In this document: positions 1 through 64,000 of the stretch, piece by piece
Position numbering within the stretch: the stretch's first letter is position 1
Layout: the number at the start of each line of letters is the position of its first letter
Source of the DNA: Jiella pelagia
Lineage (GTDB): Bacteria; Pseudomonadota; Alphaproteobacteria; Rhizobiales; Rhizobiaceae
Direction of reading: 5' to 3'
Length of the DNA: 64,000 nt
Assembly (NCBI RefSeq): GCF_026898155.1
Contig: NZ_CP114029.1
Coordinates: forward strand, 2,894,001 to 2,958,000
Made by a program: the position numbers and the translations under genes
Notes under the pieces: model-generated
Told to the model about the DNA's origin: nothing
The model's database searches: none
The model's input: the letters and a program-made list of their open reading frames with translations, nothing else

Positions 1-967
1 GGGTCAGCTGCGAGATGGTGACGGCGAGGATCAGCGCGCCGCCGTTGAAGACGTTCGTCACCCACAGCGGAATGCCGAGCATCGTCAGGCCGGTGATCCC
101 CGTCGCCAGGAAATACACCGCGACCAGCGCTCCCCAGGGATTGAACCGGCCGGGCAGGATGGTCGTCGCGCCGAGGAAAGCGGCGGCGAAGGCCGGAAGC
201 AGGAAGTTCAGCCCGGAATAAGGATCGGCCGAGCCGAGGACGCCGGCATAAAGGACGCCGGCCGCAGCCGACAGGACGCCGGAGACTGCCAGCGCGCCCA
301 CCCGCACCCGGTCGACGGCGATGCCGTTCAGCCTCGCGACCTCGCGTCCCCGCCCGACGAAGAGCAGCCGCCGCCCGAGCGGCGTGAAGTCGAAGACGTA
401 GGACATCACGATCGCAACGCCCAGCGTATAGTAGAAGGCGTAAGGGACCCCGAACAGCCGGCCGCCGACGACCGCCATGATCAGCGCGTTGTCGATGCCG
501 CCGATGGTCGAGGAGTTGGTCATCCACTGGACGATGCCGGTCATCAGCGAGGTGGTGCCGAGCGTCACCACCAGGGACGGGATGCGCACATAGACGATGA
601 AGAAGGCGTTCACCAGCCCGACCACCAACCCCGCGGCGAGCGCCATGAGAATGACGAGGAGGATCGGCATCCCCGCCCAGACGTTGAGGACGCCGATGAC
701 GCAGGACGAGACGGTCAGCGTCGCGCCGACGGAAAGGTCGTAGTCGCCGGCGGTCAAAGGCACGATGATCGCAAGGGCCAGAAGCGCGGCCGGCGCATAG
801 GAGGCGAAGAGGATCGAGAAGTTGCCCCAGTTGAGGAAGGAGCGCGGCATGATCGCGCCGAAGATCGCGATGATCGCCAGCCAGACGAGGATGAGCGCAA
901 CGCGCTCGAAGGCGCGCCGGTAGTTCACGGCGGGCTTTGCCTCTGCGGCCACGGCCTCTGTCGTCAT
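1..967 (-). CDS. Sugar ABC transporter permease, C-terminus cut by window edge
   Basis: Inner-membrane permease of a ribose/xylose-type (RbsC-like) sugar importer. About 320 residues are visible and the reading frame runs off the left edge, so the C-terminus is missing. The protein is a string of hydrophobic segments, and the stretch around LTAGDYDLSVGATLTVSSC matches the RbsC-family region normally written as the D-L-S-V-G motif. The ATG at 967 overlaps the stop of the ATPase gene by four bases (ATGA), so the two are translationally coupled in the order binding protein, ATPase, permease. The transported sugar cannot be told from sequence. The regulator is probably the divergent LacI-type gene at 4010. 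Confidence 0.9.
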   Translation of the reverse strand, partial: MTTEAVAAEAKPAVNYRRAFERVALILVWLAIIAIFGAIMPRSFLNWGNFSILFASYAPAALLALAIIVPLTAGDYDLSVGATLTVSSCVIGVLNVWAGMPILLVILMALAAGLVVGLVNAFFIVYVRIPSLVVTLGTTSLMTGIVQWMTNSSTIGGIDNALIMAVVGGRLFGVPYAFYYTLGVAIVMSYVFDFTPLGRRLLFVGRGREVARLNGIAVDRVRVGALAVSGVLSAAAGVLYAGVLGSADPYSGLNFLLPAFAAAFLGATTILPGRFNPWGALVAVYFLATGITGLTMLGIPLWVTNVFNGGALILAVTISQLT

Positions 968-2610
968 CGCATCTGTTCCTGCATTCTGGTGTCGGCGCCG
1001 GCCCCGTCCTTGTCGTCGAGGGAGGCGTATGTGGCTGCGGCGATGTGGTCCTTGCTGATCGCCTCTCCGGCGATCTCCTGGACGATCCGGCCCTTGGCGA
1101 AGATCAGCACCCGATCCGAGATCTCGGCGAGCTGCTCGGCGTCGGAACTGGCGCAGATCACCGACATCCCCTCGGCCGCCGCCGCGCGCAGGGCGGCGAA
1201 GATCTGCTGGCGCGTGCCGACGTCCACGCCCTGGGTCGGCTCGTCGAGAAGCAGGAGCACCGGCTTCCGGTTCATCCAGCGGGCGATCAGCACCTTCTGA
1301 GCGTTGCCGCCCGAAAGGGCGGAAAGCTTCAGGAACGGATCGTTGGGGCGGACCTCGAAGCTCTCCCCGAGCACCCTCGCTTCCCGCCGCATGCCGGCGT
1401 GGTCGAGCCGGCCGCCGCGGAAGAACCGGTCGACATCGGGCAGGAACATGTTGTCGAGAATGGACAGGCTGTCGACGCCGCTCGCCGCCTGCCGGTCCCC
1501 GGGCAGAAGCGCCAGGTCGTGATCGATCGCCCGGCGCGGCGAAAGCTCCGAAAGCGGGATCGGCGTTCCGCCGTCGAGGGCGAGCGTGCCGCCTTTCGCC
1601 CGGGTGGCGCCGAAGGCGAGATAGGCGACTTCCTCGTAGCCCGAACCGATGAGGCCGGTCAGGCCGAGGATCTCGCCCCTGCCGACCGCGATGCTGCAGG
1701 GCTGCAGGCGCCGGCCGGCGACGCCTTCGAGCGCGACCCGCACCGGCCGCGCTTTGGTCTCGGCGACGGCCCTTGGCGCAGACCGGACGAGGCTCCGCCC
1801 GACGATGAGTTCCACCACGGCCTCGTGGCTGGCCTCAGCCGTCACCAGACTGCCGGCGACTCGGCCATCCCGCAGCACCGTCACCCGGTCGGTGATCGCC
1901 ATCACCTCGTCGATGTCGTGGGAGATGAAGACGACGCTCGATCCCCGGTCGGCGATGGAGCGCATCAGCGCGAACAGCTTTTCGACGCCAGCGCCCGGCA
2001 GAAATGGTGTCGGCTCGTCGAGAAGGATGAGGCCGGGCCGGCCCGTCGCCTCGATCTCGGTGCGGATGTCCTCGAAGGCGCGGACGATGGCGAGGAGGGC
2101 CCTGTCGACGGGGCCGAGGCGATCGACGCGCTCGGCGATGTGGAGCGGAAGATCGAACCGCGAAAGGGCCTCGCGCGCCGCCCGCCGCTCCGCCGCCCAG
2201 TCGATCCGCGCCCGGCCGGATGCGGTGAGGCTGGAGAGCCGCAGGTTTTCGAGCACCGTCAGGGACGGGATGAGGCCGAGATTCTGATGGACGAAACTGA
2301 GGCCAAGCCGCCGGAAGTCGCCTGGCTTCAACGGCAGCGTGGCGGCCTCGCCATTGACCATCATGGCGCCGCCGGGATCTGGCGCATGGAAGCCGGCGAG
2401 GATCTTCACCAGCGTCGACTTGCCGGAGCCGTTCTTGCCGAGAAGGCCGTGGACCTCGCCGGGCAGGACATCCAGCGAGACGCCGGCGAGCGCCACGGCG
2501 CCGCCGAAGGTCTTGGCGATGTTAGACAGTTCCAGCACCGGCGTCCGGTCGGCAGGCGCGGCGGGCTTCGAACCGACGGCCGGCAGTGCCCGATCGGCGG
2601 AAAGGCTCAC
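964..2610 (-). CDS. Sugar ABC transporter ATPase with two nucleotide-binding domains
   Basis: Cytoplasmic ATPase, 548 residues, with the tandem-domain layout of RbsA/XylG. Domain one has a good Walker A (GKNGSGKST, about residue 55), a Q-loop (FVHQNLG) and Walker B (LILLDEPT). Its signature region is degenerate (LGPVDRALLAIVRAF). Domain two has the usual degenerate Walker A of this family (LIGSGYEEVAY) but an intact signature (LSGGNAQK) and Walker B (LLLLDEPTQGVDVG). The start is GTG at 2610, overlapping the binding-protein stop as GTGA. A GAGGCTC at 1789-1795 lies in frame here and reads normally, so it is a genuine 7-mer and not one of the frameshift sites. Confidence 0.9.
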   Translation of the reverse strand: MSLSADRALPAVGSKPAAPADRTPVLELSNIAKTFGGAVALAGVSLDVLPGEVHGLLGKNGSGKSTLVKILAGFHAPDPGGAMMVNGEAATLPLKPGDFRRLGLSFVHQNLGLIPSLTVLENLRLSSLTASGRARIDWAAERRAAREALSRFDLPLHIAERVDRLGPVDRALLAIVRAFEDIRTEIEATGRPGLILLDEPTPFLPGAGVEKLFALMRSIADRGSSVVFISHDIDEVMAITDRVTVLRDGRVAGSLVTAEASHEAVVELIVGRSLVRSAPRAVAETKARPVRVALEGVAGRRLQPCSIAVGRGEILGLTGLIGSGYEEVAYLAFGATRAKGGTLALDGGTPIPLSELSPRRAIDHDLALLPGDRQAASGVDSLSILDNMFLPDVDRFFRGGRLDHAGMRREARVLGESFEVRPNDPFLKLSALSGGNAQKVLIARWMNRKPVLLLLDEPTQGVDVGTRQQIFAALRAAAAEGMSVICASSDAEQLAEISDRVLIFAKGRIVQEIAGEAISKDHIAAATYASLDDKDGAGADTRMQEQMR

Positions 2611-3733
2611 TTGCCGTCGAGGCCCCAGAGCGTCCTGAAGCCGCCGACATAGGCGTCGCCATAGCCGGTATCGAACTGCGCCGGCGAGCCGGCATCGGCG
2701 ACGTTGTCCTTGTCGAAGATGTAGAAGGGCACGTTCAGCGCAGTCGGCGACTTCATTCCGCAGGCATCGCGCAGATGGCCGTCGACCGTCGCATAGGCGA
2801 TCCAGTCGAGGCTCTCGCCGATGTCCATGTCGACCACCCCTTGCGAGATGAAGTCCAGAACGAACGGGGTGCCGTTGAAGGTCGCGACCTTCACGGAGCC
2901 GGCCCGGCCGGTCAGCCGCAGGGCGGGCACGACGAATTGCGACATGGAATCGTAGATCGGAACGACGACGTTGACGTCGGGGTCCACCTGCAGCGCCGAC
3001 TGGACCGACGGCTGGATCTTCGTGGCCCACTCGGTGACGCCGACATTGATCTCCTGGGCGATCCTGCAGTCCGGGCAGTTTTCTTCCAGCGCGCTCTTGA
3101 TGCCGGCAACCAGAGGACCCGTCGGCGGCACCTCGTTGGAGACGATCAGGACGATGTTGGCCTTGCCGTCGGTATTGGCGATCGCCCAGTTGCCGAGGAT
3201 CTTGCCGACCTCGTTGAAGCCGACGGTCAGCGAGGCTCGAGACCAGCGGGTTCTGCTCGTCCGACGGATCGTAGAAATGCGATGTCATCACCTTGACGCC
3301 GGCCTCGGAAGCGGCGCGAACCTGGGGCGCGACCGTGGACGGGTCGATCCCCGAGATCAGGTCGATGATGTCGAAGCCGTCGCGGACGGCGTATTCAAAC
3401 CCCTGGACCCACTGGCTCGGCTGTCCCTGGTTCTCCCATTCGACGACTTCGAGGCCGAGGCTCGGCACCGACGATCTTCATCCGGTCGATGATGCCCTTC
3501 AGGAAGGGATTGCCGCTGGAATTGGGGATCGACAGCATGCGCTTGCCGGCCGCGCAGGCCCTGGCGTCGAACGGCTCGCCGGGGGCCTCGAACACCGGCT
3601 TTTCCTGATAGCTGTCGATCGCCTGCCTGGCGCGCTCGACCCCGGCCGCGGCGTCCTGCGCCGACGCGGGAAAGGATGCGATCGTCAGCAGCGTGCCGGC
3701 GAGAAGACCTGGCAGAATTGAGCGGGCATGCAT
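2607..3733 (-). CDS. Periplasmic sugar-binding protein of the ABC importer (two apparent frameshifts)
   Basis: Substrate-binding protein of the ribose type. It starts at ATG 3733 behind a strong GGAGGAAAG ribosome site and has a signal peptide ending near SFPASAQ. As written, the frame breaks twice, at GAGGCTC 3457-3463 and GAGGCTC 3232-3238. Taking one base out of each (to GAGCTC) gives one continuous frame of 374 residues: MKIVGAELGLEVVEW across the first site and NPLVSSSLTVGFNEVGK across the second. The mature part has the typical binding-protein pattern SIPNSSGNPFLKGIIDRM near residue 65 and a conserved C-terminal DTGYGDAYVGGF. I treat the gene as intact and the breaks as sequence errors. 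It lies just upstream of the ATPase in one operon. Confidence 0.85.
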
Positions 3734-3792
3734 GGTCTTTCCTCCATGGACGTCATTCGCCGGGTTTTCTTGCCGACTTGCGGCTTCCGGCG

Positions 3793-3806
3793 TGAATACG
3801 CATTCA
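3793..3806. promoter_or_regulatory. Candidate LacI-type operator
   Basis: TGAATACGCATTCA has perfect 5-base arms (TGAAT/ATTCA) around ACGC. It lies 60 bases upstream of the binding-protein start in the divergent gap between the importer operon and the LacI-type regulator. The size and the CG near the centre suit a LacI-family operator, but assignment is by position and symmetry only. Confidence 0.45.
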
Positions 3807-4009
3807 ATCTGTGCGATCGTCAGGGCCGAGTCAATCGTGCCAAGCCCACCGACAGGTTGAGTTTTGCGGAGTTCCAGCCTATTGCCGAGAAAACCGGCAC
3901 GCCTGATCAGGTCTTCGGCAGCGGCGCACACGCATTCGTCACTGCCGCCGCGACGGGCGCCGCCGCCACGCTTCGTCCACATCCGCGCACGACGAGAGGG
4001 TTCCGTGCG

Positions 4010-5065
4010 ATGAACATCCGTCCGCGCACTCGCGCCACATCCTTCGACGTCGCGGCTCTGGCCGGCGTATCGCAATCGGCGGTCTCGCGCGCCTTCACGC
4101 CCGGCTCGAGCCTGGCGGAAGAAAAGCGCCTGCGGATCATCGAGGCGGCGCGCAAGCTGAACTACGTGCCAAATTCGATCGCCCGCAGCCTGACGACCCA
4201 GCGCTCGAACATCGTCGCGGTCATTCTCGGCAACACGGCCAACCCGTTCTATCTGCAGGTTCTCGAGGCCTTCATGCACCGGCTGCAGGCGGAGGGCCGG
4301 CAGGTCCTGACCTTCACGGTGGAAAATGGCGGCGAAAGCGACGAGGCGATCCTGCGCGTCCTGCGCTATCAGGTCGACGGCGTCATCCTGACTTCGGCAC
4401 AGCTGTCGACGCGCATGGTCAGCCTCTGCCACGACCGCGGCATCCCGGTGGTGCTGTTCAACCGCTACATCCCCGGCAGCGACGCGTCCGGCGTGCGCTG
4501 CGCCAATGCCGAAGGCGGCCGCCAGATCGCCACCGCCTTCCTCGCCGCCGGGGCCCGGAGCTTCGCGATGATCAAGGGCGACCCCAAGGGCACGACCAGC
4601 CAGGACCGGGCGCGCGGCTTCGTCGACCGGCTGATGGAGGCCGGGATAGGCCGCGACGCCATTTCAGAACTCGAAGGCCACTCCGTCTATGACGGCGCCC
4701 ACGAGGCGGTGGTCCGGGAATTTCGCGACGGCAGGACAAAGATCCCCGACGCGATCTTCGGCATCAACGACATCATGGCCATGGGCGCCATGGATGCGCT
4801 GCGACAGCGCTTTTCGCTGAAAGTTCCGGACGACGTGATGATCGGCGGCTTCGACGACATCGCCGAGGCAAGGCGCTTTCCCTATCGGCTGACGACGGTG
4901 CGCCAGCCGATCGGCCAGATGGTCGACGAGACGCTCGCCATCCTGCATCTCGACGAGCCGCACCGGCCGATCGAGCCGGGACGGGACGTCGTCGTTCCCG
5001 GCCGCCTGATCTGGCGGCGCAGCATCCCGGCGCCGCGAGGCGACGGCGAGACGAAAGGCGCGTAA
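4010..5065 (+). CDS. LacI-family transcriptional regulator
   Basis: 351 residues. The N-terminal LacI helix-turn-helix (VAALAGVSQSAVSRAF, residues about 12-27) is followed by the hinge region (NYVPNSIARSLTTQRSN) and a periplasmic-binding-protein-like effector domain. The ATG at 4010 is preferred because it sits directly before the DNA-binding domain; the frame stays open upstream to 3728 but that part has no recognisable domain. It is divergent from the sugar ABC operon, so it most likely controls that importer in response to its sugar. The 276-base gap holds a good palindrome at 3793-3806. Confidence 0.88.
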   Translation: MNIRPRTRATSFDVAALAGVSQSAVSRAFTPGSSLAEEKRLRIIEAARKLNYVPNSIARSLTTQRSNIVAVILGNTANPFYLQVLEAFMHRLQAEGRQVLTFTVENGGESDEAILRVLRYQVDGVILTSAQLSTRMVSLCHDRGIPVVLFNRYIPGSDASGVRCANAEGGRQIATAFLAAGARSFAMIKGDPKGTTSQDRARGFVDRLMEAGIGRDAISELEGHSVYDGAHEAVVREFRDGRTKIPDAIFGINDIMAMGAMDALRQRFSLKVPDDVMIGGFDDIAEARRFPYRLTTVRQPIGQMVDETLAILHLDEPHRPIEPGRDVVVPGRLIWRRSIPAPRGDGETKGA

Positions 5066-5152
5066 ACGGGGGAGTTGGCGGCTTCGTGTGGCCGCAGGAT
5101 GTCGACTGAAAGCCGGCTTCCATGGTCCCGCGTGCCGCTGTAAGGACATCCC

Positions 5153-6148
5153 ATGACCACCTGTCTCTCGATCCCCGATGCCGAACGGCTCGTCGCAGCG
5201 GCCTTCCGGCGTGCCGATGTCGGCCCGGCCCAGGCAGCCTCGGTCGCCCGGGCACTGGTGGCCGCCGAAGCCTCGGGGCAGGGCGGCCACGGGCTGCGCC
5301 GCGTGGCCGCCTACAGCGCCCAGGCCAAGGTCAGGAAAGTCGACGGCCATGCGACGCCCCGGCTCGAACGGGTGAAGCCGGCGCTTCTGAAGGTCGATGC
5401 GGCGGAAGGATTTGCCTATCCGGCCTTCGACCTTGCGGTCGAGGCGATGGGGGAGATCGTCGCCGAGACCGGCGTCGCGGTGGCCGCGATCGGAAATTCC
5501 CACCATGCCGGGGTCCTCGGCCTCACCGTCGAGCGCTTCGCGCAACAGGGCCTCGCCGCGCTCATGATGGCGAATGCGCCCGGGGCAATGGCGGCCTGGG
5601 GCGGGACAAAGCCGCTGTTTGGAACCAATCCCATCGCCTTCGCGGCGCCCGTGCCGGACGCCGATCCGATCGTCATCGACCTGTCGCTGTCGAAGATCGC
5701 CCGCGGCAGGGTGATGGCGGCCAAGCAGAAGGGCATGCCGATCCCGGAAGGCTGGGCCGTCGACAGCGACGGCAATCCGACCACCGACCCCGACGCCGCG
5801 CTGGCCGGCACGATGGCGCCGGTCGGCGACGCCAAGGGGGCCGCCCTGGCGCTGATGGTGGAAATCCTCGCCGCCGGCCTCACCGGAGCCAACTTCGCCT
5901 ATGAGGCGACGTCGCTGTTCGACGACAAGGGGCCGGCCCCGCGGCTCGGTCAGTTCATCCTCGTCCTCGATCCGCGCGCCATGGGGGGCGAGGCAACCCT
6001 GTCGCGGCTGGCGGGGCTCGCTGACGCGATTTCCTCCGAACCGCAGACCCGCATTCCCGGCCGGCGCGGCCAGGAACTGCGCCGGAAGGCGGCGACGGTC
6101 GGCATCGCCGTCGAAGACGATGTCATGGCGGCGATCGAGGCGGTTTGA
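5153..6148 (+). CDS. Malate/lactate dehydrogenase-family (Ldh_2) NAD(P)-dependent oxidoreductase
   Basis: 331 residues, normal length for the Ldh_2/YiaK family, which is distinct from classical lactate dehydrogenases and has no Rossmann GxGxxG. The family hallmark GNSHHAGVLGLTVER (about residue 115) contains the catalytic histidine, and LFGTNPIAFAAP is also typical. Members reduce or oxidise 2-hydroxy or 2-imino acids: malate, sulfolactate, 2,3-diketogulonate, ureidoglycolate or delta-1-piperideine-2-carboxylate. The substrate cannot be told here. It follows the LacI regulator by 87 bases on the same strand and may belong with the sugar uptake system. Confidence 0.85.
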   Translation: MTTCLSIPDAERLVAAAFRRADVGPAQAASVARALVAAEASGQGGHGLRRVAAYSAQAKVRKVDGHATPRLERVKPALLKVDAAEGFAYPAFDLAVEAMGEIVAETGVAVAAIGNSHHAGVLGLTVERFAQQGLAALMMANAPGAMAAWGGTKPLFGTNPIAFAAPVPDADPIVIDLSLSKIARGRVMAAKQKGMPIPEGWAVDSDGNPTTDPDAALAGTMAPVGDAKGAALALMVEILAAGLTGANFAYEATSLFDDKGPAPRLGQFILVLDPRAMGGEATLSRLAGLADAISSEPQTRIPGRRGQELRRKAATVGIAVEDDVMAAIEAV

Positions 6149-6409
6149 CGCGGGTCTTGCGGATAGGGAGCCGGGCCCGACTGTCGAAACTTTGCCGGAC
6201 GCCTGGGGACACGAGCCCGAAGATCCCCATATGTGGCGAGGTCTGTCGGCTTCTTGCCGCAAATCGTGATTTGCCGGCTCACGGCTCTTGCTATGTGTCT
6301 GCCGGTTCTCGAAGCCGTTCGACCGGATTCGCCGCCGCGACGAAGATGCCGGCTCTCTCGGCCCCTATCGATGCCGGCCCGCTGCCTTCGGGCCTTGAAG
6401 GAAATTGCC

Positions 6410-7657
6410 ATGGAGCAGATTCGCTCACAAGCGCGGCTGCAGGTCTCGACCGACGGGGCCTGGCCCGTCCGCCGCACCCAGATCCTCGATTGGCTCGTGC
6501 AGGAATCGTCCCAAGAGCGCTTCATCGACGTGATCTTCCAGGAGCTTTGCGACAGGCTCGTCGATACCGGATTGCCCCTGGCACGGGCGACGCTGCACTT
6601 TCGCATCGAGAACCCGCAATGGTTCGGCGCGCGCATCGTCTGGCGCAGGGGCACAGGTCAGCCGGAGCTGACGACCTTCGAACACGGCACTCTCGACACG
6701 GTCGGATATGCCGGCAGCCCCATCGCCACGGTGCATGACGGCCAGGACGAGGTGCGCTGGGACCTTGCGGCCGGCGATGCCGAAGCGGCCGGTTCGCCCC
6801 TGTTCGGGCAATTGCGCGAGGAGGGCCTGACCGACTACGTCGCCTGGCCGTTGCGGCATACGCTGGGCCGGCGGCATGTCGTGACCTTTGCGAGCGACGC
6901 GGCCGGGGGCTTTTCGCACGAGGATCTCGGGCTGTTGTTCGACCTCCTGCCGATCCTGTCCCTCGTCAGCGAGATCCGGCTGAAGAACCGCCTCGCCCGG
7001 ACGCTTCTTGAGACCTATGTCGGCCCCCATGCCAGCGAGGCGATCCTCGCCGGAGCGATCACCCGCGGCAGCGGCTCGACGGTCGCGGCGGCGATTTTGG
7101 TCTGCGACCTCAGGGAATTCACCCACATTTCCGATCTCTGGCCACGCGACGATGTGATCGAACTCCTGAACAGCTATTTCGACGCGATTTGCGAGCCGAT
7201 CGAACGCCATGGCGGCGAGATCCTGAAGTTCATCGGCGACGGTCTCTTGGCAATCTTTCCGCTCGATCGGCCGAGCGCCTGCGACGATCTCCTCCTGGCG
7301 GTCGCGGAGGCGCGGCAGGCGATGGACAGGCTGAATGCCGAGCGGCTGGCCCATGATCGCGACGAGTTGCGCTACGGCGTCGGCATCCATGTCGGCGATG
7401 TGATGTACGGCAATATCGGGTCGCGGCGGCGGCTGGACTTCACCGTCATCGGCCCGGCGGTCAACGCCGCGTCCCGGCTGGAAAACCTCACCAAGCTGGT
7501 CAAGCGGCCGGTTCTGGTCTCGAAGGCCTTCGCCGACATGGCGCGCTGTCAGGCGCGGCTGGAAAGTCTCGGCTCGTTTCCGCTGCGCGGCTTCGGCGAG
7601 GAGATGCAGGTCTTCGCCTTCCGGGACGACTGGTTCGTGGCGAAGGCCTCCGCCTGA
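6410..7657 (+). CDS. Soluble class III adenylate/guanylate cyclase
   Basis: 415 residues from the ATG at 6410, which has GAAGGAAA upstream; the frame is open further upstream but that part is not protein-like. The N-terminal 200 residues show no membrane segment or known sensor motif that I recognise. The C-terminal catalytic domain has the first metal aspartate in ILVCDLREFTHISD, the second in KFIGDGLLAIFP, and the substrate and transition-state region GIHVGDVMYGNIG...DFTVIGPAVNAASRLE. The aspartate in RRLDFTVIG points to ATP as substrate. It likely makes cAMP in the cytoplasm in response to an unknown signal. Nothing adjacent indicates its target. Confidence 0.87.
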   Translation: MEQIRSQARLQVSTDGAWPVRRTQILDWLVQESSQERFIDVIFQELCDRLVDTGLPLARATLHFRIENPQWFGARIVWRRGTGQPELTTFEHGTLDTVGYAGSPIATVHDGQDEVRWDLAAGDAEAAGSPLFGQLREEGLTDYVAWPLRHTLGRRHVVTFASDAAGGFSHEDLGLLFDLLPILSLVSEIRLKNRLARTLLETYVGPHASEAILAGAITRGSGSTVAAAILVCDLREFTHISDLWPRDDVIELLNSYFDAICEPIERHGGEILKFIGDGLLAIFPLDRPSACDDLLLAVAEARQAMDRLNAERLAHDRDELRYGVGIHVGDVMYGNIGSRRRLDFTVIGPAVNAASRLENLTKLVKRPVLVSKAFADMARCQARLESLGSFPLRGFGEEMQVFAFRDDWFVAKASA

Positions 7658-7827
7658 GCGGACGCGCGCGGACCCGTCCGGGTTTTGGGCGGCAACCCGG
7701 GGCAGCCTCCGCGCCGGGCCGCCGCCATCGGGCCGCCCATTCCTGCCTGACGCCGCAGCCGTTGGTATTCGACGGAGACGTGCCCCAGTTCCGTCTCTCG
7801 GAAAGGCGGCCTTGCCCGCGGACCGCC

Positions 7828-8588
7828 TCACCGGCGGAACAGGCAGGTTCTTTGGCCCTCGATCTCGCGCACCAGGACGGGCAGGCCGAACACCGCCTCG
7901 ATCGTTTCTTCGGTGACGACCTCCTCGACCGACCCGTCGACGACAATCCGCCCGTTTCGCATCGCGACGATCCTGTCGGCGTAAGCGCTGGCGAAATTGA
8001 TGTCGTGGAGGACGACGACGACGATCTTGCCGAGGCTCGTCGGCGGCCCGGCGGATGAGCCGCATCATCGCGACGGCGTGGCGGATGTCGAGATTGTTGA
8101 GCGGCTCGTCGAGGAGGATCGCCTTGGTGTCCTGGGCCAGGACCATGGCGACAAAGGCGCGCTGGCGCTGGCCGCCGGAGAGCCTCGTCGAGGAAGCGCT
8201 CGGCGAGGGGTTCGAGGTCGAGAAAGGCCAGGGCCTCGGCGATCTTCTGGTGATCCGCCGCCGTCAACCGACCCTTCGAATGGGGGAACCGGCCGAAGCC
8301 GATGAGGTCACGGACGGTGAGGCGGGCGAGCAGGCCGTTCTCCTGCCTGAGGACCGAGATCCGCCGCGCCAGGTCGTCGCCCTTCGTTCGCGTCACGTCG
8401 AGCCCGTCGACGAGGGCGCGTCCTTCGTCGATCGGCAGGAGCCGCGCGATCATCGAGAGGAGGGTCGACTTGCCGGCCCCGTTCGGCCCGATGATGGCGG
8501 TGACGCCGGGCGCGCTCAAGGTCAGCGAGGCGCGATCGACGACGCGGGTGTCGCCGTAGAGCTTGGTCAAAGCGGACGCTTCGATCAT
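7828..8588 (-). CDS. Ferric-siderophore ABC transporter ATPase (two apparent frameshifts)
   Basis: FecE/CeuD-like ATPase energising the two permeases upstream. Walker A is IIGPNGAGKSTLL near residue 35. The frame breaks at GAGCCTC 8180-8186 and GAGGCTC 8032-8038. Reading each as GAGCTC gives RFLDELSGGQRQRAFVAM (the ABC signature), then LLDEPLNNLDIRHAV and RRAADELGKIVVVVLHDI with the switch histidine. The corrected protein is 252 residues and ends GQRTCLFRR, a normal length for the family. Both breaks would otherwise remove the signature and Walker B, so the gene is best read as intact. The start overlaps the preceding permease by four bases. Confidence 0.87.
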
Positions 8589-9610
8589 GTGAGACCCCGC
8601 TTCAGGACGATGGCGAGGAAGACGATCCCGCCGAAGAATTCGACGACGATGCCGAGCGCCGTGTCGAAGCCGAGGACCCGCTCGAGGATCGTCTGGCCGC
8701 CGACGAGACAGATGACGGCGATCAGCGAGGCGGCGATCAGCGTTTCGGCATGGCGGCGCGAGCCGACCAGCGCAACGGCAAGGCTCGCCACCAGAAGCCC
8801 GAAGAAGGTGACCGGCCCGACCAGCGCCGTCGATACCGAGACGAGGACGGCGACGAGGCCGAGGCTCACTTGCGTCAACCGGGCGGGGTCGACGCCGAGG
8901 GAGATGGCGGTGTCGCGGCCGAGAGCGAGCACGTCGAGCTGCGGCAAAAGCCGCCAGAAGGCGAGGGTGACGAGGCCGATCGCCACGAAGGCGATGGCCA
9001 GGAGTTCGGTCTCGATGCCGTTGAAGCTCGCATAGAGCCGGTCCTGCAGGACGACGAAGGCGTTCGGGTCGATCAGCCGCTGCAGGAAGCCGGCCAGCGA
9101 GCGGAACAGGACGCCGAGGACGACGCCGACGAGGAGCAGCCGGAGGAGATCGCGCGCGCCGCGCCCGATGAGGCTGCCGTAAAGGCCGAGGGCGAAGAGG
9201 ATCATCACCGCGGTCTGGGCGAAGAACAGCGCCATCGGCTCGGTGGCGGTGACGAAGGCGGTTCCCGCGACGACGACCATCAGCGTCTGGATCAGCGCGT
9301 AGAGCGCGTCGAAGCCCATGATCGAGGGGGTGAGGATGCGATTACCGGACAGCGTCTGGAAGACCACCGTCGACAGCGCGATGGCATGGCCGACGACGAT
9401 CATCGCGGCGAGTTTTGGTGCGCGGAAGGGGAGGACGAAGGACCAGTTGCCGCGCGCGCCGAGCGTCATGAAGAGGGCGCAGCTGAAGAGGGCGAGGACG
9501 GCGAGGAGCGCCAGCATCCGCAGCGGGTTTTGTCGCGCAGCACGCTTCGGGTCCACCCGGGCCGGGCCGTTCGCGGTGGCCGGCCTATGATCTCCGGCGA
9601 CGTCAGCCAT
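8585..9610 (-). CDS. Siderophore ABC transporter permease (FecCD family)
   Basis: 341 residues, about nine to ten hydrophobic segments, typical of the BtuC/FecCD fold. The family pattern TLSGNRILTPSIMGFDALYAL appears near residue 70, and LVGPVTFFGLLVASLA near residue 270. It is the second permease in the operon and overlaps its neighbours on both sides (8 bases with the upstream permease, 4 with the ATPase). It forms an inner-membrane heterodimer with the product of 9603-10574. A GAGGCTC at 8861-8867 lies in frame and reads naturally. Confidence 0.92.
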   Translation of the reverse strand: MADVAGDHRPATANGPARVDPKRAARQNPLRMLALLAVLALFSCALFMTLGARGNWSFVLPFRAPKLAAMIVVGHAIALSTVVFQTLSGNRILTPSIMGFDALYALIQTLMVVVAGTAFVTATEPMALFFAQTAVMILFALGLYGSLIGRGARDLLRLLLVGVVLGVLFRSLAGFLQRLIDPNAFVVLQDRLYASFNGIETELLAIAFVAIGLVTLAFWRLLPQLDVLALGRDTAISLGVDPARLTQVSLGLVAVLVSVSTALVGPVTFFGLLVASLAVALVGSRRHAETLIAASLIAVICLVGGQTILERVLGFDTALGIVVEFFGGIVFLAIVLKRGLT

Positions 9611-10574
9611 GGGCGGGCCTGCGGCGGGCGAGCAGCGCCAGGAAGATCACCGAGCCCGCGACGCCCATGATGACGCCGACGGGGATCTCGTAAGGGTAGC
9701 GCAGGATGCGGCCGAGGATGTCGCAGCCGAGCACCAGCCCGGCCCCCGAGATCGCCACGAAGGGAACGATGCGCCGGCCATTGTCGCCCATCGCCAGGGT
9801 GACGAGGTTGGGCACGACGAGACCGACGAAGGGGATGGCGCCGACGGTCGCCACCGTGACGGCGGCGATCAGCGAGACGATGATCAGCCCGAGCGCCACC
9901 ACCCGCTCGTAGGCGAGGCCGAGATTGACGCTGACCTCTCGGCCGAGGCCGGCGAGGGTGAAGCGATCGGCCGCGAAGAGGGCGAGGGCGCAGAGGACGA
10001 AGCCGATCCACAGAAGCTCGTAACGGCCTTTCAGGACCATCGAGAAGTCGCCGCTGCTCCAGGCGCCGAGCGACTGCAGGAGGTCGGCCCGATAGGCGAT
10101 GAAATGGGCCATGGCCTGGATGATGCCGGCAAGAATCAGCCCGACCAGCGGCACGAGGAGGCCGCTCCTCAGTCGCAGCCGACGGATCAGCGCGATGAAG
10201 ACGAAGGTGCCGAGAAGCGCGAAGCCGGCGGCGACGAGCATCTTGGCGAAGACCGAAACACCGGGGAGAAGCAGCGTGACCACCACCATGCCGAGCCCGG
10301 CGGCCTCCGTCGTTCCGACGGTCGAGGGTTCGACGAAGCGGTTGGAAGAGAGCATCTGCATCAACAGGCCGGCAATGGCGAGGCTGGCGCCCGCGAGCAG
10401 CGCGGCCGCCGACCGGGGAATGCGGCTGACGAGGAGAAGGCGCAAGGCATCACCGTCGAACCGGCCGTTCAGGATCGTGGCGAGCGACAGGTCGCCGGCG
10501 CCGACGAAGAGGCTGACGACGAACAGAACCGCAAGGCCCAGAAGACCGAGGCTGAGAAGGCGGCGATCGGTCAT
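9603..10574 (-). CDS. Siderophore ABC transporter permease (FecCD family)
   Basis: 323 residues, first permease of the iron-siderophore importer. It shows the FecCD pattern GASLAIAGLLMQMLSSNRFV near residue 60 followed by VEPSTVGTTEAAGLG, and VGAIPFVGLVVPNLV near residue 245, the segment that contacts the binding protein and ATPase. It lies 96 bases downstream of the binding-protein gene and overlaps the second permease by 8 bases. It works with the products of 8585-9610 and 7828-8588 to move a ferric siderophore from periplasm to cytoplasm. Confidence 0.92.
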   Translation of the reverse strand: MTDRRLLSLGLLGLAVLFVVSLFVGAGDLSLATILNGRFDGDALRLLLVSRIPRSAAALLAGASLAIAGLLMQMLSSNRFVEPSTVGTTEAAGLGMVVVTLLLPGVSVFAKMLVAAGFALLGTFVFIALIRRLRLRSGLLVPLVGLILAGIIQAMAHFIAYRADLLQSLGAWSSGDFSMVLKGRYELLWIGFVLCALALFAADRFTLAGLGREVSVNLGLAYERVVALGLIIVSLIAAVTVATVGAIPFVGLVVPNLVTLAMGDNGRRIVPFVAISGAGLVLGCDILGRILRYPYEIPVGVIMGVAGSVIFLALLARRRPAHG

Positions 10575-10670
10575 GGCGTGACGACGTCTCTTTTCCGTCG
10601 AGGCAAAGGTGCGCCGCCGGCCCGGTCTGCCTGCCGGTCTGCCCGCCTCACCATGCTTGCCGGACAGGGC

Positions 10671-11651
10671 TCATTCGGCCTTCGCGAAGGCTTCGGACAG
10701 CTGGTCGACATTGCGTTGGAGAGCCGTCAGCCCGGCGCTCGAAAGATACCAGGTCGCCGGGTCGAGATAGACGACGTGACCGCTCTTCCAGGCCCTGGTG
10801 TTTTCGACGAGTTCGTTCTCCAGCATCGCGGCGGCAGAGCCCTGGCCGATCGCGGCGTCGCGATCGATGACGAACAGCCAGTCGGGGTTCGTCCGGGCGA
10901 TGTACTCGAACGAGATCGCCTCGCCGTGATTGGAGGTGTCGAGGCCCGTGTCGGCGGGCGCCATGCCGAAGGCGCCATGGAGAATGCCGAAGCGCGAGCC
11001 GGGGCCGAAGGCGCTCATCCGGTTGCCGGTGGTGAGCACGATGAGGCCCTTGCCTTGGCCGGCGGCGCGGGTCTTCACCTCGGCGATCGAACTCGTGAGC
11101 TTGGCGATGCGCTCGTCGACGAGTGCCTGTTTGTCGAAGATCGTGCCGAGCGCCCGGGCGCGGGCGAGGGCGGAATCGAGGAAATCGTCCTGGTCGACCG
11201 TCATGTCGATCGTCGGCGCGACCTCAGACAGCGCCTCGGTCTGGCTGGCGGAGCGCCCGCCGGTGATGATCAGGTCCGGCTCGAGCGCCGCGACGGCTTC
11301 GAGATCGGCCTCGAACAGCGAACCGACCTTCTCGACGTCGTCACCGGCATATTTCGACAGATACTCCGGATAGGGCGCGGTCGGCGCCGCATCGACCTCG
11401 ACGCCGAGCGTATCGAGGGTATCGAGGGTCGCGAGGTCGTAGACAACGATGGTCTGCGGATCATGCGGGACGGTCTGCGGTCCGCTCGCGGTCTCGACGG
11501 TGACCGTCTCGCCGGTCTGGTCCTGCGCGTCGGCCGCATCGGTGGCAAAGCTCGCCGCGGCAAAAGCCAAGACGGTGGCCAGCGACAGGACCCTCATGGG
11601 CGAAGCGGCAGGCGCGCCGAGGGCGCCGGCATGGCGGAAGATTGCGAGCAT
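10671..11651 (-). CDS. Siderophore-binding periplasmic protein (CeuA/FatB-like)
   Basis: 326 residues from ATG 11651, which has AGAAAGGA just upstream; the frame is open to 11747 but the signal peptide (AFAAASFATDAADAQD) fits the inner start. The helical-backbone siderophore-binding fold is indicated by PQTIVVYDLATLDTLDTLG, PDLIITGGRSASQTEAL and ISFEYIARTNPDWLFVIDRD. It captures a ferric siderophore, or iron held by hydrolysed catecholates, for the two FecCD permeases. Upstream, the complement of 11742-11747 reads TTGACA and could be a -35 element. I could not define a Fur, RirA or Irr site with confidence. Confidence 0.88.
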   Translation of the reverse strand: MLAIFRHAGALGAPAASPMRVLSLATVLAFAAASFATDAADAQDQTGETVTVETASGPQTVPHDPQTIVVYDLATLDTLDTLGVEVDAAPTAPYPEYLSKYAGDDVEKVGSLFEADLEAVAALEPDLIITGGRSASQTEALSEVAPTIDMTVDQDDFLDSALARARALGTIFDKQALVDERIAKLTSSIAEVKTRAAGQGKGLIVLTTGNRMSAFGPGSRFGILHGAFGMAPADTGLDTSNHGEAISFEYIARTNPDWLFVIDRDAAIGQGSAAAMLENELVENTRAWKSGHVVYLDPATWYLSSAGLTALQRNVDQLSEAFAKAE

Positions 11652-11783
11652 CGTCGATCCTTTCTGCCGTGGAAATCCACCGTCGGAATCGGACGAGGAT
11701 GTCTCGGCTGCCCGGTGGACATGGCAAAACTGGATGAGCAATGTCAATATTTAGCCGCCGCCTGGAAGCCGACACCAAAAAGG

Positions 11784-12590
11784 TCAGCGGCCCGCGGCAG
11801 TCCGGCCCTCGCCGGTGAGGGCGAAGAAATGCTCCAGCGCCGGGCCGACGATCGAGCCGTGGGTTTCCTCGGACAGGGAGGCTGCGGTGACGCGGCGATG
11901 GCCGGCCTCCGTGAGCCGGGCTCCGAAGTTGAGGCCGTTCGGTCCCCCGCGCAGAGCGTCGACGCCCTCACGCTCGGCCTGTGACAGGCCGGGTCGCGCG
12001 CCGTCGCCGGCGGCGAGGATCGTCAGCCGGCGGTGATCCTTCGCCGGATGATCGGGGAAGGCGCCAAGAAACGCGTCGAGTTCCGCCAGAACCCGGTGAC
12101 CGTTCCACCAGACGGAGGGATCGGCGGCGAGGAAATCGCCGACCGGAAGCTCCCGGCGCAGAAACGCCCGCAAAACGAAGAGGCCGGCGAGCGAATGGCC
12201 GAACAGCGCCATGCGCCCGGCCGCCAGCGCAAACCACTCGTCCAGCCAGGGCAGCAGACGCCACCGCAGGAATCCGGCGAACAGGCGCTCGCCGCCGGTC
12301 TGGGGCATCTCCTGGCCGGGCCTGAGCGGGATCGTGCCGGACGCCGCATGGTCGGTCAGCTCGAAATAGCGCCGGGCGATCCGCGCCGCGACATCGGCTT
12401 CCGGCAGGCCGATGCCGACGAGAAGGCGCGGCGACGCCTCGGCCTCGGCGATGTCTGCCGCCCGATCGAAGAACTGGTCCGCGTCGAGGATCAGCGCCGT
12501 CGGCCAGCCTGCTTCTGGTAGTTCGCCGATCGGGCGCACGAAGACGCGATAGGCCCGTCCGCCAAAGCTCAGCTCGTGTCGTTCCTGCAT
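11784..12590 (-). CDS. IroE-like alpha/beta-hydrolase, probable siderophore esterase
   Basis: 268 residues from ATG 12590 with AAGGGCG upstream. An alpha/beta-hydrolase of the esterase-D/IroE group: the nucleophile elbow is GHSLAGLFVLRAFL (about residue 143) and the probable catalytic histidine is in EETHGSIVGP near the C-terminus. ADPSVWWNG is also typical of this group. IroE and related enzymes cut the ester backbone of catecholate siderophores such as enterobactin. I see no clear signal peptide, so it probably acts in the cytoplasm, releasing iron after import. It sits between the AraC regulator and the siderophore-binding gene, on the same strand. Confidence 0.82.
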   Translation of the reverse strand: MQERHELSFGGRAYRVFVRPIGELPEAGWPTALILDADQFFDRAADIAEAEASPRLLVGIGLPEADVAARIARRYFELTDHAASGTIPLRPGQEMPQTGGERLFAGFLRWRLLPWLDEWFALAAGRMALFGHSLAGLFVLRAFLRRELPVGDFLAADPSVWWNGHRVLAELDAFLGAFPDHPAKDHRRLTILAAGDGARPGLSQAEREGVDALRGGPNGLNFGARLTEAGHRRVTAASLSEETHGSIVGPALEHFFALTGEGRTAAGR

Positions 12591-12707
12591 GCCTGCGCCC
12601 TTGTTTAGTGGGCGCAGCGATAGATCGATTTTTGGCCGGGGCAAAGGCCGGAGGCGGGCGTGCGCCGGATACTGCCGTCGAAGTCGGTCGGTCGGTCGGG
12701 CGGCCGC

Positions 12708-13701
12708 CTAGCGCACGCTGCCCGGCGAGATGCCGAAATGCCGCTTGAAGGCCGTCGAGAAGTTCGAGGCGCTCCGGTAGCCGGCCATGTGCGCGGCCTC
12801 CGCGACGCTGAGGCCCTGCTGCTCGATGGCCCGGCGGGCGCGGTTGAGGTTGCGCCGGCGGACGTAGTCGAAGGCGCTCATCCCGTGGACGCTGTGGAAC
12901 AGGCGCTGCAGCGTGCTGACGCTGGCCCCGGTGGCGGCGGCGATCTCGTCGAGGCTGGGCGAGGGATTGGCGAGGCTCGCGCAGATAGTCCTCGATCCGG
13001 CGCATCCTGTGCAGGTCGCGCGAGCCGACATGGCCGGTCGCCCAGCAGGCCGGCCGCATGTTCAACTGGCCGAGCCCTTCGGCGACGAGTTCCAGCGCAC
13101 GGCTTTCCAGATAGAGCTTCTGCAAGGCGGGCTCGTAGGAGGGCGGCCTGAGGATCTGCTCGCCGATGGCAATCATGCTGGCGCCGGGCCGCCAGCCGTG
13201 GCGCGCCAGATGCGTGCGGCAGAATTCGGCGATCACCGGGGCGCGGTTCGGATCGGCGAGGCCGCAATCGGCGAGCCAGTCGTGGGAGACGGTGACGTTG
13301 ACCTTGCGCAGATGCTCGCCCCGGCGCGAGCGGCGGGAAAACAGCGTCGGGCGGGTGCGGACCATCACCGCCGCCCGAACCGTCTCGCCGTCGCCCTCAC
13401 TTGCCGGCATGATCGGGCGGCTGTCGATCGTCGCGTCGACGGCGCCCTTCAGGAACAGGTAGAAGGTGACGCCGGAGCGCTGCTCGATCCGGGTATCGAG
13501 GTCGGCCAGTTCGGTGGTGTCGGAGGCGTGGAGGACGAGGCCGGGCCTTAGCTCCGTCAGCCGATACTGCCCCTTCAGCGCGGCGCCGTCGTCGCCCGTC
13601 CCACCGCGCAGCCAGGCGAACTTGCGGCCGACGATCGCCGAGGCGTCGGCGATCCGGCTGGCGGCAATGGTCTCCTCGGCAAGATCGAACGTGGCGCTCA
13701 C
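12708..13701 (-). CDS. AraC-family regulator, PchR-like (one apparent frameshift)
   Basis: 330 residues after correction. The probable start is GTG 13701 (GAAGGGGATGGC upstream). The N-terminal ligand-binding half contains RLTELRPGLVLHASD and is followed by a C-terminal double helix-turn-helix with SPSLDEIAAATGASVSTLQ and SVAEAAHMAGYRSASNFS. The frame breaks at GAGGCTC 12972-12978, just between the two halves. Reading GAGCTC there gives IEDYLRELANPSPSLDEIA. PchR-type proteins sense a ferric siderophore and switch on its receptor and uptake genes, which agrees with the divergent TonB receptor and the importer downstream. The start codon is the least certain part. Confidence 0.82.
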
Positions 13702-13904
13702 GCCATCCCCTTCGTTTCCATGGCCGGTCGATTCGGAACGACGGGCGCAGGGCCAAACGCGGCGTCCGGCTTTTGCGTGTCGAACCGGCAACACATTCCT
13801 GCCATGATTGCCGCTTCGAGGCGCCCTGCACCGGTCGCAAACGTCTTTGACAGCCCCGCAGAAGCGTCGCGCTGGCTCTCGTTCCGGCCTCTCCGTAAAA
13901 CTTG

Positions 13905-13920
13905 ACCTGGAATGACAGGT
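13905..13920. promoter_or_regulatory. Candidate operator upstream of the TonB receptor
   Basis: ACCTGGAATGACAGGT is an inverted repeat (ACCTG, six bases, CAGGT). It lies 60 bases before the receptor start, in the gap shared with the divergent AraC-type regulator. It could be the binding site of that regulator. Only symmetry and position support this. Confidence 0.3.
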
Positions 13921-13980
13921 TTATGTGCGTCGGCGCAAGACCCTTCTCGGGGGAGGCGCCGCCCGGAGTTCGAGGGGTTT

Positions 13981-16132
13981 ATGATGAGCTTCAATCTCGG
14001 TCGGCGGACGAACCGCGCCAGGCTGTTCCAAGTGCTCGCGACGACGAGCGCGATGGCGACGATATCCTGGGGGCAGAGCTTCGCCCAGAGCGCCGGCTCC
14101 ACCATCGAGCCTCGACACCGTCATTGTCGACGGGGCGAGCTACGAGACGGAGGGAACGAACAGCTACGCAACCGACCTGATCAGTGTCGGCGAGAAGGAA
14201 GCCCGGCCGCCGCGCGAAATTCCGCAGTCGACCACCGTTCTGACCCGGGAGCGGATCGAGGACGGGGGCTACACCTCGCTCGACACCGCCCTGCGCGAGA
14301 CGCCGGGCATCGTCGTCCTCAACAACGACAACGGCCGCTCCAGCATCTTTTCCCGCGGCTTCGAGTTCGATTCCCTGTATTTCGACGGGCTGCCGGCGCC
14401 GCTTTCGAGCGTCTACGGCACCCAGCCCGATCTCGCCATCGTCGACCACATCGAGATCCTCAGGGGGCCGTCCGGCCTGTTCGGCGGCACCGGCGAGCCG
14501 GCCGGCACCATCAACATGGCGCTGAAGAAGGCGCCGGAGGTGTGGCGCGGCTCCATCGAGGGCCAGTACGGGACGTGGGATACCAAGCGCACCGAACTCG
14601 ACGTCGGTGGGCCGCTGAACGAGGCCGGCACCATCCGCGGCCGCATCGTCGGCGCCTATCAGGACGGCAACAACATGGTCGACGCCGTCGACAACGAAAA
14701 CAGCGTCGCCTACGGCACCGTATCGGTCGACGTGACCGAGCAGACCACGGCGACCTTCACCATCAGCCATCTCGAGCGCGACATCACGCCGTTCAACGGC
14801 CTGCCCACCTATGCCGACGGGTCGCTGATCGATCTCGACCGCTCGACCTACACCGGCGCGGACTGGAACCAGTTTGACAATGAGGTCACCGACTACCTCG
14901 CCGAGGTCGAGCACAAGTTCGAGGATGGCGGTCACGCGCGGGTGGCGATGCGCTATTCCGACCGGCACGCCGATTTTCTCTATGGCTGGGCGGGCAGCGC
15001 CGCTGACCAGAACGGCAACGTCAACGGCATCCGCTGGATCGGCCGCGACTTCGACGAGCAGTCATTGGCTCTCGACGCCTTTGTCTCCAAGCCTTTCATG
15101 CTGTTCGGTCAGGAGCACAACGTGCTTCTCGGCGCCGACTACCGCAAGATCGACACGACGCTCCTCTCGGCCTCCGGCATGATCGCCGGCACCCACAATC
15201 TCTACGACTGGGACGCCTCGTCCATCGCCGAGCCGACCGTCAACTACACCGGCCAGACTGACAGCGACCAGCGCCAGACCGGCGTCTACGGACAGCTGCG
15301 CATCAAGCCGATCGACAGGGTGACGCTGATCGGCGGCGGGCGCGTCAGCTGGTACGATTCGTCGACGGAGAACCTTCTCACCGGCGCCACGCAGGACGAG
15401 ATCAAGATCGACGGCCACTTTACTCCCTATCTTGGAGCGGTGGTCGATCTGACCGATCAGATCTCGGCCTATGCCAGCTACACCGAGATATTCCAGCCGC
15501 AGACCTATTTCGACGCCAGTGGTGATCTGCTCGATCCGCGGCAGGGCGATCAATACGAAGTCGGCTTCAAGGGCGAGTTCTTCGGCGGCGCGCTCAACGG
15601 CACGGTCGCCTATTTTCATCTGACCGACAAGAACCGGGCCCAGCAGGACACCAATGGCGACTACGTCGCACTGGGCGAGGTCGAGGCGAGGGGCGTCGAG
15701 ATGGAGGTTGCCGGCGAATTGCTGCCGAACTGGCAGCTCCAGGCCGGCTACACCTACACCGAGACGGAATATGTGAACGGCAGCGGCGCCGGCTCCGTCT
15801 TCAGCCCCTATACGCCCGAGCATCAAGTGCAGATCTGGACCGACTACACCTTCCGCGAGGCCGATGCCTGGTGGGATGGCCTGTCGATCGGCGGCGGCGT
15901 CAAGATCTACAGCGACTTCTCGGCGGTGAGCGGCTCGACCACGATCGAGGCGCCCGGCTACGAGGTGGTCGATCTGCAGCTCGGCTACGAGTTCAACGAG
16001 AATTTCTCGGCCAAGCTGCGGGTCAACAACCTGTTCGACCAGAAGTACTACGCCCGCGTCGGCTCGACCTCGGTGTTCAACTTCTACGGCGAGGAGCGCA
16101 ACGCCATGCTGTCGCTGAAGGCGAAGTTCTGA
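13981..16132 (+). CDS. TonB-dependent ferric-siderophore receptor (one apparent frameshift)
   Basis: Outer-membrane receptor of the FhuE/FpvA type, 716 residues after correction. The start is one of two adjacent ATGs (13981, 13984) behind GAGGGG. A signal peptide ends near WGQSFAQS. The frame breaks at GAGCCTC 14107-14113; as GAGCTC it reads GSTIELDTVIVDGASYE, leading into the plug domain (TVLTRERIEDGGYTSLDTAL, then IEILRGPSGLFGG). The beta-barrel ends in the usual C-terminal phenylalanine (MLSLKAKF) and contains RVNNLFDQKYYAR. Together with the importer, esterase and PchR-like regulator it forms a siderophore scavenging locus. No siderophore synthesis genes are visible, so a foreign siderophore is likely. 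Confidence 0.9.
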
Positions 16133-16179
16133 GTCAGGCGCTCGCCGGTAGGGCTGGCGGGCAGCAGCAATTCCAACTT

Positions 16180-16211
16180 AATGGGGCGCTGACGGCAGTC
16201 CGCGCCCCATT
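16180..16211. terminator. Hairpin between convergent genes, possible two-way terminator
   Basis: AATGGGGCG (16180-16188) pairs perfectly with CGCCCCATT (16203-16211) across a 14-base loop. It lies between the end of the TonB receptor and the end of the convergent GntR gene. The following bases (GCTTTCTG) are only partly T-rich, so terminator strength is uncertain. Confidence 0.5.
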
Positions 16212-16238
16212 GCTTTCTGCCGACCGTCGCCCTTGCCG

Positions 16239-16961
16239 TCAGTTCGCGGGCGCGTCGAAATAGTCGGGATAACGTTCGCAGATGAGCGGCACGGCGCTGA
16301 GCGTTCCCGACAGGTGCAGCCGCACCGCCGCCTCGCAGGCCGCCGCGTCGCCGGCCGCGATCGCGTCGAGGATCTGGCCGTGTGCCGCGATGATCGCGTT
16401 GACCTTGCCGGGATCGGGCAGGTTGAGGGCGCGCAGCCGGTCGATGTGGCCGGAGCGCTCCGAGATCATGTGCCAGAGGTCCGGGTGGCCGGCCGCATCG
16501 CAGAGCGACAGGTGGAAGTGCCGGTCGAGGGCGGAAAAGCGCTCCAGGCGGTCCTCGTCGAGCGCTCGCAGCTGAAGCTGCAGGACGTGCCGGGCGACGG
16601 CGATGCGGGCCGGATCGCCTGCCGCCGCCAAGGTCTTGCCCACCTCGATTTCGAGCGCCATGCGCAGGAATTGGGTCTGCCGCGCATGGGCGACGTTGAT
16701 CTTGGCGACGACAGTTCGCGATTGCGGGAAGATCTCGACCAGCCCCTCGCGTTGCAGCTGAAAGAAGGCGTCGCGGACCGGCGTCTGGCTGACGCCGTAT
16801 TCGCCGGCGAGTTGGGCCCGCGACACGAGTTCGCCTGGCCGAAGCTGCAGATCGACGATCCGCCGCCGCAGCGAACCGTAGATGCTCTGCGAGGCGAGGG
16901 GACGCCGTTCGAAATCGAGGTCGATGTCCGCCATCAGGGCCTGATCGCCGGTCGAGGTCAT
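16239..16961 (-). CDS. GntR-family (FadR subfamily) transcriptional regulator
   Basis: 240 residues. The N-terminal winged helix-turn-helix has the classic GntR signature (LRPGELVSRAQLAGEYGVSQ, then TPVRDAFFQLQREGLVE). The C-terminal FCD domain has metal-binding candidates in DRHFHLSLCDAAGH and AAHGQILDAI. It is divergent from the TRAP importer at 17086 and so most likely represses the importer and catabolic genes until a sugar acid or related ligand binds. The start could also be the internal Met ten codons in (MADIDLDFE). Confidence 0.88.
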   Translation of the reverse strand: MTSTGDQALMADIDLDFERRPLASQSIYGSLRRRIVDLQLRPGELVSRAQLAGEYGVSQTPVRDAFFQLQREGLVEIFPQSRTVVAKINVAHARQTQFLRMALEIEVGKTLAAAGDPARIAVARHVLQLQLRALDEDRLERFSALDRHFHLSLCDAAGHPDLWHMISERSGHIDRLRALNLPDPGKVNAIIAAHGQILDAIAAGDAAACEAAVRLHLSGTLSAVPLICERYPDYFDAPAN

Positions 16962-16981
16962 GAGGCTCTTTCATTTGCCGG

Positions 16982-16996
16982 TTCGTGTCGTACGAA
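16982..16996. promoter_or_regulatory. Candidate GntR operator upstream of TRAP genes
   Basis: TTCGTGTCGTACGAA contains the perfect 8-base palindrome TCGTACGA and outer arms TTCGT/ACGAA. It lies in the 124-base divergent gap between the GntR gene and dctP, about 20 bases from the regulator start. Assignment is by symmetry and context only. Confidence 0.4.
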
Positions 16997-17085
16997 ACTT
17001 TAACAGAGCTTGTCGCCATCAAACAAATATATTAGTGCTTCAGATAGCCGGTCGGAGGCCGGTGTGCAATTCAGGGAGGAATTCG

Positions 17086-18108
17086 ATGTCCATCAGAACG
17101 ATCGTTCTCGCAGGCCTCGCGTCGGCCGCCGTCGCTGCGCCAGCCGCCGCGGAGACCTACACCATCCAGACCTCGTTCAACGCCGGCGACTTCTCGACCA
17201 CCTATCTGACCGAGAACTGGCTGCCGAAGATCAAGGAGATGACCGACGGCCGGGTCGAGATCAATCTGACCCCGTCGGGCTCGGTCGTGCCCTCCAAGGA
17301 GACGCCGCAGGCCGTGGCGATGGGTGTCCTCGACGGCGACTGGACGTCGGTGAACTACTTCTCCGGCCAGGAGCCGGCCTTCGCCATTCTCGGCGACCTG
17401 ATCTCCGGCTACGATACGCCGGCCCAGCTGCTCGGCTTCTGCAAGGACGGTCCGGGCGAGAAGGTCTGGCAGAAGGCGCTCGACGAGATCGCCGACGGCG
17501 AGGTCCAGCTGATCGGCTGCGGCCCCTACAGCCGCGAGGCGCTGCCGGCCCGCACCGCGATCCGCACCTTCGAGGATCTCCAGGGCAAGAAGATCCGCTC
17601 GCCCGAGGGTCTCGCCTCGGCGGTCTTTGCGGCGGCCGGCGCGAGCCCGGTATCGATCCCGTTCTCGGAAGTCTACGGCGCGCTCGAAAAGGGCATCGTC
17701 GATGCCGCAGACGCCTCGGCCTATGTCAACAATGCCGCTACCGGCCTCAACGACGTCGCACCCTATCCGCTCTATCCGGGTATCCACTCGATGCCGTCCA
17801 TGGAGCTGACCATGAACAAGGCGAAGTTCGAGGAATTGTCGCCGGAAGACCAGAAGGCCCTGCGCGACTGGTTCTACATGGCGATGGAAGACCTCACCAA
17901 CGTCGTCCACGAGCAGGACGAGAAGCTTGCCGCCGAGGACGTCAAGAAGGACGGCGTCGAGGTCATCGACTGGCCGCAGGAAAGCCGTGACAAGATGCGC
18001 GTCGTCGCCCGCCAGGAGTGGGAGAAGTTCGCCGAAAAGAGCGATCTCGCCAAGGAAGCGCTCGACGCCAATCTCGAATACATGAAGACCATCGGCCTCA
18101 TGAACTGA
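17086..18108 (+). CDS. TRAP transporter substrate-binding protein (DctP family)
   Basis: 340 residues from ATG 17086 with AGGGAGGAA upstream. The signal peptide ends near APAAAETY. DctP-family features include GSVVPSKETPQAVAMG, the ligand-contact region LQGKKIRSPEGLASAVFAAA (the arginine after KKI is where family members bind a carboxylate) and PFSEVYGALEKGIVDAADA. It captures a carboxylated compound in the periplasm for the DctQM permease. The nearby dehydratase and RraA-like enzyme suggest a sugar acid, but this is inference. Confidence 0.92.
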   Translation: MSIRTIVLAGLASAAVAAPAAAETYTIQTSFNAGDFSTTYLTENWLPKIKEMTDGRVEINLTPSGSVVPSKETPQAVAMGVLDGDWTSVNYFSGQEPAFAILGDLISGYDTPAQLLGFCKDGPGEKVWQKALDEIADGEVQLIGCGPYSREALPARTAIRTFEDLQGKKIRSPEGLASAVFAAAGASPVSIPFSEVYGALEKGIVDAADASAYVNNAATGLNDVAPYPLYPGIHSMPSMELTMNKAKFEELSPEDQKALRDWFYMAMEDLTNVVHEQDEKLAAEDVKKDGVEVIDWPQESRDKMRVVARQEWEKFAEKSDLAKEALDANLEYMKTIGLMN

Positions 18109-18141
18109 GGCACTTCGGCCGGCGATAACCGGTTCCCCGAG

Positions 18142-18168
18142 GATCGGGCGGTGTTCGACCGCCCGATC
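18142..18168. promoter_or_regulatory. Perfect hairpin between dctP and dctQ
   Basis: GATCGGGCGGT (18142-18152) pairs perfectly with ACCGCCCGATC (18158-18168) over a 5-base loop. It sits 34 bases after the dctP stop and 52 before the dctQ start, with no T run after it. Such intercistronic hairpins usually protect the 3' end of the binding-protein mRNA, or partly terminate, so that the binding protein is made in excess over the permease. Confidence 0.6.
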
Positions 18169-18219
18169 ACAGAGGGACGCGCCGCAGGCCAGCTTCGTCG
18201 TCATCTCCCCGGAGTTTTC

Positions 18220-18742
18220 ATGAGCAAGTTCCTGTCGCGCTATGCGGCGGCGATGGATCGCGCCAGCGTCTTCATCGGCCATGCCTGCTCGGCGCTGTTC
18301 TTCGCCTGCATCTTCTTCTCCGCCCTCGAAGTGGTCATGCGCTACGGCTTCGACCATCCGACCTCGTGGTCGATCGAATTGACGATGGCGCTCTGCGCCA
18401 TGGCCTGGGTGCTGTCGGTCGGCTACGTCACCGAGCGCAACCGCCACATCTCCATCACCATGCTGGAGCCTCATGGTCGGGCCGCGCGTCTGGCACTGGT
18501 TCCGCCTGATGCAGATCATCGCCGCGATCGTCACCGTCTCGGTCTTCGCCATGGCGGTCTGGGATCCGGCGCTCCGGGTGTTCTCGCGGCCGGAATATTC
18601 CGGAACGGCGCTGAACTCGATCCAGCCGAGCCTTCTCAAGGTCCTGATCCTGGTCGGCGCGATCCTCTACGTCCTGCAGCTCCTCGCCAATCTCATCCGC
18701 TGGGTGCAGGGCACCGAGAAGGCCTCGACCCATGGGCATTGA
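18220..18742 (+). CDS. TRAP transporter small permease, DctQ family (one apparent frameshift)
   Basis: Four-helix small membrane subunit, 173 residues after correction. It opens with MSKFLSRYAAAMDRASVF and carries the DctQ pattern FFSALEVVMRYGFDHPTSWS. The frame breaks at GAGCCTC 18466-18472. As GAGCTC it reads ISITMLELMVGPRVWHWF and continues into the last two helices (LIVGAILYVLQLLANLIRW in part). The end overlaps the dctM start by 11 bases. It pairs with the large permease to form the sodium-driven TRAP membrane complex. Confidence 0.87.
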
Positions 18743-20048
18743 ATACATCACGATCCTGATCGTCGCCTCGCTCCTGGCGCTGATGGCGATCGGCATTCCG
18801 CTCGGCGTCACGACGCTGCTCGTCTCGCTCGGAACCGCGATCCTCTATTTCGGCGAGCGGGCCGGCTTCTTTCTCGTCGCCGCCAACGTCACCGAGGTGT
18901 TGCACAAATACGAGCTGATCGCGGTGCCGTTCTTCGTCTTCATGGCGAACGTCCTGGAGCGATCGGGCATCGCCCACACGCTGTTCGAATCCATGGCGAT
19001 CCTCGGCGGAAGGTTCCGCGGCTCCGTCGCCGTGCAGACGACGATCGTTGCGGTCATTCTGGCGGCGATGAGCGGCATCATGGGCGGCGAGATCGTCATG
19101 CTGGGCCTCATCGCTTTGCCGCAGATGCTGCGCCTCGGCTATGACCGGAAGCTGTCGATCGGCATCATCTGCGCCGCCGGCGCGCTGGCGACGCTGATCC
19201 CGCCCTCGGTGGTGCTGATCGTCTACGGCCTCGCCGCGCAGGTCTCGATCACCAAACTCTTCGCCGCCTCGGCGGTGCCCGGGCTGCTGCTCGCCTCGCT
19301 GTTCATCGCCTACATCCTGGTGCGCGTCCGGCTCAATCCGGCACTGGCGCCGATCTACGACATTCCCGAGACCGGCCTGCCGTTCTTCAACCGGCTGAAA
19401 TTCCTCAAGGGTGCCGTCCTGCCGGCCGTCCTGATCACCGTCGTCCTCGGCATGATCTACGGCGGCATCGCCACGGTGACGGAATCCGCCGCCATCGGTG
19501 CGGTCGGTGCCCTCGTGGTCTCGGCGATCCAGCAGCGGCTGTCATGGACGATGATGCGCGACGCCATGCGCCAGACCGTCCTCACCGTCGGCTCGATCAT
19601 CTGGCTGGTGCTCGGCGCCGTCTCGCTGATCGGCATCTACAACCGCATCGGCGGCGGCGAGTTCCTGCGCGATCTCCTCGGTTCGCTCGACATCGCGCCG
19701 CTCATGGTCATCGTCGTGATGATGCTGATCGTCATGGTGCTCGGGACGTTCCTGGAATGGATCGCCATCCTGTTCATCACCGTGCCGATCTTCGCGCCGG
19801 TGGTGGCCGATCTCGGCTTCGATCCGATCTGGTTCGGCGTGCTCTTCGCCATGAACATCCAGATCTACTATCTCTCGCCGCCCTTCGGCCCCGCATGCTT
19901 CTTCCTGAAGTCGGTGACCAAGGATATCGAGTTGCAGGAGATCTTCGCGGCGGTGCTGCCTTTCATCGCGCTGCAGGCGGTGGGCCTGTTCCTGGTGCTG
20001 TTCTTCCCGCAGATCGCGCTGTGGCTGCCGTCGATGCTCGGGAATTAA
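18732..20048 (+). CDS. TRAP transporter large permease, DctM family
   Basis: 438 residues, about twelve hydrophobic segments, the transport subunit of the TRAP importer. Typical DctM features are FFVFMANVLERSGIAHTLFE, AAMSGIMGGEIVMLGLIALP near residue 115 and the PPSVVLIVYGLAA stretch near residue 157. It ends PSMLGN at 20046. It is translationally coupled to dctQ by an 11-base overlap. Its partners are the DctP protein and DctQ just upstream. Confidence 0.93.
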   Translation: MGIEYITILIVASLLALMAIGIPLGVTTLLVSLGTAILYFGERAGFFLVAANVTEVLHKYELIAVPFFVFMANVLERSGIAHTLFESMAILGGRFRGSVAVQTTIVAVILAAMSGIMGGEIVMLGLIALPQMLRLGYDRKLSIGIICAAGALATLIPPSVVLIVYGLAAQVSITKLFAASAVPGLLLASLFIAYILVRVRLNPALAPIYDIPETGLPFFNRLKFLKGAVLPAVLITVVLGMIYGGIATVTESAAIGAVGALVVSAIQQRLSWTMMRDAMRQTVLTVGSIIWLVLGAVSLIGIYNRIGGGEFLRDLLGSLDIAPLMVIVVMMLIVMVLGTFLEWIAILFITVPIFAPVVADLGFDPIWFGVLFAMNIQIYYLSPPFGPACFFLKSVTKDIELQEIFAAVLPFIALQAVGLFLVLFFPQIALWLPSMLGN

Positions 20049-20049
20049 C

Positions 20050-20148
20050 GCATGATCCCGAAAAGTGGGCACCGGTTTTCGGAAAAGATCATGCGCAGAC
20101 AGAATGGTAGAGCGAGATGATGAGCAGAGCTCATTTCATCTCGCTCTA
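20050..20148. repeat. Two adjacent palindromes of a rhizobial dispersed repeat
   Basis: The first palindrome (20050-20094) has outer arms GCATGATC/GATCATGC and inner sequence CCGAAAAGTGG...CCGGTTTTCGG. The second (20108-20148) has perfect 13-base arms, TAGAGCGAGATGA/TCATCTCGCTCTA, around a 15-base loop. From memory, the first unit resembles a dispersed intergenic repeat found in many rhizobial genomes; I cannot confirm copy number from one window. It fills the gap between dctM and the next small gene and may fold in the mRNA. The loop holds one of only two uninterrupted GAGCTC sites in the window (20127-20132). Confidence 0.75.
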
Positions 20149-20161
20149 AGGGAGGCGAACG

Positions 20162-20323
20162 ATGCAGACCAATCTTCACGACGAGAGCGAAGAGGGCATC
20201 CCGGCCGCCGACTTCGACCGCGAGGAGGCGAGCGACGAGGCGAATTTCGGCAACTGGCCGGAGATCGTCGGGCTCGTCGTCGTCGCCCTCGTCACCTTCA
20301 TGATCCTTCAAGTCACGGGATAG
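20162..20323 (+). CDS. Small single-span membrane protein
   Basis: 53 residues, with a very strong ribosome site (AAGGGAGGCGAACG) right before ATG 20162. The first 30 residues are acidic (many Asp and Glu); the rest is one hydrophobic helix, IVGLVVVALVTFMILQVTG. It sits between dctM and the dehydratase on the same strand, 3 bases before the dehydratase ATG, so it is surely translated with them. No function is known to me. It could be an accessory subunit of the TRAP complex, but that is a guess from position. Confidence 0.7.
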   Translation: MQTNLHDESEEGIPAADFDREEASDEANFGNWPEIVGLVVVALVTFMILQVTG

Positions 20324-20326
20324 ACC

Positions 20327-22060
<1,734 letters not shown>

Positions 22061-22116
22061 CGGGCGGCGCGCCTGAAATCGGGCCGCGACGTGCCATCAC
22101 CAACAGGAGACATCAC

Positions 22117-22827
22117 ATGAACGAGGCGACCCGCGAAAAGCTGATGGGCGTTTCCGTGGCGACGCTCGCCACCGCGCTGTTCAAGCGCGGCCTGCGCAAC
22201 CAGGTGATCCAGGGCGTCCATCCGCTCGGGCGCAAGGGCAGGAACATGGTCGGCCCGGCCTTCACCCTGCGCTACATGCCGGCGCGCGAGGACCGCAACC
22301 AACTGTCGGAGTTTTTGAAGCCCGACCATCCCCAGCGGGTGGCCATCGAGACCTGCCCGGAGGGCCACGTGCTCGTCATGGACAGCCGCAAGGACGCCCG
22401 CGCCGCCTCGGCCGGCGACATCCTGATCACCCGGTTGATGGTGCGCGGCGGCGCCGGCGTCGTCACCGATGGCGGTTTCCGCGACGCCGCAACGATCGCC
22501 GAACTCGACATTCCGACCTATCATTCGCGCCCGTCGAGCCCGACGAACCTCACGACCAACGAGGCGATCGCCATCAACGAGCCGATCGGTTGCGGCGACG
22601 CGCCGGTGTTTCCGGGCGACGTGATTGTCGGCGACGACGACTGCGTCATCGTCATTCCGGCCGGTATCGCCGACGAGATCGCCAACGAAGCCTTCGAAAT
22701 GACCGTCTACGAGGATTTCGTGGTGGAGAAGGTGAAGGCCGGCGAGACCATCATCGGGCTCTATCCGCGGACCAAGGACGAGCATCTCGCCGCCTTCCAG
22801 GAATGGCGCAAGACGAACGGTCGGTAG
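22117..22827 (+). CDS. RraA-family protein, probable 4-hydroxy-2-oxoacid aldolase/decarboxylase
   Basis: 236 residues, with AACAGGAGACATCAC before the ATG. RraA/HMG-aldolase fold signature: GDILITRLMVRGGAGVVTDG followed by FRDAATI (the metal and pyruvate contact region, with conserved R and D) and PVFPGDVIVGDDDCVIVIPA. Members split 4-hydroxy-4-methyl-2-oxoglutarate or similar acids to pyruvate, decarboxylate oxaloacetate, or inhibit RNase E. Given its place right after a sugar-acid dehydratase, an enzymatic role downstream of that dehydratase is more likely than RNase E control. Confidence 0.83.
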   Translation: MNEATREKLMGVSVATLATALFKRGLRNQVIQGVHPLGRKGRNMVGPAFTLRYMPAREDRNQLSEFLKPDHPQRVAIETCPEGHVLVMDSRKDARAASAGDILITRLMVRGGAGVVTDGGFRDAATIAELDIPTYHSRPSSPTNLTTNEAIAINEPIGCGDAPVFPGDVIVGDDDCVIVIPAGIADEIANEAFEMTVYEDFVVEKVKAGETIIGLYPRTKDEHLAAFQEWRKTNGR

Positions 22828-22924
22828 ACGGGTCGCACGAGCGGGGCGCAGTAACCGCCATCACGATACCGGGACGTCGGTTGAAACGATCGCTCCGTCG
22901 GGTATAACGATCTTCCGCTAGGGA

Positions 22925-25633
22925 ATGGGAGATCGCCCGTTGAACTATCGTTCCGTACGCCCGGATGAGAGCGGCCTGCCCCGCGTGGCCCTGTCCTTCT
23001 CCTCTCCCAACGGCTTCTCCCTCGCAGCCGCGATCGCCGTCCTGACGATCGCCGGGTTCTGTCTGCCGCCGACGGGCGCAGCGGCGGCGCCGCTGGACCG
23101 CCGCACGGCGCCGCTTGCCGCTCCCGGCAGTCCTTCGCCACAGGCATCGTCGCCCGGCGCTGCCGACAGCCGTCCCGGCGAGCCGCCGGCCGCATCTTCC
23201 AGCGAAACGCAGGCGAACCGAGAGGCGATCGAGATCTGCGACGCTCTCGCCTCCGACCCCGACGACGTGACGCGGCCGCAGGGCCTTTCGGGCGAGCGCA
23301 GCCCCGACGCCGTCGATTTCGCACGCGCCATCCCGGCCTGCACGACGGCTCTCTCCGCCCATCCCGAAGAGCCGCGCTACGCCTTTCAGCTCGCCCGCGC
23401 CTATCGCTCGGCCGAGCGCTACGACGAGGCCGTTCGCACCTACGACCAGGCCGCCAGGGCCGGCCATGCGGCTGCGCAATATGACCTCGGGCAGATGTAT
23501 GACGACGGGCTGGGCGTCGCGGAGGACGACACGAGGGCGCTCGCGCTCTTTCGGCAAAGCGCCGGGGCGGGAACGCCATGGGCCCTCTATGCCCTCGGTC
23601 TGATGCACAGGGACGGTCGCGCAGGACTTTCGCCGAACCCCGAGGAGGCCGCCCGGCTGCTGCTTCGCGCCGCCGAGGCGGGCCTTGCCGCTGCGCAGCT
23701 CGAGGTCGGCTACATGCAGCAGGCCGGTATCGGCTTTCCGGCCGACGATGCGGCGGCGCTTGCATGGTTCCGCAAGGCGGCGGATGCCGGCAATGCCGAC
23801 GCGCTGATGTGGATCGGCAGTTTTCACGAGAATGGCCGCGGCGGTCTCACGAAGAGCGACGAGATCGCGCTCGACTTCTATCGCCGCGCGTCCGAGGGCG
23901 GCAATCTGTTTGCGACGAACATGGTCGGGCTGTTCACCGCCGACGGCCGTGGCGGACTGACGGCCGATTCCGAGAAGGCCGTTGCCCTCTATCGCAAGGC
24001 GGCCGAAGGCGGCGACCCTGACGGCCAGGTAAACCTCGGCTGGGAACTGGCGAACAATGGCGGAGGCACCGAGGCCGAAGCTCTGGAGTGGTTTCGCAAG
24101 GCCGCCGATGCGGGCAATGCCAATGGGTTGATGTGGCTCGGCAGTTTCCACGAAAACGGTCGCGGCGGCTTGGCAAAGAACGACGAGACCGCGCTCGATT
24201 TTTACCGCCGGGCATCCGAGGCCGGCAACGTCTTCGCCACCAACATGATCGGGGTGTTCACGATGGACGGCCGCGGTGGTCTTGCCGCCGACGCCGAAGC
24301 GGCCGTCCGCCTGTTTCGCCAGGCAGCCGAGGCCGGCGACCGGGACGCCCAGGTCAATCTCGCCTGGCGGTTGGCGAATGGCGAGGGCGCGGCCAAGGAT
24401 GAGGCGGAAGCGCTGCAGTGGTTCGGCAAGGCGGCCGAAGCGGGCGATCTCGAAGCCCAGAACAGCTACGGCTTCCGTCTCATCAAGGGCATCGGCGCGA
24501 AGGCTGACCCCGAGGAGGGCGTGACGTGGCTGCGGCGCGCGGCCGAGGCCGGCCTCGCAACGGCGCAGCTCAATCTCGGCAAGATGTACGAGGATGGTGT
24601 CGGGGTTGGGCAGGACTATGCCGAGGCCGCCGCGTGGTACGAAAAGGCGGTCGCACAGGGAGACAGCGGCAGCGCGATCAATCTCGGTTTCCTGTATTCG
24701 AAAGGCCGCGGCGTCGAACAGGACGAGACGCGGGCGGTGGCGCTCTACCGACAGGGAGCCGAAGCCGGCGAGCCCATCGGCCAGTACAATCTCGCCTTGA
24801 TGTACGACACCGGCCGCGGCGTCGCCGAGGACCGCGCTGAGGCCCTGCGCTGGTATCGCAAGGCGGCGGAAGCCGGCGAAGCCGACGCCCAGACGGAAAT
24901 CGCTCTGGCCTATCTCGAAGGCAGCGGGCTCGAACAGGACGACCGCCAGGCCTTCGAGTGGTTCCTGAGGGCGGCCGAGAATGGCTCGGCGGACGCGCAG
25001 ACCAATCTGTCGATCCTCTACGTCAATGGGCGCGGCACCGAACGAAACCTCGGGGAGGGGGTGAAATGGTTGCGCGCCGCCGCCGCCCAGGGCGACCGGT
25101 TCGGTGAATTCGGTCTTGGGCTGGCCTATCTGAGCGGCCGGGGTGTGAAAGCGAACGCGGCCGAGGGCAGGCAGTGGCTTGAAAAGGCGGCGGAAAAGGG
25201 CCTCGGCGAGGCCCAGCTCAAGCTGGCCGAACTGCATGAAGACGGCCGTGGCGGGATCAAGAATCCCAAGGCGGCTCTCCACTGGTACCGGGCGGCGGCG
25301 GCCTCAGGTCGTGGCGAGGCCCTCGGCATCCTCGCCGAGCGATACCGCACTGGCCGCGGCGTCCCGGCCGACGAGGTCGCTGCCGTTGCGCTCGACCGTA
25401 TGGCGGCCGAACGAGACGACGCGCCGGCGCAGTTTCGGCTCGGCAAGGCGCTGATGGAAGGGCGCGGCCTGCCGAAGGATGAGACGCAGGCCATCGAATG
25501 GTATCGGCGTGCCGCCGCCGGCGGTGACAAGGATGCGCAGGCTGCGTTGCAGGCGCTCGGCTTGTCCGGCGAAGACGAGGCTGCGGGGCAGGAAAGCGAA
25601 CCGGCAGCAACCGGCGACACTGCCGCCGAATGA
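22925..25633 (+). CDS. Secreted Sel1-like repeat protein
   Basis: 902 residues. An N-terminal hydrophobic stretch (LAAAIAVLTIAGFCLPPTGA, about residues 33-52) is probably a signal peptide or anchor. From about residue 140 to 890 there are about twenty tandem Sel1-like repeats of about 36 residues, with the consensus A...WYRKAAEAGDADAQ..LG.MYE.GRGV..D. Two long blocks (around 23760-23930 and 24090-24260) are near copies (WIGSFHENGRGGLTK and WLGSFHENGRGGLAK), showing recent internal duplication. Such alpha-solenoids mediate protein contacts, often in envelope or signalling roles. It stands alone, and its partner cannot be told. Confidence 0.87.
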   Translation: MGDRPLNYRSVRPDESGLPRVALSFSSPNGFSLAAAIAVLTIAGFCLPPTGAAAAPLDRRTAPLAAPGSPSPQASSPGAADSRPGEPPAASSSETQANREAIEICDALASDPDDVTRPQGLSGERSPDAVDFARAIPACTTALSAHPEEPRYAFQLARAYRSAERYDEAVRTYDQAARAGHAAAQYDLGQMYDDGLGVAEDDTRALALFRQSAGAGTPWALYALGLMHRDGRAGLSPNPEEAARLLLRAAEAGLAAAQLEVGYMQQAGIGFPADDAAALAWFRKAADAGNADALMWIGSFHENGRGGLTKSDEIALDFYRRASEGGNLFATNMVGLFTADGRGGLTADSEKAVALYRKAAEGGDPDGQVNLGWELANNGGGTEAEALEWFRKAADAGNANGLMWLGSFHENGRGGLAKNDETALDFYRRASEAGNVFATNMIGVFTMDGRGGLAADAEAAVRLFRQAAEAGDRDAQVNLAWRLANGEGAAKDEAEALQWFGKAAEAGDLEAQNSYGFRLIKGIGAKADPEEGVTWLRRAAEAGLATAQLNLGKMYEDGVGVGQDYAEAAAWYEKAVAQGDSGSAINLGFLYSKGRGVEQDETRAVALYRQGAEAGEPIGQYNLALMYDTGRGVAEDRAEALRWYRKAAEAGEADAQTEIALAYLEGSGLEQDDRQAFEWFLRAAENGSADAQTNLSILYVNGRGTERNLGEGVKWLRAAAAQGDRFGEFGLGLAYLSGRGVKANAAEGRQWLEKAAEKGLGEAQLKLAELHEDGRGGIKNPKAALHWYRAAAASGRGEALGILAERYRTGRGVPADEVAAVALDRMAAERDDAPAQFRLGKALMEGRGLPKDETQAIEWYRRAAAGGDKDAQAALQALGLSGEDEAAGQESEPAATGDTAAE

Positions 25634-25666
25634 TCGAAACCGAGTTCGGTAGCTCGCGGCTTCCGC

Positions 25667-26485
25667 TCAGCCGGCCTTGGACGAAAACGACGCCGAGACC
25701 TCGTGGTCGCTGCCGGGATAGGTCAGGCGGACGAAGGTGATCGGCCGCCCTTCGCTGGTCGTGCGGCGCCAGATGGCAAGACAGGGCGCGCCTTCGGCGA
25801 TCAGCAGGCGGCCGGCGGTCTCACGATCGGCGGCGACCGCCTTGATGCGGTATTCGACGTCGGACCATGGCACTCGCGAAACCAGCCAGGCGCCCGGCGA
25901 CGTCGCCTCGAAATCGGCGGTTTCGGCTTCCGGCACGGCGTCGAGGCTGATCAGCCGGTCCTCGAAGCAGAAGGGCTGGCGGGCGGCAAAATGCCGGCAC
26001 TGGATGGCGACGACACGCGTCTCCTCGCCGAGCCGCTCGGCCTCGGCTGTAGAAGCCTTGCGGATCTCGCGACTGATGATTTCGAAATGATAGGGCAGGC
26101 CGAGGGCTGCGACCTCCCGGCCGATGTCGACGATCTCGACGATCACCGAGGCCGACTGCGGGCGACGAACGAAGGTGCCGGCCTTGCGCCGCCGCTCGAT
26201 CAGCCCGGCGGCGGCAAGCTGGGTCATCGCCTTGTTCACGGTCATGCGCGAGCAGCCGTAGCTTTTCGCAATGTCCTGTTCGAAGGGAAGCTGGGTGCCC
26301 GGCGGCCATTCGCCGGAAAGGATTCGCGATCTCAGATCCTCGAGGATCTGCTGGTGCAGGCTCTTTCTGCCAGCGCCGCTAGCGCCACCATCACCGCCCC
26401 TGCCGACCTGCGCCTTGCTGCGACGGCCGTCGCCGCCGCCCTTCGGGCCGCCCGCTTCCTCCGCCGGGTTTGCGAGATGCTGCAT
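25667..26485 (-). CDS. hutC: HutC histidine-utilisation repressor (GntR/HutC family)
   Basis: 272 residues. A Gly/Lys-rich leader of about 40 residues is followed by the GntR winged helix (LSGEWPPGTQLPFEQDIAKS, then YGCSRMTVNKAMTQL) and a UTRA ligand domain (SREIRKASTAEAERL, EDRLISLDAVPE, DVEYRIKAVAADRE). HutC proteins bind urocanate, which releases them from hut operators. It is the last gene of the importer operon, six bases after the ATPase stop. Likely operators are at 31144-31160 and 29611-29630. The true start may be nearer the helix-turn-helix. Confidence 0.9.
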   Translation of the reverse strand: MQHLANPAEEAGGPKGGGDGRRSKAQVGRGGDGGASGAGRKSLHQQILEDLRSRILSGEWPPGTQLPFEQDIAKSYGCSRMTVNKAMTQLAAAGLIERRRKAGTFVRRPQSASVIVEIVDIGREVAALGLPYHFEIISREIRKASTAEAERLGEETRVVAIQCRHFAARQPFCFEDRLISLDAVPEAETADFEATSPGAWLVSRVPWSDVEYRIKAVAADRETAGRLLIAEGAPCLAIWRRTTSEGRPITFVRLTYPGSDHEVSASFSSKAG

Positions 26486-26491
26486 GGTCGG

Positions 26492-27286
26492 TCAGACGAG
26501 CGTCGCCGCGCCGCGGTCGAGATAGGTTTCGAGAAACTGTTCGAGACGCGGATGGCGGGGCGTGCCGAAGATCTCCGCCGGCGGTCCGTCGAGCAAAAGC
26601 TTGCCGTGGTCGAGAAAGGCGATCTTCTGGCCGACGCTGGCGGCAAAGCCGATCTCGTGGGTGACGATGACGAGGGTCATGCCCGTCTCCGCCAGTTCGC
26701 GCATGACGTTCAGCACCTCGCCGGTCAGTTCCGGATCGAGCGACGCGGTCGGCTCGTCGAAGAGCAGGATGTCCGGCGAAAGCGCCAGCGCCCGGGCGAT
26801 GGCGACGCGCTGCTGCTGGCCGCCGGAAAGTTCGGACGGGTAGTGGTGGCCGCGATCGGAGAGGCCGACGCGGGCGAGCTGCTGATTGCCGATCTCGTTC
26901 GCCGCCGATCGCTTCATGCCCTGGACGGTGACGAGCGCCTCGGTGACGTTGCCGAGCGCCGTCATGTGCGGCCACAGATTGAATTGCTGGAACACCATGC
27001 CGATCTTGGCCCGCACCCGGCGGATATCGCCCGCGGAAAGCCGCGTCCTCGAGCGGCCGCCGCCAGGGTCGGCGAAGCCGAGCGGATCGCCGTCGATCTC
27101 GATGAGCCCGGAGGTGGTCTCCTCCAGAAAGGCGATGCAGCGCAGGAGCGTCGACTTGCCGGAGCCGGAGGGGCCGAGCAGGCAGGTGGTCGAGCCCTTC
27201 GGCACCGATAGCTCGATGCCCTTCAACACTTCTGTATTGCCGAAGGACTTGTGAACGTCGCGGATGCGGACGGCGGGACGGGTCAT
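26492..27286 (-). CDS. Amino-acid (probably histidine) ABC transporter ATPase
   Basis: 264 residues from ATG 27286. Polar amino-acid (HisP/GlnQ-like) ATPase: Walker A LLGPSGSGKSTLLR, Q-loop GMVFQQFNLWPHMTALGN, signature LSGGQQQRVAIARAL, Walker B ILLFDEPTASLDPEL and the switch His in IVTHEIGFAA. It overlaps the upstream permease stop by one base. Its position in the hut locus points to histidine or urocanate as cargo. Confidence 0.93.
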   Translation of the reverse strand: MTRPAVRIRDVHKSFGNTEVLKGIELSVPKGSTTCLLGPSGSGKSTLLRCIAFLEETTSGLIEIDGDPLGFADPGGGRSRTRLSAGDIRRVRAKIGMVFQQFNLWPHMTALGNVTEALVTVQGMKRSAANEIGNQQLARVGLSDRGHHYPSELSGGQQQRVAIARALALSPDILLFDEPTASLDPELTGEVLNVMRELAETGMTLVIVTHEIGFAASVGQKIAFLDHGKLLLDGPPAEIFGTPRHPRLEQFLETYLDRGAATLV

Positions 27287-27951
27287 CAAACGGCGAACCT
27301 GAACTTGGATAGCTTCTTTTCGGCGAGGCGGCCGAGCCAGTCGGAGATCTCCACCAGCGCCCAGTAGAACAGCGCCAGCATCGTCATCGCCTCGACGAAG
27401 GCATATTGCTGGGAGCCGATGGCGCCGACGACGAGGGTCAGCTCGGGCACCGTGATGATCGACAGGATCGCCGTCTCCTTCATCAGGATGATCGCCATGT
27501 TCACCAGCTGCGGCAGGACCAGCATGGTCATTTCCGGCACGAGGATGCGCCGGACGATCTGGCCCCGTGACAGGCCGACGCATTCGGCCGCTTCGACATG
27601 GCCGGGCGGGATCGCCGCAAATCCGGCGCGGAAGATTTCGCTGAAATAGGCCGAGCCGTAGACCGTCATGCCGAGGAGGCCCGCCGGGATCGGCTCGAGC
27701 GAGAGGCCGATGAACGGGCCGCCGAAATAGAGCAGGAACAGCTGGATCAGGAACGGCGTGCCGCGGATCACCTCGACATAGAGCCGCAGGAGAAGGTTCA
27801 GCCAGAGCGGCCCGTAGCGGCGGAGCCCCGCGACGACGAAGCCGAGGAGAACGGCGAGGATGGTCGCGACGATCCAGATCCAGATGGTGTTCCAGAAGGC
27901 CGAGAGGATCTGCGGGAGCTGCTGCCAGACGACGGAGAAGTCGATGCTCAT
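27286..27951 (-). CDS. Amino-acid ABC transporter permease (HisM/HisQ-like)
   Basis: 221 residues with about five hydrophobic segments. The family entry motif RGTPFLIQLFLLYFGGP is present, and the EAA loop region (GHVEAAECVGLSRGQIVRRI) is near residue 125. It pairs with the permease at 27948-28592, whose stop it overlaps by four bases, to form the heterodimeric channel of the hut-linked importer. Confidence 0.92.
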   Translation of the reverse strand: MSIDFSVVWQQLPQILSAFWNTIWIWIVATILAVLLGFVVAGLRRYGPLWLNLLLRLYVEVIRGTPFLIQLFLLYFGGPFIGLSLEPIPAGLLGMTVYGSAYFSEIFRAGFAAIPPGHVEAAECVGLSRGQIVRRILVPEMTMLVLPQLVNMAIILMKETAILSIITVPELTLVVGAIGSQQYAFVEAMTMLALFYWALVEISDWLGRLAEKKLSKFRFAV

Positions 27952-28592
27952 CGGCTGCTTCCCGTCCGCATCAGCCGCTCGGCGAGCGAGCCACCGCCGG
28001 CCACCAGCCAGCAGATGACGAGATAGATCGCCCCGGCCACCGAATAGAAGAGCAGCGGCCGGAAGGTCGAGGCCGACAGGTTCTGCGCCATGCGGGTGAG
28101 TTCGATGACGCCGACGACGGAGATCAGCGAGGAGGCTTTCAGGATCAGGATCATCTCGTTGACGAGCGCCGGCAAAGTGAGGCGGAAGGCGATCGGCGCG
28201 CGGATGCGGCGCAGCTGCTGCCAGGGCGACATGCCGACCATGTCGGCGGCCTCGATCAGGCCGCGCGGCACCGAATTGAAGCCGCCGCGCAGATTCTCCG
28301 CCTGATAGGCCGCCGTGCAGAGCGACAGGCCGGCAATCGCTGCGACCTCGCTCGGCACCAGGATGCCGAGCACGGGCAGAAGGTTGTAGATCAACAGCAG
28401 CTGGACGAGCAGCGGCACGCCGCGGAACAGGCTGACATAGACCGTCGCCGGGATCGACAGGAGCCTGCGGGGCGAAAGTTTCGCGGCGCAGACGAGGAGG
28501 CCGATAGCCAGCCCGATGGCGATCGAGATCGCGCTGAGGAGGACGGTCTTGCCCGCCGCCCAGAGCATCAGTTCGAAGAGGCGTGTCGACAT
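27948..28592 (-). CDS. Amino-acid ABC transporter permease (HisQ/HisM-like)
   Basis: 214 residues, five hydrophobic segments, first permease of the operon. The entry motif is FRGVPLLVQLLLIYNLLP, and the EAA loop (PRGLIEAADMVGMSPWQQLR) lies near residue 115. It lies 116 bases downstream of the binding-protein gene and is coupled by a four-base overlap to the second permease. Confidence 0.92.
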   Translation of the reverse strand: MSTRLFELMLWAAGKTVLLSAISIAIGLAIGLLVCAAKLSPRRLLSIPATVYVSLFRGVPLLVQLLLIYNLLPVLGILVPSEVAAIAGLSLCTAAYQAENLRGGFNSVPRGLIEAADMVGMSPWQQLRRIRAPIAFRLTLPALVNEMILILKASSLISVVGVIELTRMAQNLSASTFRPLLFYSVAGAIYLVICWLVAGGGSLAERLMRTGSSR

Positions 28593-28708
28593 GTCGGGAC
28601 GGCCGGTCCTCTTCGGTTACGTCGGATGCGGAGCCGCAAGGGCGGAACGAGACCGCGCCGGATGGCAGGCGCGGCCTCTGTCGTCAATCGGATGGGATGC
28701 GTTTCGGG

Positions 28709-29551
28709 TCAGACCTTCGGGGTCGGCGCTTCGTCCGGGGTGTCGAAGCTCTGGCCGAACCACTTCTCCTGCATCTCGCCCATGCGGCCGTCCGCCTTGA
28801 TCTTCAGGAGCGCGTCGTTGACCGCGTCGAGCAGCGACTGGTCCTCGGGGCGCTTCGAGCCGATGAAGCCGAAATAGGACTGTTGGCCGAAGGGCGGCAG
28901 GACGACCTCGAACACCGAAGGCTGCTGCTCGGCGACGAAGGCAATGTTCGGCAGGGAGTTGGCGACGGCGACGATACGCCCGGCGGCAAGATCGGCATAG
29001 GCCTCGTTGAAGCCGACATATTCGCGGGTCTCGATCGGCTCCGGCAGCGTCTCGCCATAGGCCTGGAGCTGGGCGAGCTGGGCGGTCGCCTTGCCGGCGC
29101 CGGCGAGCTTGCCGGCGATGTCCTCGGGCTTCTGGATCGTGTCGTCGCCGGCCTTTTTCAGGAGCGCGACGGTCGCCTCGGCGACCGGCGTCAGGAAGCG
29201 GTAGCGCTCGACGCGGGCCTTTGTGATGGTGGCGGGACCTGCGACCATGTCGAACTGGCCGGCTTCGAGGCCCGGCAGCACGCCGTCCCAGGGCAGGGTC
29301 ACCCAGTTGATCGTAACGCCCATCTCCTTGCCGATCTCCTCGAAGACGTCGACGTTGAGGCCGACATGGGCGCCGGTCTCGTCGATGAAGTCGAAGGGGG
29401 CGAAGGCGGTCTCCGTGCCGACGGAAAGGGTGCCGGCGGACTTGACGCGCTCGAGCGCGTCCTGCGCGTTGGCGTTGGACACGAGGCCCAGCGGCGCCGC
29501 CAGGATCATGGTCAGCCCGAGGGCCGCTTTCAGGAAGATGCGCTTGGTCAT
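28709..29551 (-). CDS. Amino-acid-binding periplasmic protein of the hut-linked importer
   Basis: 280 residues. A signal peptide (LGLTMILAAPLGLVSNANA) is followed by the family-3 solute-binding pattern: GTLSVGTETAFAPFDFIDET, then VDVFEEIGKEMGVTINWVTL, and the inter-lobe region FDMVAGPATITKARVERYRF. It captures an amino acid in the periplasm. Histidine or urocanate is inferred from its position between hutC and hutF and a HutC-like site 60-80 bases upstream. Confidence 0.9.
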   Translation of the reverse strand: MTKRIFLKAALGLTMILAAPLGLVSNANAQDALERVKSAGTLSVGTETAFAPFDFIDETGAHVGLNVDVFEEIGKEMGVTINWVTLPWDGVLPGLEAGQFDMVAGPATITKARVERYRFLTPVAEATVALLKKAGDDTIQKPEDIAGKLAGAGKATAQLAQLQAYGETLPEPIETREYVGFNEAYADLAAGRIVAVANSLPNIAFVAEQQPSVFEVVLPPFGQQSYFGFIGSKRPEDQSLLDAVNDALLKIKADGRMGEMQEKWFGQSFDTPDEAPTPKV

Positions 29552-29610
29552 ATCGAACTCCGGTTCGGGCGATCGGAATGCCGCCTCAAAGCCGCGAGGC
29601 CGGCAGCGGG

Positions 29611-29630
29611 GCGTTAAGCCTAGACATAAC
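29611..29630 (-). promoter_or_regulatory. Candidate HutC operator upstream of the importer operon
   Basis: On the minus strand this region reads GTTATGTCTAGGCTTAACGC. It shares TTATGTCTA, and a loosely similar following stretch ending in TTAA, with the site between hutF and hutI. It is 60-80 bases before the binding-protein start, where an operator is expected. A TTGACA on the same strand a little further upstream could be the -35 element. Confidence 0.45.
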
Positions 29631-29729
29631 GAAGCGGCTCCGCCTCATAATGTCAATAGTTGTGCAGTTTTTCGACAGCCTGATTTTTGCTCAGCGACGG
29701 TGGCGTAGGGTGGGCCGCAACGGTGTCGC

Positions 29730-31098
29730 TCAGATCCGCGACGCCAGCGTCGCCGTTGCTCTCCTGAACCGCGCGAAGATCGCCTCGCCGTCGACATGGC
29801 GCCCGCCCTCGACGCGCTTCTGGCCCAAAGCCCAGACCTTGTCGATGGGGGATGATGAGGCGCCAAAGACGAAGCTGTCGAGAATGCGGTCGCCGCCGCG
29901 GCCGACGAGGGCCGGATGCTCGGCCTTCAGCGAGACGAGATCGGCGAGGGCGCCGGGCTTCAGCCCGGCTGTGCCGATGCCCGTCGCGCGGGCGCCGCCG
30001 GCGAGCGCTGCCTCGAAGACTGTCCGGCCGTTGGAGGCCCCGTGGGGCGCCAGGACGTTGCGGGCGCGGCGATTGAGTCGTTGGGCATATTCCAGCTGGC
30101 GCAGTTCGTCTGCGGCGCCGATCAATACGTTCGAATCGGTGCCGACGCCGAGCGTGCCGCCGGCCGCGACGAATTCGGCGGCGTTGAAGAAGCCGTCGCC
30201 GAGATTGGCCTCGGTGACCGGGCAGAGGCCGGCGACGGCGCTGGTGGCGGCGAGGGCGCGGGTTTCGCTCTCGGTCATGTGGGTGGCATGGATCAGGCAC
30301 CAGCGCGCATCGACCGCTGCATGGTCGAGCAGCCATTCCACCGGCCGCTGGCCGCTCCAGGCTAGGCAGTCGTCCACCTCCTTCACCTGTTCGGAAATAT
30401 GCATGTGAAAGGGCGCGTCGGGCCGCAGCGCGGCGGCAAAGGCGAGCCTCCTCGGGCGTTGCGGCCCTGAGGCTGTGGGCGGCGACGGCGAGTCGCGATT
30501 CCGGGAAAGCCGCGATGGCGCTTTCGCTCGCTTCGAGGAGGCGGGCAAAGCCGTCCCGGTCGTTGATGAAGCGACGCTGGCCCGCCGTCGGTGCGGCTCC
30601 GCCGAAGTCGGAATGGGCGTAAAGGACCGGGATCAGCGTCATGCCGATGCCGCTGTCCGCCGCGGCCGACGAAATCGCGTCGGCCAGCCGCGCGAGGTCG
30701 TCATAGGGTGTGCCGTCCGGCTGGTGATGGAGATAGTGGAACTCCCCGACGCGGGTGAAGCCGCCTTCCAGCATCTCGGCATAGAGCTGGGCGGCGACCG
30801 CCTCGATCTCCTCGGGAGAAAGCGCCAGCGCAACGCGGTACATGATGTCCCGCCAGGTCCAGAAGGTGTCGTGGCCGGGCCCGCGGATCTCGGCGAGCCC
30901 CGCCATCGCCCGCTGGAAGGCGTGGCTGTGGAGATTGGCCATGCCGGGAATGAGGATCGCCACCCGCTCGTCGCCGGGCATGGGCGCCGCGCCGGCCTTG
31001 ACCGACCCGATCCTCGTACCGGCGACGGTGACCCGGCAGTTTGCCGCAAAGCCTTCCGGCAGCAGCGCATTTTCGGCAAAGATGGTGGTCTCGGTCAT
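29730..31098 (-). CDS. hutF: Formimidoylglutamate deiminase HutF (one apparent frameshift)
   Basis: 455 residues after correction. Zinc amidohydrolase that converts N-formimino-L-glutamate to N-formyl-L-glutamate and ammonia, feeding HutG. Family motifs are MANLHSHAFQRAMAGLAE (metal histidines), GEFHYLHHQPDGTPYDDL, FHMHISEQ and VGTDSNVLIGAADELR. The frame breaks at GAGCCTC 30444-30450. As GAGCTC it reads AATPEELAFAAALRPDAPFH with no gap. It is divergent from hutI across a 93-base gap. Its presence with hutG shows the five-step histidine pathway. Confidence 0.9.
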
Positions 31099-31143
31099 CG
31101 GTCGTCCCTTGCGACGTCGCTGCAGCCGCTTGCGCGGCCCCGC

Positions 31144-31160
31144 ATTATGTCTATACATTA
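31144..31160. promoter_or_regulatory. Candidate HutC operator in the hutF-hutI gap
   Basis: ATTATGTCTATACATTA has at its core ATGTCTATACAT, matching its own reverse complement at 10 of 12 bases. It lies in the middle of the 93-base gap between the divergent hutF and hutI, as expected for a HutC operator. The half TTATGTCTA recurs before the importer operon at 29621-29629. Confidence 0.55.
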
Positions 31161-31191
31161 AACGCCGACGAGCGCAGCCTGCAAGGAGGCG

Positions 31192-32416
31192 ATGATGGTC
31201 GAGTACAGCAGCTCCCAACCCGTGAAAGTGTGGCGCAATCTGCGCCTCGCGACCATGGCCGGCGACGGGATCGGCCGTATCCAGGCGGGAGCCCTGGTGA
31301 TCCGCGACGGGCGGTTTGCCTTCGCCGGGCCCGAGGCCGAGCTTCCCGCCGAGTTCGACGGTTGCGAGAGCTTCGACGGCGAGGGGCGCTGGGCGACCCC
31401 CGGCCTCGTCGATTGCCACACCCATCTCGTTTTTGCCGGCAACCGCGCCAAGGAATTCGAGATGCGGCTCGCCGGCGCGACCTATGAGGAGGTCGCGCGG
31501 GCCGGCGGCGGCATCGTCTCCTCGGTGAAGGGCGTCCGCGAGGCCAGCGAGGACGACCTCATTGCGGAAACCCTGCCACGGCTCGATGCTCTGATCGCCG
31601 AGGGCGTGACGACCATCGAGGTGAAGTCCGGCTACGGGCTCGACACCGAGAGCGAGATGAAGAGCCTTCGCGCCGCCGGCCGGCTCGCCGAAGTCCGCGA
31701 CATCGGCGTTCGCCGCACCTTTCTCGGCGCCCATGCGCTTCCGCCCGAGGCGAAGGGCGACAAGGCCGCCTACATCGCCAAGGTCTGCGACGAGATGCTG
31801 CCGGCGGTCGCCAAGGCAGGCCTTGCCGACGCGGTCGACGGGTTCTGCGAAGGCATCGCCTTTTCGCCGGACGAGATCGCCAGGGTCTTCGATGCGGCGA
31901 AGGTGCTCGGCCTGCCGGTCAAGCTCCATGCCGAACAGCTCTCCGATCAGGGCGGCGCGGCGCTCGCCGCCAGCTACGGGGCGCTTTCGGCCGATCATCT
32001 GGAATATCTGTCGGAAGACGGGGCGAGGGCGATGGCCGCGGCGGGAACGGTCGCCGTGCTCCTTCCCGGCGCCTTTTACTTCATCCGCGAGACCAAGATC
32101 CCTCCGGTCGATCTCCTGCGCCGCCACGGCGTTCAGATCGCGCTCGCCACCGACTGCAATCCCGGCACCTCGCCGTTGACCTCGCTGCTTCTGACCATGA
32201 ACATGGCGGCGACCTTCTTCCGCATGACCGTCGACGAATGCCTGATCGCGGTGACGCGCAACGGCGCCAGGGCGCTCGGCCTCGGCGACGAGATCGGCAC
32301 GCTGGAAGCCGGCAAGCGCGCCGACTTCTGCCTCTGGGACGTCGATGATCCGGCCGAGCCTCGTCTACCGGATCAGCTTCAATCCACTTCACCAACGCTT
32401 CAGGGGCGGCCAATGA
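31192..32416 (+). CDS. hutI: Imidazolonepropionase HutI (one apparent frameshift)
   Basis: 407 residues after correction, normal for HutI. It hydrolyses 4-imidazolone-5-propanoate to N-formimino-L-glutamate in the cytoplasm. Motifs: [50 protein letters not shown] and [18 protein letters not shown] precedes ATG 31192. Near the C-terminus GAGCCTC 32356-32362 removes the stop and makes HutI appear fused to HutH as 921 residues. As GAGCTC it reads [18 protein letters not shown] and ends in RGGQ at TGA 32414-32416, overlapping the hutH ATG (ATGA). So there is no fusion. Confidence 0.92.
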
Positions 32417-33957
32417 CCGAGACACTCGTCCTCGAACCGGGCGCCGTCACTCTGGATGCCTGGCGGGCGATCTATCGCGGCGCCGGTGCAAGGCTCACTG
32501 ACGCAGCCTGGGGCGATGTCGAAGAGAGCGCCGCCGCGGTCGCCCGGATCCTGGCGCGGGGCGAGCCCGTCTACGGGATCAATACCGGCTTCGGCAAGCT
32601 CGCCTCGGTGCGGATCGGCGACGAGGATCTCGAGACGCTGCAGCGCAACATCGTCCTCAGCCACGCCGCCGGCGTCGGCAAGCCGATGCCGGTGCCGATC
32701 GCCCGGCTGATGATGGCGCTGAAGCTGGTCAGCCTCGGGCGCGGGGCATCGGGCATCAGCGTCGAAACGCTGCGCCTGCTCGAAGCGCTGATCGAGAAGG
32801 GCCTCACCCCGGTCATTCCCGCCAAGGGCTCAGTCGGCGCCTCGGGCGATCTGGCGCCACTCTCCCACATGACCGCGGCGATGATCGGCGTCGGCGAGTT
32901 CTTCGTCGGCAGCGAACGGGTGCCGGCCATGCAGGCGCTCGCCGCCGCCGGGCTGGAGCCGGTGACCCTTCGCGCCAAGGAAGGTCTCGCCCTCCTCAAC
33001 GGCACGCAGTTTTCCACCGCCAACGCCCTCGCCGGCCTGTTCGAGGCCGAGCGGCTCTATCAGGCAGCCCTCGTCGCCGGGGCGCTTTCGACTGATGCCG
33101 CCAAGGGCTCCGACACGCCCTTCGATCCGCGCATCCACGCGTTGCGCGGCCATGCCGGCCAGAAGGAGACGGCGGCGGCGCTTCTCTCCCTCATGGCGGG
33201 CTCCGAAATCCGCGCCTCGCACCGCATCGACGATCCGCGCGTGCAGGACCCCTATTGCGTGCGCTGCCAGCCGCAGGTGATGGGGGCGGCGCTCGACATC
33301 CTGCGCCAGGCGGGGCGCACGCTTCTGATCGAGGCGAATGGCGTCTCCGACAATCCGCTGATCTTTGCCGGCGAGGACGAGGCGCTGTCGGGCGGCAACT
33401 TCCACGCCGAGCCCGTCGCCTTCGCCGCCGACATGATCGCCATGGCGATCTGCGAGATCGGCTCGATTTCCGAACGCCGCACGGCGATGCTGGTCGACCC
33501 GGCGCTGTCGGGTCTGCCGGCCTTCCTGACGCCGAAGCCGGGGCTGAATTCCGGCTTCATGATCGCCCAGGTGACGGCGGCCGCGCTCGTTTCGGAAAAC
33601 AAGCAGAAGGCCTTTCCGGCGAGCGTCGACTCGATCCCGACCTCCGCCAATCAGGAAGACCACGTCTCTATGGCCGCCCATGGTGCAAGGCGGCTGAAGG
33701 AAATGGCCGAGAACGCCATGGCAGTGGTAGCGATCGAGTTGCTCGCCGCCGCACAGGGCTGCGATCTCCTCGCCGGGCCGGCGTCGAGCCGGCCGCTCGA
33801 AGCCGTCCGCAGGGTGCTGCGCGAAAAGGTGCCGATGCTGCGCGAGGATCGCCATTTTTCGCCGGACATCGAGGCGGCGCTCGGCCTCGTCGTGGCCGGT
33901 TCGCTCGCCGAGGCGGTTTCGCCGCTGGCGCTTCCGGCGGTCGGGGAAGGGACATGA
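32413..33957 (+). CDS. hutH: Histidine ammonia-lyase HutH
   Basis: 514 residues from ATG 32413. First step of histidine breakdown: histidine to urocanate plus ammonia. The MIO cofactor arises from Ala-Ser-Gly in [15 protein letters not shown] (about residue 142). Other hallmarks are [31 protein letters not shown] and [17 protein letters not shown]. It is coupled to hutI by a four-base overlap and followed 16 bases later by hutG. Confidence 0.96.
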
Positions 33958-33973
33958 GAGGAAAGATCCGCCC

Positions 33974-34792
33974 GTGAACGACTGGCTGACCATCCGCCAG
34001 GGCAACGCCCCGCTCCTCGTCTCGCTTCCCCACACAGGAACCGAGATCCCGGCCGAGTTTCAGGACGGTCTCGTCTCGCTCTGGCTCGCCCGGCGCGATG
34101 CCGACTGGTGGATCGACAGGCTCTACGCTTTCACCGAAGACCTCGACGCCACGATCGTGCGCACCGCCATCTCGCGCACGGTGATCGACGTCAACCGCGA
34201 TCCCTCCGGCGTCTCGCTCTATCCGGGACAGGCGACGACGGAACTCTGCCCGACGACCAGCTTCGACGGCGAGCCGCTCTACGAGGCGGGGCGCGAGCCC
34301 GCCGAGGCCGAGATCGACCGCCGTCGAGCGCTCTATCATGCGCCCTATCATGCGGCACTCGAGGCCGAGATAGCCCGGCTTCGGGCCATCCACCCGACCA
34401 TCGTCGTCTACGACTGTCACTCGATCCGCTCGGTCATCCCGCGGCTCTTCGATGGGGAACTGCCGCAGTTCAACATCGGCACCAATTCGGGCGCTGCCTG
34501 CGCCCATGCGCTTCAGTCCGAGATCGAGCGCATCGCCGCTGCCAGCGGCTTGCCATGGGTCTCGAACGGCCGCTTCAAGGGCGGCTTCATCACCCGCTCC
34601 TTCGGCGATCCCGCTTCCGGCGTCCATGCGGTCCAGATGGAACTCGCCTGCCGCGGCTACATGGAAGAGCCGGCTGTGCCGTCCCCGGACAACTGGCCGT
34701 CGCCCTACGACCCGGAGCGCGCCGCGCCGCTCCTTTTCATCCTGCAGACGATGATCGCCGCCTGCCTCGCCTTCGCCGATCCGGCCCACTAG
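33974..34792 (+). CDS. hutG: N-formylglutamate deformylase HutG
   Basis: 272 residues. Hydrolyses N-formyl-L-glutamate to glutamate and formate, last step of the HutF/HutG branch. FGH-family motifs are PLLVSLPHTGTEIPAEF near residue 15, VIDVNRDPSGVSLYPGQ, VVYDCHSIRSVIPRLFDG and GRFKGGFITRSFGDP. It sits between hutH and hutU, 18 bases before the hutU ATG. Confidence 0.94.
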   Translation: MNDWLTIRQGNAPLLVSLPHTGTEIPAEFQDGLVSLWLARRDADWWIDRLYAFTEDLDATIVRTAISRTVIDVNRDPSGVSLYPGQATTELCPTTSFDGEPLYEAGREPAEAEIDRRRALYHAPYHAALEAEIARLRAIHPTIVVYDCHSIRSVIPRLFDGELPQFNIGTNSGAACAHALQSEIERIAAASGLPWVSNGRFKGGFITRSFGDPASGVHAVQMELACRGYMEEPAVPSPDNWPSPYDPERAAPLLFILQTMIAACLAFADPAH

Positions 34793-34810
34793 CCGAAAAG
34801 GGACAGCCCC

Positions 34811-36478
34811 ATGACCCGCATCGACAATTCCCGCACGATCCGCGCGCCCCACGGGAGCGAATTGTCCGCCAAGAGCTGGCTGACGGAAGCGCCGATGCGC
34901 ATGCTGATGAACAATCTCGATCCGGGCGTCGCCGAGAAGCCCGGCGAGCTGGTCGTCTATGGCGGCATCGGCCGGGCGGCGCGGGACTGGGAGAGCTTCG
35001 ACCGGATCGTTGCGACGCTGAAGCGGCTGGAGGACGACGAGACGCTGCTCGTCCAATCGGGCAAGCCGGTCGGCGTGTTCAAAACGCACAAGGATGCGCC
35101 GCGGGTCCTCATCGCCAATTCCAACCTCGTGCCACACTGGGCGACCTGGGACCATTTCCACGAGCTGGATAAGAAGGGCCTCGCCATGTACGGCCAGATG
35201 ACGGCCGGCTCGTGGATCTATATCGGCAGCCAAGGCATCGTGCAGGGCACCTATGAGACCTTCGTCGAGATGGGCCGCCAGCACTATGGCGGCGATCTCG
35301 CCGGCAAATGGATCCTGACGGCCGGCCTCGGCGGCATGGGCGGCGCCCAGACGCTCGCCGCCACCATGGCCGGCGCCTCCTGCCTTGCCGTCGAATGCCG
35401 TCCGTCCTCGATCGAGTTCCGCCTGAAGACCCGCTATGTCGATGTCCAGGCGAAGGACCTCGACGATGCGCTGGCGATCATCGAAAAGGCCACCGCCGAA
35501 AAGAAGCCGGTCTCCGTTGCGCTGCTGGGCAACATGGCGGAAGTCCTGCCCGAACTCGTGAGGCGCGGCGTCCATCCCGACATCCTGACCGACCAGACCT
35601 CGGCGCATGATCCCGTCAACGGCTATCTGCCGGCCGGCTGGTCGCTTGGCGAGTGGGAGGACAAGCGCGAGCGCGATCCGAAGGCGGTGGCAAAGGCCGC
35701 GCGGGCCTCGATGGCGGTCCACGTTCGGGCCATGCTCGAACTCCACCGCGCCGGCGTTGCGACCGTCGACTACGGCAACAACATCCGCCAGATGGCGCTG
35801 GAGGAGGGGGTCTCGGACGCCTTCGCCTTTCCGGGCTTCGTGCCGGCCTATATCCGCCCGCTGTTCTGCCGCGGCGTCGGGCCGTTCCGCTGGGTGGCCC
35901 TCTCCGGCGATCCGGAGGACATCTACAAGACCGACGCCAAGGTGAAGGAGCTGATGCCGGACGACGCCCATCTCCACCGCTGGCTCGACATGGCCAGGGA
36001 GCGCATCGCCTTCCAGGGCCTGCCGGCGCGGATCTGCTGGGTCGGGCTCGGCGACAGACATCGTCTGGGCCTCGCCTTTAATGAAATGGTGGCGAAGGGC
36101 GAACTCTCGGCCCCCGTCGTCATCGGCCGGGACCACCTCGATTCCGGCTCCGTCGCCTCGCCGAACCGCGAGACCGAGGCGATGAAGGACGGTTCGGACG
36201 CGGTCTCCGACTGGCCGCTGCTCAACGCCCTCCTCAACACGGCGTCCGGCGCCACCTGGGTGTCGCTCCATCACGGCGGCGGCGTCGGCATGGGCTTTTC
36301 CCAGCACGCCGGCATGGTCGTCGTCTGCGACGGCACCGACGAGGCAGCCGCCCGCGTCGGCCGGGTTCTGTGGAACGACCCGGCCACCGGCGTCATGCGC
36401 CACGCAGACGCCGGCTATGAGACCGCGCTCGACTGCGCCCGGGAGATGCAGCTGGATCTGCCCGGGATCCTGGGGTGA
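34811..36478 (+). CDS. hutU: Urocanate hydratase HutU
   Basis: 555 residues, normal length. Converts urocanate to imidazolonepropionate with tightly bound NAD used as an electrophile. The NAD-binding glycine-rich region is [15 protein letters not shown] (about residue 175). [31 protein letters not shown] and the conserved C-terminal [18 protein letters not shown] are present. It is the last gene of hutIHGU, with no clear terminator after it. Confidence 0.96.
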
Positions 36479-36784
36479 GAGGCGCACACGGGCGGGCTGG
36501 CCAGCCGAGGTGACGGCTTTCCGCCGCCGACAGCCCGATCGCCGCTCCTCGCCCTGCGGAAAGCCAAGCACAGCCTTGGGCAAGCCACCAGACGCATACA
36601 AGAGCAAATGCGAAGACGACCAGACGATCTGGTGGCTGCCGTAGCGCCAGACCGCGTCTGAACTGCAAGAAATAGCCGGACGAAGAGGAGTTGGAGCTGT
36701 CGCCTGAGCAGCTTCATCGGCTTTCGCGCGGCCGCTGACTGCCGAAGAATGCTCCCCGTGTCAGGGACCCGAAGGGCCGGCTCG
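36479..36784. other. Intergenic region before the octad-repeat gene
   Basis: About 306 bases without a supportable gene. I see one near-perfect inverted repeat, ACCAGACGATCTGGT at 36619-36633 (arms ACCAGA/TCTGGT), which could be an operator or a small hairpin. No clear promoter, terminator or RNA gene is visible. Confidence 0.4.
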
Positions 36785-39700
36785 ATGACGACGATCTCCT
36801 CCCAAAGCACTCTCCAGATCAAGGCTATCCCGGCCAAGACGCTGGCCACCTGGAGCCCCGAGGATCTGGCGGATCTGACGACGGTGCAGGTCGGTGCCCT
36901 CTCGGCTTCGCAGATCGCCGCCCTGTCGAGCGAGGGCATCGCCGCGCTTTCCTCCGATCAGGTCTCGGCGATTTCGGCCAAGGCCATTCCCGGCCTGACG
37001 CAGGAACAGCTGGCAGCCCTCGGCGCCGACAAGATCGCCGGCCTGACCGGCTCGCAGGTCAGCGCCTTGCGCAGTACGCAGATCGCCGGCCTCACGACGG
37101 ACCAGGCAGAGGCCTTTACGCCGTCGCAGATCGCCAATCTCAGCCGCACGCAGATCGCCAACTTAAGCACCGAGGATCTGGCGACCTTCACCGCGGAGGA
37201 CATCGCCGCCATCAGCGTTCCCAGCCTCGCAGGACTGTCCGGCGACAAGATCGCCTCGCTCACAGTCGGACAGACCTCCGCCTTCACGGCCAGCCAGATC
37301 GCCGGATTGAGCGCCAGTCAGGTGAAGGCGTTGACGGTCGAGCAGGTCGAGGCGTTCTCCACGACGCAGGTGGCCGCATTCGGCTCGACGCAGGTCGCTG
37401 CGCTTTCGCCGGAAAACTTCGCCACTTTCTCGGAAACGGAAATCGCCGCCCTGAGCATGCGGGCCGTCACCGGTCTGACGAGCCAGCAGATCGCAGTGAT
37501 GAGCCCTTCCCAGGTCGAGGCGCTGACGTCGCAACAGGTCGCCGGCTTCAGCTCGCGGCAGATCGCGGCCTTCGGCGCCGAGCAGATGGCGAGCTTCTCG
37601 GCGGCCGATGTCGCGGCGATCAGTCCGAAGGCCGTGGGAGGTTTGTCCGTCCCCGCGGTCTCGGAGCTGACGGCCGATCAGCTCGGCGCCATGACGACGA
37701 GCCAGATCGGAGCGCTGAAGGCCAGCCAGATCAAGGGGCTCTCGGCCAGCCAGATCGGGGCTCTGTCGACCAGCCAGGTCGGCGCCCTCAACGCCGCCCA
37801 TGTCACGGCCCTCGGCGACGCTCTGGCGTCGCTCTCTCCCGCCCAGATCGCAGCCATCGATCCCAAAGCCGTCAGAGGCCTCACCGCCGCCCAGGTCCCT
37901 GGGCTCACCGCCGCCCAGATAGAAGCCCTGACGCCGGCGCAGGTGACAAGTCTCGGCGCGACGCAGATCGCCAAGCTGACGAGCGAGCAGTTCGCGACTT
38001 TTTCGACCGGCGACGTCGCGGCGATCAACCCCTATGCCGTTGCCGGGCTCTCCACGGAAAACGTCGCCAGCCTGTCGCTCGAGCAGGTCTCCGCCCTGAC
38101 GGCTCCGCAGATTGCCGCGTTGAAATCCACCCAGATCGCCGCCTTCAGCGCCAGCCAGGCCGACGTCCTGTCGCCGGCGCAGCTTCGCGCGATGAATGGC
38201 AGACAGCTTGCCGCCCTGTCGGTCGAGGCGATCGGGGGATTCTCGACCGAGCAGATCGCGGCCATCACACCGGGCGCGGTCTCGGGGCTTACGGTGGCCC
38301 AGGTCGCGGCGTTCATGCCGGCCCAGGCCGAGGCTCTGACCACGGCACAAATCGCCAACCTCACGGCTTCGCAACTCGCCGCGTTCGGGACCGAGGCATT
38401 CGAGAAATTCTCCCGCGCCGACGTCGCGGCGATCAGCACGAGGGCGATGTACGGCCTTTCACCCGACACGATCGCCTTCATGAGCCTCGACCAGTTCGCC
38501 GGCCTGACGGCAGCCCAGCTGGGGCTGCTCAAGCCCGCCCAGATCTCGGCCTTCACCCCTGCTCAAACCGAAACGCTGACGACGACGCAGATCCGCGCCT
38601 TCACGGCGACGCAGCTCGGCGCCCTGCCGATGGAAAGCGTCGCCGTCCTGTCCGCCGAACAGATGGCGGCTCTCAGCGCCAAGGCGATCCCCGGTCTGAC
38701 CACCGCCCAGATCGCCGCCTTGACGCCTCCCCAGGTGGAGGCCCTCGTGCCGACACAGGTGGCGGCATTCAAGACCCCGCAACTGGCCGCCTTCAGCGCC
38801 GATCAGCTGGCGACCTTTGCACCGGAAGACATGGCGGCGGTGAACGTCTCGGCTCTCTCCGGCCTTTCGGTCGAGGCGATCTCCGGCCTCAGCCAGAGCC
38901 AGGTCGCGGCGCTGACCGCGGCGCAGATCGGTGGATTGAAGCCGGCCCAGGTCGGCGCGCTGACCCCCTCGCAAGTCCAGTCCCTATCCGCGACGCAGGT
39001 CCGCAGCCTCACCTCGACGCAGCTCGCGGCGATGTCGAGCGATGCCCTGGCCACCTTGTCCAGCGACCAGATCGCAGCGATCAACGCCAAGGCGGTGAGC
39101 GGCCTCACCGCGGCGCAGGTCTCCGGCCTGAGCACCCTTCAGGCGGAGGCTCTCACCCCGGCGCAGGTCGCCGCCTTGAACGCGACGCAGATGGCGGCAC
39201 TGACGGCGGAGGATTTCTCGACATTCTCGCCCGCCGACATCGCGGCCATCGGAACGAGCGCGCTCGCCGGCCTGTCGAGCGACGTCGTCGCCGGTCTCAG
39301 CGTCGAGCAGGTGGCCGCTTTCACGCCGGCCCAGATCGCCGGGTTGAAGACGGTTCAGATCGCCGCCCTGACGCCGGGCCAGATCGCCGGCCTCACCACC
39401 AGCCAGCTCCGCGGCCTGACGGCGGCGCAGACCGGCGCTCTTTCAGAGGGTCAACTCGCCGCCCTGTCGCCCGACCAGGTCGCCGAACTCAGCGCCAAGG
39501 CCGTCGCGGGATTTGGTGCGGGACACATCGCCGGCCTGACCGTCGAGCAGGTAGACGCTTTCTCGACGTCGCAGCTGGGCGCCCTGACGGCGACGCAGCT
39601 CGCCGCGCTGACGGGAGCGGCCCTGCAGACCTTCTCCACCGCCGACATTGCGGCGCTCAACGCTGGCGCGATTTCCGGCCTGTCGAACGACAATGTCGCC

Positions 39701-41036
39701 GCTCTCACCACCGAACAGCTTTCCGCATTGACGACGAGCCAGATCGCCGGACTGACGGCAGGCCAGATCGAAGCGCTTTCCCCGGCGCAGATGAACGCCC
39801 TGTCGACCGCACAGGTCGGCGCCTTCACGGCTAGCCAGATCGCCGGCCTTTCGCCGGAAAAGGTCACCGGGCTGTCCACCGAGCAGTTCGCGGCGCTCGG
39901 CACCAAGGCCATTTCCGGCCTGACCACCCCGCAGATCGCGGCCTTCAGCCCGAGCCTCGCCCAGAGCCTGACGACGAGCCAGATCGCGGCGCTGAACGCG
40001 GAACAGGTCGCTTCGCTCAGCAGCGCGGCGCTGGAGGCCCTGTCGGCGGACGCAATCGCCGCGCTCAGCGCCAACGGGATTGCCGGCCTGCCGGCAGAAA
40101 AGATCGCCAGCCTGCGCGTCGATCAGGTGGCCGCCCTGAAGGCGACCCAGATTGCCGGGCTGACGACCAGCCAGGTCGCGGCCCTGACGCCCTCGCAGGT
40201 CGAGGCTCTGACACCGACGCAAATCGCCGCCGTCAGCGCCACGCAGGCAGGCGCCTTCGGCCCGCAGGCCGTTGCCGCGCTGACCGGGGCGCAGGTTGCC
40301 GCCCTGACCGCCAAGGCGGTCGCCGGCCTCACGCCCACCCAGATCGAGGCCATGAGGCTCCACCCAGATCGACGCATTTTCGACCGCGCAGATCGCGGCC
40401 CTGACTTCGGGCCAGATCGCCGCGCTCAATGCCGCCGACCTCGCCACCTTCTCCCCTGCCGATCTTGCGGCGATCAAGCCGGCGGCGATCGCCGGGCTTT
40501 CCGCCGATCAGATCGCCGGGCTCGGCGGTGACCAGATCGCCGCCCTGACGACGGGCCAGATCGAGGCCCTGTCCTACTACCAGCTGCGGGCGCTCGACAC
40601 CGTGCAGATAAAGGCGCTGACCACAACGCAGATCGCCGCCCTCAACGCCGTGCAGCTTGCGACCTTCGGCACCGACAAGATCACCGCGCTCTCGCCGGCA
40701 CAGATCGCGGCGCTCAATCCGACGTCGGTGGCCGGCCTGACCCTCGACCTGATCCCGCTTCTCACCGCAGAACAGGCCGAGGCCCTGACATCCACCCAGG
40801 TGGCAAGGCTCGGCGCGGCACAGATCGATGCGCTCAGCACCGACCAGCTCGCGACCTTCTCGACGGACGACATCGCGGCCATCAGCAACTACGCGCTGCC
40901 CGGCCTTTCCGAGGCCGATATCGGCAGTCTCAGGCTGGAACAGCTGCAGGCGATCACGCCGACGCAGACCCAGGCGCTGGATTCCTTACAGATTGCCGCG
41001 ATCATGTCGGCGTATAAATCCTATCAGTCGATCTGA
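36785..41036 (+). CDS. Giant octapeptide-repeat protein, function unknown (one apparent frameshift)
   Basis: 1,416 residues after correction. The start is taken as ATG 36785 (MTTISSQSTL); the frame opens at 36749. The frame breaks at GAGGCTC 40354-40360; as GAGCTC it reads IEAMSSTQIDAFSTAQ and the repeat register is kept. Residues 28 to 1410 are 173 octads of the form [IV]-x-A-[LF]-[ST]-x-x-[QED], then KSYQSI. No Cys, almost no aromatic residues except Phe, no signal peptide, no membrane segment, no known domain. S/T-P-x-Q/E at each unit is a helix N-cap pattern, so I infer a solenoid of very short helices. It stands alone between the hut operon and a convergent Rieske oxygenase gene. Possibly a surface or structural protein; function is not known to me. 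Confidence 0.85.
36866..41015 (+). repeat. Tandem 24-base coding repeats with 408-base super-period
   Basis: The 173 codon-octads are diverged at DNA level but keep register; one octad (number 40, VTALGDA) is one residue short. Octads whose last residue is not Gln/Glu/Asp but usually Ala (for example IAAINPYA-type) mark a second level. Type A markers follow a TF[ST]xxD octad; type B precede an xGLTxxQ octad. From octad 15 to 168 they alternate A-B at 10 octads and B-A at 7, so 17 octads (136 residues) repeat nine times. The only exception is the first B-A gap (octad 5 to 15), which is 10. Confidence 0.85.
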
Positions 41037-41177
41037 CCGGCGGGGAGCCGAGCGGCAGGGATGCCGCAGAGCCACAGCCTTCCGGGATCATCTCCGAAGG
41101 AATGACCGGGAACCACCGCTTCCGGCGCGGAGCAAAGCTGCTCCCGCCGCCCGACGTGGGCGGCGCGCCTCTGCGTC

Positions 41178-42320
41178 TCACCCCGCGCCGTTCACCTTCC
41201 GCGACACATATTGGGCGAACTCGAAATTCGGACGTTCGAGATGCGACAGCGCGCCGGGGTCGGCGAGGCGGCTGAGAAGGCCGCGATAGACCCGCTCGGT
41301 GCAGCCGCGGTCCTCAGCGTTGACGTGGTCGAGCATCGCCTTGACCGTGGCGAGCTGCGCGGGCGCTTGTGGATCGGCCATGTAGGGCGCCGACATGCCG
41401 CCGCCGAAGAGGATGCGCACCTTACCCGGTCCCTCCGGATGGAGGCTGAGATACCAGAAATAGCCCGGCGTGATCGAGATCATCAGCGAGGGATAGATCG
41501 CGAAGAGCCAGGTGGTGCGGCGCTGGTCGCCGGTGAGCCGCGTGTCGCTCGGATGGGCGAGGGCGAGCGGCACGGCGTCGTTGCGCAGGATGGTGTGCCA
41601 GTTGAAGGCCTCGGTGCCCTCCGGGCAGACCATTTCGTCGATGTCGGTCGAGCCGCCGATGGTCTCGCGATGGCAGACCGGCAGGTGGTAGCTCTCCATG
41701 AAATTCTCGGCGAGGACCTTCCAGTTGGTGTCCCAGACGTGGTTTTCGCGGAACGTTTCCGAGTAGCTGGCGAGATCCAGATGGGCGATCATCGCCTCGG
41801 CTTCGGCGAGGGTTTCGGACGGCGGCGGCGTGTCCGGGTCGAGCGTCACCATGATGAAGCCGAGCCATTCCTCGCAGCGCACCGCCGGCAGCTTCACCTC
41901 CGTTTTGCAGAAGCTCTCGTTTTGGCCCATCGCAGGGGCGCCGCGCAGGGAGCCGTCGAGATTGTAGGTCCAGGCGTGATAGGGGCAGACGATGGCGCGG
42001 GTGTTGCCGCGCCCTTCCAGCAGCGTCGACATGCGGTGGCGGCAGACGTTGGACATCGCCCGCAGCGCGCCGTCGCGGTCACGCAACACGATGATCGGCT
42101 CGCCGGCGATCTCCATCGTCAGGTAGTCGCCGGGGTTCTTCAGCGCGTCGGTCCGGCCGGCGCAGATCCATTCCTTGGCGAAGATGTGCTCGAGTTCGAG
42201 GGCGAGGAAATCCGGCGACGCGTAGACCGAGCGCGGCATCGCCTTTGCCGCCTCGAAGGGGACGGAGACGTTTGCCCTCAGTTCGTCGGCGGGCGTCGTG
42301 ACGGGAGAATGGACGTTCAT
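41178..42320 (-). CDS. Rieske non-heme iron oxygenase, alpha subunit
   Basis: 380 residues. The Rieske cluster ligands are in SNVCRHRMSTLL and IVCPYHAWTYNLDG (CxH then CxxH). The mononuclear iron site is in ENFMESYHLPVCHRE, as in choline monooxygenase/GbcA-type enzymes (RHO family). It would hydroxylate or demethylate a small molecule such as a quaternary amine or aromatic acid, with electrons from a reductase not seen nearby. It stands alone, convergent with the octad-repeat gene. The substrate is unknown. Confidence 0.87.
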   Translation of the reverse strand: MNVHSPVTTPADELRANVSVPFEAAKAMPRSVYASPDFLALELEHIFAKEWICAGRTDALKNPGDYLTMEIAGEPIIVLRDRDGALRAMSNVCRHRMSTLLEGRGNTRAIVCPYHAWTYNLDGSLRGAPAMGQNESFCKTEVKLPAVRCEEWLGFIMVTLDPDTPPPSETLAEAEAMIAHLDLASYSETFRENHVWDTNWKVLAENFMESYHLPVCHRETIGGSTDIDEMVCPEGTEAFNWHTILRNDAVPLALAHPSDTRLTGDQRRTTWLFAIYPSLMISITPGYFWYLSLHPEGPGKVRILFGGGMSAPYMADPQAPAQLATVKAMLDHVNAEDRGCTERVYRGLLSRLADPGALSHLERPNFEFAQYVSRKVNGAG

Positions 42321-42466
42321 GGCGTGACCTGCTCGATCGAAAGCTTCCAGACTGCAGGATGCCCGCTGCCGTCAGATCATGCAATCATCCCTGGCGCGTA
42401 TTTTCCGATCAGATCGTCTCCGGCCGCTCCCACCACATTGCGGCACCGTTCGGACGATTCACGGCT

Positions 42467-43760
42467 TCACCGTGCCGGCTGATCGATCGGCCTGACGTCC
42501 CGGCTCTCGTACCAGAGCGACACGGCCTCGATCTGCTCCTCCGTCATGTTGATGGCGATCGGATCCATCAGGTGGGCGAAGCGCGTGCCGCCGCGATGGC
42601 CTTCCTTCCAGAGGCTCAAGATGGGTCTTCAGATACCAGAAGGGATGGCCGTCGAGCCGCGGAAAGAGCGGGTTGCGGGCGATGCCGTCCGGGCCGTGGC
42701 AGCTGTCGCAGGCGGCGATCTTGCGTTCCGGCAGGCCGGTCTCGGCGATGCGGCGGCCGAGGGCTAGCGTCTCGTTTCGGCCGATGGGAAAGCCGGTCGC
42801 CGCCGCAGGGTCGATCTGGAAGACCTCCGTCATCGGCCGGACGTCGCTCACCTGTGTGGGCTCCAGCGCTGAATCCGTCGCGGCCTCCTCTGCGGCTTGC
42901 GACACCGCCCCGTTGCCGGGCGATGCCGCCGGCTGGCCGGCATAGTAGGTGGCAAGCTGCTCCAGCACCGCGTCGTCGTAGCGGGCGGCGGCGGACTGCA
43001 TATAGCCGCTCTGGCGCGTCCCCATCTGGAAGGCCTTCAGCGTCGCGGCGAGGTAGGCCTGCGGCTGGCCGGCGATGATCGGGAAGGCGCCCTTCGGCCC
43101 GCGTCCGAGGCCATTCGTGCCATGGCATCGGGCGCAGTCGGCGACGGCTTCCCGCATGATCCCATCGAGCCCGCCCAGCGCCTCGGCGCCGGCCTCCATG
43201 TCGACCTCGTCGGGCGCGCCACCCGCGCCGATGTCGAGCGCCAACTCGCGGTAGCGCTCCGGCGTCATGCCCGGAAGCGCGCGAAGAAAGGCGACCATCG
43301 ACCAGACCTCGTCGGGGCGCTCCTGGGCCGGCCAAGCCGGCATGCCGGAATACTTGATGCCGTGCTGCACGATCCAGAAGAGTTCGCGGTCCTCCCACTC
43401 GGCGATCCGGTCGCCGACATGCAGCTGCGGCGGCATCGGCGTCATGTGCTCGACGACTTCCGACTGGCGAACCCCCGGCGCTGCGTGACAGGGGGCGCAG
43501 CCGGTAGCGAAATGCCCGGAGCCCCGCTGCACCAGGGCCGGGTCCGAGAGATCGAGATCCTCCGGCTTTTCCACCAGCCAGGAGCGGCGCGAGACGGTCT
43601 GCTGCATCGTCCAGTGCAGGAACCAGCCGACCGGCGCGAAATGCCCCGAGGAGGCGCCGATCGACACGAGGCCCGAGGCGCCGACGGCGAATGGCGCGAC
43701 GGCGACGAGGACGATGGCGGCGATGACGCGGCGGCGGGTGAGCGTGACCGAGAGTTTCAT
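42467..43760 (-). CDS. Membrane-anchored triheme cytochrome c (one apparent frameshift)
   Basis: 430 residues after correction. An N-terminal anchor (VIAAIVLVAVAPFAVGASG) is followed by three CxxCH heme sites: CAPCH, CARCH and CDSCH. The last lies in a cytochrome-c4-like domain with LDGHPFWYLKTHLELWKEG. The frame breaks at GAGGCTC 42611-42617; as GAGCTC it continues EGHRGGTRFAHLMDP and ends DQPAR at 42467. It is the last gene of a terminal oxidase cluster and overlaps the CtaG gene by four bases, so it likely passes electrons to that oxidase. Confidence 0.86.
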
Positions 43761-44494
43761 GGTCGCGCCTCCGCTGTCTCGCTTTCGGCCGGCGCGCGCT
43801 CCTTCAGCACGGTGGCCAGCAATGCCAGGCCGCCGATGAGATAGCTGGAGCCCCCGACGATCAGCATGACGACGCCGCCGAACTGCTGGTCGCCGAGCGG
43901 GGTGAAGCGGGCGGCGGGGGAGCAGAGGTCGGCGCAGGCGTAGAGCGGCCGCGGGCTGAGGAGGAGGAGGGCGCCGAGTAGCGTCATGTGCATCGAGGTG
44001 ACGAGCAGCGCCAGCGTCCCCGCGGCGCGGCCGCCGAGACCTCTCCCGTCGCCTGCCCTCGCGGTCCCGATGGCAGTGATCCAGACGAACAGCCCTGCGC
44101 CGATGAAGGACGCCTGCTCGACGAGGAGCAGGCCGAAGTTCGTCCGGGCCGCATCGTGGAGGGCCGGCGCGTGCCAGGTCCAGACGACGGCGAATTCGGC
44201 GAAGGAGGCAAGGATCGCCAGCGCCGGCGTCACCCTGGCGAAGCGCTGCGGCGAGAGCCGCAGGAGGCCGATGGCGAGCAGCGGCGCGGCCACCGCGACG
44301 ACGCCCATATGCATGACCATGTGCGCAGCGAAGGAGCCCTGCGCCCGCTGCGGCAGCGGTCCAAGCCAGAGCGCCGCAAGGACGACGAGCCCCAGCGCCA
44401 GCGGCCAGAGGGAGAGCGGCGACAGGCCGGGCGCACCGTCGGCTTCTCCAAAGGCGCGGCCAGAGGCCGACGAAAGAGGCGTCGCTGCGTTCAT
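43757..44494 (-). CDS. Cytochrome c oxidase assembly factor, CtaG (caa3) family
   Basis: 245 residues, about six to seven membrane segments. It shows the CtaG_Caa3 pattern FAAHMVMHMGVVAVAAPLLA, WHAPALHDAA and TSMHMTLLGALLLLSPRPLY, with many conserved histidines and methionines that could handle copper or heme. It overlaps the upstream small membrane gene by four bases and sits within the oxidase cluster, so it probably helps metallate the oxidase. Confidence 0.88.
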   Translation of the reverse strand: MNAATPLSSASGRAFGEADGAPGLSPLSLWPLALGLVVLAALWLGPLPQRAQGSFAAHMVMHMGVVAVAAPLLAIGLLRLSPQRFARVTPALAILASFAEFAVVWTWHAPALHDAARTNFGLLLVEQASFIGAGLFVWITAIGTARAGDGRGLGGRAAGTLALLVTSMHMTLLGALLLLSPRPLYACADLCSPAARFTPLGDQQFGGVVMLIVGGSSYLIGGLALLATVLKERAPAESETAEARP

Positions 44495-44868
44495 CGGCAG
44501 TCCACCATCATCGCCGCCGGCAGCGCGGTATAGATTACTGCGATGAAGGAGAGGCCTGCGAGCAGCACGGTGGAGAACTCCAGGAAGCGCTCGCGCACCT
44601 CGATCGAATCCTCCTCATGGGGGATCCTGCCGCCATTGCGGCGCCATTCGCCGAGCGCGCGCATGAAAACGAAGCCGATCGCAGCGAGCGCCACGGCCGT
44701 CAGTCCGCCGACGAAGATCCTGAAGCCGCTGATGGTCTGGAAGATGTTCTCGTTCGGGGCGCAGCCATAGGCGACCGAACCGTAACAGAGGAGGAAGTGA
44801 ACGCCCCAGATCGTCGGCGCGGTGATCAGCGTCCAGAGATTGTCGCGGGTCTTGTTGCCGATCGCCAT
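44491..44868 (-). CDS. Small three-helix membrane protein of the oxidase cluster
   Basis: 125 residues with three hydrophobic segments (APTIWGVHFLLCYGSVAYG, FVGGLTAVALAAIGFVFM and FSTVLLAGLSFIAVIYTALP). It is placed between the fused oxidase subunit I/III (3 bases downstream of its stop) and CtaG (4-base overlap). I do not recognise a characterised family. By position it may be a small oxidase subunit or assembly protein. Confidence 0.75.
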   Translation of the reverse strand: MAIGNKTRDNLWTLITAPTIWGVHFLLCYGSVAYGCAPNENIFQTISGFRIFVGGLTAVALAAIGFVFMRALGEWRRNGGRIPHEEDSIEVRERFLEFSTVLLAGLSFIAVIYTALPAAMMVDCR

Positions 44869-44871
44869 GGG

Positions 44872-47505
44872 TCAGACCGCCAACGGAAAGAGCGCGATGG
44901 TCGCGACGGTGACGAGGGCCGTGCCGGCCATGAAATGCCAGTAGAGCGCGACATTGACGATGTCGATGTCGTGGGTGGGCGTCATCCGGCCGGCCAGCGA
45001 GCGGGCGAGGCAATAGGCCAGCATCAGCGCCCCTGCGGCGCCGTGGCAGGCGGTCCAGATGGCCAGCACCCAGACCGTCGCCGGATAGACGTGGACCGTC
45101 GGGATCAGGCCGGTGACATAGGGGCCCCAGAGGATCGCGGCGGAGGCGGCGAGCGACAGAAGAACGCCGCAGCCCATGAGGAGCCGCGCCGTGCCGACCG
45201 CGCCTTTGCTGTTGGTGTTGCGGGCGAGGATCGCCGTCAGCCAAGAGGCGGCGAACAGCGCCAGCGCGACCAGCGGCCACAAGACACCCGGCCCGATCTC
45301 TTCGCCCGCCATCATCGGCGGCGGGAAGACGGGGCTGACGGTGAAGTAGAAGAAATAGCCGAAGATCAGGCTGATGAAAGCGGTCGCGTCGCCGGTCATG
45401 GTGATGAACATCGCCCACCAGCCGACGGACTTCGGGCCGGAAGCGTAAAGGGGAAGCTTCAGGCCGAGCCCGACGTCCTTCTCGGCCTTTTCCGGCTGCA
45501 TCGCCGTGCCGCGCCACAGCCAGACGAGGATCGCTCCGACGGCGAAGACGGCGGTGATCAGCGTCAGCGTCCACAGATGGAAGGTCGCGAGGATGAAGAC
45601 CGCGCCGAGGAAGATCGCCGCCCAGAATGTCATGAAGGTCGGCCCGGGCACCCGCAGGCACTGGACCGGCTCGGCATCGAGCACGCTCGTCACCATGGTC
45701 TCGCGCATGCCCTCTTCCGCGTCGGGCATGTAGTAGCGGCCCATATCGACGTCGGCCATGAAGTTCTTCTGCTGCCACAGCGGATAACGCGAGGAGACGA
45801 TCGGCACCGAACGCACGCCCCAGGCTTCGTCCGGCACTTCGGCAAGCCATTCCAGGGTGCCGGCGTTCCAGGTGTTGCGCTCGGCATAGGGCTCGCCCTT
45901 GCGTGGGCGAAGCACGTCCCAGACGACCGTGACGAAGCCTGCGGCAAAGACGAAGGCGCCGATCGAGGAAATCAGGTTCGGCAGTTCGAGGCCGATATCC
46001 GCCGGATAGGTCCAGACCCGCCGCGGCATGCCGATCAGGCCCGACCAGTGCATCGGCAGGAAGGCGGTGTTGAAGCCGACGAACATCAGCCAGAAGGCGA
46101 TCTTGCCCAGCTTATCGGAAAGCCGCCGCCCGCCCATCATCGGCCAGTAGTAGTAGACGCCGGCGACTACCGGGAACAGCATGCCCCCTAGAAGGACGTA
46201 ATGGAGGTGGGCGACGACGAAATAGGTGTCGTGGGCCTGCCAGTCGAAGGGCGCCAGCGCCACCATCACGCCGGTGAGGCCGCCGATGACGAAGATCGCC
46301 AGTGCGCCGGAGACGAACAGCATCGGCACCGAGTAGATCACTCGTCCCGCCAGAAGCGTTGCGAGGAAGACGAAGATCTGCACCGCCGTCGGGATCGCCA
46401 CGGCTTCGGATGCCGCCGAGAAGAACCCGAGCGAGATCGCCGGCAGCCCGGTCGCGAACATGTGGTGGACCCACAGGCCGAAGGAGAGGAACCCCGTGCC
46501 GACGGCGGCGAGGACGATGAAGGAATAGCCGACGATCGGCCGCCTTGCGAAGGTCGGGATGATCATCGCCAAAAGCGCGATCGCCGGCAGGAAGACGATA
46601 TAGACCTCCGGGTGGCCAAAGATCCAGAACAGGTGCTGCCACAGCATCGGGTCGCCGCCGCGTTCGGGATCGAAGAACGGCCAGTTGAACAGGCGTTCCA
46701 GCTCGAACAGGATGTCGCCGGCGATCAGCGGCGGGAAGGCGAAGAGGATCATCCCGGCGACGACCAGCACGTACCAGGCATAGAGCGGCATCAGGTTGAG
46801 CCGCATGCCGGGCGGGCGGCACTTCAGCGTTCCGACGATCAGCTCGACGGCCGCCGCGATCGAGGCGACCTCGATGAAGGACAGGCCGAGCAGCCAGATG
46901 TCGGCGCCGTAGCCGGGCGAGAACCGCTCCTGCGTCGTCAGCGGCGGATACATGAACCAGCCGCCTTCGGGCGCTGCGCCGAAGAAGATCGAGCCGCAGA
47001 CGAAGATGCCGCCGATCAGGAAGCACCAGTAGCCGAAGGCCGACAGCCGCGGAAACGGCAGGTCTCGCGCGCCCAGCATCTGCGGCAACAGGATGATCGC
47101 CACCGCCTCGAAGACCGGCACGGCGAAGAGGAACATCATCACCGTGCCGTGCAGCGTATAGACCTGATTGTAGAAGCTGGCGGTGAGGAAGTCGTTGTCG
47201 GGCGCGGAAAGCTGCACGCGCATCATCAGGCCGAGGACGCCGGCAAACAGCATGAAGGCAAAGGAGGTGGCGGTGTACCAGAGACCGACCTCGGTGTTGT
47301 TCACCGCCGACCAGTAGCGCCAGCCCTTCGGCTCGGCCCAGACATGGCGCAGCCGCGCCTCCTGGCCGGCGCGCACTTCGGGGTCGTCCTGGTCCCGCTC
47401 GGAGGCCGGGGGAACATTGCCGAAGTTCAGATCCGCCTGAGCCTTCTCGCCGTCGCTCTTGCCGGCCCAGCGCGTGGCGCTCTGATCGAGTGTCGCGTCG
47501 CTCAC
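44872..47505 (-). CDS. Cytochrome c oxidase subunit I/III fusion
   Basis: 877 residues. Residues about 60-600 are heme-copper subunit I: heme ligand His in YTLHGTVMMFLFAVP, copper B His in WIFGHPEVYIVFLP with the cross-linked Tyr, the His pair in LWVHHMFATG, and the last heme ligands in YFVVAHLHYVLLGG. Residues about 640-877 are subunit III, with GDATAFISLIFGYFFYFTVS and a final ALYWHFMAGTALV. Fused I/III subunits occur in caa3- and similar oxidases. It pumps protons while reducing oxygen with electrons from cytochrome c. It overlaps the subunit II gene by four bases. Confidence 0.95.
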   Translation of the reverse strand: MSDATLDQSATRWAGKSDGEKAQADLNFGNVPPASERDQDDPEVRAGQEARLRHVWAEPKGWRYWSAVNNTEVGLWYTATSFAFMLFAGVLGLMMRVQLSAPDNDFLTASFYNQVYTLHGTVMMFLFAVPVFEAVAIILLPQMLGARDLPFPRLSAFGYWCFLIGGIFVCGSIFFGAAPEGGWFMYPPLTTQERFSPGYGADIWLLGLSFIEVASIAAAVELIVGTLKCRPPGMRLNLMPLYAWYVLVVAGMILFAFPPLIAGDILFELERLFNWPFFDPERGGDPMLWQHLFWIFGHPEVYIVFLPAIALLAMIIPTFARRPIVGYSFIVLAAVGTGFLSFGLWVHHMFATGLPAISLGFFSAASEAVAIPTAVQIFVFLATLLAGRVIYSVPMLFVSGALAIFVIGGLTGVMVALAPFDWQAHDTYFVVAHLHYVLLGGMLFPVVAGVYYYWPMMGGRRLSDKLGKIAFWLMFVGFNTAFLPMHWSGLIGMPRRVWTYPADIGLELPNLISSIGAFVFAAGFVTVVWDVLRPRKGEPYAERNTWNAGTLEWLAEVPDEAWGVRSVPIVSSRYPLWQQKNFMADVDMGRYYMPDAEEGMRETMVTSVLDAEPVQCLRVPGPTFMTFWAAIFLGAVFILATFHLWTLTLITAVFAVGAILVWLWRGTAMQPEKAEKDVGLGLKLPLYASGPKSVGWWAMFITMTGDATAFISLIFGYFFYFTVSPVFPPPMMAGEEIGPGVLWPLVALALFAASWLTAILARNTNSKGAVGTARLLMGCGVLLSLAASAAILWGPYVTGLIPTVHVYPATVWVLAIWTACHGAAGALMLAYCLARSLAGRMTPTHDIDIVNVALYWHFMAGTALVTVATIALFPLAV

Positions 47506-48608
47506 TTCAGCGTCTCCAGCCAGCCGGCGATGGCGGTAATCTCGTCTTCGGCGAGCATGCCGTAGCTCGGCATCTGGACGCCCGGTTTGACGCGGTGGGT
47601 GAAGCCGACGAAACTCGCGAGGTTCTCCAGCGACATCGGCAGGGTGCCGGCGGCGATGGTGCGCCGCGAGGCGAGATGGGTGAGGTCCGGTCCAACCATG
47701 CCGTCCGCGGCCGTCCCACGCACGGTGTGGCAGGCGTCGCAGCCATTCTCCATGAAACGCCGGTAGCCCTCGTCGTCGGCCCCGACCGACGCCGGCTCGC
47801 CCTGGCGGGCGACATAGGCCTCATATTCTTCGGGCGACACCACGACCACCCGCAGCGCCATCTGGGCGTGGGCATCGCCGCAGAACTCGGCGCAGACGCC
47901 GTTATAGACGCCGGGCTTTGTCGGCTCGACGACGAGACGGTTCACCCGGCCGGGAATGGCGTCCATCTTTCCCGCGATCGACGGGATCCACAGCGAATGG
48001 ATGACGTCCGGGCTGCCGATGAGGAATTCGCTGCGCAGGCCGGCCGGCAGCCAGATCTCGTTGGCGCTGGGCACGCCGCCCTCGGGCAGGGATTTGGCGA
48101 CGCCCGGTTCGCCCTCGACGCCATAGGCGACCCGCCACCAGAAGCGTTCGGCCGAAACCGCGATGGTCGGCCCGTTCGCCTCGGCCCGCAGCACCGGCAT
48201 CATCTGGAGCCCCCAGACGAGCAGGGCCGTCAGCACCACGACCGGAAAGACGCAACCGCCCCAGACGATCAGCCGCAGCCCGGCCTTCTCGCCATAGGCG
48301 CCCGGGCGGATCTTCGTCGCAAAGACCGACAGGCCGATGACGGCGACCCAGATGACGACCGCCCCGACCAGCATGACCCAGAACAGGGTCGCGACCGACT
48401 GCGCCTCGGCTCCTGCCGGGTCGAGCGCCGATTGCGGGCTCGTGCAGCCTGCAAGACCGGCGCAGACGACGACCAGCCAGTGCCGGGCCGGGCGGAGGCT
48501 TTCGACGGCGCGGGTTTCGGGGCGGAGCAGGATGGACGATCTCGCGGGTGGCAATTGCGGGGAGGAGGGCCATCCGGGAACAAGAATGGCCGCTCGTTGC
48601 ACGAGCAA
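47502..48608 (-). CDS. Cytochrome c oxidase subunit II with fused cytochrome c
   Basis: Up to 368 residues. A lipoprotein-type signal (VVVCAGLAGCTSP) is followed by two membrane segments, a CuA domain with GVCAEFCGDAHAQMALRVVV, and a C-terminal c-type cytochrome (CDACHTVRG, then the Met ligand in PGVQMPSYGML). This is the caa3 layout. The N-terminus is uncertain: ATG 48608 gives about 50 residues before the lipobox, longer than usual, and no better ATG is present. It starts the oxidase cluster. Confidence 0.9.
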   Translation of the reverse strand: MLVQRAAILVPGWPSSPQLPPARSSILLRPETRAVESLRPARHWLVVVCAGLAGCTSPQSALDPAGAEAQSVATLFWVMLVGAVVIWVAVIGLSVFATKIRPGAYGEKAGLRLIVWGGCVFPVVVLTALLVWGLQMMPVLRAEANGPTIAVSAERFWWRVAYGVEGEPGVAKSLPEGGVPSANEIWLPAGLRSEFLIGSPDVIHSLWIPSIAGKMDAIPGRVNRLVVEPTKPGVYNGVCAEFCGDAHAQMALRVVVVSPEEYEAYVARQGEPASVGADDEGYRRFMENGCDACHTVRGTAADGMVGPDLTHLASRRTIAAGTLPMSLENLASFVGFTHRVKPGVQMPSYGMLAEDEITAIAGWLETLK

Positions 48609-48785
48609 TTATCGCCGCCGGCTCGCGTTGCAAGATGATCGCTGCGAAGCCGTGACGATTCTGTTGCTGGAGGTCACGGCATGCCATCGGAAAGGGCCGC
48701 GGGCCCTGCCCGCGGCGATGCCGAACACGTCGATGATGCCGCTGCCGACGGCCGATCGTAGGTCGTCGGCGTATGGCAGGGCCGC

Positions 48786-49990
48786 CTACGCCAGATCTGC
48801 CACCACCGCGTCGAGCACCAGCATGCCCGCCGGCGTCGCACGAATGCGGTCCGGGCCGAGGCGCTCGATCATGCCGTGATGGGCAAGGTCCTGTTCGCTC
48901 GCCTTGTCGATGTCGCGGCCGGCGAGCTTGCGCCAGCGGCAGAGGTCGATGCCCTCGGTGAGGCGAAGGCCCATCAAAAGCAGCTCATCCGCCTGTTCTT
49001 CGAGGCTCAGCGCCTCGTCGGTGACCGCGCCGGAATCCCAGCTCTCCACCATCTTCAGCCAGGTCTCCGGTAGCGGCTCGTTGGCGATGGCGTGGCGATG
49101 GCCGTTCTCGCCCTTGAGGCGACCATGGGCGCCGGGGCCGACGCCGGCATAAAAGCCGTAGCGCCAATAGGTGAGGTTGTGGCGCGATTCGGCGCCCGGC
49201 ACGGCGTGGTTGGAGATTTCGTAGGCCGGCAGGCCGCGGGCGGCGGTGATTGACTGCGTCGCCTCGTAGAGCCTCGGCGGAGAGTTCGCCATCCGGCACC
49301 TTCAGCTTGCCGGCCTTGTGCAGGTCGAAGAAGGGCGTGCCCATTTCGATGGTCAGCTGGTAGAGCGACAGGTGGTCGGCGGCCAGATCGATCGCCTGGT
49401 TGAGGCTCCGCTTCCCAGGCTTCCACCGTCTGGTTCGGCCGCGCATAGATCAGGTCGAAGGATAGCCGCGGGAAGATCTCGCGGGCGAGGCGGATGGCTT
49501 CGAGCGCGGCCGAAACGTCATGCAACCGGCCGAGACGGCGAAGGTCCGGATCGTTCAGCGCCTGGACGCCGAGCGAGACGCGGTTGACGCCCGCCGCACG
49601 ATAGCCGCGGAAGCGCGAGGCCTCGACGCTGGACGGATTGGCCTCCAGCGTGATCTCGGCATCGGGCGCGATCGCCCAGTTTTCCGCCACGGCGTCGAGG
49701 AGTGCACCGACGGTCTCGGGCGCCATCAGGGAAGGCGTGCCGCCGCCGAAGAAGATCGAGGTGACGAGTTCGCCCTTGGAGCGCCGCGCCGCCTCCTTCA
49801 ATTCGCGCGCAAAGGCCGCGACGTAGCGCGGCTGGTCGATGGCCGAGCGGCGGACATGGCTGTTGAAGTCGCAATAGGGGCATTTGGCCGCGCAGAACGG
49901 CCAATGGATGTAGACCCCGAAGCCAGGGGCCGCGGGGACCTTGGCGAAGGGCAGGACGTCGGACGTCATGTGCGGCGCGATCAGGTTCAT
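48786..49990 (-). CDS. hemW: HemW, radical SAM heme chaperone (two apparent frameshifts)
   Basis: 400 residues after correction. The radical SAM cluster motif is CAAKCPYCDFNSH near residue 27, followed by FFGGGTPSLM and NRVSLGVQALND. The frame breaks at GAGGCTC 49402-49408 and GAGCCTC 49269-49275. As GAGCTC they read EAWEAELNQAIDLAADHLSL and ELSAELYEATQSITAARG, joining to GLPAYEISNHA and the HemW C-terminal domain. HemW inserts heme into respiratory enzymes. ATG 49990 has AAGGGG upstream, 10 bases after the rdgB stop. A GAGGCTC at about 49003 is in frame and genuine. Confidence 0.9.
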
Positions 49991-50000
49991 GCGGCCCCTT

Positions 50001-50645
50001 TCATTCCACCCCGAGGGCGACCTTCGCAAATTTCTGGAACGCCCGCGCCCGGTGCGACAGCGCCGTCTTCTGGCCGGGAACCCAGGCGTGCTTTTCCGCC
50101 GACATCATCTCGCCGAAGGTGCGGCTCTCGCCGTCCGGCAGGAAAATCGGGTCGTAGCCGAAGCCCTTGTCGCCGACCGGCGGCCAGACGGCCGTGCCGT
50201 CCACCTCGCCGCGGAAGAACATCGGTTCATGGCCGGGCCTTGCAAGGCAGAGGACGGCGACGAAGGTGGCGCGGCGCTTGTCCGGCGTCGTCGCGCCGGC
50301 GGCCTGCAGCTTCTCCTCGACGTTGCGCATCGCCATGGCGAAGTCGCGGTCCGGCCCACCCCAGCGGGCCGAATAGATGCCGGGATCGCCGTTGAGCGCC
50401 GCGATGGCGATGCCGCTGTCGTCCGACAGCGAGGCAAGGCCCGTCGCCTCCATGGCCGCCAGCGCCTTGATCGCGGCATTCTCCTCGAAGGTCGTGCCGG
50501 TCTCTTCCGGATCGTCGAGACCCTTGTCGGCGGCCGACGTCACCTCGAAGCCGAAAGGCTCCATCAGCTCGCGGATCTCCCAGATCTTGCCCTTGTTGTG
50601 GCTGGCGACGAGGAGCGGCCCGTCCGCCGGCGTCAGAAGCGGCAT
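50001..50645 (-). CDS. rdgB: RdgB/HAM1 non-canonical purine NTP pyrophosphatase
   Basis: 214 residues. Hydrolyses dITP, ITP and XTP to monophosphates, keeping deaminated bases out of nucleic acids. Motifs are [53 protein letters not shown] and [12 protein letters not shown]. The ATG overlaps the rph stop by one base, giving the rph-rdgB-hemW operon usual in Rhizobiales. Confidence 0.95.
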
Positions 50646-51367
50646 CAGTGCTCTCCGAGAACCTGGCGCTGCGTCGCGACCAGTTCGTTGATCCCCTTGC
50701 GGGCGAGCTTCAACAGTTCGAGAAACTCGTCCTCCGAAAAGGGCGCGCCCTCGGCGGTGCCCTGGATCTCGACGATGCCGCCGGCCCCGGTCATGACGAA
50801 GTTGGCGTCGGTCTCGGCGTTGGAATCCTCGGCATAGTCGAGGTCGAGCACCGGCTGGTTCTTGTAGATGCCGCAGGAAACCGCGGCGACGTGGCCGAGA
50901 AGCACGTCGTGGCGCTTCACCATCGAGCGATCCTCCATCCATTTCAGGCATTCCGACAGCGCCACGAAGCCGCCGGTGATGGCGGCCGTGCGGGTGCCGC
51001 CGTCGGCCTGGAGAACGTCGCAGTCGATGGTGATCTGGCGCTCGCCGAGCGCCTGGAGGTCGACGATGGAGCGCAGGGAACGGCCGATCAGCCGCTGGAT
51101 CTCCTGGGTGCGGCCGGACTGCTTGCCCTGGGCGGCCTCGCGGCGCATGCGCTCGCCGGTGGCCCGCGGCAGCATGCCGTATTCCGCCGTCACCCAGCCC
51201 TTGCCGGTATTCTTCAGGAAGGGCGGCACCCGCTCTTCGAGGCTCGCCATGCACAGGACCTCGGTATTGCCGAAGCGCACGAGGCAGGAGCCTTCCGCAT
51301 GGCGCGAGACGCCGGTGTCCATCGAGACGTCGCGCATGGCGTCATTGGGGCGTTTGGAAGGGCGCAT
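50645..51367 (-). CDS. rph: Ribonuclease PH
   Basis: 240 residues. Phosphorolytic 3' exonuclease that trims tRNA precursors. Motifs are [67 protein letters not shown] and [20 protein letters not shown]. First gene of rph-rdgB-hemW. In related genomes it lies back to back with hrcA; here a Uma2-type gene and an FAD oxidoreductase separate them. Confidence 0.96.
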
Positions 51368-51612
51368 GGCTCGATGTCTCGCTTTTGCTTCGAATTTTCA
51401 TGGTTAACGGAGTGTTATTGTGCCGGGCTTGTATCGGGAAAGGCTGAATCGCGCAAAGGATTCGGGAGAGGATCCTTCGTTTCTTGAAAGGCCGGTTGCC
51501 GCTCGCCGTTCGGCCCGCCTCGACATTCGGATGCTCGGCGATGACCTTTCGCGCATGGGATGAGATTTCGCGCGGCCTGGCCGTCGTGTTGATGGGCCTC
51601 TGTCCCCGGGAT

Positions 51613-52254
51613 ATGCTGCAACTCTCGACGCTGTCAGATGGGTTTCACGTGGCCTTTCCCGAGCATGATCTCGTGTCAGTGGGCGAATTTCTCGAGTGGA
51701 TGCGCGCACGGGACGGACGCTTCGAACTCGTCGATGGCCGGATCTTCCGGATGATGACGGGCGCCAAGCAGAGCCACAACGTCGTCACGGCGAACATCGT
51801 GGCGACGTTGCTGCCGCAGGCGAGGCGTTGCGGTTGTCGCACCACGTCGAGCGACACCGCCGTCAGGACGGGGCCCGGCACGATTCGCTACCCCGACGTG
51901 GTGGTCGATTGCGGGCCGAGCGATCCCGACGCACTCGAAGCATCCTGTCCGACGCTGGTCGTGGAAGTGGCGTCCCCCGGGACCTCGGCCATCGATGCGA
52001 CCGACAAGCTCGACGAATACCGGTCCCATGCCGAGATCCGGCTCATCCTCTTCGTCGATCCCGACGTCATTTCGGTCAAGCTCTACCGACGGGACAAGGA
52101 TGGCGGATGGGACGTCGAGAAATACGACGATCTCGATCAGACCATCGCACTTGCGGAGATCGGCGGATCGCTTGCCGTCGGTCAGATCTATGAAACGCTC
52201 GAACCGCAACCGCGGCCGCGGCTTCGGCTGGTGGAAGAGCGGCCCTGCCGCTGA
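51613..52254 (+). CDS. Uma2-family (DUF820) putative nuclease-like protein
   Basis: 213 residues from ATG 51613; the frame is open to 51484 and ATG 51541 is also possible. The Uma2 PD-(D/E)xK-like fold is suggested by EFLEWMRARDGRFELVDGRI, RYPDVVVDCGPSD and PTLVVEVASPGTSAIDATDK followed by KLDEYRS. Uma2 proteins are common in cyanobacteria and scattered in other phyla; their real activity is poorly known. It sits between rph and hrcA, where related genomes have none, so it looks like an acquired gene. Confidence 0.8.
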   Translation: MLQLSTLSDGFHVAFPEHDLVSVGEFLEWMRARDGRFELVDGRIFRMMTGAKQSHNVVTANIVATLLPQARRCGCRTTSSDTAVRTGPGTIRYPDVVVDCGPSDPDALEASCPTLVVEVASPGTSAIDATDKLDEYRSHAEIRLILFVDPDVISVKLYRRDKDGGWDVEKYDDLDQTIALAEIGGSLAVGQIYETLEPQPRPRLRLVEERPCR

Positions 52255-52383
52255 GGCGTCGCGAGTGTCATGTCGCCGACGGGCTGATCAGACCGCCTCT
52301 TCCGCACCGCAAAATCCGCTTGCTCTCGTGCCGCAGCCGACTACCCTCATCACCAGTACTGCGTAGAGAAGGATGAACTGCCC

Positions 52384-53615
52384 ATGACCGACGTGATCGT
52401 GCTCGGCGCCGGCATGGTGGGGGTGGGCGCAGCGCTCGCTCTGCAGGCTGAGGGGAAGGACGTCGTCATCCTCGACCGCCAGCCGCAGTTTGCCGGCGAG
52501 ACGAGCTATGGCAATGCCGGCATCATCCAGGCGGAAGCCGTCGAGCCCTATGCCATGCCGACGGACATCCCCTCGCTGATCGCCATCGCGCTGAAGCGCA
52601 CCAACGACGTCGAATGGAGCTTCGAGGCGGTCTCCTCGGAGGTCAAGAACCTCTTCAGCTATTTTCGCCATTCTCAGCCGAACAGCCTGCACCGCATCGC
52701 CGCCACCTACAGCGTCCTGATCCGCCGCTCGCGGGAGGACCATGCCCCTCACATCGCAGACGCCGGGGCGGACGATCTGATCCGCAAGGACGGTTTCCAT
52801 CAGGCCTGGCGCGACGAGGCGAAACTGGCGGAAGCCGTCGCCAAGGCCGAGCGGGTCGGCCGCGAATACGGCGTCGGCTTCGAGGCGCTCGACGCCAACG
52901 GCCTGATGGAGGCCGAGCCGGCGCTGAGGCCCGGCTATGCCGGGGCGATCCTCTGGGGGATTCCTGGTGCTGTTCGAGCCCCGGCGATCTCACCCGCGCC
53001 TATGGCGAACTCTTCCTCTCGCGCGGCGGCAAGCTGATCGAAGGCGACGCCGAAACTCTCGCAGAAGACGGCGCCGGCTGGCGTGTCGACAGCGCCGAGG
53101 GGAGGATCGCGGCCAAGGACGTCGTCGTCTGTCTCGGCGCCTGGTCGCCGAAGCTTCTGAAGCGGTTTGGCTACAGGATCCCGATGATCGAAAAGCGCGG
53201 CTATCACCAGCACTACCAAAACAACCCTTTGGACAAGCCGCTGATGGACGCGTCGGTGGGGGCGGTGTTCGTGCCGATGAAGCTCGGCATGCGCATCACC
53301 ACCGGCGCCGAACTCACCGCCATGACCGCCACCCAGAACCTGCGCCAGCTGGAAAAGGCCGAGGCGGGGGCGCGAAAGGTGCTCGACTTCGGCGGGCCGG
53401 TGGAGAACCGGCCCTGGCACGGCACCCGCCCCTGCATGCCGGACATGCTGCCCGTCGTCGGCAAGGCGCCGCGGCATGACGGCTTGTGGTTCGATTTCGG
53501 TCACGGCCACCAAGGTTTTACCCTCGGACCGACGACCGGCGCGCTGATCGCCGATCTGATGGCCGGCAAGGCCGACCCGCTGCTCGCCGCCCTCTCGCCG
53601 GCGCGCTTTTCGTGA
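52384..53615 (+). CDS. FAD-dependent amino-acid oxidoreductase, DadA-like (one homopolymer frameshift)
   Basis: 410 residues after correction. The N-terminal FAD-binding motif is VLGAGMVGVGAALALQAEGK; the C-terminal part has GTRPCMPDMLPVVGKAP and FGHGHQGFTLGPTTG, as in D-amino-acid dehydrogenases and glycine oxidases. The frame breaks at the G run 52955-52959. One more G (six) gives GAILWGDSWCCSSPGDLTRA and a single frame. This is a missing base in a homopolymer, unlike the GAGCTC sites. It lies between rph and hrcA together with the Uma2 gene. The substrate is unknown. Confidence 0.83.
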
Positions 53616-53736
53616 GCCGAAGGGGCGGCGACGCCGCTTTCCGCTGCCCCTGCCGCCCGCGACGTTGCGCACGGCTTTCATCCGCCCGGATGCGGTCTTA
53701 TAATAACGCCATGGCTCACCCTTCATTTCGCCTTTC

Positions 53737-54838
53737 ATGATGTCCGTCAGCGACTTCGCCCGCATCCAGGTTCCGCCGCTCGACGAGCGCGCCCGCGAGA
53801 TCTTCCGGCTGATCGTCGAAAGCTATCTCGACCAGGGCGAGCCCGTCGGCTCGCGCATGCTGTCGAAGCTTCTGACGTCGTCGCTGTCGCCGGCCTCGGT
53901 GCGCAACGTCATGAGCGATCTCGAAGCGCTCGGCCTGATCTATTCGCCGCACATCTCGGCCGGGCGGATGCCGACGGAGATCGGCCTGCGCTTCTTCGTC
54001 GACGCATTCCTGGAGGTCGGTGATCTCGCCTCGTCCGAGCGGGACGAGATCGAGGAGAAGGTGCGCCTCGTCGGCGACGGGCGCGGGGTCGAGAACCTTC
54101 TCACCGAGGCGAGCAACCTGTTGTCCGGCCTGTCGCGCGGCGCCGGCATCGTGGTCACGTCGAAGTCGGACCTGCGGCTGAAGCACATCGAGTTCATCCG
54201 CCTCGAGCCGACCAAGGGCCTCGCCGTCCTCGTCGGCGAGAATGGCGAGGTGGAGAATCGCATCTTCGACCTGCCGGCGGGGGTCACCGCCTCGCAGCTG
54301 GTGGAGGCGGGCAACTTCCTCAACGCCCATGTCGTCGGCCGCACCCTCGGCGAGGCGCGCACGCGCATCGCCGCACTGAAAGTCGACACGGCGACCGCGC
54401 TCGATCTCCTGTCCCAGGCGCTCGTCGATCAGGGCCTCGCCATCTGGTCGGGCGCTTCGGCCGGACAGCCGGCGCAGCTGATCGTCCGGGGGCGGGCGAA
54501 CCTTCTGGAAAACATCTCCGCTTCCGAGGACATCGAGCGCCTGCGCCTGCTCTTCGACGATCTCGAGACGAAGAACGGCATGATCGAGCCTCCTGGGCCT
54601 TGCCGAGGGCGGCAATGGCGTGCGGATCTTCATCGGCTCGGAGAACAAGCTGTTCTCGCTCTCCGGCTCGTCGCTCATCGTCGCGCCCTACAAGGGCGGC
54701 GCCGAGAGCGTCGTCGGCGCCGTCGGGGTCATCGGCCCGACGCGGCTGAACTATCGGCGCGTCGTGCCCATGGTGGACTACACCGCCCGCATCGTCTCGC
54801 GGCTGTTGCAGCGGAAGGCGGCCGAAGGCGAGGCTTGA
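53737..54838 (+). CDS. hrcA: Heat-inducible transcription repressor HrcA (one apparent frameshift)
   Basis: 366 residues after correction. An N-terminal winged helix ([38 protein letters not shown]) is followed by the GAF-like HrcA domain. The frame breaks at GAGCCTC 54586-54592; as GAGCTC it reads [20 protein letters not shown] and goes on to [20 protein letters not shown]. HrcA represses groESL or related heat-shock operons through CIRCE elements. I see no CIRCE in this window. The start is one of two adjacent ATG-type codons at 53737. Confidence 0.92.
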
Positions 54839-55012
54839 TTTTCGTGCCCGTCAATTCGATATGCCGCTCCAATAACGCATTCGTGCATCGGTCTTCTCCG
54901 CAGTCCCGACGGACGGCGGGCGGGCCGATCATGCCTTGGCGGTTGAATGGTCGATGGTTGCCGCGGTCCTTTGGCTGGATGGCGCCGCCGACGCGAACGG
55001 AATGAAAGAGGG

Positions 55013-55724
55013 ATGATGAGCGAGACCGGCAAAACCGAGGGCGAGACCCACGACACCGACGTCACCGAGAATGCCGCCACCGAGGGTGGTGCGGCCTCCG
55101 AAACGGGCCAGCCGCAATCCTCCAACTGGGGCGCCGGTGCGGCCTATGAGGAAACGGTGGGAGATGCGGCGGAAACCGGCCGCAGCGACGAGGCCGAAAG
55201 GATCGCGGCGCTCGAAGCCGAGAATGCCGACGTCAAGGATCGGCTCCTGCGGCTTGCCGCCGACATGGAAAATCTGCGCCGGCGCACCGAGCGCGAGGTC
55301 AAGGACGCCCGCACCTATGCCGTCACCAGCTTTGCCCGCGAGATGCTGTCGGTCGCCGACAATCTTTCGCGGGCGCTCGATGCGGTGCCGGAAGAGCATC
55401 GCGCCGACGAGAGCCTCCGGCCTGAAGGCGCTGATCGAAGGCGTCGACATGACCGAAAAGGGCCTGCTTGCGACGCTCGAAAAGCACGGCGTCAGGAAGC
55501 TCGAGCCGGAAGGCCAGCGCTTTGATCCGAACTTCCACCAGGCGATGTTCGAGATCCCCAATCCGGAGGTGCCGAACGGCACGGTGCTGCAGGTCGTCCA
55601 GGCCGGCTACGCCATCGGCGACCGGGTACTGAGGCCGGCCATGGTCGGGGTCTCCAAGGGCGGGCCGAAGGCCGCGCCCGCAGAGGCCAAGGGCGCCGAG
55701 GCGGAGGCCCGCGCCGGGCAATAG
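55013..55724 (+). CDS. grpE: GrpE nucleotide exchange factor for DnaK (one apparent frameshift)
   Basis: 236 residues after correction, from ATG 55013 or 55016 (AAAGAGGG upstream). An acidic N-terminus precedes the long coiled-coil ([40 protein letters not shown]), then the GrpE head ([40 protein letters not shown]). The frame breaks at GAGCCTC 55411-55417; as GAGCTC it reads [20 protein letters not shown]. It releases ADP from DnaK. It follows hrcA as in other Alphaproteobacteria and ends in a strong terminator. Confidence 0.93.
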
Positions 55725-55781
55725 CCGGGCGCGGTTATCCCCGCTGTTATCCAGAGGTTTTCGTCTAATCCAAGCCGATGA

Positions 55782-55806
55782 GAAGCCGCCCCCTTCGGGC
55801 GGCTTC
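55782..55806 (+). terminator. Intrinsic terminator after grpE
   Basis: GAAGCCGCCC (55782-55791) pairs perfectly with GGGCGGCTTC (55797-55806) over a 5-base CCTTC loop, followed by TTTGCTTTG. It lies 58 bases after the grpE stop and before dnaB. Confidence 0.85.
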
Positions 55807-55880
55807 TTTGCTTTGTAGCGAATCGGGCGATGGTGTAGGCCATCCGCTTTCGGGCGTTTTGTGAAAAGGATGCGACGGCG

Positions 55881-57368
55881 ATGGCGGAGCCTGCGCGCAA
55901 ATTCGAGGAAGAGGCGGCGATCTATCGCGAGGCCCCGGCCAACATCGAGGCCGAGCAGGCGCTGATCGGCGCGATCCTCGTCAACAACGACGCCTATTAC
56001 GTCGTCCACGACTTCCTCAAGCCCGACCATTTCTTCGAGCCGATCCACAAGGAGATCTTCGAAAAGACCTCCGAGATGATCCGGATGGGCAAGATCGCCA
56101 ATCCGGTGACGATCAAGACGTTCCTGAAGGCGAACGACAAGATCGGCGAGATGACCCTCGCGCAGTATCTTGCGCGGCTCGCGGCCGAAGCGACGACGAT
56201 CATCAACACGCTCGACTACGGCCGGGCGGTCTACGATCTGGCGCTGCGCCGCTCGCTGATCGGCATCGGCGAGGAGATGGTCAACCTCGCCTATGACGCG
56301 CCGCTCGACATGGAGCCGAAGAACCAGATCGAGGAGGCCGAGCGCCGGCTCTTCACCCTGGCCGAAACCGGCCGCTACGACGGCGGCTTCCAGTCCTTCA
56401 CCGACGCCGTCACGCTTGCCGTGCAGATGGCGACGGCGGCGAAGGACCGCGACGGCGGGCTCTCCGGCGTGTCCAGCGGCATCATGGCAATGGACCGCAG
56501 CATGGGCGGCCTGCAGCCGTCCGACCTGATCATCCTTGCCGGCCGCCCGGCCATGGGCAAGACCTCGCTCGCTACCAACATTGCCTTCAACATCGCCGCG
56601 GCCTACGAGCCGGCCGAGCAGGCCGACGGCTCGTTCAAGGCCAAGAACGGCGGCGTCGTCGGCTTCTTCTCGCTCGAAATGTCGGCCGAGCAGCTGGCGA
56701 CGCGCATCATCTCCGAGCAGACCGAGATCTCTTCTTCGAAAATTCGCCGTGGCCAGATCAACGACCAGGAGCTGACCAAGCTGATCGCCTGTTCCGAAAT
56801 GATGCAGCGCCTGCCGCTCTACATCGACCAGACCGGCGGCATCTCGATCGCCCAGCTTTCCGCCCGTGCCCGGCGGCTGAAGCGCCAGCGCGGCCTCGAC
56901 GTCATGGTGATCGACTACGTCCAGCTGATGCAGGGCTCGTCCAAGGCCTCCGCCCAGAACCGCGTCCAGGAGATCACCGAGATCACCACCGGCCTCAAAG
57001 CGCTGGCAAAAGAGCTGCAGGTGCCGATCATCGCCCTGTCGCAGCTGTCGCGCCAGGTCGAATCGCGCGAAGACAAGCGCCCGCAATTGTCGGACCTGCG
57101 CGAATCCGGCTCGATCGAGCAGGACGCCGACGTCGTCATGTTCGTCTATCGCGACGAATACTACCTCGCCAACCGCGAGCCGAAGCCCGGCACCGACGAG
57201 CATCTGAAATGGGAGCAGGCGCTGAACGACGCGCGCGGCAAGGCCGAGGTGATCATCGCCAAGCAGCGCCACGGCCCGACCGCGACCATCCCGCTCGCCT
57301 TCCAGGCCGAATACACCCGCTTCACCGACCTCGCCGAGGACGCCTATCTGCCGGAACGGTTCGAGTAG
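55881..57368 (+). CDS. dnaB: Replicative DNA helicase DnaB
   Basis: 495 residues. N-terminal domain: NIEAEQALIGAILVNNDAYY and HFFEPIHKEIFEKTSEMIRM. RecA-like motor: Walker A LAGRPAMGKTSLATNIAF, FFSLEMSAEQLATRI, Walker B LDVMVIDYVQLMQGS, and ALSQLSRQVESREDKRPQLS followed by DLRESGSIEQDAD. Hexameric 5'-3' helicase at the replication fork. No intein or frameshift is seen. Confidence 0.97.
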   Translation: MAEPARKFEEEAAIYREAPANIEAEQALIGAILVNNDAYYVVHDFLKPDHFFEPIHKEIFEKTSEMIRMGKIANPVTIKTFLKANDKIGEMTLAQYLARLAAEATTIINTLDYGRAVYDLALRRSLIGIGEEMVNLAYDAPLDMEPKNQIEEAERRLFTLAETGRYDGGFQSFTDAVTLAVQMATAAKDRDGGLSGVSSGIMAMDRSMGGLQPSDLIILAGRPAMGKTSLATNIAFNIAAAYEPAEQADGSFKAKNGGVVGFFSLEMSAEQLATRIISEQTEISSSKIRRGQINDQELTKLIACSEMMQRLPLYIDQTGGISIAQLSARARRLKRQRGLDVMVIDYVQLMQGSSKASAQNRVQEITEITTGLKALAKELQVPIIALSQLSRQVESREDKRPQLSDLRESGSIEQDADVVMFVYRDEYYLANREPKPGTDEHLKWEQALNDARGKAEVIIAKQRHGPTATIPLAFQAEYTRFTDLAEDAYLPERFE

Positions 57369-57582
57369 GGACGGCCGAGGTCAGGCAGCCGCTCTCTCGA
57401 GGCAGCACATTCTACGGACCGCCACGGCAGAATATCGCGGCGAGACGTGTGGATAGGAGTTTTGCGCCTGCCGAGTGCCGCATATGGGTTGGCGGTGGCC
57501 GCGCCTCTTCTGCTACGCTCGCCCTAACGATCGGGCAGGGGAGGCGCCGGGTCTCAGGCAATCCCATCCGACGGGGCACATC

Positions 57583-58767
57583 ATGGCAGCACCGAGCGCA
57601 TCGGCGTCTTCAAACTCCCGCATGCCGCGGGTCACCATCGATACCGAGGCGCTGAAGGCCAACTGGCGGACGCTGGACGCCCTCAACGGCAAGGCCCGGA
57701 CCGGCGCGGCCGTGAAGGCCGACGGCTACGGCCTCGGCGCGGCGCGGGTTGCCGAAGCGCTGTTCGACGCCGGCTGCCGGGATTTCTTCGTCGCCTGGGT
57801 GGAAGAGGGCGTGTCGCTGCGCGCGGCGCTCGACGGTGCGGGCAGGCGCGACGCGCGGATCTACGTGCTGCAGGGTCTCGCGCTTGCCGACGTGCCGGCC
57901 TTCATCGAGGCGCGGCTGATCCCCGTCCTGTCGAACCTTGCCGAAATCGCCGCATGGGGTGAAGGGCTGGAGCGCGCCGGCCGCAGCGCCCCCGCGGCGC
58001 TGCAGTTCGAGACCGGCATGAACCGGCTCGGCCTCGACGCGGCCGAGATCCCGATCGTCAAGGCGGCGGAGGCGGGCGGCGCCCTCGACATTCGCCTCCT
58101 CATGAGCCATCTCGCCAGCGCCGACGAGGGCACGGAGCAGCGCGAGGCGCAGCGCCGGCAGTTTGTGGCGATCTGCGAGCATTTTGCGGGCGTCGACCGT
58201 TCGCTGGCCAATTCGGCCGGTTCGTTTCTCGGCCCCGATTACGCCTTCTACCTCACCCGCCCCGGCATCGCGCTCTATGGCGGCCGCGCCGGCGCGCCCT
58301 CCGACGGCAGGCTGAAACCGGTCGCGACGCTCACCGCCGCCATCCTGCAGGTCCGCACCGCGAAGGCCGGCGAGGCGGCGGGCTACGGTGCCGCCGCCAA
58401 GCTCACCCGCGACACCCGCATCGCCACCGTCGGCCTCGGCTATGCCGACGGCTACCCCCGCGCCGCCTCCGGCGCCGGCGTGCCGCTGCGCGAGACGCGG
58501 CCCGGCGCGATGGCCTTCGTCGCCGGGCATCACGTGCCGGTGCTCGGCCGTGTGTCGATGGACCTGACGCTGCTCGACGTCACGGATGTGCCCGCCGATC
58601 TTGTGGAGCCGGGGGCGCGGGCGGAGTTCTTCGGGGCGAACGTCGCGATCGACGCGGTGGCCGATGCGGCGGGCACTATCGCGTATGAGTTGTTGACGGG
58701 GCTGGGGAGACGTATCTTCCGAACCGAACTGCGAGATGAAACATCTGAGCCGGGCCTTGGCGATTGA
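57583..58767 (+). CDS. alr: Alanine racemase
   Basis: 394 residues from ATG 57583; the frame is open to 57475. PLP-dependent racemase supplying D-alanine for peptidoglycan. The PLP lysine is in GAAVKADGYGLGAARVAEAL (about residue 46), and the catalytic tyrosine region fits AGYGAAAKLTRDTRIATVGL followed by GYADGYPR. ETGMNRLGLDAAE and LGRVSMDLTLLDVTDVP are also typical. It follows dnaB, as in many Alphaproteobacteria. Confidence 0.95.
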   Translation: MAAPSASASSNSRMPRVTIDTEALKANWRTLDALNGKARTGAAVKADGYGLGAARVAEALFDAGCRDFFVAWVEEGVSLRAALDGAGRRDARIYVLQGLALADVPAFIEARLIPVLSNLAEIAAWGEGLERAGRSAPAALQFETGMNRLGLDAAEIPIVKAAEAGGALDIRLLMSHLASADEGTEQREAQRRQFVAICEHFAGVDRSLANSAGSFLGPDYAFYLTRPGIALYGGRAGAPSDGRLKPVATLTAAILQVRTAKAGEAAGYGAAAKLTRDTRIATVGLGYADGYPRAASGAGVPLRETRPGAMAFVAGHHVPVLGRVSMDLTLLDVTDVPADLVEPGARAEFFGANVAIDAVADAAGTIAYELLTGLGRRIFRTELRDETSEPGLGD

Positions 58768-58786
58768 AAAATCTCTGTTGCGTCAG

Positions 58787-59338
58787 CTATTCAGAAGTTT
58801 TCGGGGGAACCGCACGCCGAATGGTGTTTATCACATGTGCCCTAACAGGTTCACATAAAACCTCCCTATCCTTGAAAAATTTGGAGAATTCCGGTTTGCT
58901 GGCCGCATCCTTGTCGTAATAGAGTGTGTTGCAAGAGGAGAAAATCATTTCAAAATTTTGTCGTTTTTCGCGGTTCATCGCGCCAAGCGTGAACCCGACA
59001 TAAATCGATGAGACAAAACCAATCACAAGAAAAGAAATAGAGAGATTGTTTTTTGTCTCAACCCCGAATAGGTATAATGATAATCCGGCGAGTATACTTA
59101 GCGCCGCAGGTATTATATCGCCCACTGCCGATACGCGACTGTTCCCGCCGGAATAACCGGCAACTATACCAAGAAGGCAAACGCTCAATAGCGGGATTGA
59201 GATTCCAATCAATCCTCTTAAATATACGAATCTTATAGACAGAAAATCTGTGGCTACGATCAGAAATATTATCAATGTCGAAATGATCAGGCAATAAAAT
59301 AAAATATTCTGAGACTGCCCGATTAGTAGCTCTGTCAT
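58787..59338 (-). CDS. Hypothetical four-helix membrane protein in AT-rich island
   Basis: 183 residues from ATG 59338 (192 from 59362). There are about five hydrophobic segments in the first 130 residues (NILFYCLIISTLIIFLIVAT, GISIPLLSVCLLGIVAG, ISFLVIGFVSSIYVGFTLGA) and a charged C-terminal tail (KRQNFEMIFSSC and onward). Base composition is far more AT-rich than the neighbouring alr, a sign of horizontal transfer. I recognise no family. Confidence 0.65.
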   Translation of the reverse strand: MTELLIGQSQNILFYCLIISTLIIFLIVATDFLSIRFVYLRGLIGISIPLLSVCLLGIVAGYSGGNSRVSAVGDIIPAALSILAGLSLYLFGVETKNNLSISFLVIGFVSSIYVGFTLGAMNREKRQNFEMIFSSCNTLYYDKDAASKPEFSKFFKDREVLCEPVRAHVINTIRRAVPPKTSE

Positions 59339-59368
59339 GGGCGTAATCCGCTCCCCTGGCAAAAGAGA

Positions 59369-59503
59369 TTATTTTAGACCATACGCGTCGATATTTTTTG
59401 CGACCGGATAGATGTTTTTGAGCACAGCATCGGGTATAAGGCGCATGCTTGATGCTGCGGATCCATTATAGTATTGATATAATTGTTGGTCATTTTTTTT
59501 CAT
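59369..59503 (-). CDS. Possible small protein, AT-rich island
   Basis: 44 residues (MKKNDQQLYQYYNGSAASSM, ending NIDAYGLK) from ATG 59503. It lies between the membrane gene and the IS element on the same strand. If the IS is taken out at the GCCCG repeat, the upstream gene would end two residues later and this ATG would follow seven bases after its stop, giving a compact three-gene operon. No family is recognised. Confidence 0.4.
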   Translation of the reverse strand: MKKNDQQLYQYYNGSAASSMRLIPDAVLKNIYPVAKNIDAYGLK

Positions 59504-59524
59504 CAAATCTTTAATAGTCGCCCG

Positions 59525-61048
59525 TGAAGAATGTTCCCTAAGCGGCGGCGGCGGTTTGGCGGGTGCCGAATAGGCTGATGATCGCAATCTGGATGAAGGC
59601 GACAAAAAGCTTCAGCCAGGCGAGGATGCGGCGGAAGTTGTAGCCGACGGCGGCGAGGACGGCGTTGGCGGCGTCGCCGATGCGGTGGGCCAGATGATTG
59701 CGGCCCATTCGGTGATCGGCCTTGAGGTGCCCGATGACGGGTTCGACGGCCGCCCGCCTTCGCATCTCGCGGCGGATTGCCTCGGTCATGCCGCGTTTCT
59801 GGCCCGAGGTGTAGACCTTGAGGCGATGGCTTTGAGGGGCGTTGTGGCCCTTGTAGCCGGCGTCCGCGATGATCCTCGTGAGGGTCGCGCCGACCTGGCG
59901 CTCGATGGCGGGAATGACGGTGGCCAGTGTGTGCCCGTCGTACGGTTTCCCGGGCAGCGCCGCGACATGGGTGACGAACTGGCCGCCCTTCGAGCGCTTC
60001 AGCGTGGTGGCGACGCAGACCTTGACGCCGAACTCGTAGGGCCGGTGGGCTTTTCCCTTGCCGATGCATTCGACCTCGGGCGCATGCAGGCTGAAGACCC
60101 TGAGATCGGCGTCTTTCGGCTGTCCCCTGACGGGGTTGAGATTGCGGTTGCCGGCATGGACCCTGCGGGCCAGCATCAGCTCATGGGCGGTGGCGGCTTC
60201 GAGCTCCAGGTCGCCCTTGGTCTTCCTGACGATGTCGCGGATGACCCGGCCGAGATAGGTCCTGAGGGTTCTCAGCGCCTTGTTCGCACGCTTGAACTGC
60301 TTGGCATGGGCGTAACGCTGCTGCTTGATCAGGGCGAACTTGCCGACCCGCTCATAGGACTGGCGCAGATCGATCCCCAGCGTCTTGGCCAAGCGCACCA
60401 GGCGCTCGCGCGAGCGCTGCATCAGCTTGGCATCGGTCGGATGGGCGACGGCCTTGGGCTGCACGGTCGTGTCGACGATGGCCTTGGTGAAGTCGGCGGG
60501 CCTGGCCGCGCCGGTGCGCGTCGCCGTGGCGAGGCTCTCCTGCAGAAGCGCGTTCAACCTCTCTTCGCCCATCCGCTGGCGCCAGCGCGTCATCGAGGAT
60601 CGGTCGAAGGGCAGCCTGTGGCAGAAGAATTCCTCGCCGCAGAACAGTTGATAATAGGGGTTCTCCAGCCAGCGATCGCACAGTGCCTCGTCGGACAAAT
60701 CGTGCATCGCCTTCAGGATCGCCAGCCCGGCCATCAGCCGGGTCGCCAGCGGCGGATGGCCGGGCGCGTCCGTGTAGACCGCGCCGAGCCGCTCTTCGAG
60801 AAATTGCCAGTCGATCGCCCGGCCGAGCCTGGCGAGAGCGTGGTTCGTGTCGACGATCTGGTCGAGCCGGGCCCGGAACATGTCCGTCTGCCCGCTGTCC
60901 CGCCGCTCCTTCGGACGCATCCCGACGCTCCCGATTCATGGACCCGAAAGCCATGGAATCACGCCAGCCGCCGCAACGCAATTTGCAAGTTTCTCAGCCC
61001 ACAGACGGCTGAAACTGGCAGAAATCAATTCTTCCCTGAAGCTGATCA
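59525..61048 (-). mobile_element. IS5-family insertion sequence, ends not certain
   Basis: GC-rich element about 1.5 kb long inside an AT-rich island. It carries one transposase gene. A 5-base direct repeat GCCCG flanks it at 59520-59524 and 61049-61053 and may be the target duplication. However, I could not find convincing terminal inverted repeats at these points, so the limits are provisional. It contains an uninterrupted GAGCTC (60201-60206). Confidence 0.65.
59538..60920 (-). CDS. IS5-family transposase
   Basis: 460 residues. N-terminal part: RARLDQIVDTNHALARLGRA and FCGEEFFCHRLPFDRSSMTR, then WRQRMGEERLNALL. DDE catalytic core: first Asp in KAIVDTTVQPKAVAHPTDAK, second in RIIADAGYKGHNAPQ, and the Glu in RRRAAVEPVIGHLKADHRMG. 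The C-terminus has AANAVLAAVGYNFRRILAWL. It is full length and uninterrupted, so the element is probably active or recently inserted. Confidence 0.92.
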   Translation of the reverse strand: MRPKERRDSGQTDMFRARLDQIVDTNHALARLGRAIDWQFLEERLGAVYTDAPGHPPLATRLMAGLAILKAMHDLSDEALCDRWLENPYYQLFCGEEFFCHRLPFDRSSMTRWRQRMGEERLNALLQESLATATRTGAARPADFTKAIVDTTVQPKAVAHPTDAKLMQRSRERLVRLAKTLGIDLRQSYERVGKFALIKQQRYAHAKQFKRANKALRTLRTYLGRVIRDIVRKTKGDLELEAATAHELMLARRVHAGNRNLNPVRGQPKDADLRVFSLHAPEVECIGKGKAHRPYEFGVKVCVATTLKRSKGGQFVTHVAALPGKPYDGHTLATVIPAIERQVGATLTRIIADAGYKGHNAPQSHRLKVYTSGQKRGMTEAIRREMRRRAAVEPVIGHLKADHRMGRNHLAHRIGDAANAVLAAVGYNFRRILAWLKLFVAFIQIAIISLFGTRQTAAAA

Positions 61049-61498
61049 GCCCGCCATTTCAATGGCTTCGACATACTTCACGGGAGACTTAATAATGTCG
61101 AACGCTGGTGTGCCAGGATCAAGATCGATTACGCCGCCACATTTGCCATCTGACGTCTCGTCCAAGGCGCACATAAATGAGTTTAGTCCGGGATCGTAAA
61201 CAAACGTGGGAGATTCGTTTGTTTTCTTTCCACTGCTGCCATAGTATGAGTATTCATAAACATTATTCTGTTTCATGACAGATTTTGCATCGTTACCAAT
61301 TTCTATTAGACTCGGGCTTATTAATAAGTTTTCGCGAAAACATTTCAAAAGTACATCTGCAACGGGTCGTAGATTTGTTACAGACGCGTCATTCTTTTTT
61401 GCTTCAATAACAAAATTTGACGATTCATCCGCGCAGTAAGCAGCTAACGATAGTGGGGTATTAGTGCGAAAACAAGAAAGGAGGCGAATGCTAAGCAC
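61046..61498 (-). CDS. Hypothetical protein beside the IS element
   Basis: 150 residues, AT-rich. The N-terminus (LLSCFRTNTPLSLAAYCADE) may be a signal peptide. Later parts include VIDLDPGTPAFDIIKSPVKY and a final EAIEMAG. The stop at 61046 probably comes from the IS end; without the insertion the protein would end EMAGDY. No family is recognised. It may be the first gene of a small acquired operon continuing at 59503 and 59338. Confidence 0.55.
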   Translation of the reverse strand: MLSIRLLSCFRTNTPLSLAAYCADESSNFVIEAKKNDASVTNLRPVADVLLKCFRENLLISPSLIEIGNDAKSVMKQNNVYEYSYYGSSGKKTNESPTFVYDPGLNSFMCALDETSDGKCGGVIDLDPGTPAFDIIKSPVKYVEAIEMAG

Positions 61499-61931
61499 CG
61501 CACCATCGAATGCGCGTGAAAAAAGGGCATGTTGTCCACCTCTCTTTGGTACTTATGTTAACTTTGAACGCCATATCCTATGCGATGCAACTGTTAGGGC
61601 GAACTTTGGTCCTCGTTTGACCTCTCAGCTTTTATCGCCAATCGTCATCTTGATGGCGTACTATTAGCGAAAATCGCTATCGCGCTTGCAAACATAATAT
61701 GGGTATAACTTGCGATACGTGCCGTAGAAGTGAGTTATACCACGAATTTTCGTGCGATCGTGGAGACGCAGATAACTTTGTGGAATGGCAACCCTTTCAA
61801 GGGTTACGTTGCGCCACATTATGTTTGAAAGCGGGCGGTCGTACAACGTTCGCCACTCTTTTTTCATAACGGCCCCATCGTCCAAGCGTCGCGACCTTCC
61901 GTCGCCGCCCGCCATCCGCTAATCCCGCCTC
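61499..61931. other. AT-rich spacer before radA
   Basis: 433 bases with no gene I can support firmly. A minus-strand frame at 61664-61867 (67 residues, MKKEWRTLYDRPLSNIMWRN at the start) has no recognisable domain or ribosome site and is doubtful. A 9-base inverted repeat AAACATAAT/ATTATGTTT lies near 61688 and 61818. It holds the right edge of the AT-rich island; composition returns to GC-rich just before radA. Confidence 0.35.
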
Positions 61932-63336
61932 ATGGCTAAACCCAAGCTCACCTTCATCTGCCAGGCCTGCGGCGCGGTCTATACGCGCTGGCAGGGCAAG
62001 TGCGAATCCTGCGGCGAGTGGAACACCATCGTCGAGGAGAACGCCTCCGGCGGCATCGGCGGCGGGCCGCAGCGGGGCTCCCGGCGCAAGGGCCGGCCGT
62101 CGGCGCTGCTTCCCCTGTCGGGCGAGATCGAGGAGGCGCCGCGCATCGTTTCGGGCATCGACGAGGCTCGACCGGGCGACGGGCGGCGGCATCGTCCGCG
62201 GCTCGGCGATCCTCATCGGCGGCGATCCCGGCATCGGCAAGTCGACGCTGCTGATGCAGGCGGCCGCCGCCCTGGCGCGGCGCGGCAGTTCGGTCGTCTA
62301 CGTCTCCGGCGAGGAAGCGGTGGCGCAGGTGCGGCTGCGCGCCCAGCGGCTGCAGGCGGCGGACACCGACGTCATGCTGATGGCCGAGACCAACGTTGAG
62401 GATATCCTCGCGACCCTCGCGGAGGCCAAGCGTCCCGACCTCCTGATCATCGATTCGATCCAGACGCTTTGGTCGGACTTCGCCGAATCGGCGCCCGGGA
62501 CCGTCACCCAGGTGCGGGCCGGCGTGCAGGCGCTGGTGAAATACGCCAAGTCGAGTGGAGCCGCCGTGATCCTCGTCGGCCACGTCACCAAGGACGGCCA
62601 GATTGCCGGCCCGCGCGTCGTCGAGCACATGGTCGATGCCGTCCTCTATTTCGAAGGCGAGGGCGGCCACCATTTCCGCATTCTTCGCACGGTGAAGAAC
62701 CGCTTCGGCCCCACCGACGAGATCGGCGTCTTCGAGATGGGCGGGGAAGGCCTGCGGGAAGTCGCCAATCCGTCCGAGCTTTTCCTCGGCGAGCGCAACG
62801 CCAAGTCGCCCGGCGCGGCGGTCTTTGCCGGCATGGAGGGCACCCGCCCGGTGCTGGTCGAGATCCAGGCCCTCGTCGCGCCGTCGGCGCTGGGCACACC
62901 GCGCCGGGCCGTGGTGGGCTGGGACCAGCCGCGGCTTGCCATGGTGCTCGCCGTGCTCGACGCGCACTGCGGTGTGCGCCTCGGCCAGCACGACGTCTAT
63001 CTCAACGTCGCCGGCGGTTTCCGCATCTCCGAGCCGGCGGCCGATCTCGCCGTCGCCGCAGCGCTGGTCTCGTCGCTGTCGGGCGCACCGCTGCCGCCCG
63101 ACTGCGTCTATTTCGGCGAGGTCAGCCTGTCGGGGGCCGTGCGCCCCGTCGCCCATGCGGCGCAGCGGCTGAAGGAGGCCGAGAAACTCGGCTTCTCCCG
63201 CTCGGTCCTGCCGGACTCCACCGCAGATCTGCCGAAATCCCCCGGCATGCGGATCGAGGCGGTGGAAGCGCTGCCCGATCTCGTCGCCAAGGTCGCGGCC
63301 GGAGGCTCGATCCAAGGCTCCGGCGAAGAGGCTTGA
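61932..63336 (+). CDS. radA: DNA repair protein RadA (one apparent frameshift)
   Basis: 467 residues after correction. N-terminal zinc finger CQACGAVYTRWQGKCESCGEW, RecA-like Walker A GGDPGIGKSTLLMQ, the RadA-specific KNRFG (in TVKNRFGPTDEIG) and a C-terminal Lon-like domain (DVYLNVAGGFRISEPAADLA). The frame breaks at GAGGCTC 62163-62169; as GAGCTC it reads SGIDELDRATGGGIVRGSAI. It processes recombination intermediates. Another GAGGCTC near 63303, close to the C-terminus, is ambiguous: read as GAGCTC the protein would run on about 12 more residues. Confidence 0.93.
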
Positions 63337-63439
63337 AGCCGCCCGTGAATCTTTTAGTGAAAATTATGCCGCAAAACGGTAATGGGGTGTTCGGCCGCGA
63401 CGGGCCGCCGCCGACCCCTCGACCCTGGAAGTCTCTAAG

Positions 63440-64000
63440 ATGTCAATCACACTGCTCGACGCCAGTCTCGTTGCGATCATGCTGGTTTCGGCCCTTTTAG
63501 CGATGGTGCGCGGTTTCTCGCGCGAGGTTCTGTCGATCGTTGCCTGGGCGGTCGCGGCGCTCGTCGCCTTCATGTTCTATGCCGAGCTGACGCCCTATGC
63601 CGAGCAGTACATCTCCTCGCGGACCGTCGCGATGGCGGCTTCGGCGGCGGCGATCTTCATCGTCACGCTGATCATCGTCTCCTTCATCACGCTGAGAATT
63701 GCCGACTTCATCATCGACAGCCGCATCGGCGCCCTCGACCGGGTGCTCGGCTTCGTCTTCGGCGCCGTTCGTGGGCTCCTCCTCGTCGTCGTCGCCATGC
63801 TGTTCTTCAACTGGCTGGCGCCGGAGAACCAGCCGGAGTGGATCGCCAACTCCGCCTCCAAGCCCTATCTCGACGATCTCGGCAAGCAGCTGGTCGCAGC
63901 GCTGCCCGAGAACCCGGAGGGCCTGATCATGGATCAGATCGACAATCTGCAGCAAGGCGGCGAGCCTGTGGAAGGCCAGGTTCCGGCGGCCGAGGAACCG
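63440..64000 (+). CDS. cvpA: CvpA-family membrane protein, C-terminus cut by window edge
   Basis: 187 residues visible. Four hydrophobic segments: SLVAIMLVSALLAMVRGF, VLSIVAWAVAALVAFMFY, AAAIFIVTLIIVSFITL and GAVRGLLLVVVAMLFFNWL. The family motif RVLGFVFGAVRGLLL is near residue 95. CvpA is linked to envelope function and colicin V export; radA-cvpA order is usual in Rhizobiales, often followed by purF. The acidic tail runs off the right edge. Confidence 0.9.
   Translation, partial: MSITLLDASLVAIMLVSALLAMVRGFSREVLSIVAWAVAALVAFMFYAELTPYAEQYISSRTVAMAASAAAIFIVTLIIVSFITLRIADFIIDSRIGALDRVLGFVFGAVRGLLLVVVAMLFFNWLAPENQPEWIANSASKPYLDDLGKQLVAALPENPEGLIMDQIDNLQQGGEPVEGQVPAAEEP

What the first reader, a model, noticed from the sequence alone, without database searches (positions are those of the whole stretch)
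3232..62169. Every +1 frameshift in the window falls on GAGCCTC/GAGGCTC and is repaired by restoring GAGCTC
Sixteen breaks, in thirteen genes, begin at 3232, 3457, 8032, 8180, 12972, 14107, 18466, 30444, 32356, 40354, 42611, 49269, 49402, 54586, 55411 and 62163. Each is a 7-mer GAG(C or G)CTC; dropping the central extra base gives the palindrome GAGCTC and the expected residues (for example RadA GIDELDRATGG, Hrc[13 protein letters not shown]). All corrected lengths are whole codon numbers. Uninterrupted GAGCTC was found only at 20127 and 60201, while base composition would predict around 20. About a dozen other GAG(S)CTC sites are in frame and genuine. A base modification at GAGCTC (a SacI-like methylase specificity) that makes a single-molecule base caller add a base is the simplest cause. 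The two intact sites lie in probably multi-copy DNA (a dispersed palindrome and an IS).
Basis: partly seen in the sequence, partly recalled or inferred. Interest (0 to 1): 0.85.

Follow-up and report, generated by a model that had tools for sequence, protein, structure and literature searches.

The report
Sequencing errors at methylated GAGCTC sites
This marine bacterium's published genome looks full of broken genes, but nearly all the breaks are one extra letter added wherever the DNA reads GAGCTC, most likely a sequencing-machine error at sites the bacterium chemically marks itself; the bacterium is fine, the assembly is not.

Summary
Fourteen of the 16 breaks are +1 frame changes against an unbroken Jiella pacifica orthologue; the other two (3232, 3457) rest on coding-phase statistics. 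The effect is genome-wide. GAGCTC occurs 353 times against 2349 for the reversed control, ratio 0.15; nine other Jiella genomes give 0.51-0.74. GAGSCTC is in excess by about 1,130, so roughly 76% of GAGCTC sites carry an extra base. Essential genes are hit repeatedly: rpoB twice, rpoC four times. A living cell could not carry these insertions, so they are assembly errors.

The genome has one C5-cytosine methylase. Three of the six relatives found sit beside a SacI-family endonuclease, and its recognition domain is 59-65% identical to theirs. Its own neighbour is a different candidate endonuclease (MTaX1), whose gene is itself split at a GAGCCTC. Methylation and sequencing platform were not measured. 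A few frameshifts lie off the motif (window 52958; two near rpoB). This is a known kind of artefact with a new motif and an almost pure one-base insertion. It matters for users of this genome and suggests that methylase specificity can be read from finished assemblies.

The parts
3232..3238 (.). GAGGCTC, false +1 shift (unnamed gene, first break)
   Evidence: coding-phase shift +1 in all three window sizes; no aligned J. pacifica counterpart in the stretch fetched
3457..3463 (.). GAGGCTC, false +1 shift (same gene, second break)
   Evidence: coding-phase shift +1 in all three window sizes
8032..8038 (.). GAGGCTC, false +1 shift in iron/siderophore-type ABC transporter ATPase gene
   Evidence: alignment to intact J. 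pacifica ORF; family
8180..8186 (.). GAGCCTC, false +1 shift, same ABC ATPase gene
12972..12978 (.). GAGGCTC, false +1 shift in AraC-type regulator gene
14107..14113 (.). GAGCCTC, false +1 shift in TonB-dependent siderophore receptor gene
   Evidence: J. pacifica has GAGCTC here; phase statistics weak/contrary
18466..18472 (.). GAGCCTC, false +1 shift in TRAP transporter DctQ gene
30444..30450 (.). GAGCCTC, false +1 shift in a small ORF (72 aa in J. pacifica)
32356..32362 (.). GAGCCTC, false +1 shift near the end of hutI; makes an artificial fusion ORF with the aromatic amino acid lyase gene
   Evidence: phase statistics do not show it
40354..40360 (.). GAGGCTC, false +1 shift in ALTTAQ-repeat protein gene
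42611..42617 (.). GAGGCTC, false +1 shift in cytochrome c gene
49269..49275 (.). GAGCCTC, false +1 shift in hemW; J. pacifica has GAGCTC
49402..49408 (.). GAGGCTC, second false +1 shift in hemW; J. pacifica has GAGCTC
54586..54592 (.). GAGCCTC, false +1 shift in hrcA
55411..55417 (.). GAGCCTC, false +1 shift in grpE; J. pacifica has GAGCTC
62163..62169 (.). GAGGCTC, false +1 shift in radA
20127..20132 (.). intact GAGCTC in a palindromic element, multi-copy in the DNA fetched; J. pacifica has GAGCTC at the same place
60201..60206 (.). intact GAGCTC, no phase change

Best explanation
The extra bases are not in the organism. The strain, a Jiella species, methylates GAGCTC with its single C5-cytosine methylase. 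The assembly was made from native DNA read by a single-molecule method, probably nanopore, whose base caller had not learned this mark and read the marked centre of the palindrome as one base too many. The consensus kept the error at about three quarters of sites, as GAGCCTC or GAGGCTC depending on which strand's version won. These two products are reverse complements, so one simple reading is that the marked cytosine of one strand is called twice. Shown: the motif, the genome-wide scale, the absence from congeners, the presence of the methylase and its kinship to methylases partnered with SacI-family endonucleases. Inferred: that it methylates GAGCTC in vivo, that the inner C is the marked base, and that the platform was nanopore.
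For: Genome-wide GAGCTC 353 vs control 2349; nine congeners have 702-1945. GAGSCTC 2175 vs control 984, while 7 congeners have ratios 1.03-1.12. GAGCTC is the most depleted 6-mer and GAGCCTC the most enriched 7-mer (runs of N apart) by z-score in an unbiased comparison of 640 kb with 361 kb of relatives. In 760 kb, +1 phase change at 127 of 198 resolvable GAGSCTC (289 in all), -1 at 2, none at 69; in 438 kb of relatives +1 at 0 of 41 resolvable (76 in all). Away from GAGNCTC the rate of phase changes is that of relatives. Of 8 J. pacifica GAGCTC sites (25 in the alignment) whose six letters survive here, 7 carry an extra base; 5 more in rpoB-rpoC. rpoB has 2 motif insertions and rpoC 4, inside unbroken J. 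pacifica ORFs of 1382 and 1454 aa. Broken and intact sites together have, three bases outside, the composition of relatives' GAGCTC (p = 0.74). One PF00145 methylase in the genome; relatives at 56-59% identity beside RE_SacI in 3 of 6 cases; recognition domain 59-65% identical to those three, against 31-33% for two other Jiella C5 methylases. M.SacI is a C5 methylase of GAGCTC (PMC4725820, passages). Precedent for 5mC-motif errors in nanopore consensus: PMC6591954 (passages); for lineage-specific modification errors: PMC10687267 (abstract and first part of Results).
Against: No reads, signal or methylation data seen; the platform is unknown. The six genomes bearing relatives of the methylase show no GAGSCTC excess like this one (ratio to control 0.93-1.24) and no comparable GAGCTC loss (ratio 0.50 or more), so the mark alone is not sufficient, or their specificity differs. 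The adjacent gene here is not a SacI-family endonuclease. A further methylase gene (PF01555, beside what look like phage genes) exists and was not excluded. About a quarter of GAGCTC sites are intact without a full explanation. A few frameshifts are off the motif. The modification errors that I read about most closely were mismatches, not insertions, and in one benchmark methylated motifs mostly did not lead to errors (PMC12392509, passages).
Confidence: 0.88

Rival explanations
1. The insertions are base-calling or assembly errors at GAGCTC, but the cause is not the C5 methylase: either the caller fails on this palindrome without any mark, or another enzyme (such as the second PF01555 methylase) or another modification is responsible.
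For: No methylation data exist here; a further methylase gene is present; genomes with related C5 methylases lack the errors.
Against: A failure on the unmarked palindrome should show in other genomes made the same way; of 41 genomes counted the next lowest GAGCTC/control ratio is 0.33 against 0.15 here, though their platforms are unknown. The single C5 methylase has the recognition domain of SacI-linked enzymes.
Confidence: 0.1
2. The extra bases are real mutations in the strain, for example from faulty repair at GAGCTC cut by its own nuclease.
For: A candidate endonuclease sits beside the methylase.
Against: About 1,130 insertions, including six in rpoB-rpoC and one each in guaA and grpE; the choice of inserted base follows flanking sequence for 2 of 4 flank pairs tested (14 vs 0 and 20 vs 6).
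Confidence: 0.01
3. The extra bases are real and the cell reads through them by programmed +1 frameshifting at GAGSCTC.
For: Most broken sites lie in one codon phase: 121 of 127.
Against: Genuine in-frame GAGSCTC sites coexist, 69 of 198 resolvable; the loss of GAGCTC would be unexplained; relatives' GAGCTC has the same codon phase at 88 of 97 sites, so the phase is inherited from GAGCTC; no congener counted shows the pattern.
Confidence: 0.01

Closest known systems
Dcm-motif (CCWGG, 5mC) errors in nanopore consensus, PMC6591954 (passages)
   Same: C5-cytosine methylation motif; consensus errors concentrate at the motif in native-DNA assemblies
   Different: different motif; the passages seen do not break Dcm errors down by type; here a single centred insertion
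Modification-mediated errors in Listeria at GCAGC / GCTGG, PMC10687267 (abstract and first part of Results)
   Same: lineage-specific modification system, thousands of errors at one motif, persists through polishing
   Different: those errors were mismatches, with indels excluded as the cause; here almost pure +1 insertions, so gene calls collapse
Methylation-linked R/Y ambiguity in Klebsiella (RACG/CGTY), PMC11610573 (passages)
   Same: motif-linked systematic nanopore errors
   Different: base ambiguity; insertion, indel and deletion do not occur in its main text
SacI restriction-modification system (M.SacI, C5 methylase of GAGCTC; PMC4725820, passages)
   Same: C5 methylase of the type found beside RE_SacI endonucleases; predicted same site
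   Different: the partner gene here is an MTaX1 protein, not RE_SacI; the M.SacI sequence itself was not compared

Membership tests
Modification-induced single-molecule sequencing error | errors confined to one short motif genome-wide | tested here: met
   a few sporadic errors lie elsewhere
Modification-induced single-molecule sequencing error | absent from close relatives lacking the modification enzyme | tested here: met
   9 congeners normal for GAGCTC, 7 for GAGSCTC. Of 8 congeners searched for C5 methylases 4 have none and the other 4 have only ones 28-32% identical to this
Modification-induced single-molecule sequencing error | vanishes when DNA is amplified before sequencing | not testable with these tools
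   no reads or DNA
Modification-induced single-molecule sequencing error | assembly made from native-DNA long reads | not testable with these tools
   three contigs (5.58 Mb, 217 kb, 151 kb) suggest long reads; platform unknown
SacI-type restriction-modification system | C5-cytosine methylase with conserved catalytic domain | tested here: met
   PF00145, 192 bits
SacI-type restriction-modification system | recognition domain like methylases beside RE_SacI | tested here: met
   59-65% vs 31-33% for two other Jiella C5 methylases
SacI-type restriction-modification system | RE_SacI (PF09566) endonuclease next to it | tested here: not met
   neighbour matches MTaX1 PF20296, not PF09566; tblastn with four RE_SacI proteins finds nothing in the 760 kb of this genome fetched, methylase locus included
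SacI-type restriction-modification system | specificity GAGCTC | tested here: inconclusive
   indirect only, from the error pattern and relatives' neighbours

The most novel reading that the evidence does not exclude
The errors reveal a GAGCTC-specific system whose nuclease is new: an MTaX1 protein with a conserved C-terminal D...ECK stretch takes the place of the RE_SacI endonuclease beside the same methylase type. Of the six relatives, three have RE_SacI, two have MTaX1 and one has neither within the DNA fetched. It would be an unrelated enzyme cutting the same site, and its specificity would first have been visible as a scar in a finished assembly, where even its own gene is falsely broken.
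Probability: 0.45. Interest if true: 0.5.

Novelty: new member of a known kind. Interest (0 to 1): 0.42.

Why it matters
The genome held for this species carries about 1,100 false frameshifts. Its completeness estimate (84.97) is the lowest of the ten Jiella genomes compared (the others 93-100), and pseudogene, pathway and phylogeny calls made from it will suffer. The signature (one short palindrome missing, its one-base-longer version in excess, compared with congeners) can be computed on any assembly without reads, so affected genomes could be found. The same signature could name the target of an uncharacterised methylase.

Tried and rejected
Strand-aware codon scoring failed because sense and antisense frames on one codon grid score alike; replaced by phase-only scoring, which cannot tell strand (on).

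CTCGAG seemed shift-prone (15 of 150 resolvable). Away from GAGNCTC it is not: +1 at 4 of 184 resolvable, against 1 of 122 in relatives.

A second error motif was looked for after two off-motif insertions near rpoB in a similar local context. The context is neither shift-prone nor in clear excess, and away from GAGNCTC the whole genome sample shifts no more than relatives; no second motif found.

Multi-copy DNA as the reason for intact sites: weak (5 of 63 vs 1 of 127, p = 0.016; about 13% of the genome was searched for copies). The base three outside the site does better (T: odds ratio 5.7, p = 3e-5), but that position was picked as the best of four tested.

Naming the strain: not possible from the tools. 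Jiella pelagia HL-NP1 has a complete genome in print (PMC11476347, passages), but identity with this window was not tested.

Literature: four searches for motif-linked nanopore errors listed no paper whose title or abstract start reports GAGCTC insertion errors; the listings showed 20 of 560, 20 of 26, 12 of 15 and 7 of 7 papers. Searches served other questions. PDB sequence search with the L150 MTaX1 protein: 0 hits; plasmid search with it: one partial hit.

The own-genome stretches were not a random sample: 260 kb around the window, stretches chosen for intact GAGCTC, contig starts, the methylase loci and 120 kb from rpoB on. The fetched stretches hold a run of about 5,000 N, left alone.
Full report
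WHERE THE WINDOW LIES. The window is C1:2894001-2958000 of a 5,945,794-base genome in 3 contigs. Its DnaB is 99% identical to that of Jiella pacifica 40Bstr34, and the next matches are other Jiella and close kin. The genome G006 is that J. pacifica strain: its contig C67 has the same length, 243,510, as NZ_JAAAMG010000007.1. J. pacifica and the named congeners are multi-contig drafts; from contig names such as NODE and Scaffold I take them to be short-read assemblies (inference).

THE OBSERVATION. I aligned 260 kb around the window to 240 kb of J. pacifica, of which 78.6 kb align. In 56 genes with a coding substitution pattern (59 kb), the frame of this genome against J. pacifica changes by +1 at 17 places, 16 of them at GAGNCTC; it changes the other way at 5 places, none at the motif. 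J. pacifica has one ORF across each aligned break. Families of the broken genes, from the J. pacifica orthologues: ABC ATPase, AraC regulator, TonB receptor, DctQ, HutI, cytochrome c, HemW, HrcA, GrpE, RadA.

SCALE. In the whole genome GAGCTC occurs 353 times and its reversed control CTCGAG 2349 times. Nine other Jiella genomes have 702-1945 GAGCTC and ratios 0.51-0.74. GAGSCTC occurs 2175 times against 984 for its control; seven congeners have ratios 1.03-1.12. The excess is about 1,130 (1,075-1,163 with the extreme ratios), which puts the affected share of GAGCTC near 76%. Comparing all k-mers of 640 kb with 361 kb of relatives, GAGCTC is the most depleted 6-mer by z-score and GAGCCTC the most enriched 7-mer, runs of N apart.

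PHASE TEST WITHOUT HOMOLOGUES. A codon-usage phase test on 760 kb of this genome resolved 198 of 289 GAGSCTC sites: 127 shift by +1, 69 not at all, 2 by -1. In 438 kb of relatives 41 of 76 were resolved: none by +1, 40 not at all, 1 by -1. Intact GAGCTC is unshifted at 39 of 42 resolved sites (63 in all). GAGTCTC and GAGACTC, which are rare, shift by +1 at 4 of 7 and 1 of 5 resolved sites, so the extra base is occasionally T or A. Away from GAGNCTC the frequency of phase changes (+1 1.25%, -1 2.23%) is that of relatives (1.48%, 2.04%), so the motif accounts for essentially all of the excess. The reversed control CTCGAG, away from GAGNCTC, shifts by +1 at 4 of 184 resolved sites, against 1 of 122 in relatives.

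NOT BIOLOGICAL. rpoB is found as four pieces and rpoC as four, in one region. Two motif insertions lie inside the J. pacifica rpoB ORF (1382 aa) and four inside its rpoC ORF (1454 aa). At these six places this genome has GAGCCTC; J. pacifica has GAGCTC at five and GAGCTG at the sixth. One further rpoB break is not at the motif. guaA (outside the window) and grpE are also hit. In the alignment around the window, of 25 J. pacifica GAGCTC sites 8 keep all six letters here, and 7 of those 8 have an extra base. At the third base outside the palindrome, broken and intact sites taken together have the composition of relatives' GAGCTC (p = 0.74).

A CONTEXT-DEPENDENT READING ERROR. Whether C or G is added depends on flanks: with A to the left and G to the right, 14 of 14 are of the C type (p = 1e-4), and one other of four flank pairs tested is skewed, 20 to 6 (p = 0.009); two are not. 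Whether a site stays intact depends on the third base outside the palindrome (T: 16 of 78 flank bases at intact, 11 of 254 at broken sites, p = 3e-5), the only one of four positions to differ. Such short-range dependence is what a signal-based base caller would give; it does not prove one. GAGCCTC and GAGGCTC are reverse complements, so both can be one event, a cytosine at the centre of one strand read twice (inference).

THE METHYLASE. The genome has one C5-cytosine methylase, C1:1356652-1357947 on the minus strand (L122:1297-2595), one N6/N4 methylase of a kind found in all 13 genomes searched (CcrM-like, name recalled), and one more PF01555 protein beside what look to me like phage genes. 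Of 397 genomes of the order, six others have a relative at E <= 1e-90. Three of these sit beside a PF09566 RE_SacI endonuclease (L151, L152, L153), two beside an MTaX1 protein (L150, L154), and one (L155) beside neither within the DNA fetched. A more distant homologue (38% identity) on a Haladaptatus plasmid also lies beside a SacI-family endonuclease. The recognition domain of this methylase is 59-65% identical to those of the three RE_SacI-linked enzymes, slightly more than the whole proteins (56-59%), while two other Jiella C5 methylases reach 31-33%. The gene upstream of the methylase here matches MTaX1, and no RE_SacI was found in the DNA of this genome that I fetched. In L150 and L154 the MTaX1 protein is one ORF with a C-terminal D...IECKN stretch, which recalls PD-(D/E)XK nucleases (recalled, not tested); here the gene is split, with a GAGCCTC in the overlap of the two frames. 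A paper on defence systems calls MTaX1 a domain potentially involved in discriminating modified DNA, found in several R-M systems (PMC10853773, one passage).

RESULTS AGAINST. The six genomes with related methylases have unremarkable GAGCTC and GAGSCTC counts: the mark is not enough, or their specificity or sequencing differs. There are frameshifts off the motif: window 52958 and two insertions near rpoB. The platform and the methylation state are unknown.

PRECEDENT. Nanopore consensus errors at Dcm sites (PMC6591954, passages), at GCAGC and GCTGG in Listeria (PMC10687267, abstract and first part of Results) and at RACG/CGTY in Klebsiella (PMC11610573, passages) are the same kind of thing. 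The Listeria errors were mismatches. In another benchmark methylated motifs mostly did not lead to errors (PMC12392509, passages). GAGCTC is covered by the 5mC motif GRGCYC in Propionibacterium freudenreichii (PMC11649196, passages). I found no report of insertion errors at GAGCTC in the listings of searches.

VERDICT.

Noticed in passing
window 52958: A -1 frame change in the middle of an FAD-dependent oxidoreductase gene, in a garbled run of G, absent from the 8 relatives that matched there (of 9 given) and not linked to GAGCTC.
   Followed up: partly
L167, near C1:3967891 and C1:3977208: Two one-base insertions off the motif, in rpoB and in a gene downstream of rpoC, in a similar local context that is not shift-prone elsewhere.
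   Followed up: partly
L122:2546-3875: Putative endonuclease gene with MTaX1 domain beside the methylase, itself split in two frames with a GAGCCTC in the overlap; unbroken orthologues exist in L150 and L154.
   Followed up: partly
L150 and L155: Methylase relatives with other company: a second C5 methylase in L150, and in L155 a gene with an HSP90-like ATPase domain and a weak MzaB match.
   Followed up: no
window 20110-20150: Short palindromic element around the intact GAGCTC, multi-copy in the DNA fetched and present at the same place in J. pacifica.
   Followed up: partly
window 36538-41036: Long ALTTAQ-repeat protein gene (1498 aa in J. pacifica), broken at 40354.
   Followed up: no
window 22925-25633: Large Sel1-repeat protein.
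   Followed up: no
L148:7836-10576: A helicase-like gene and a PF01555 methylase gene side by side, phage-like in appearance; another candidate modification enzyme in this genome.
   Followed up: partly
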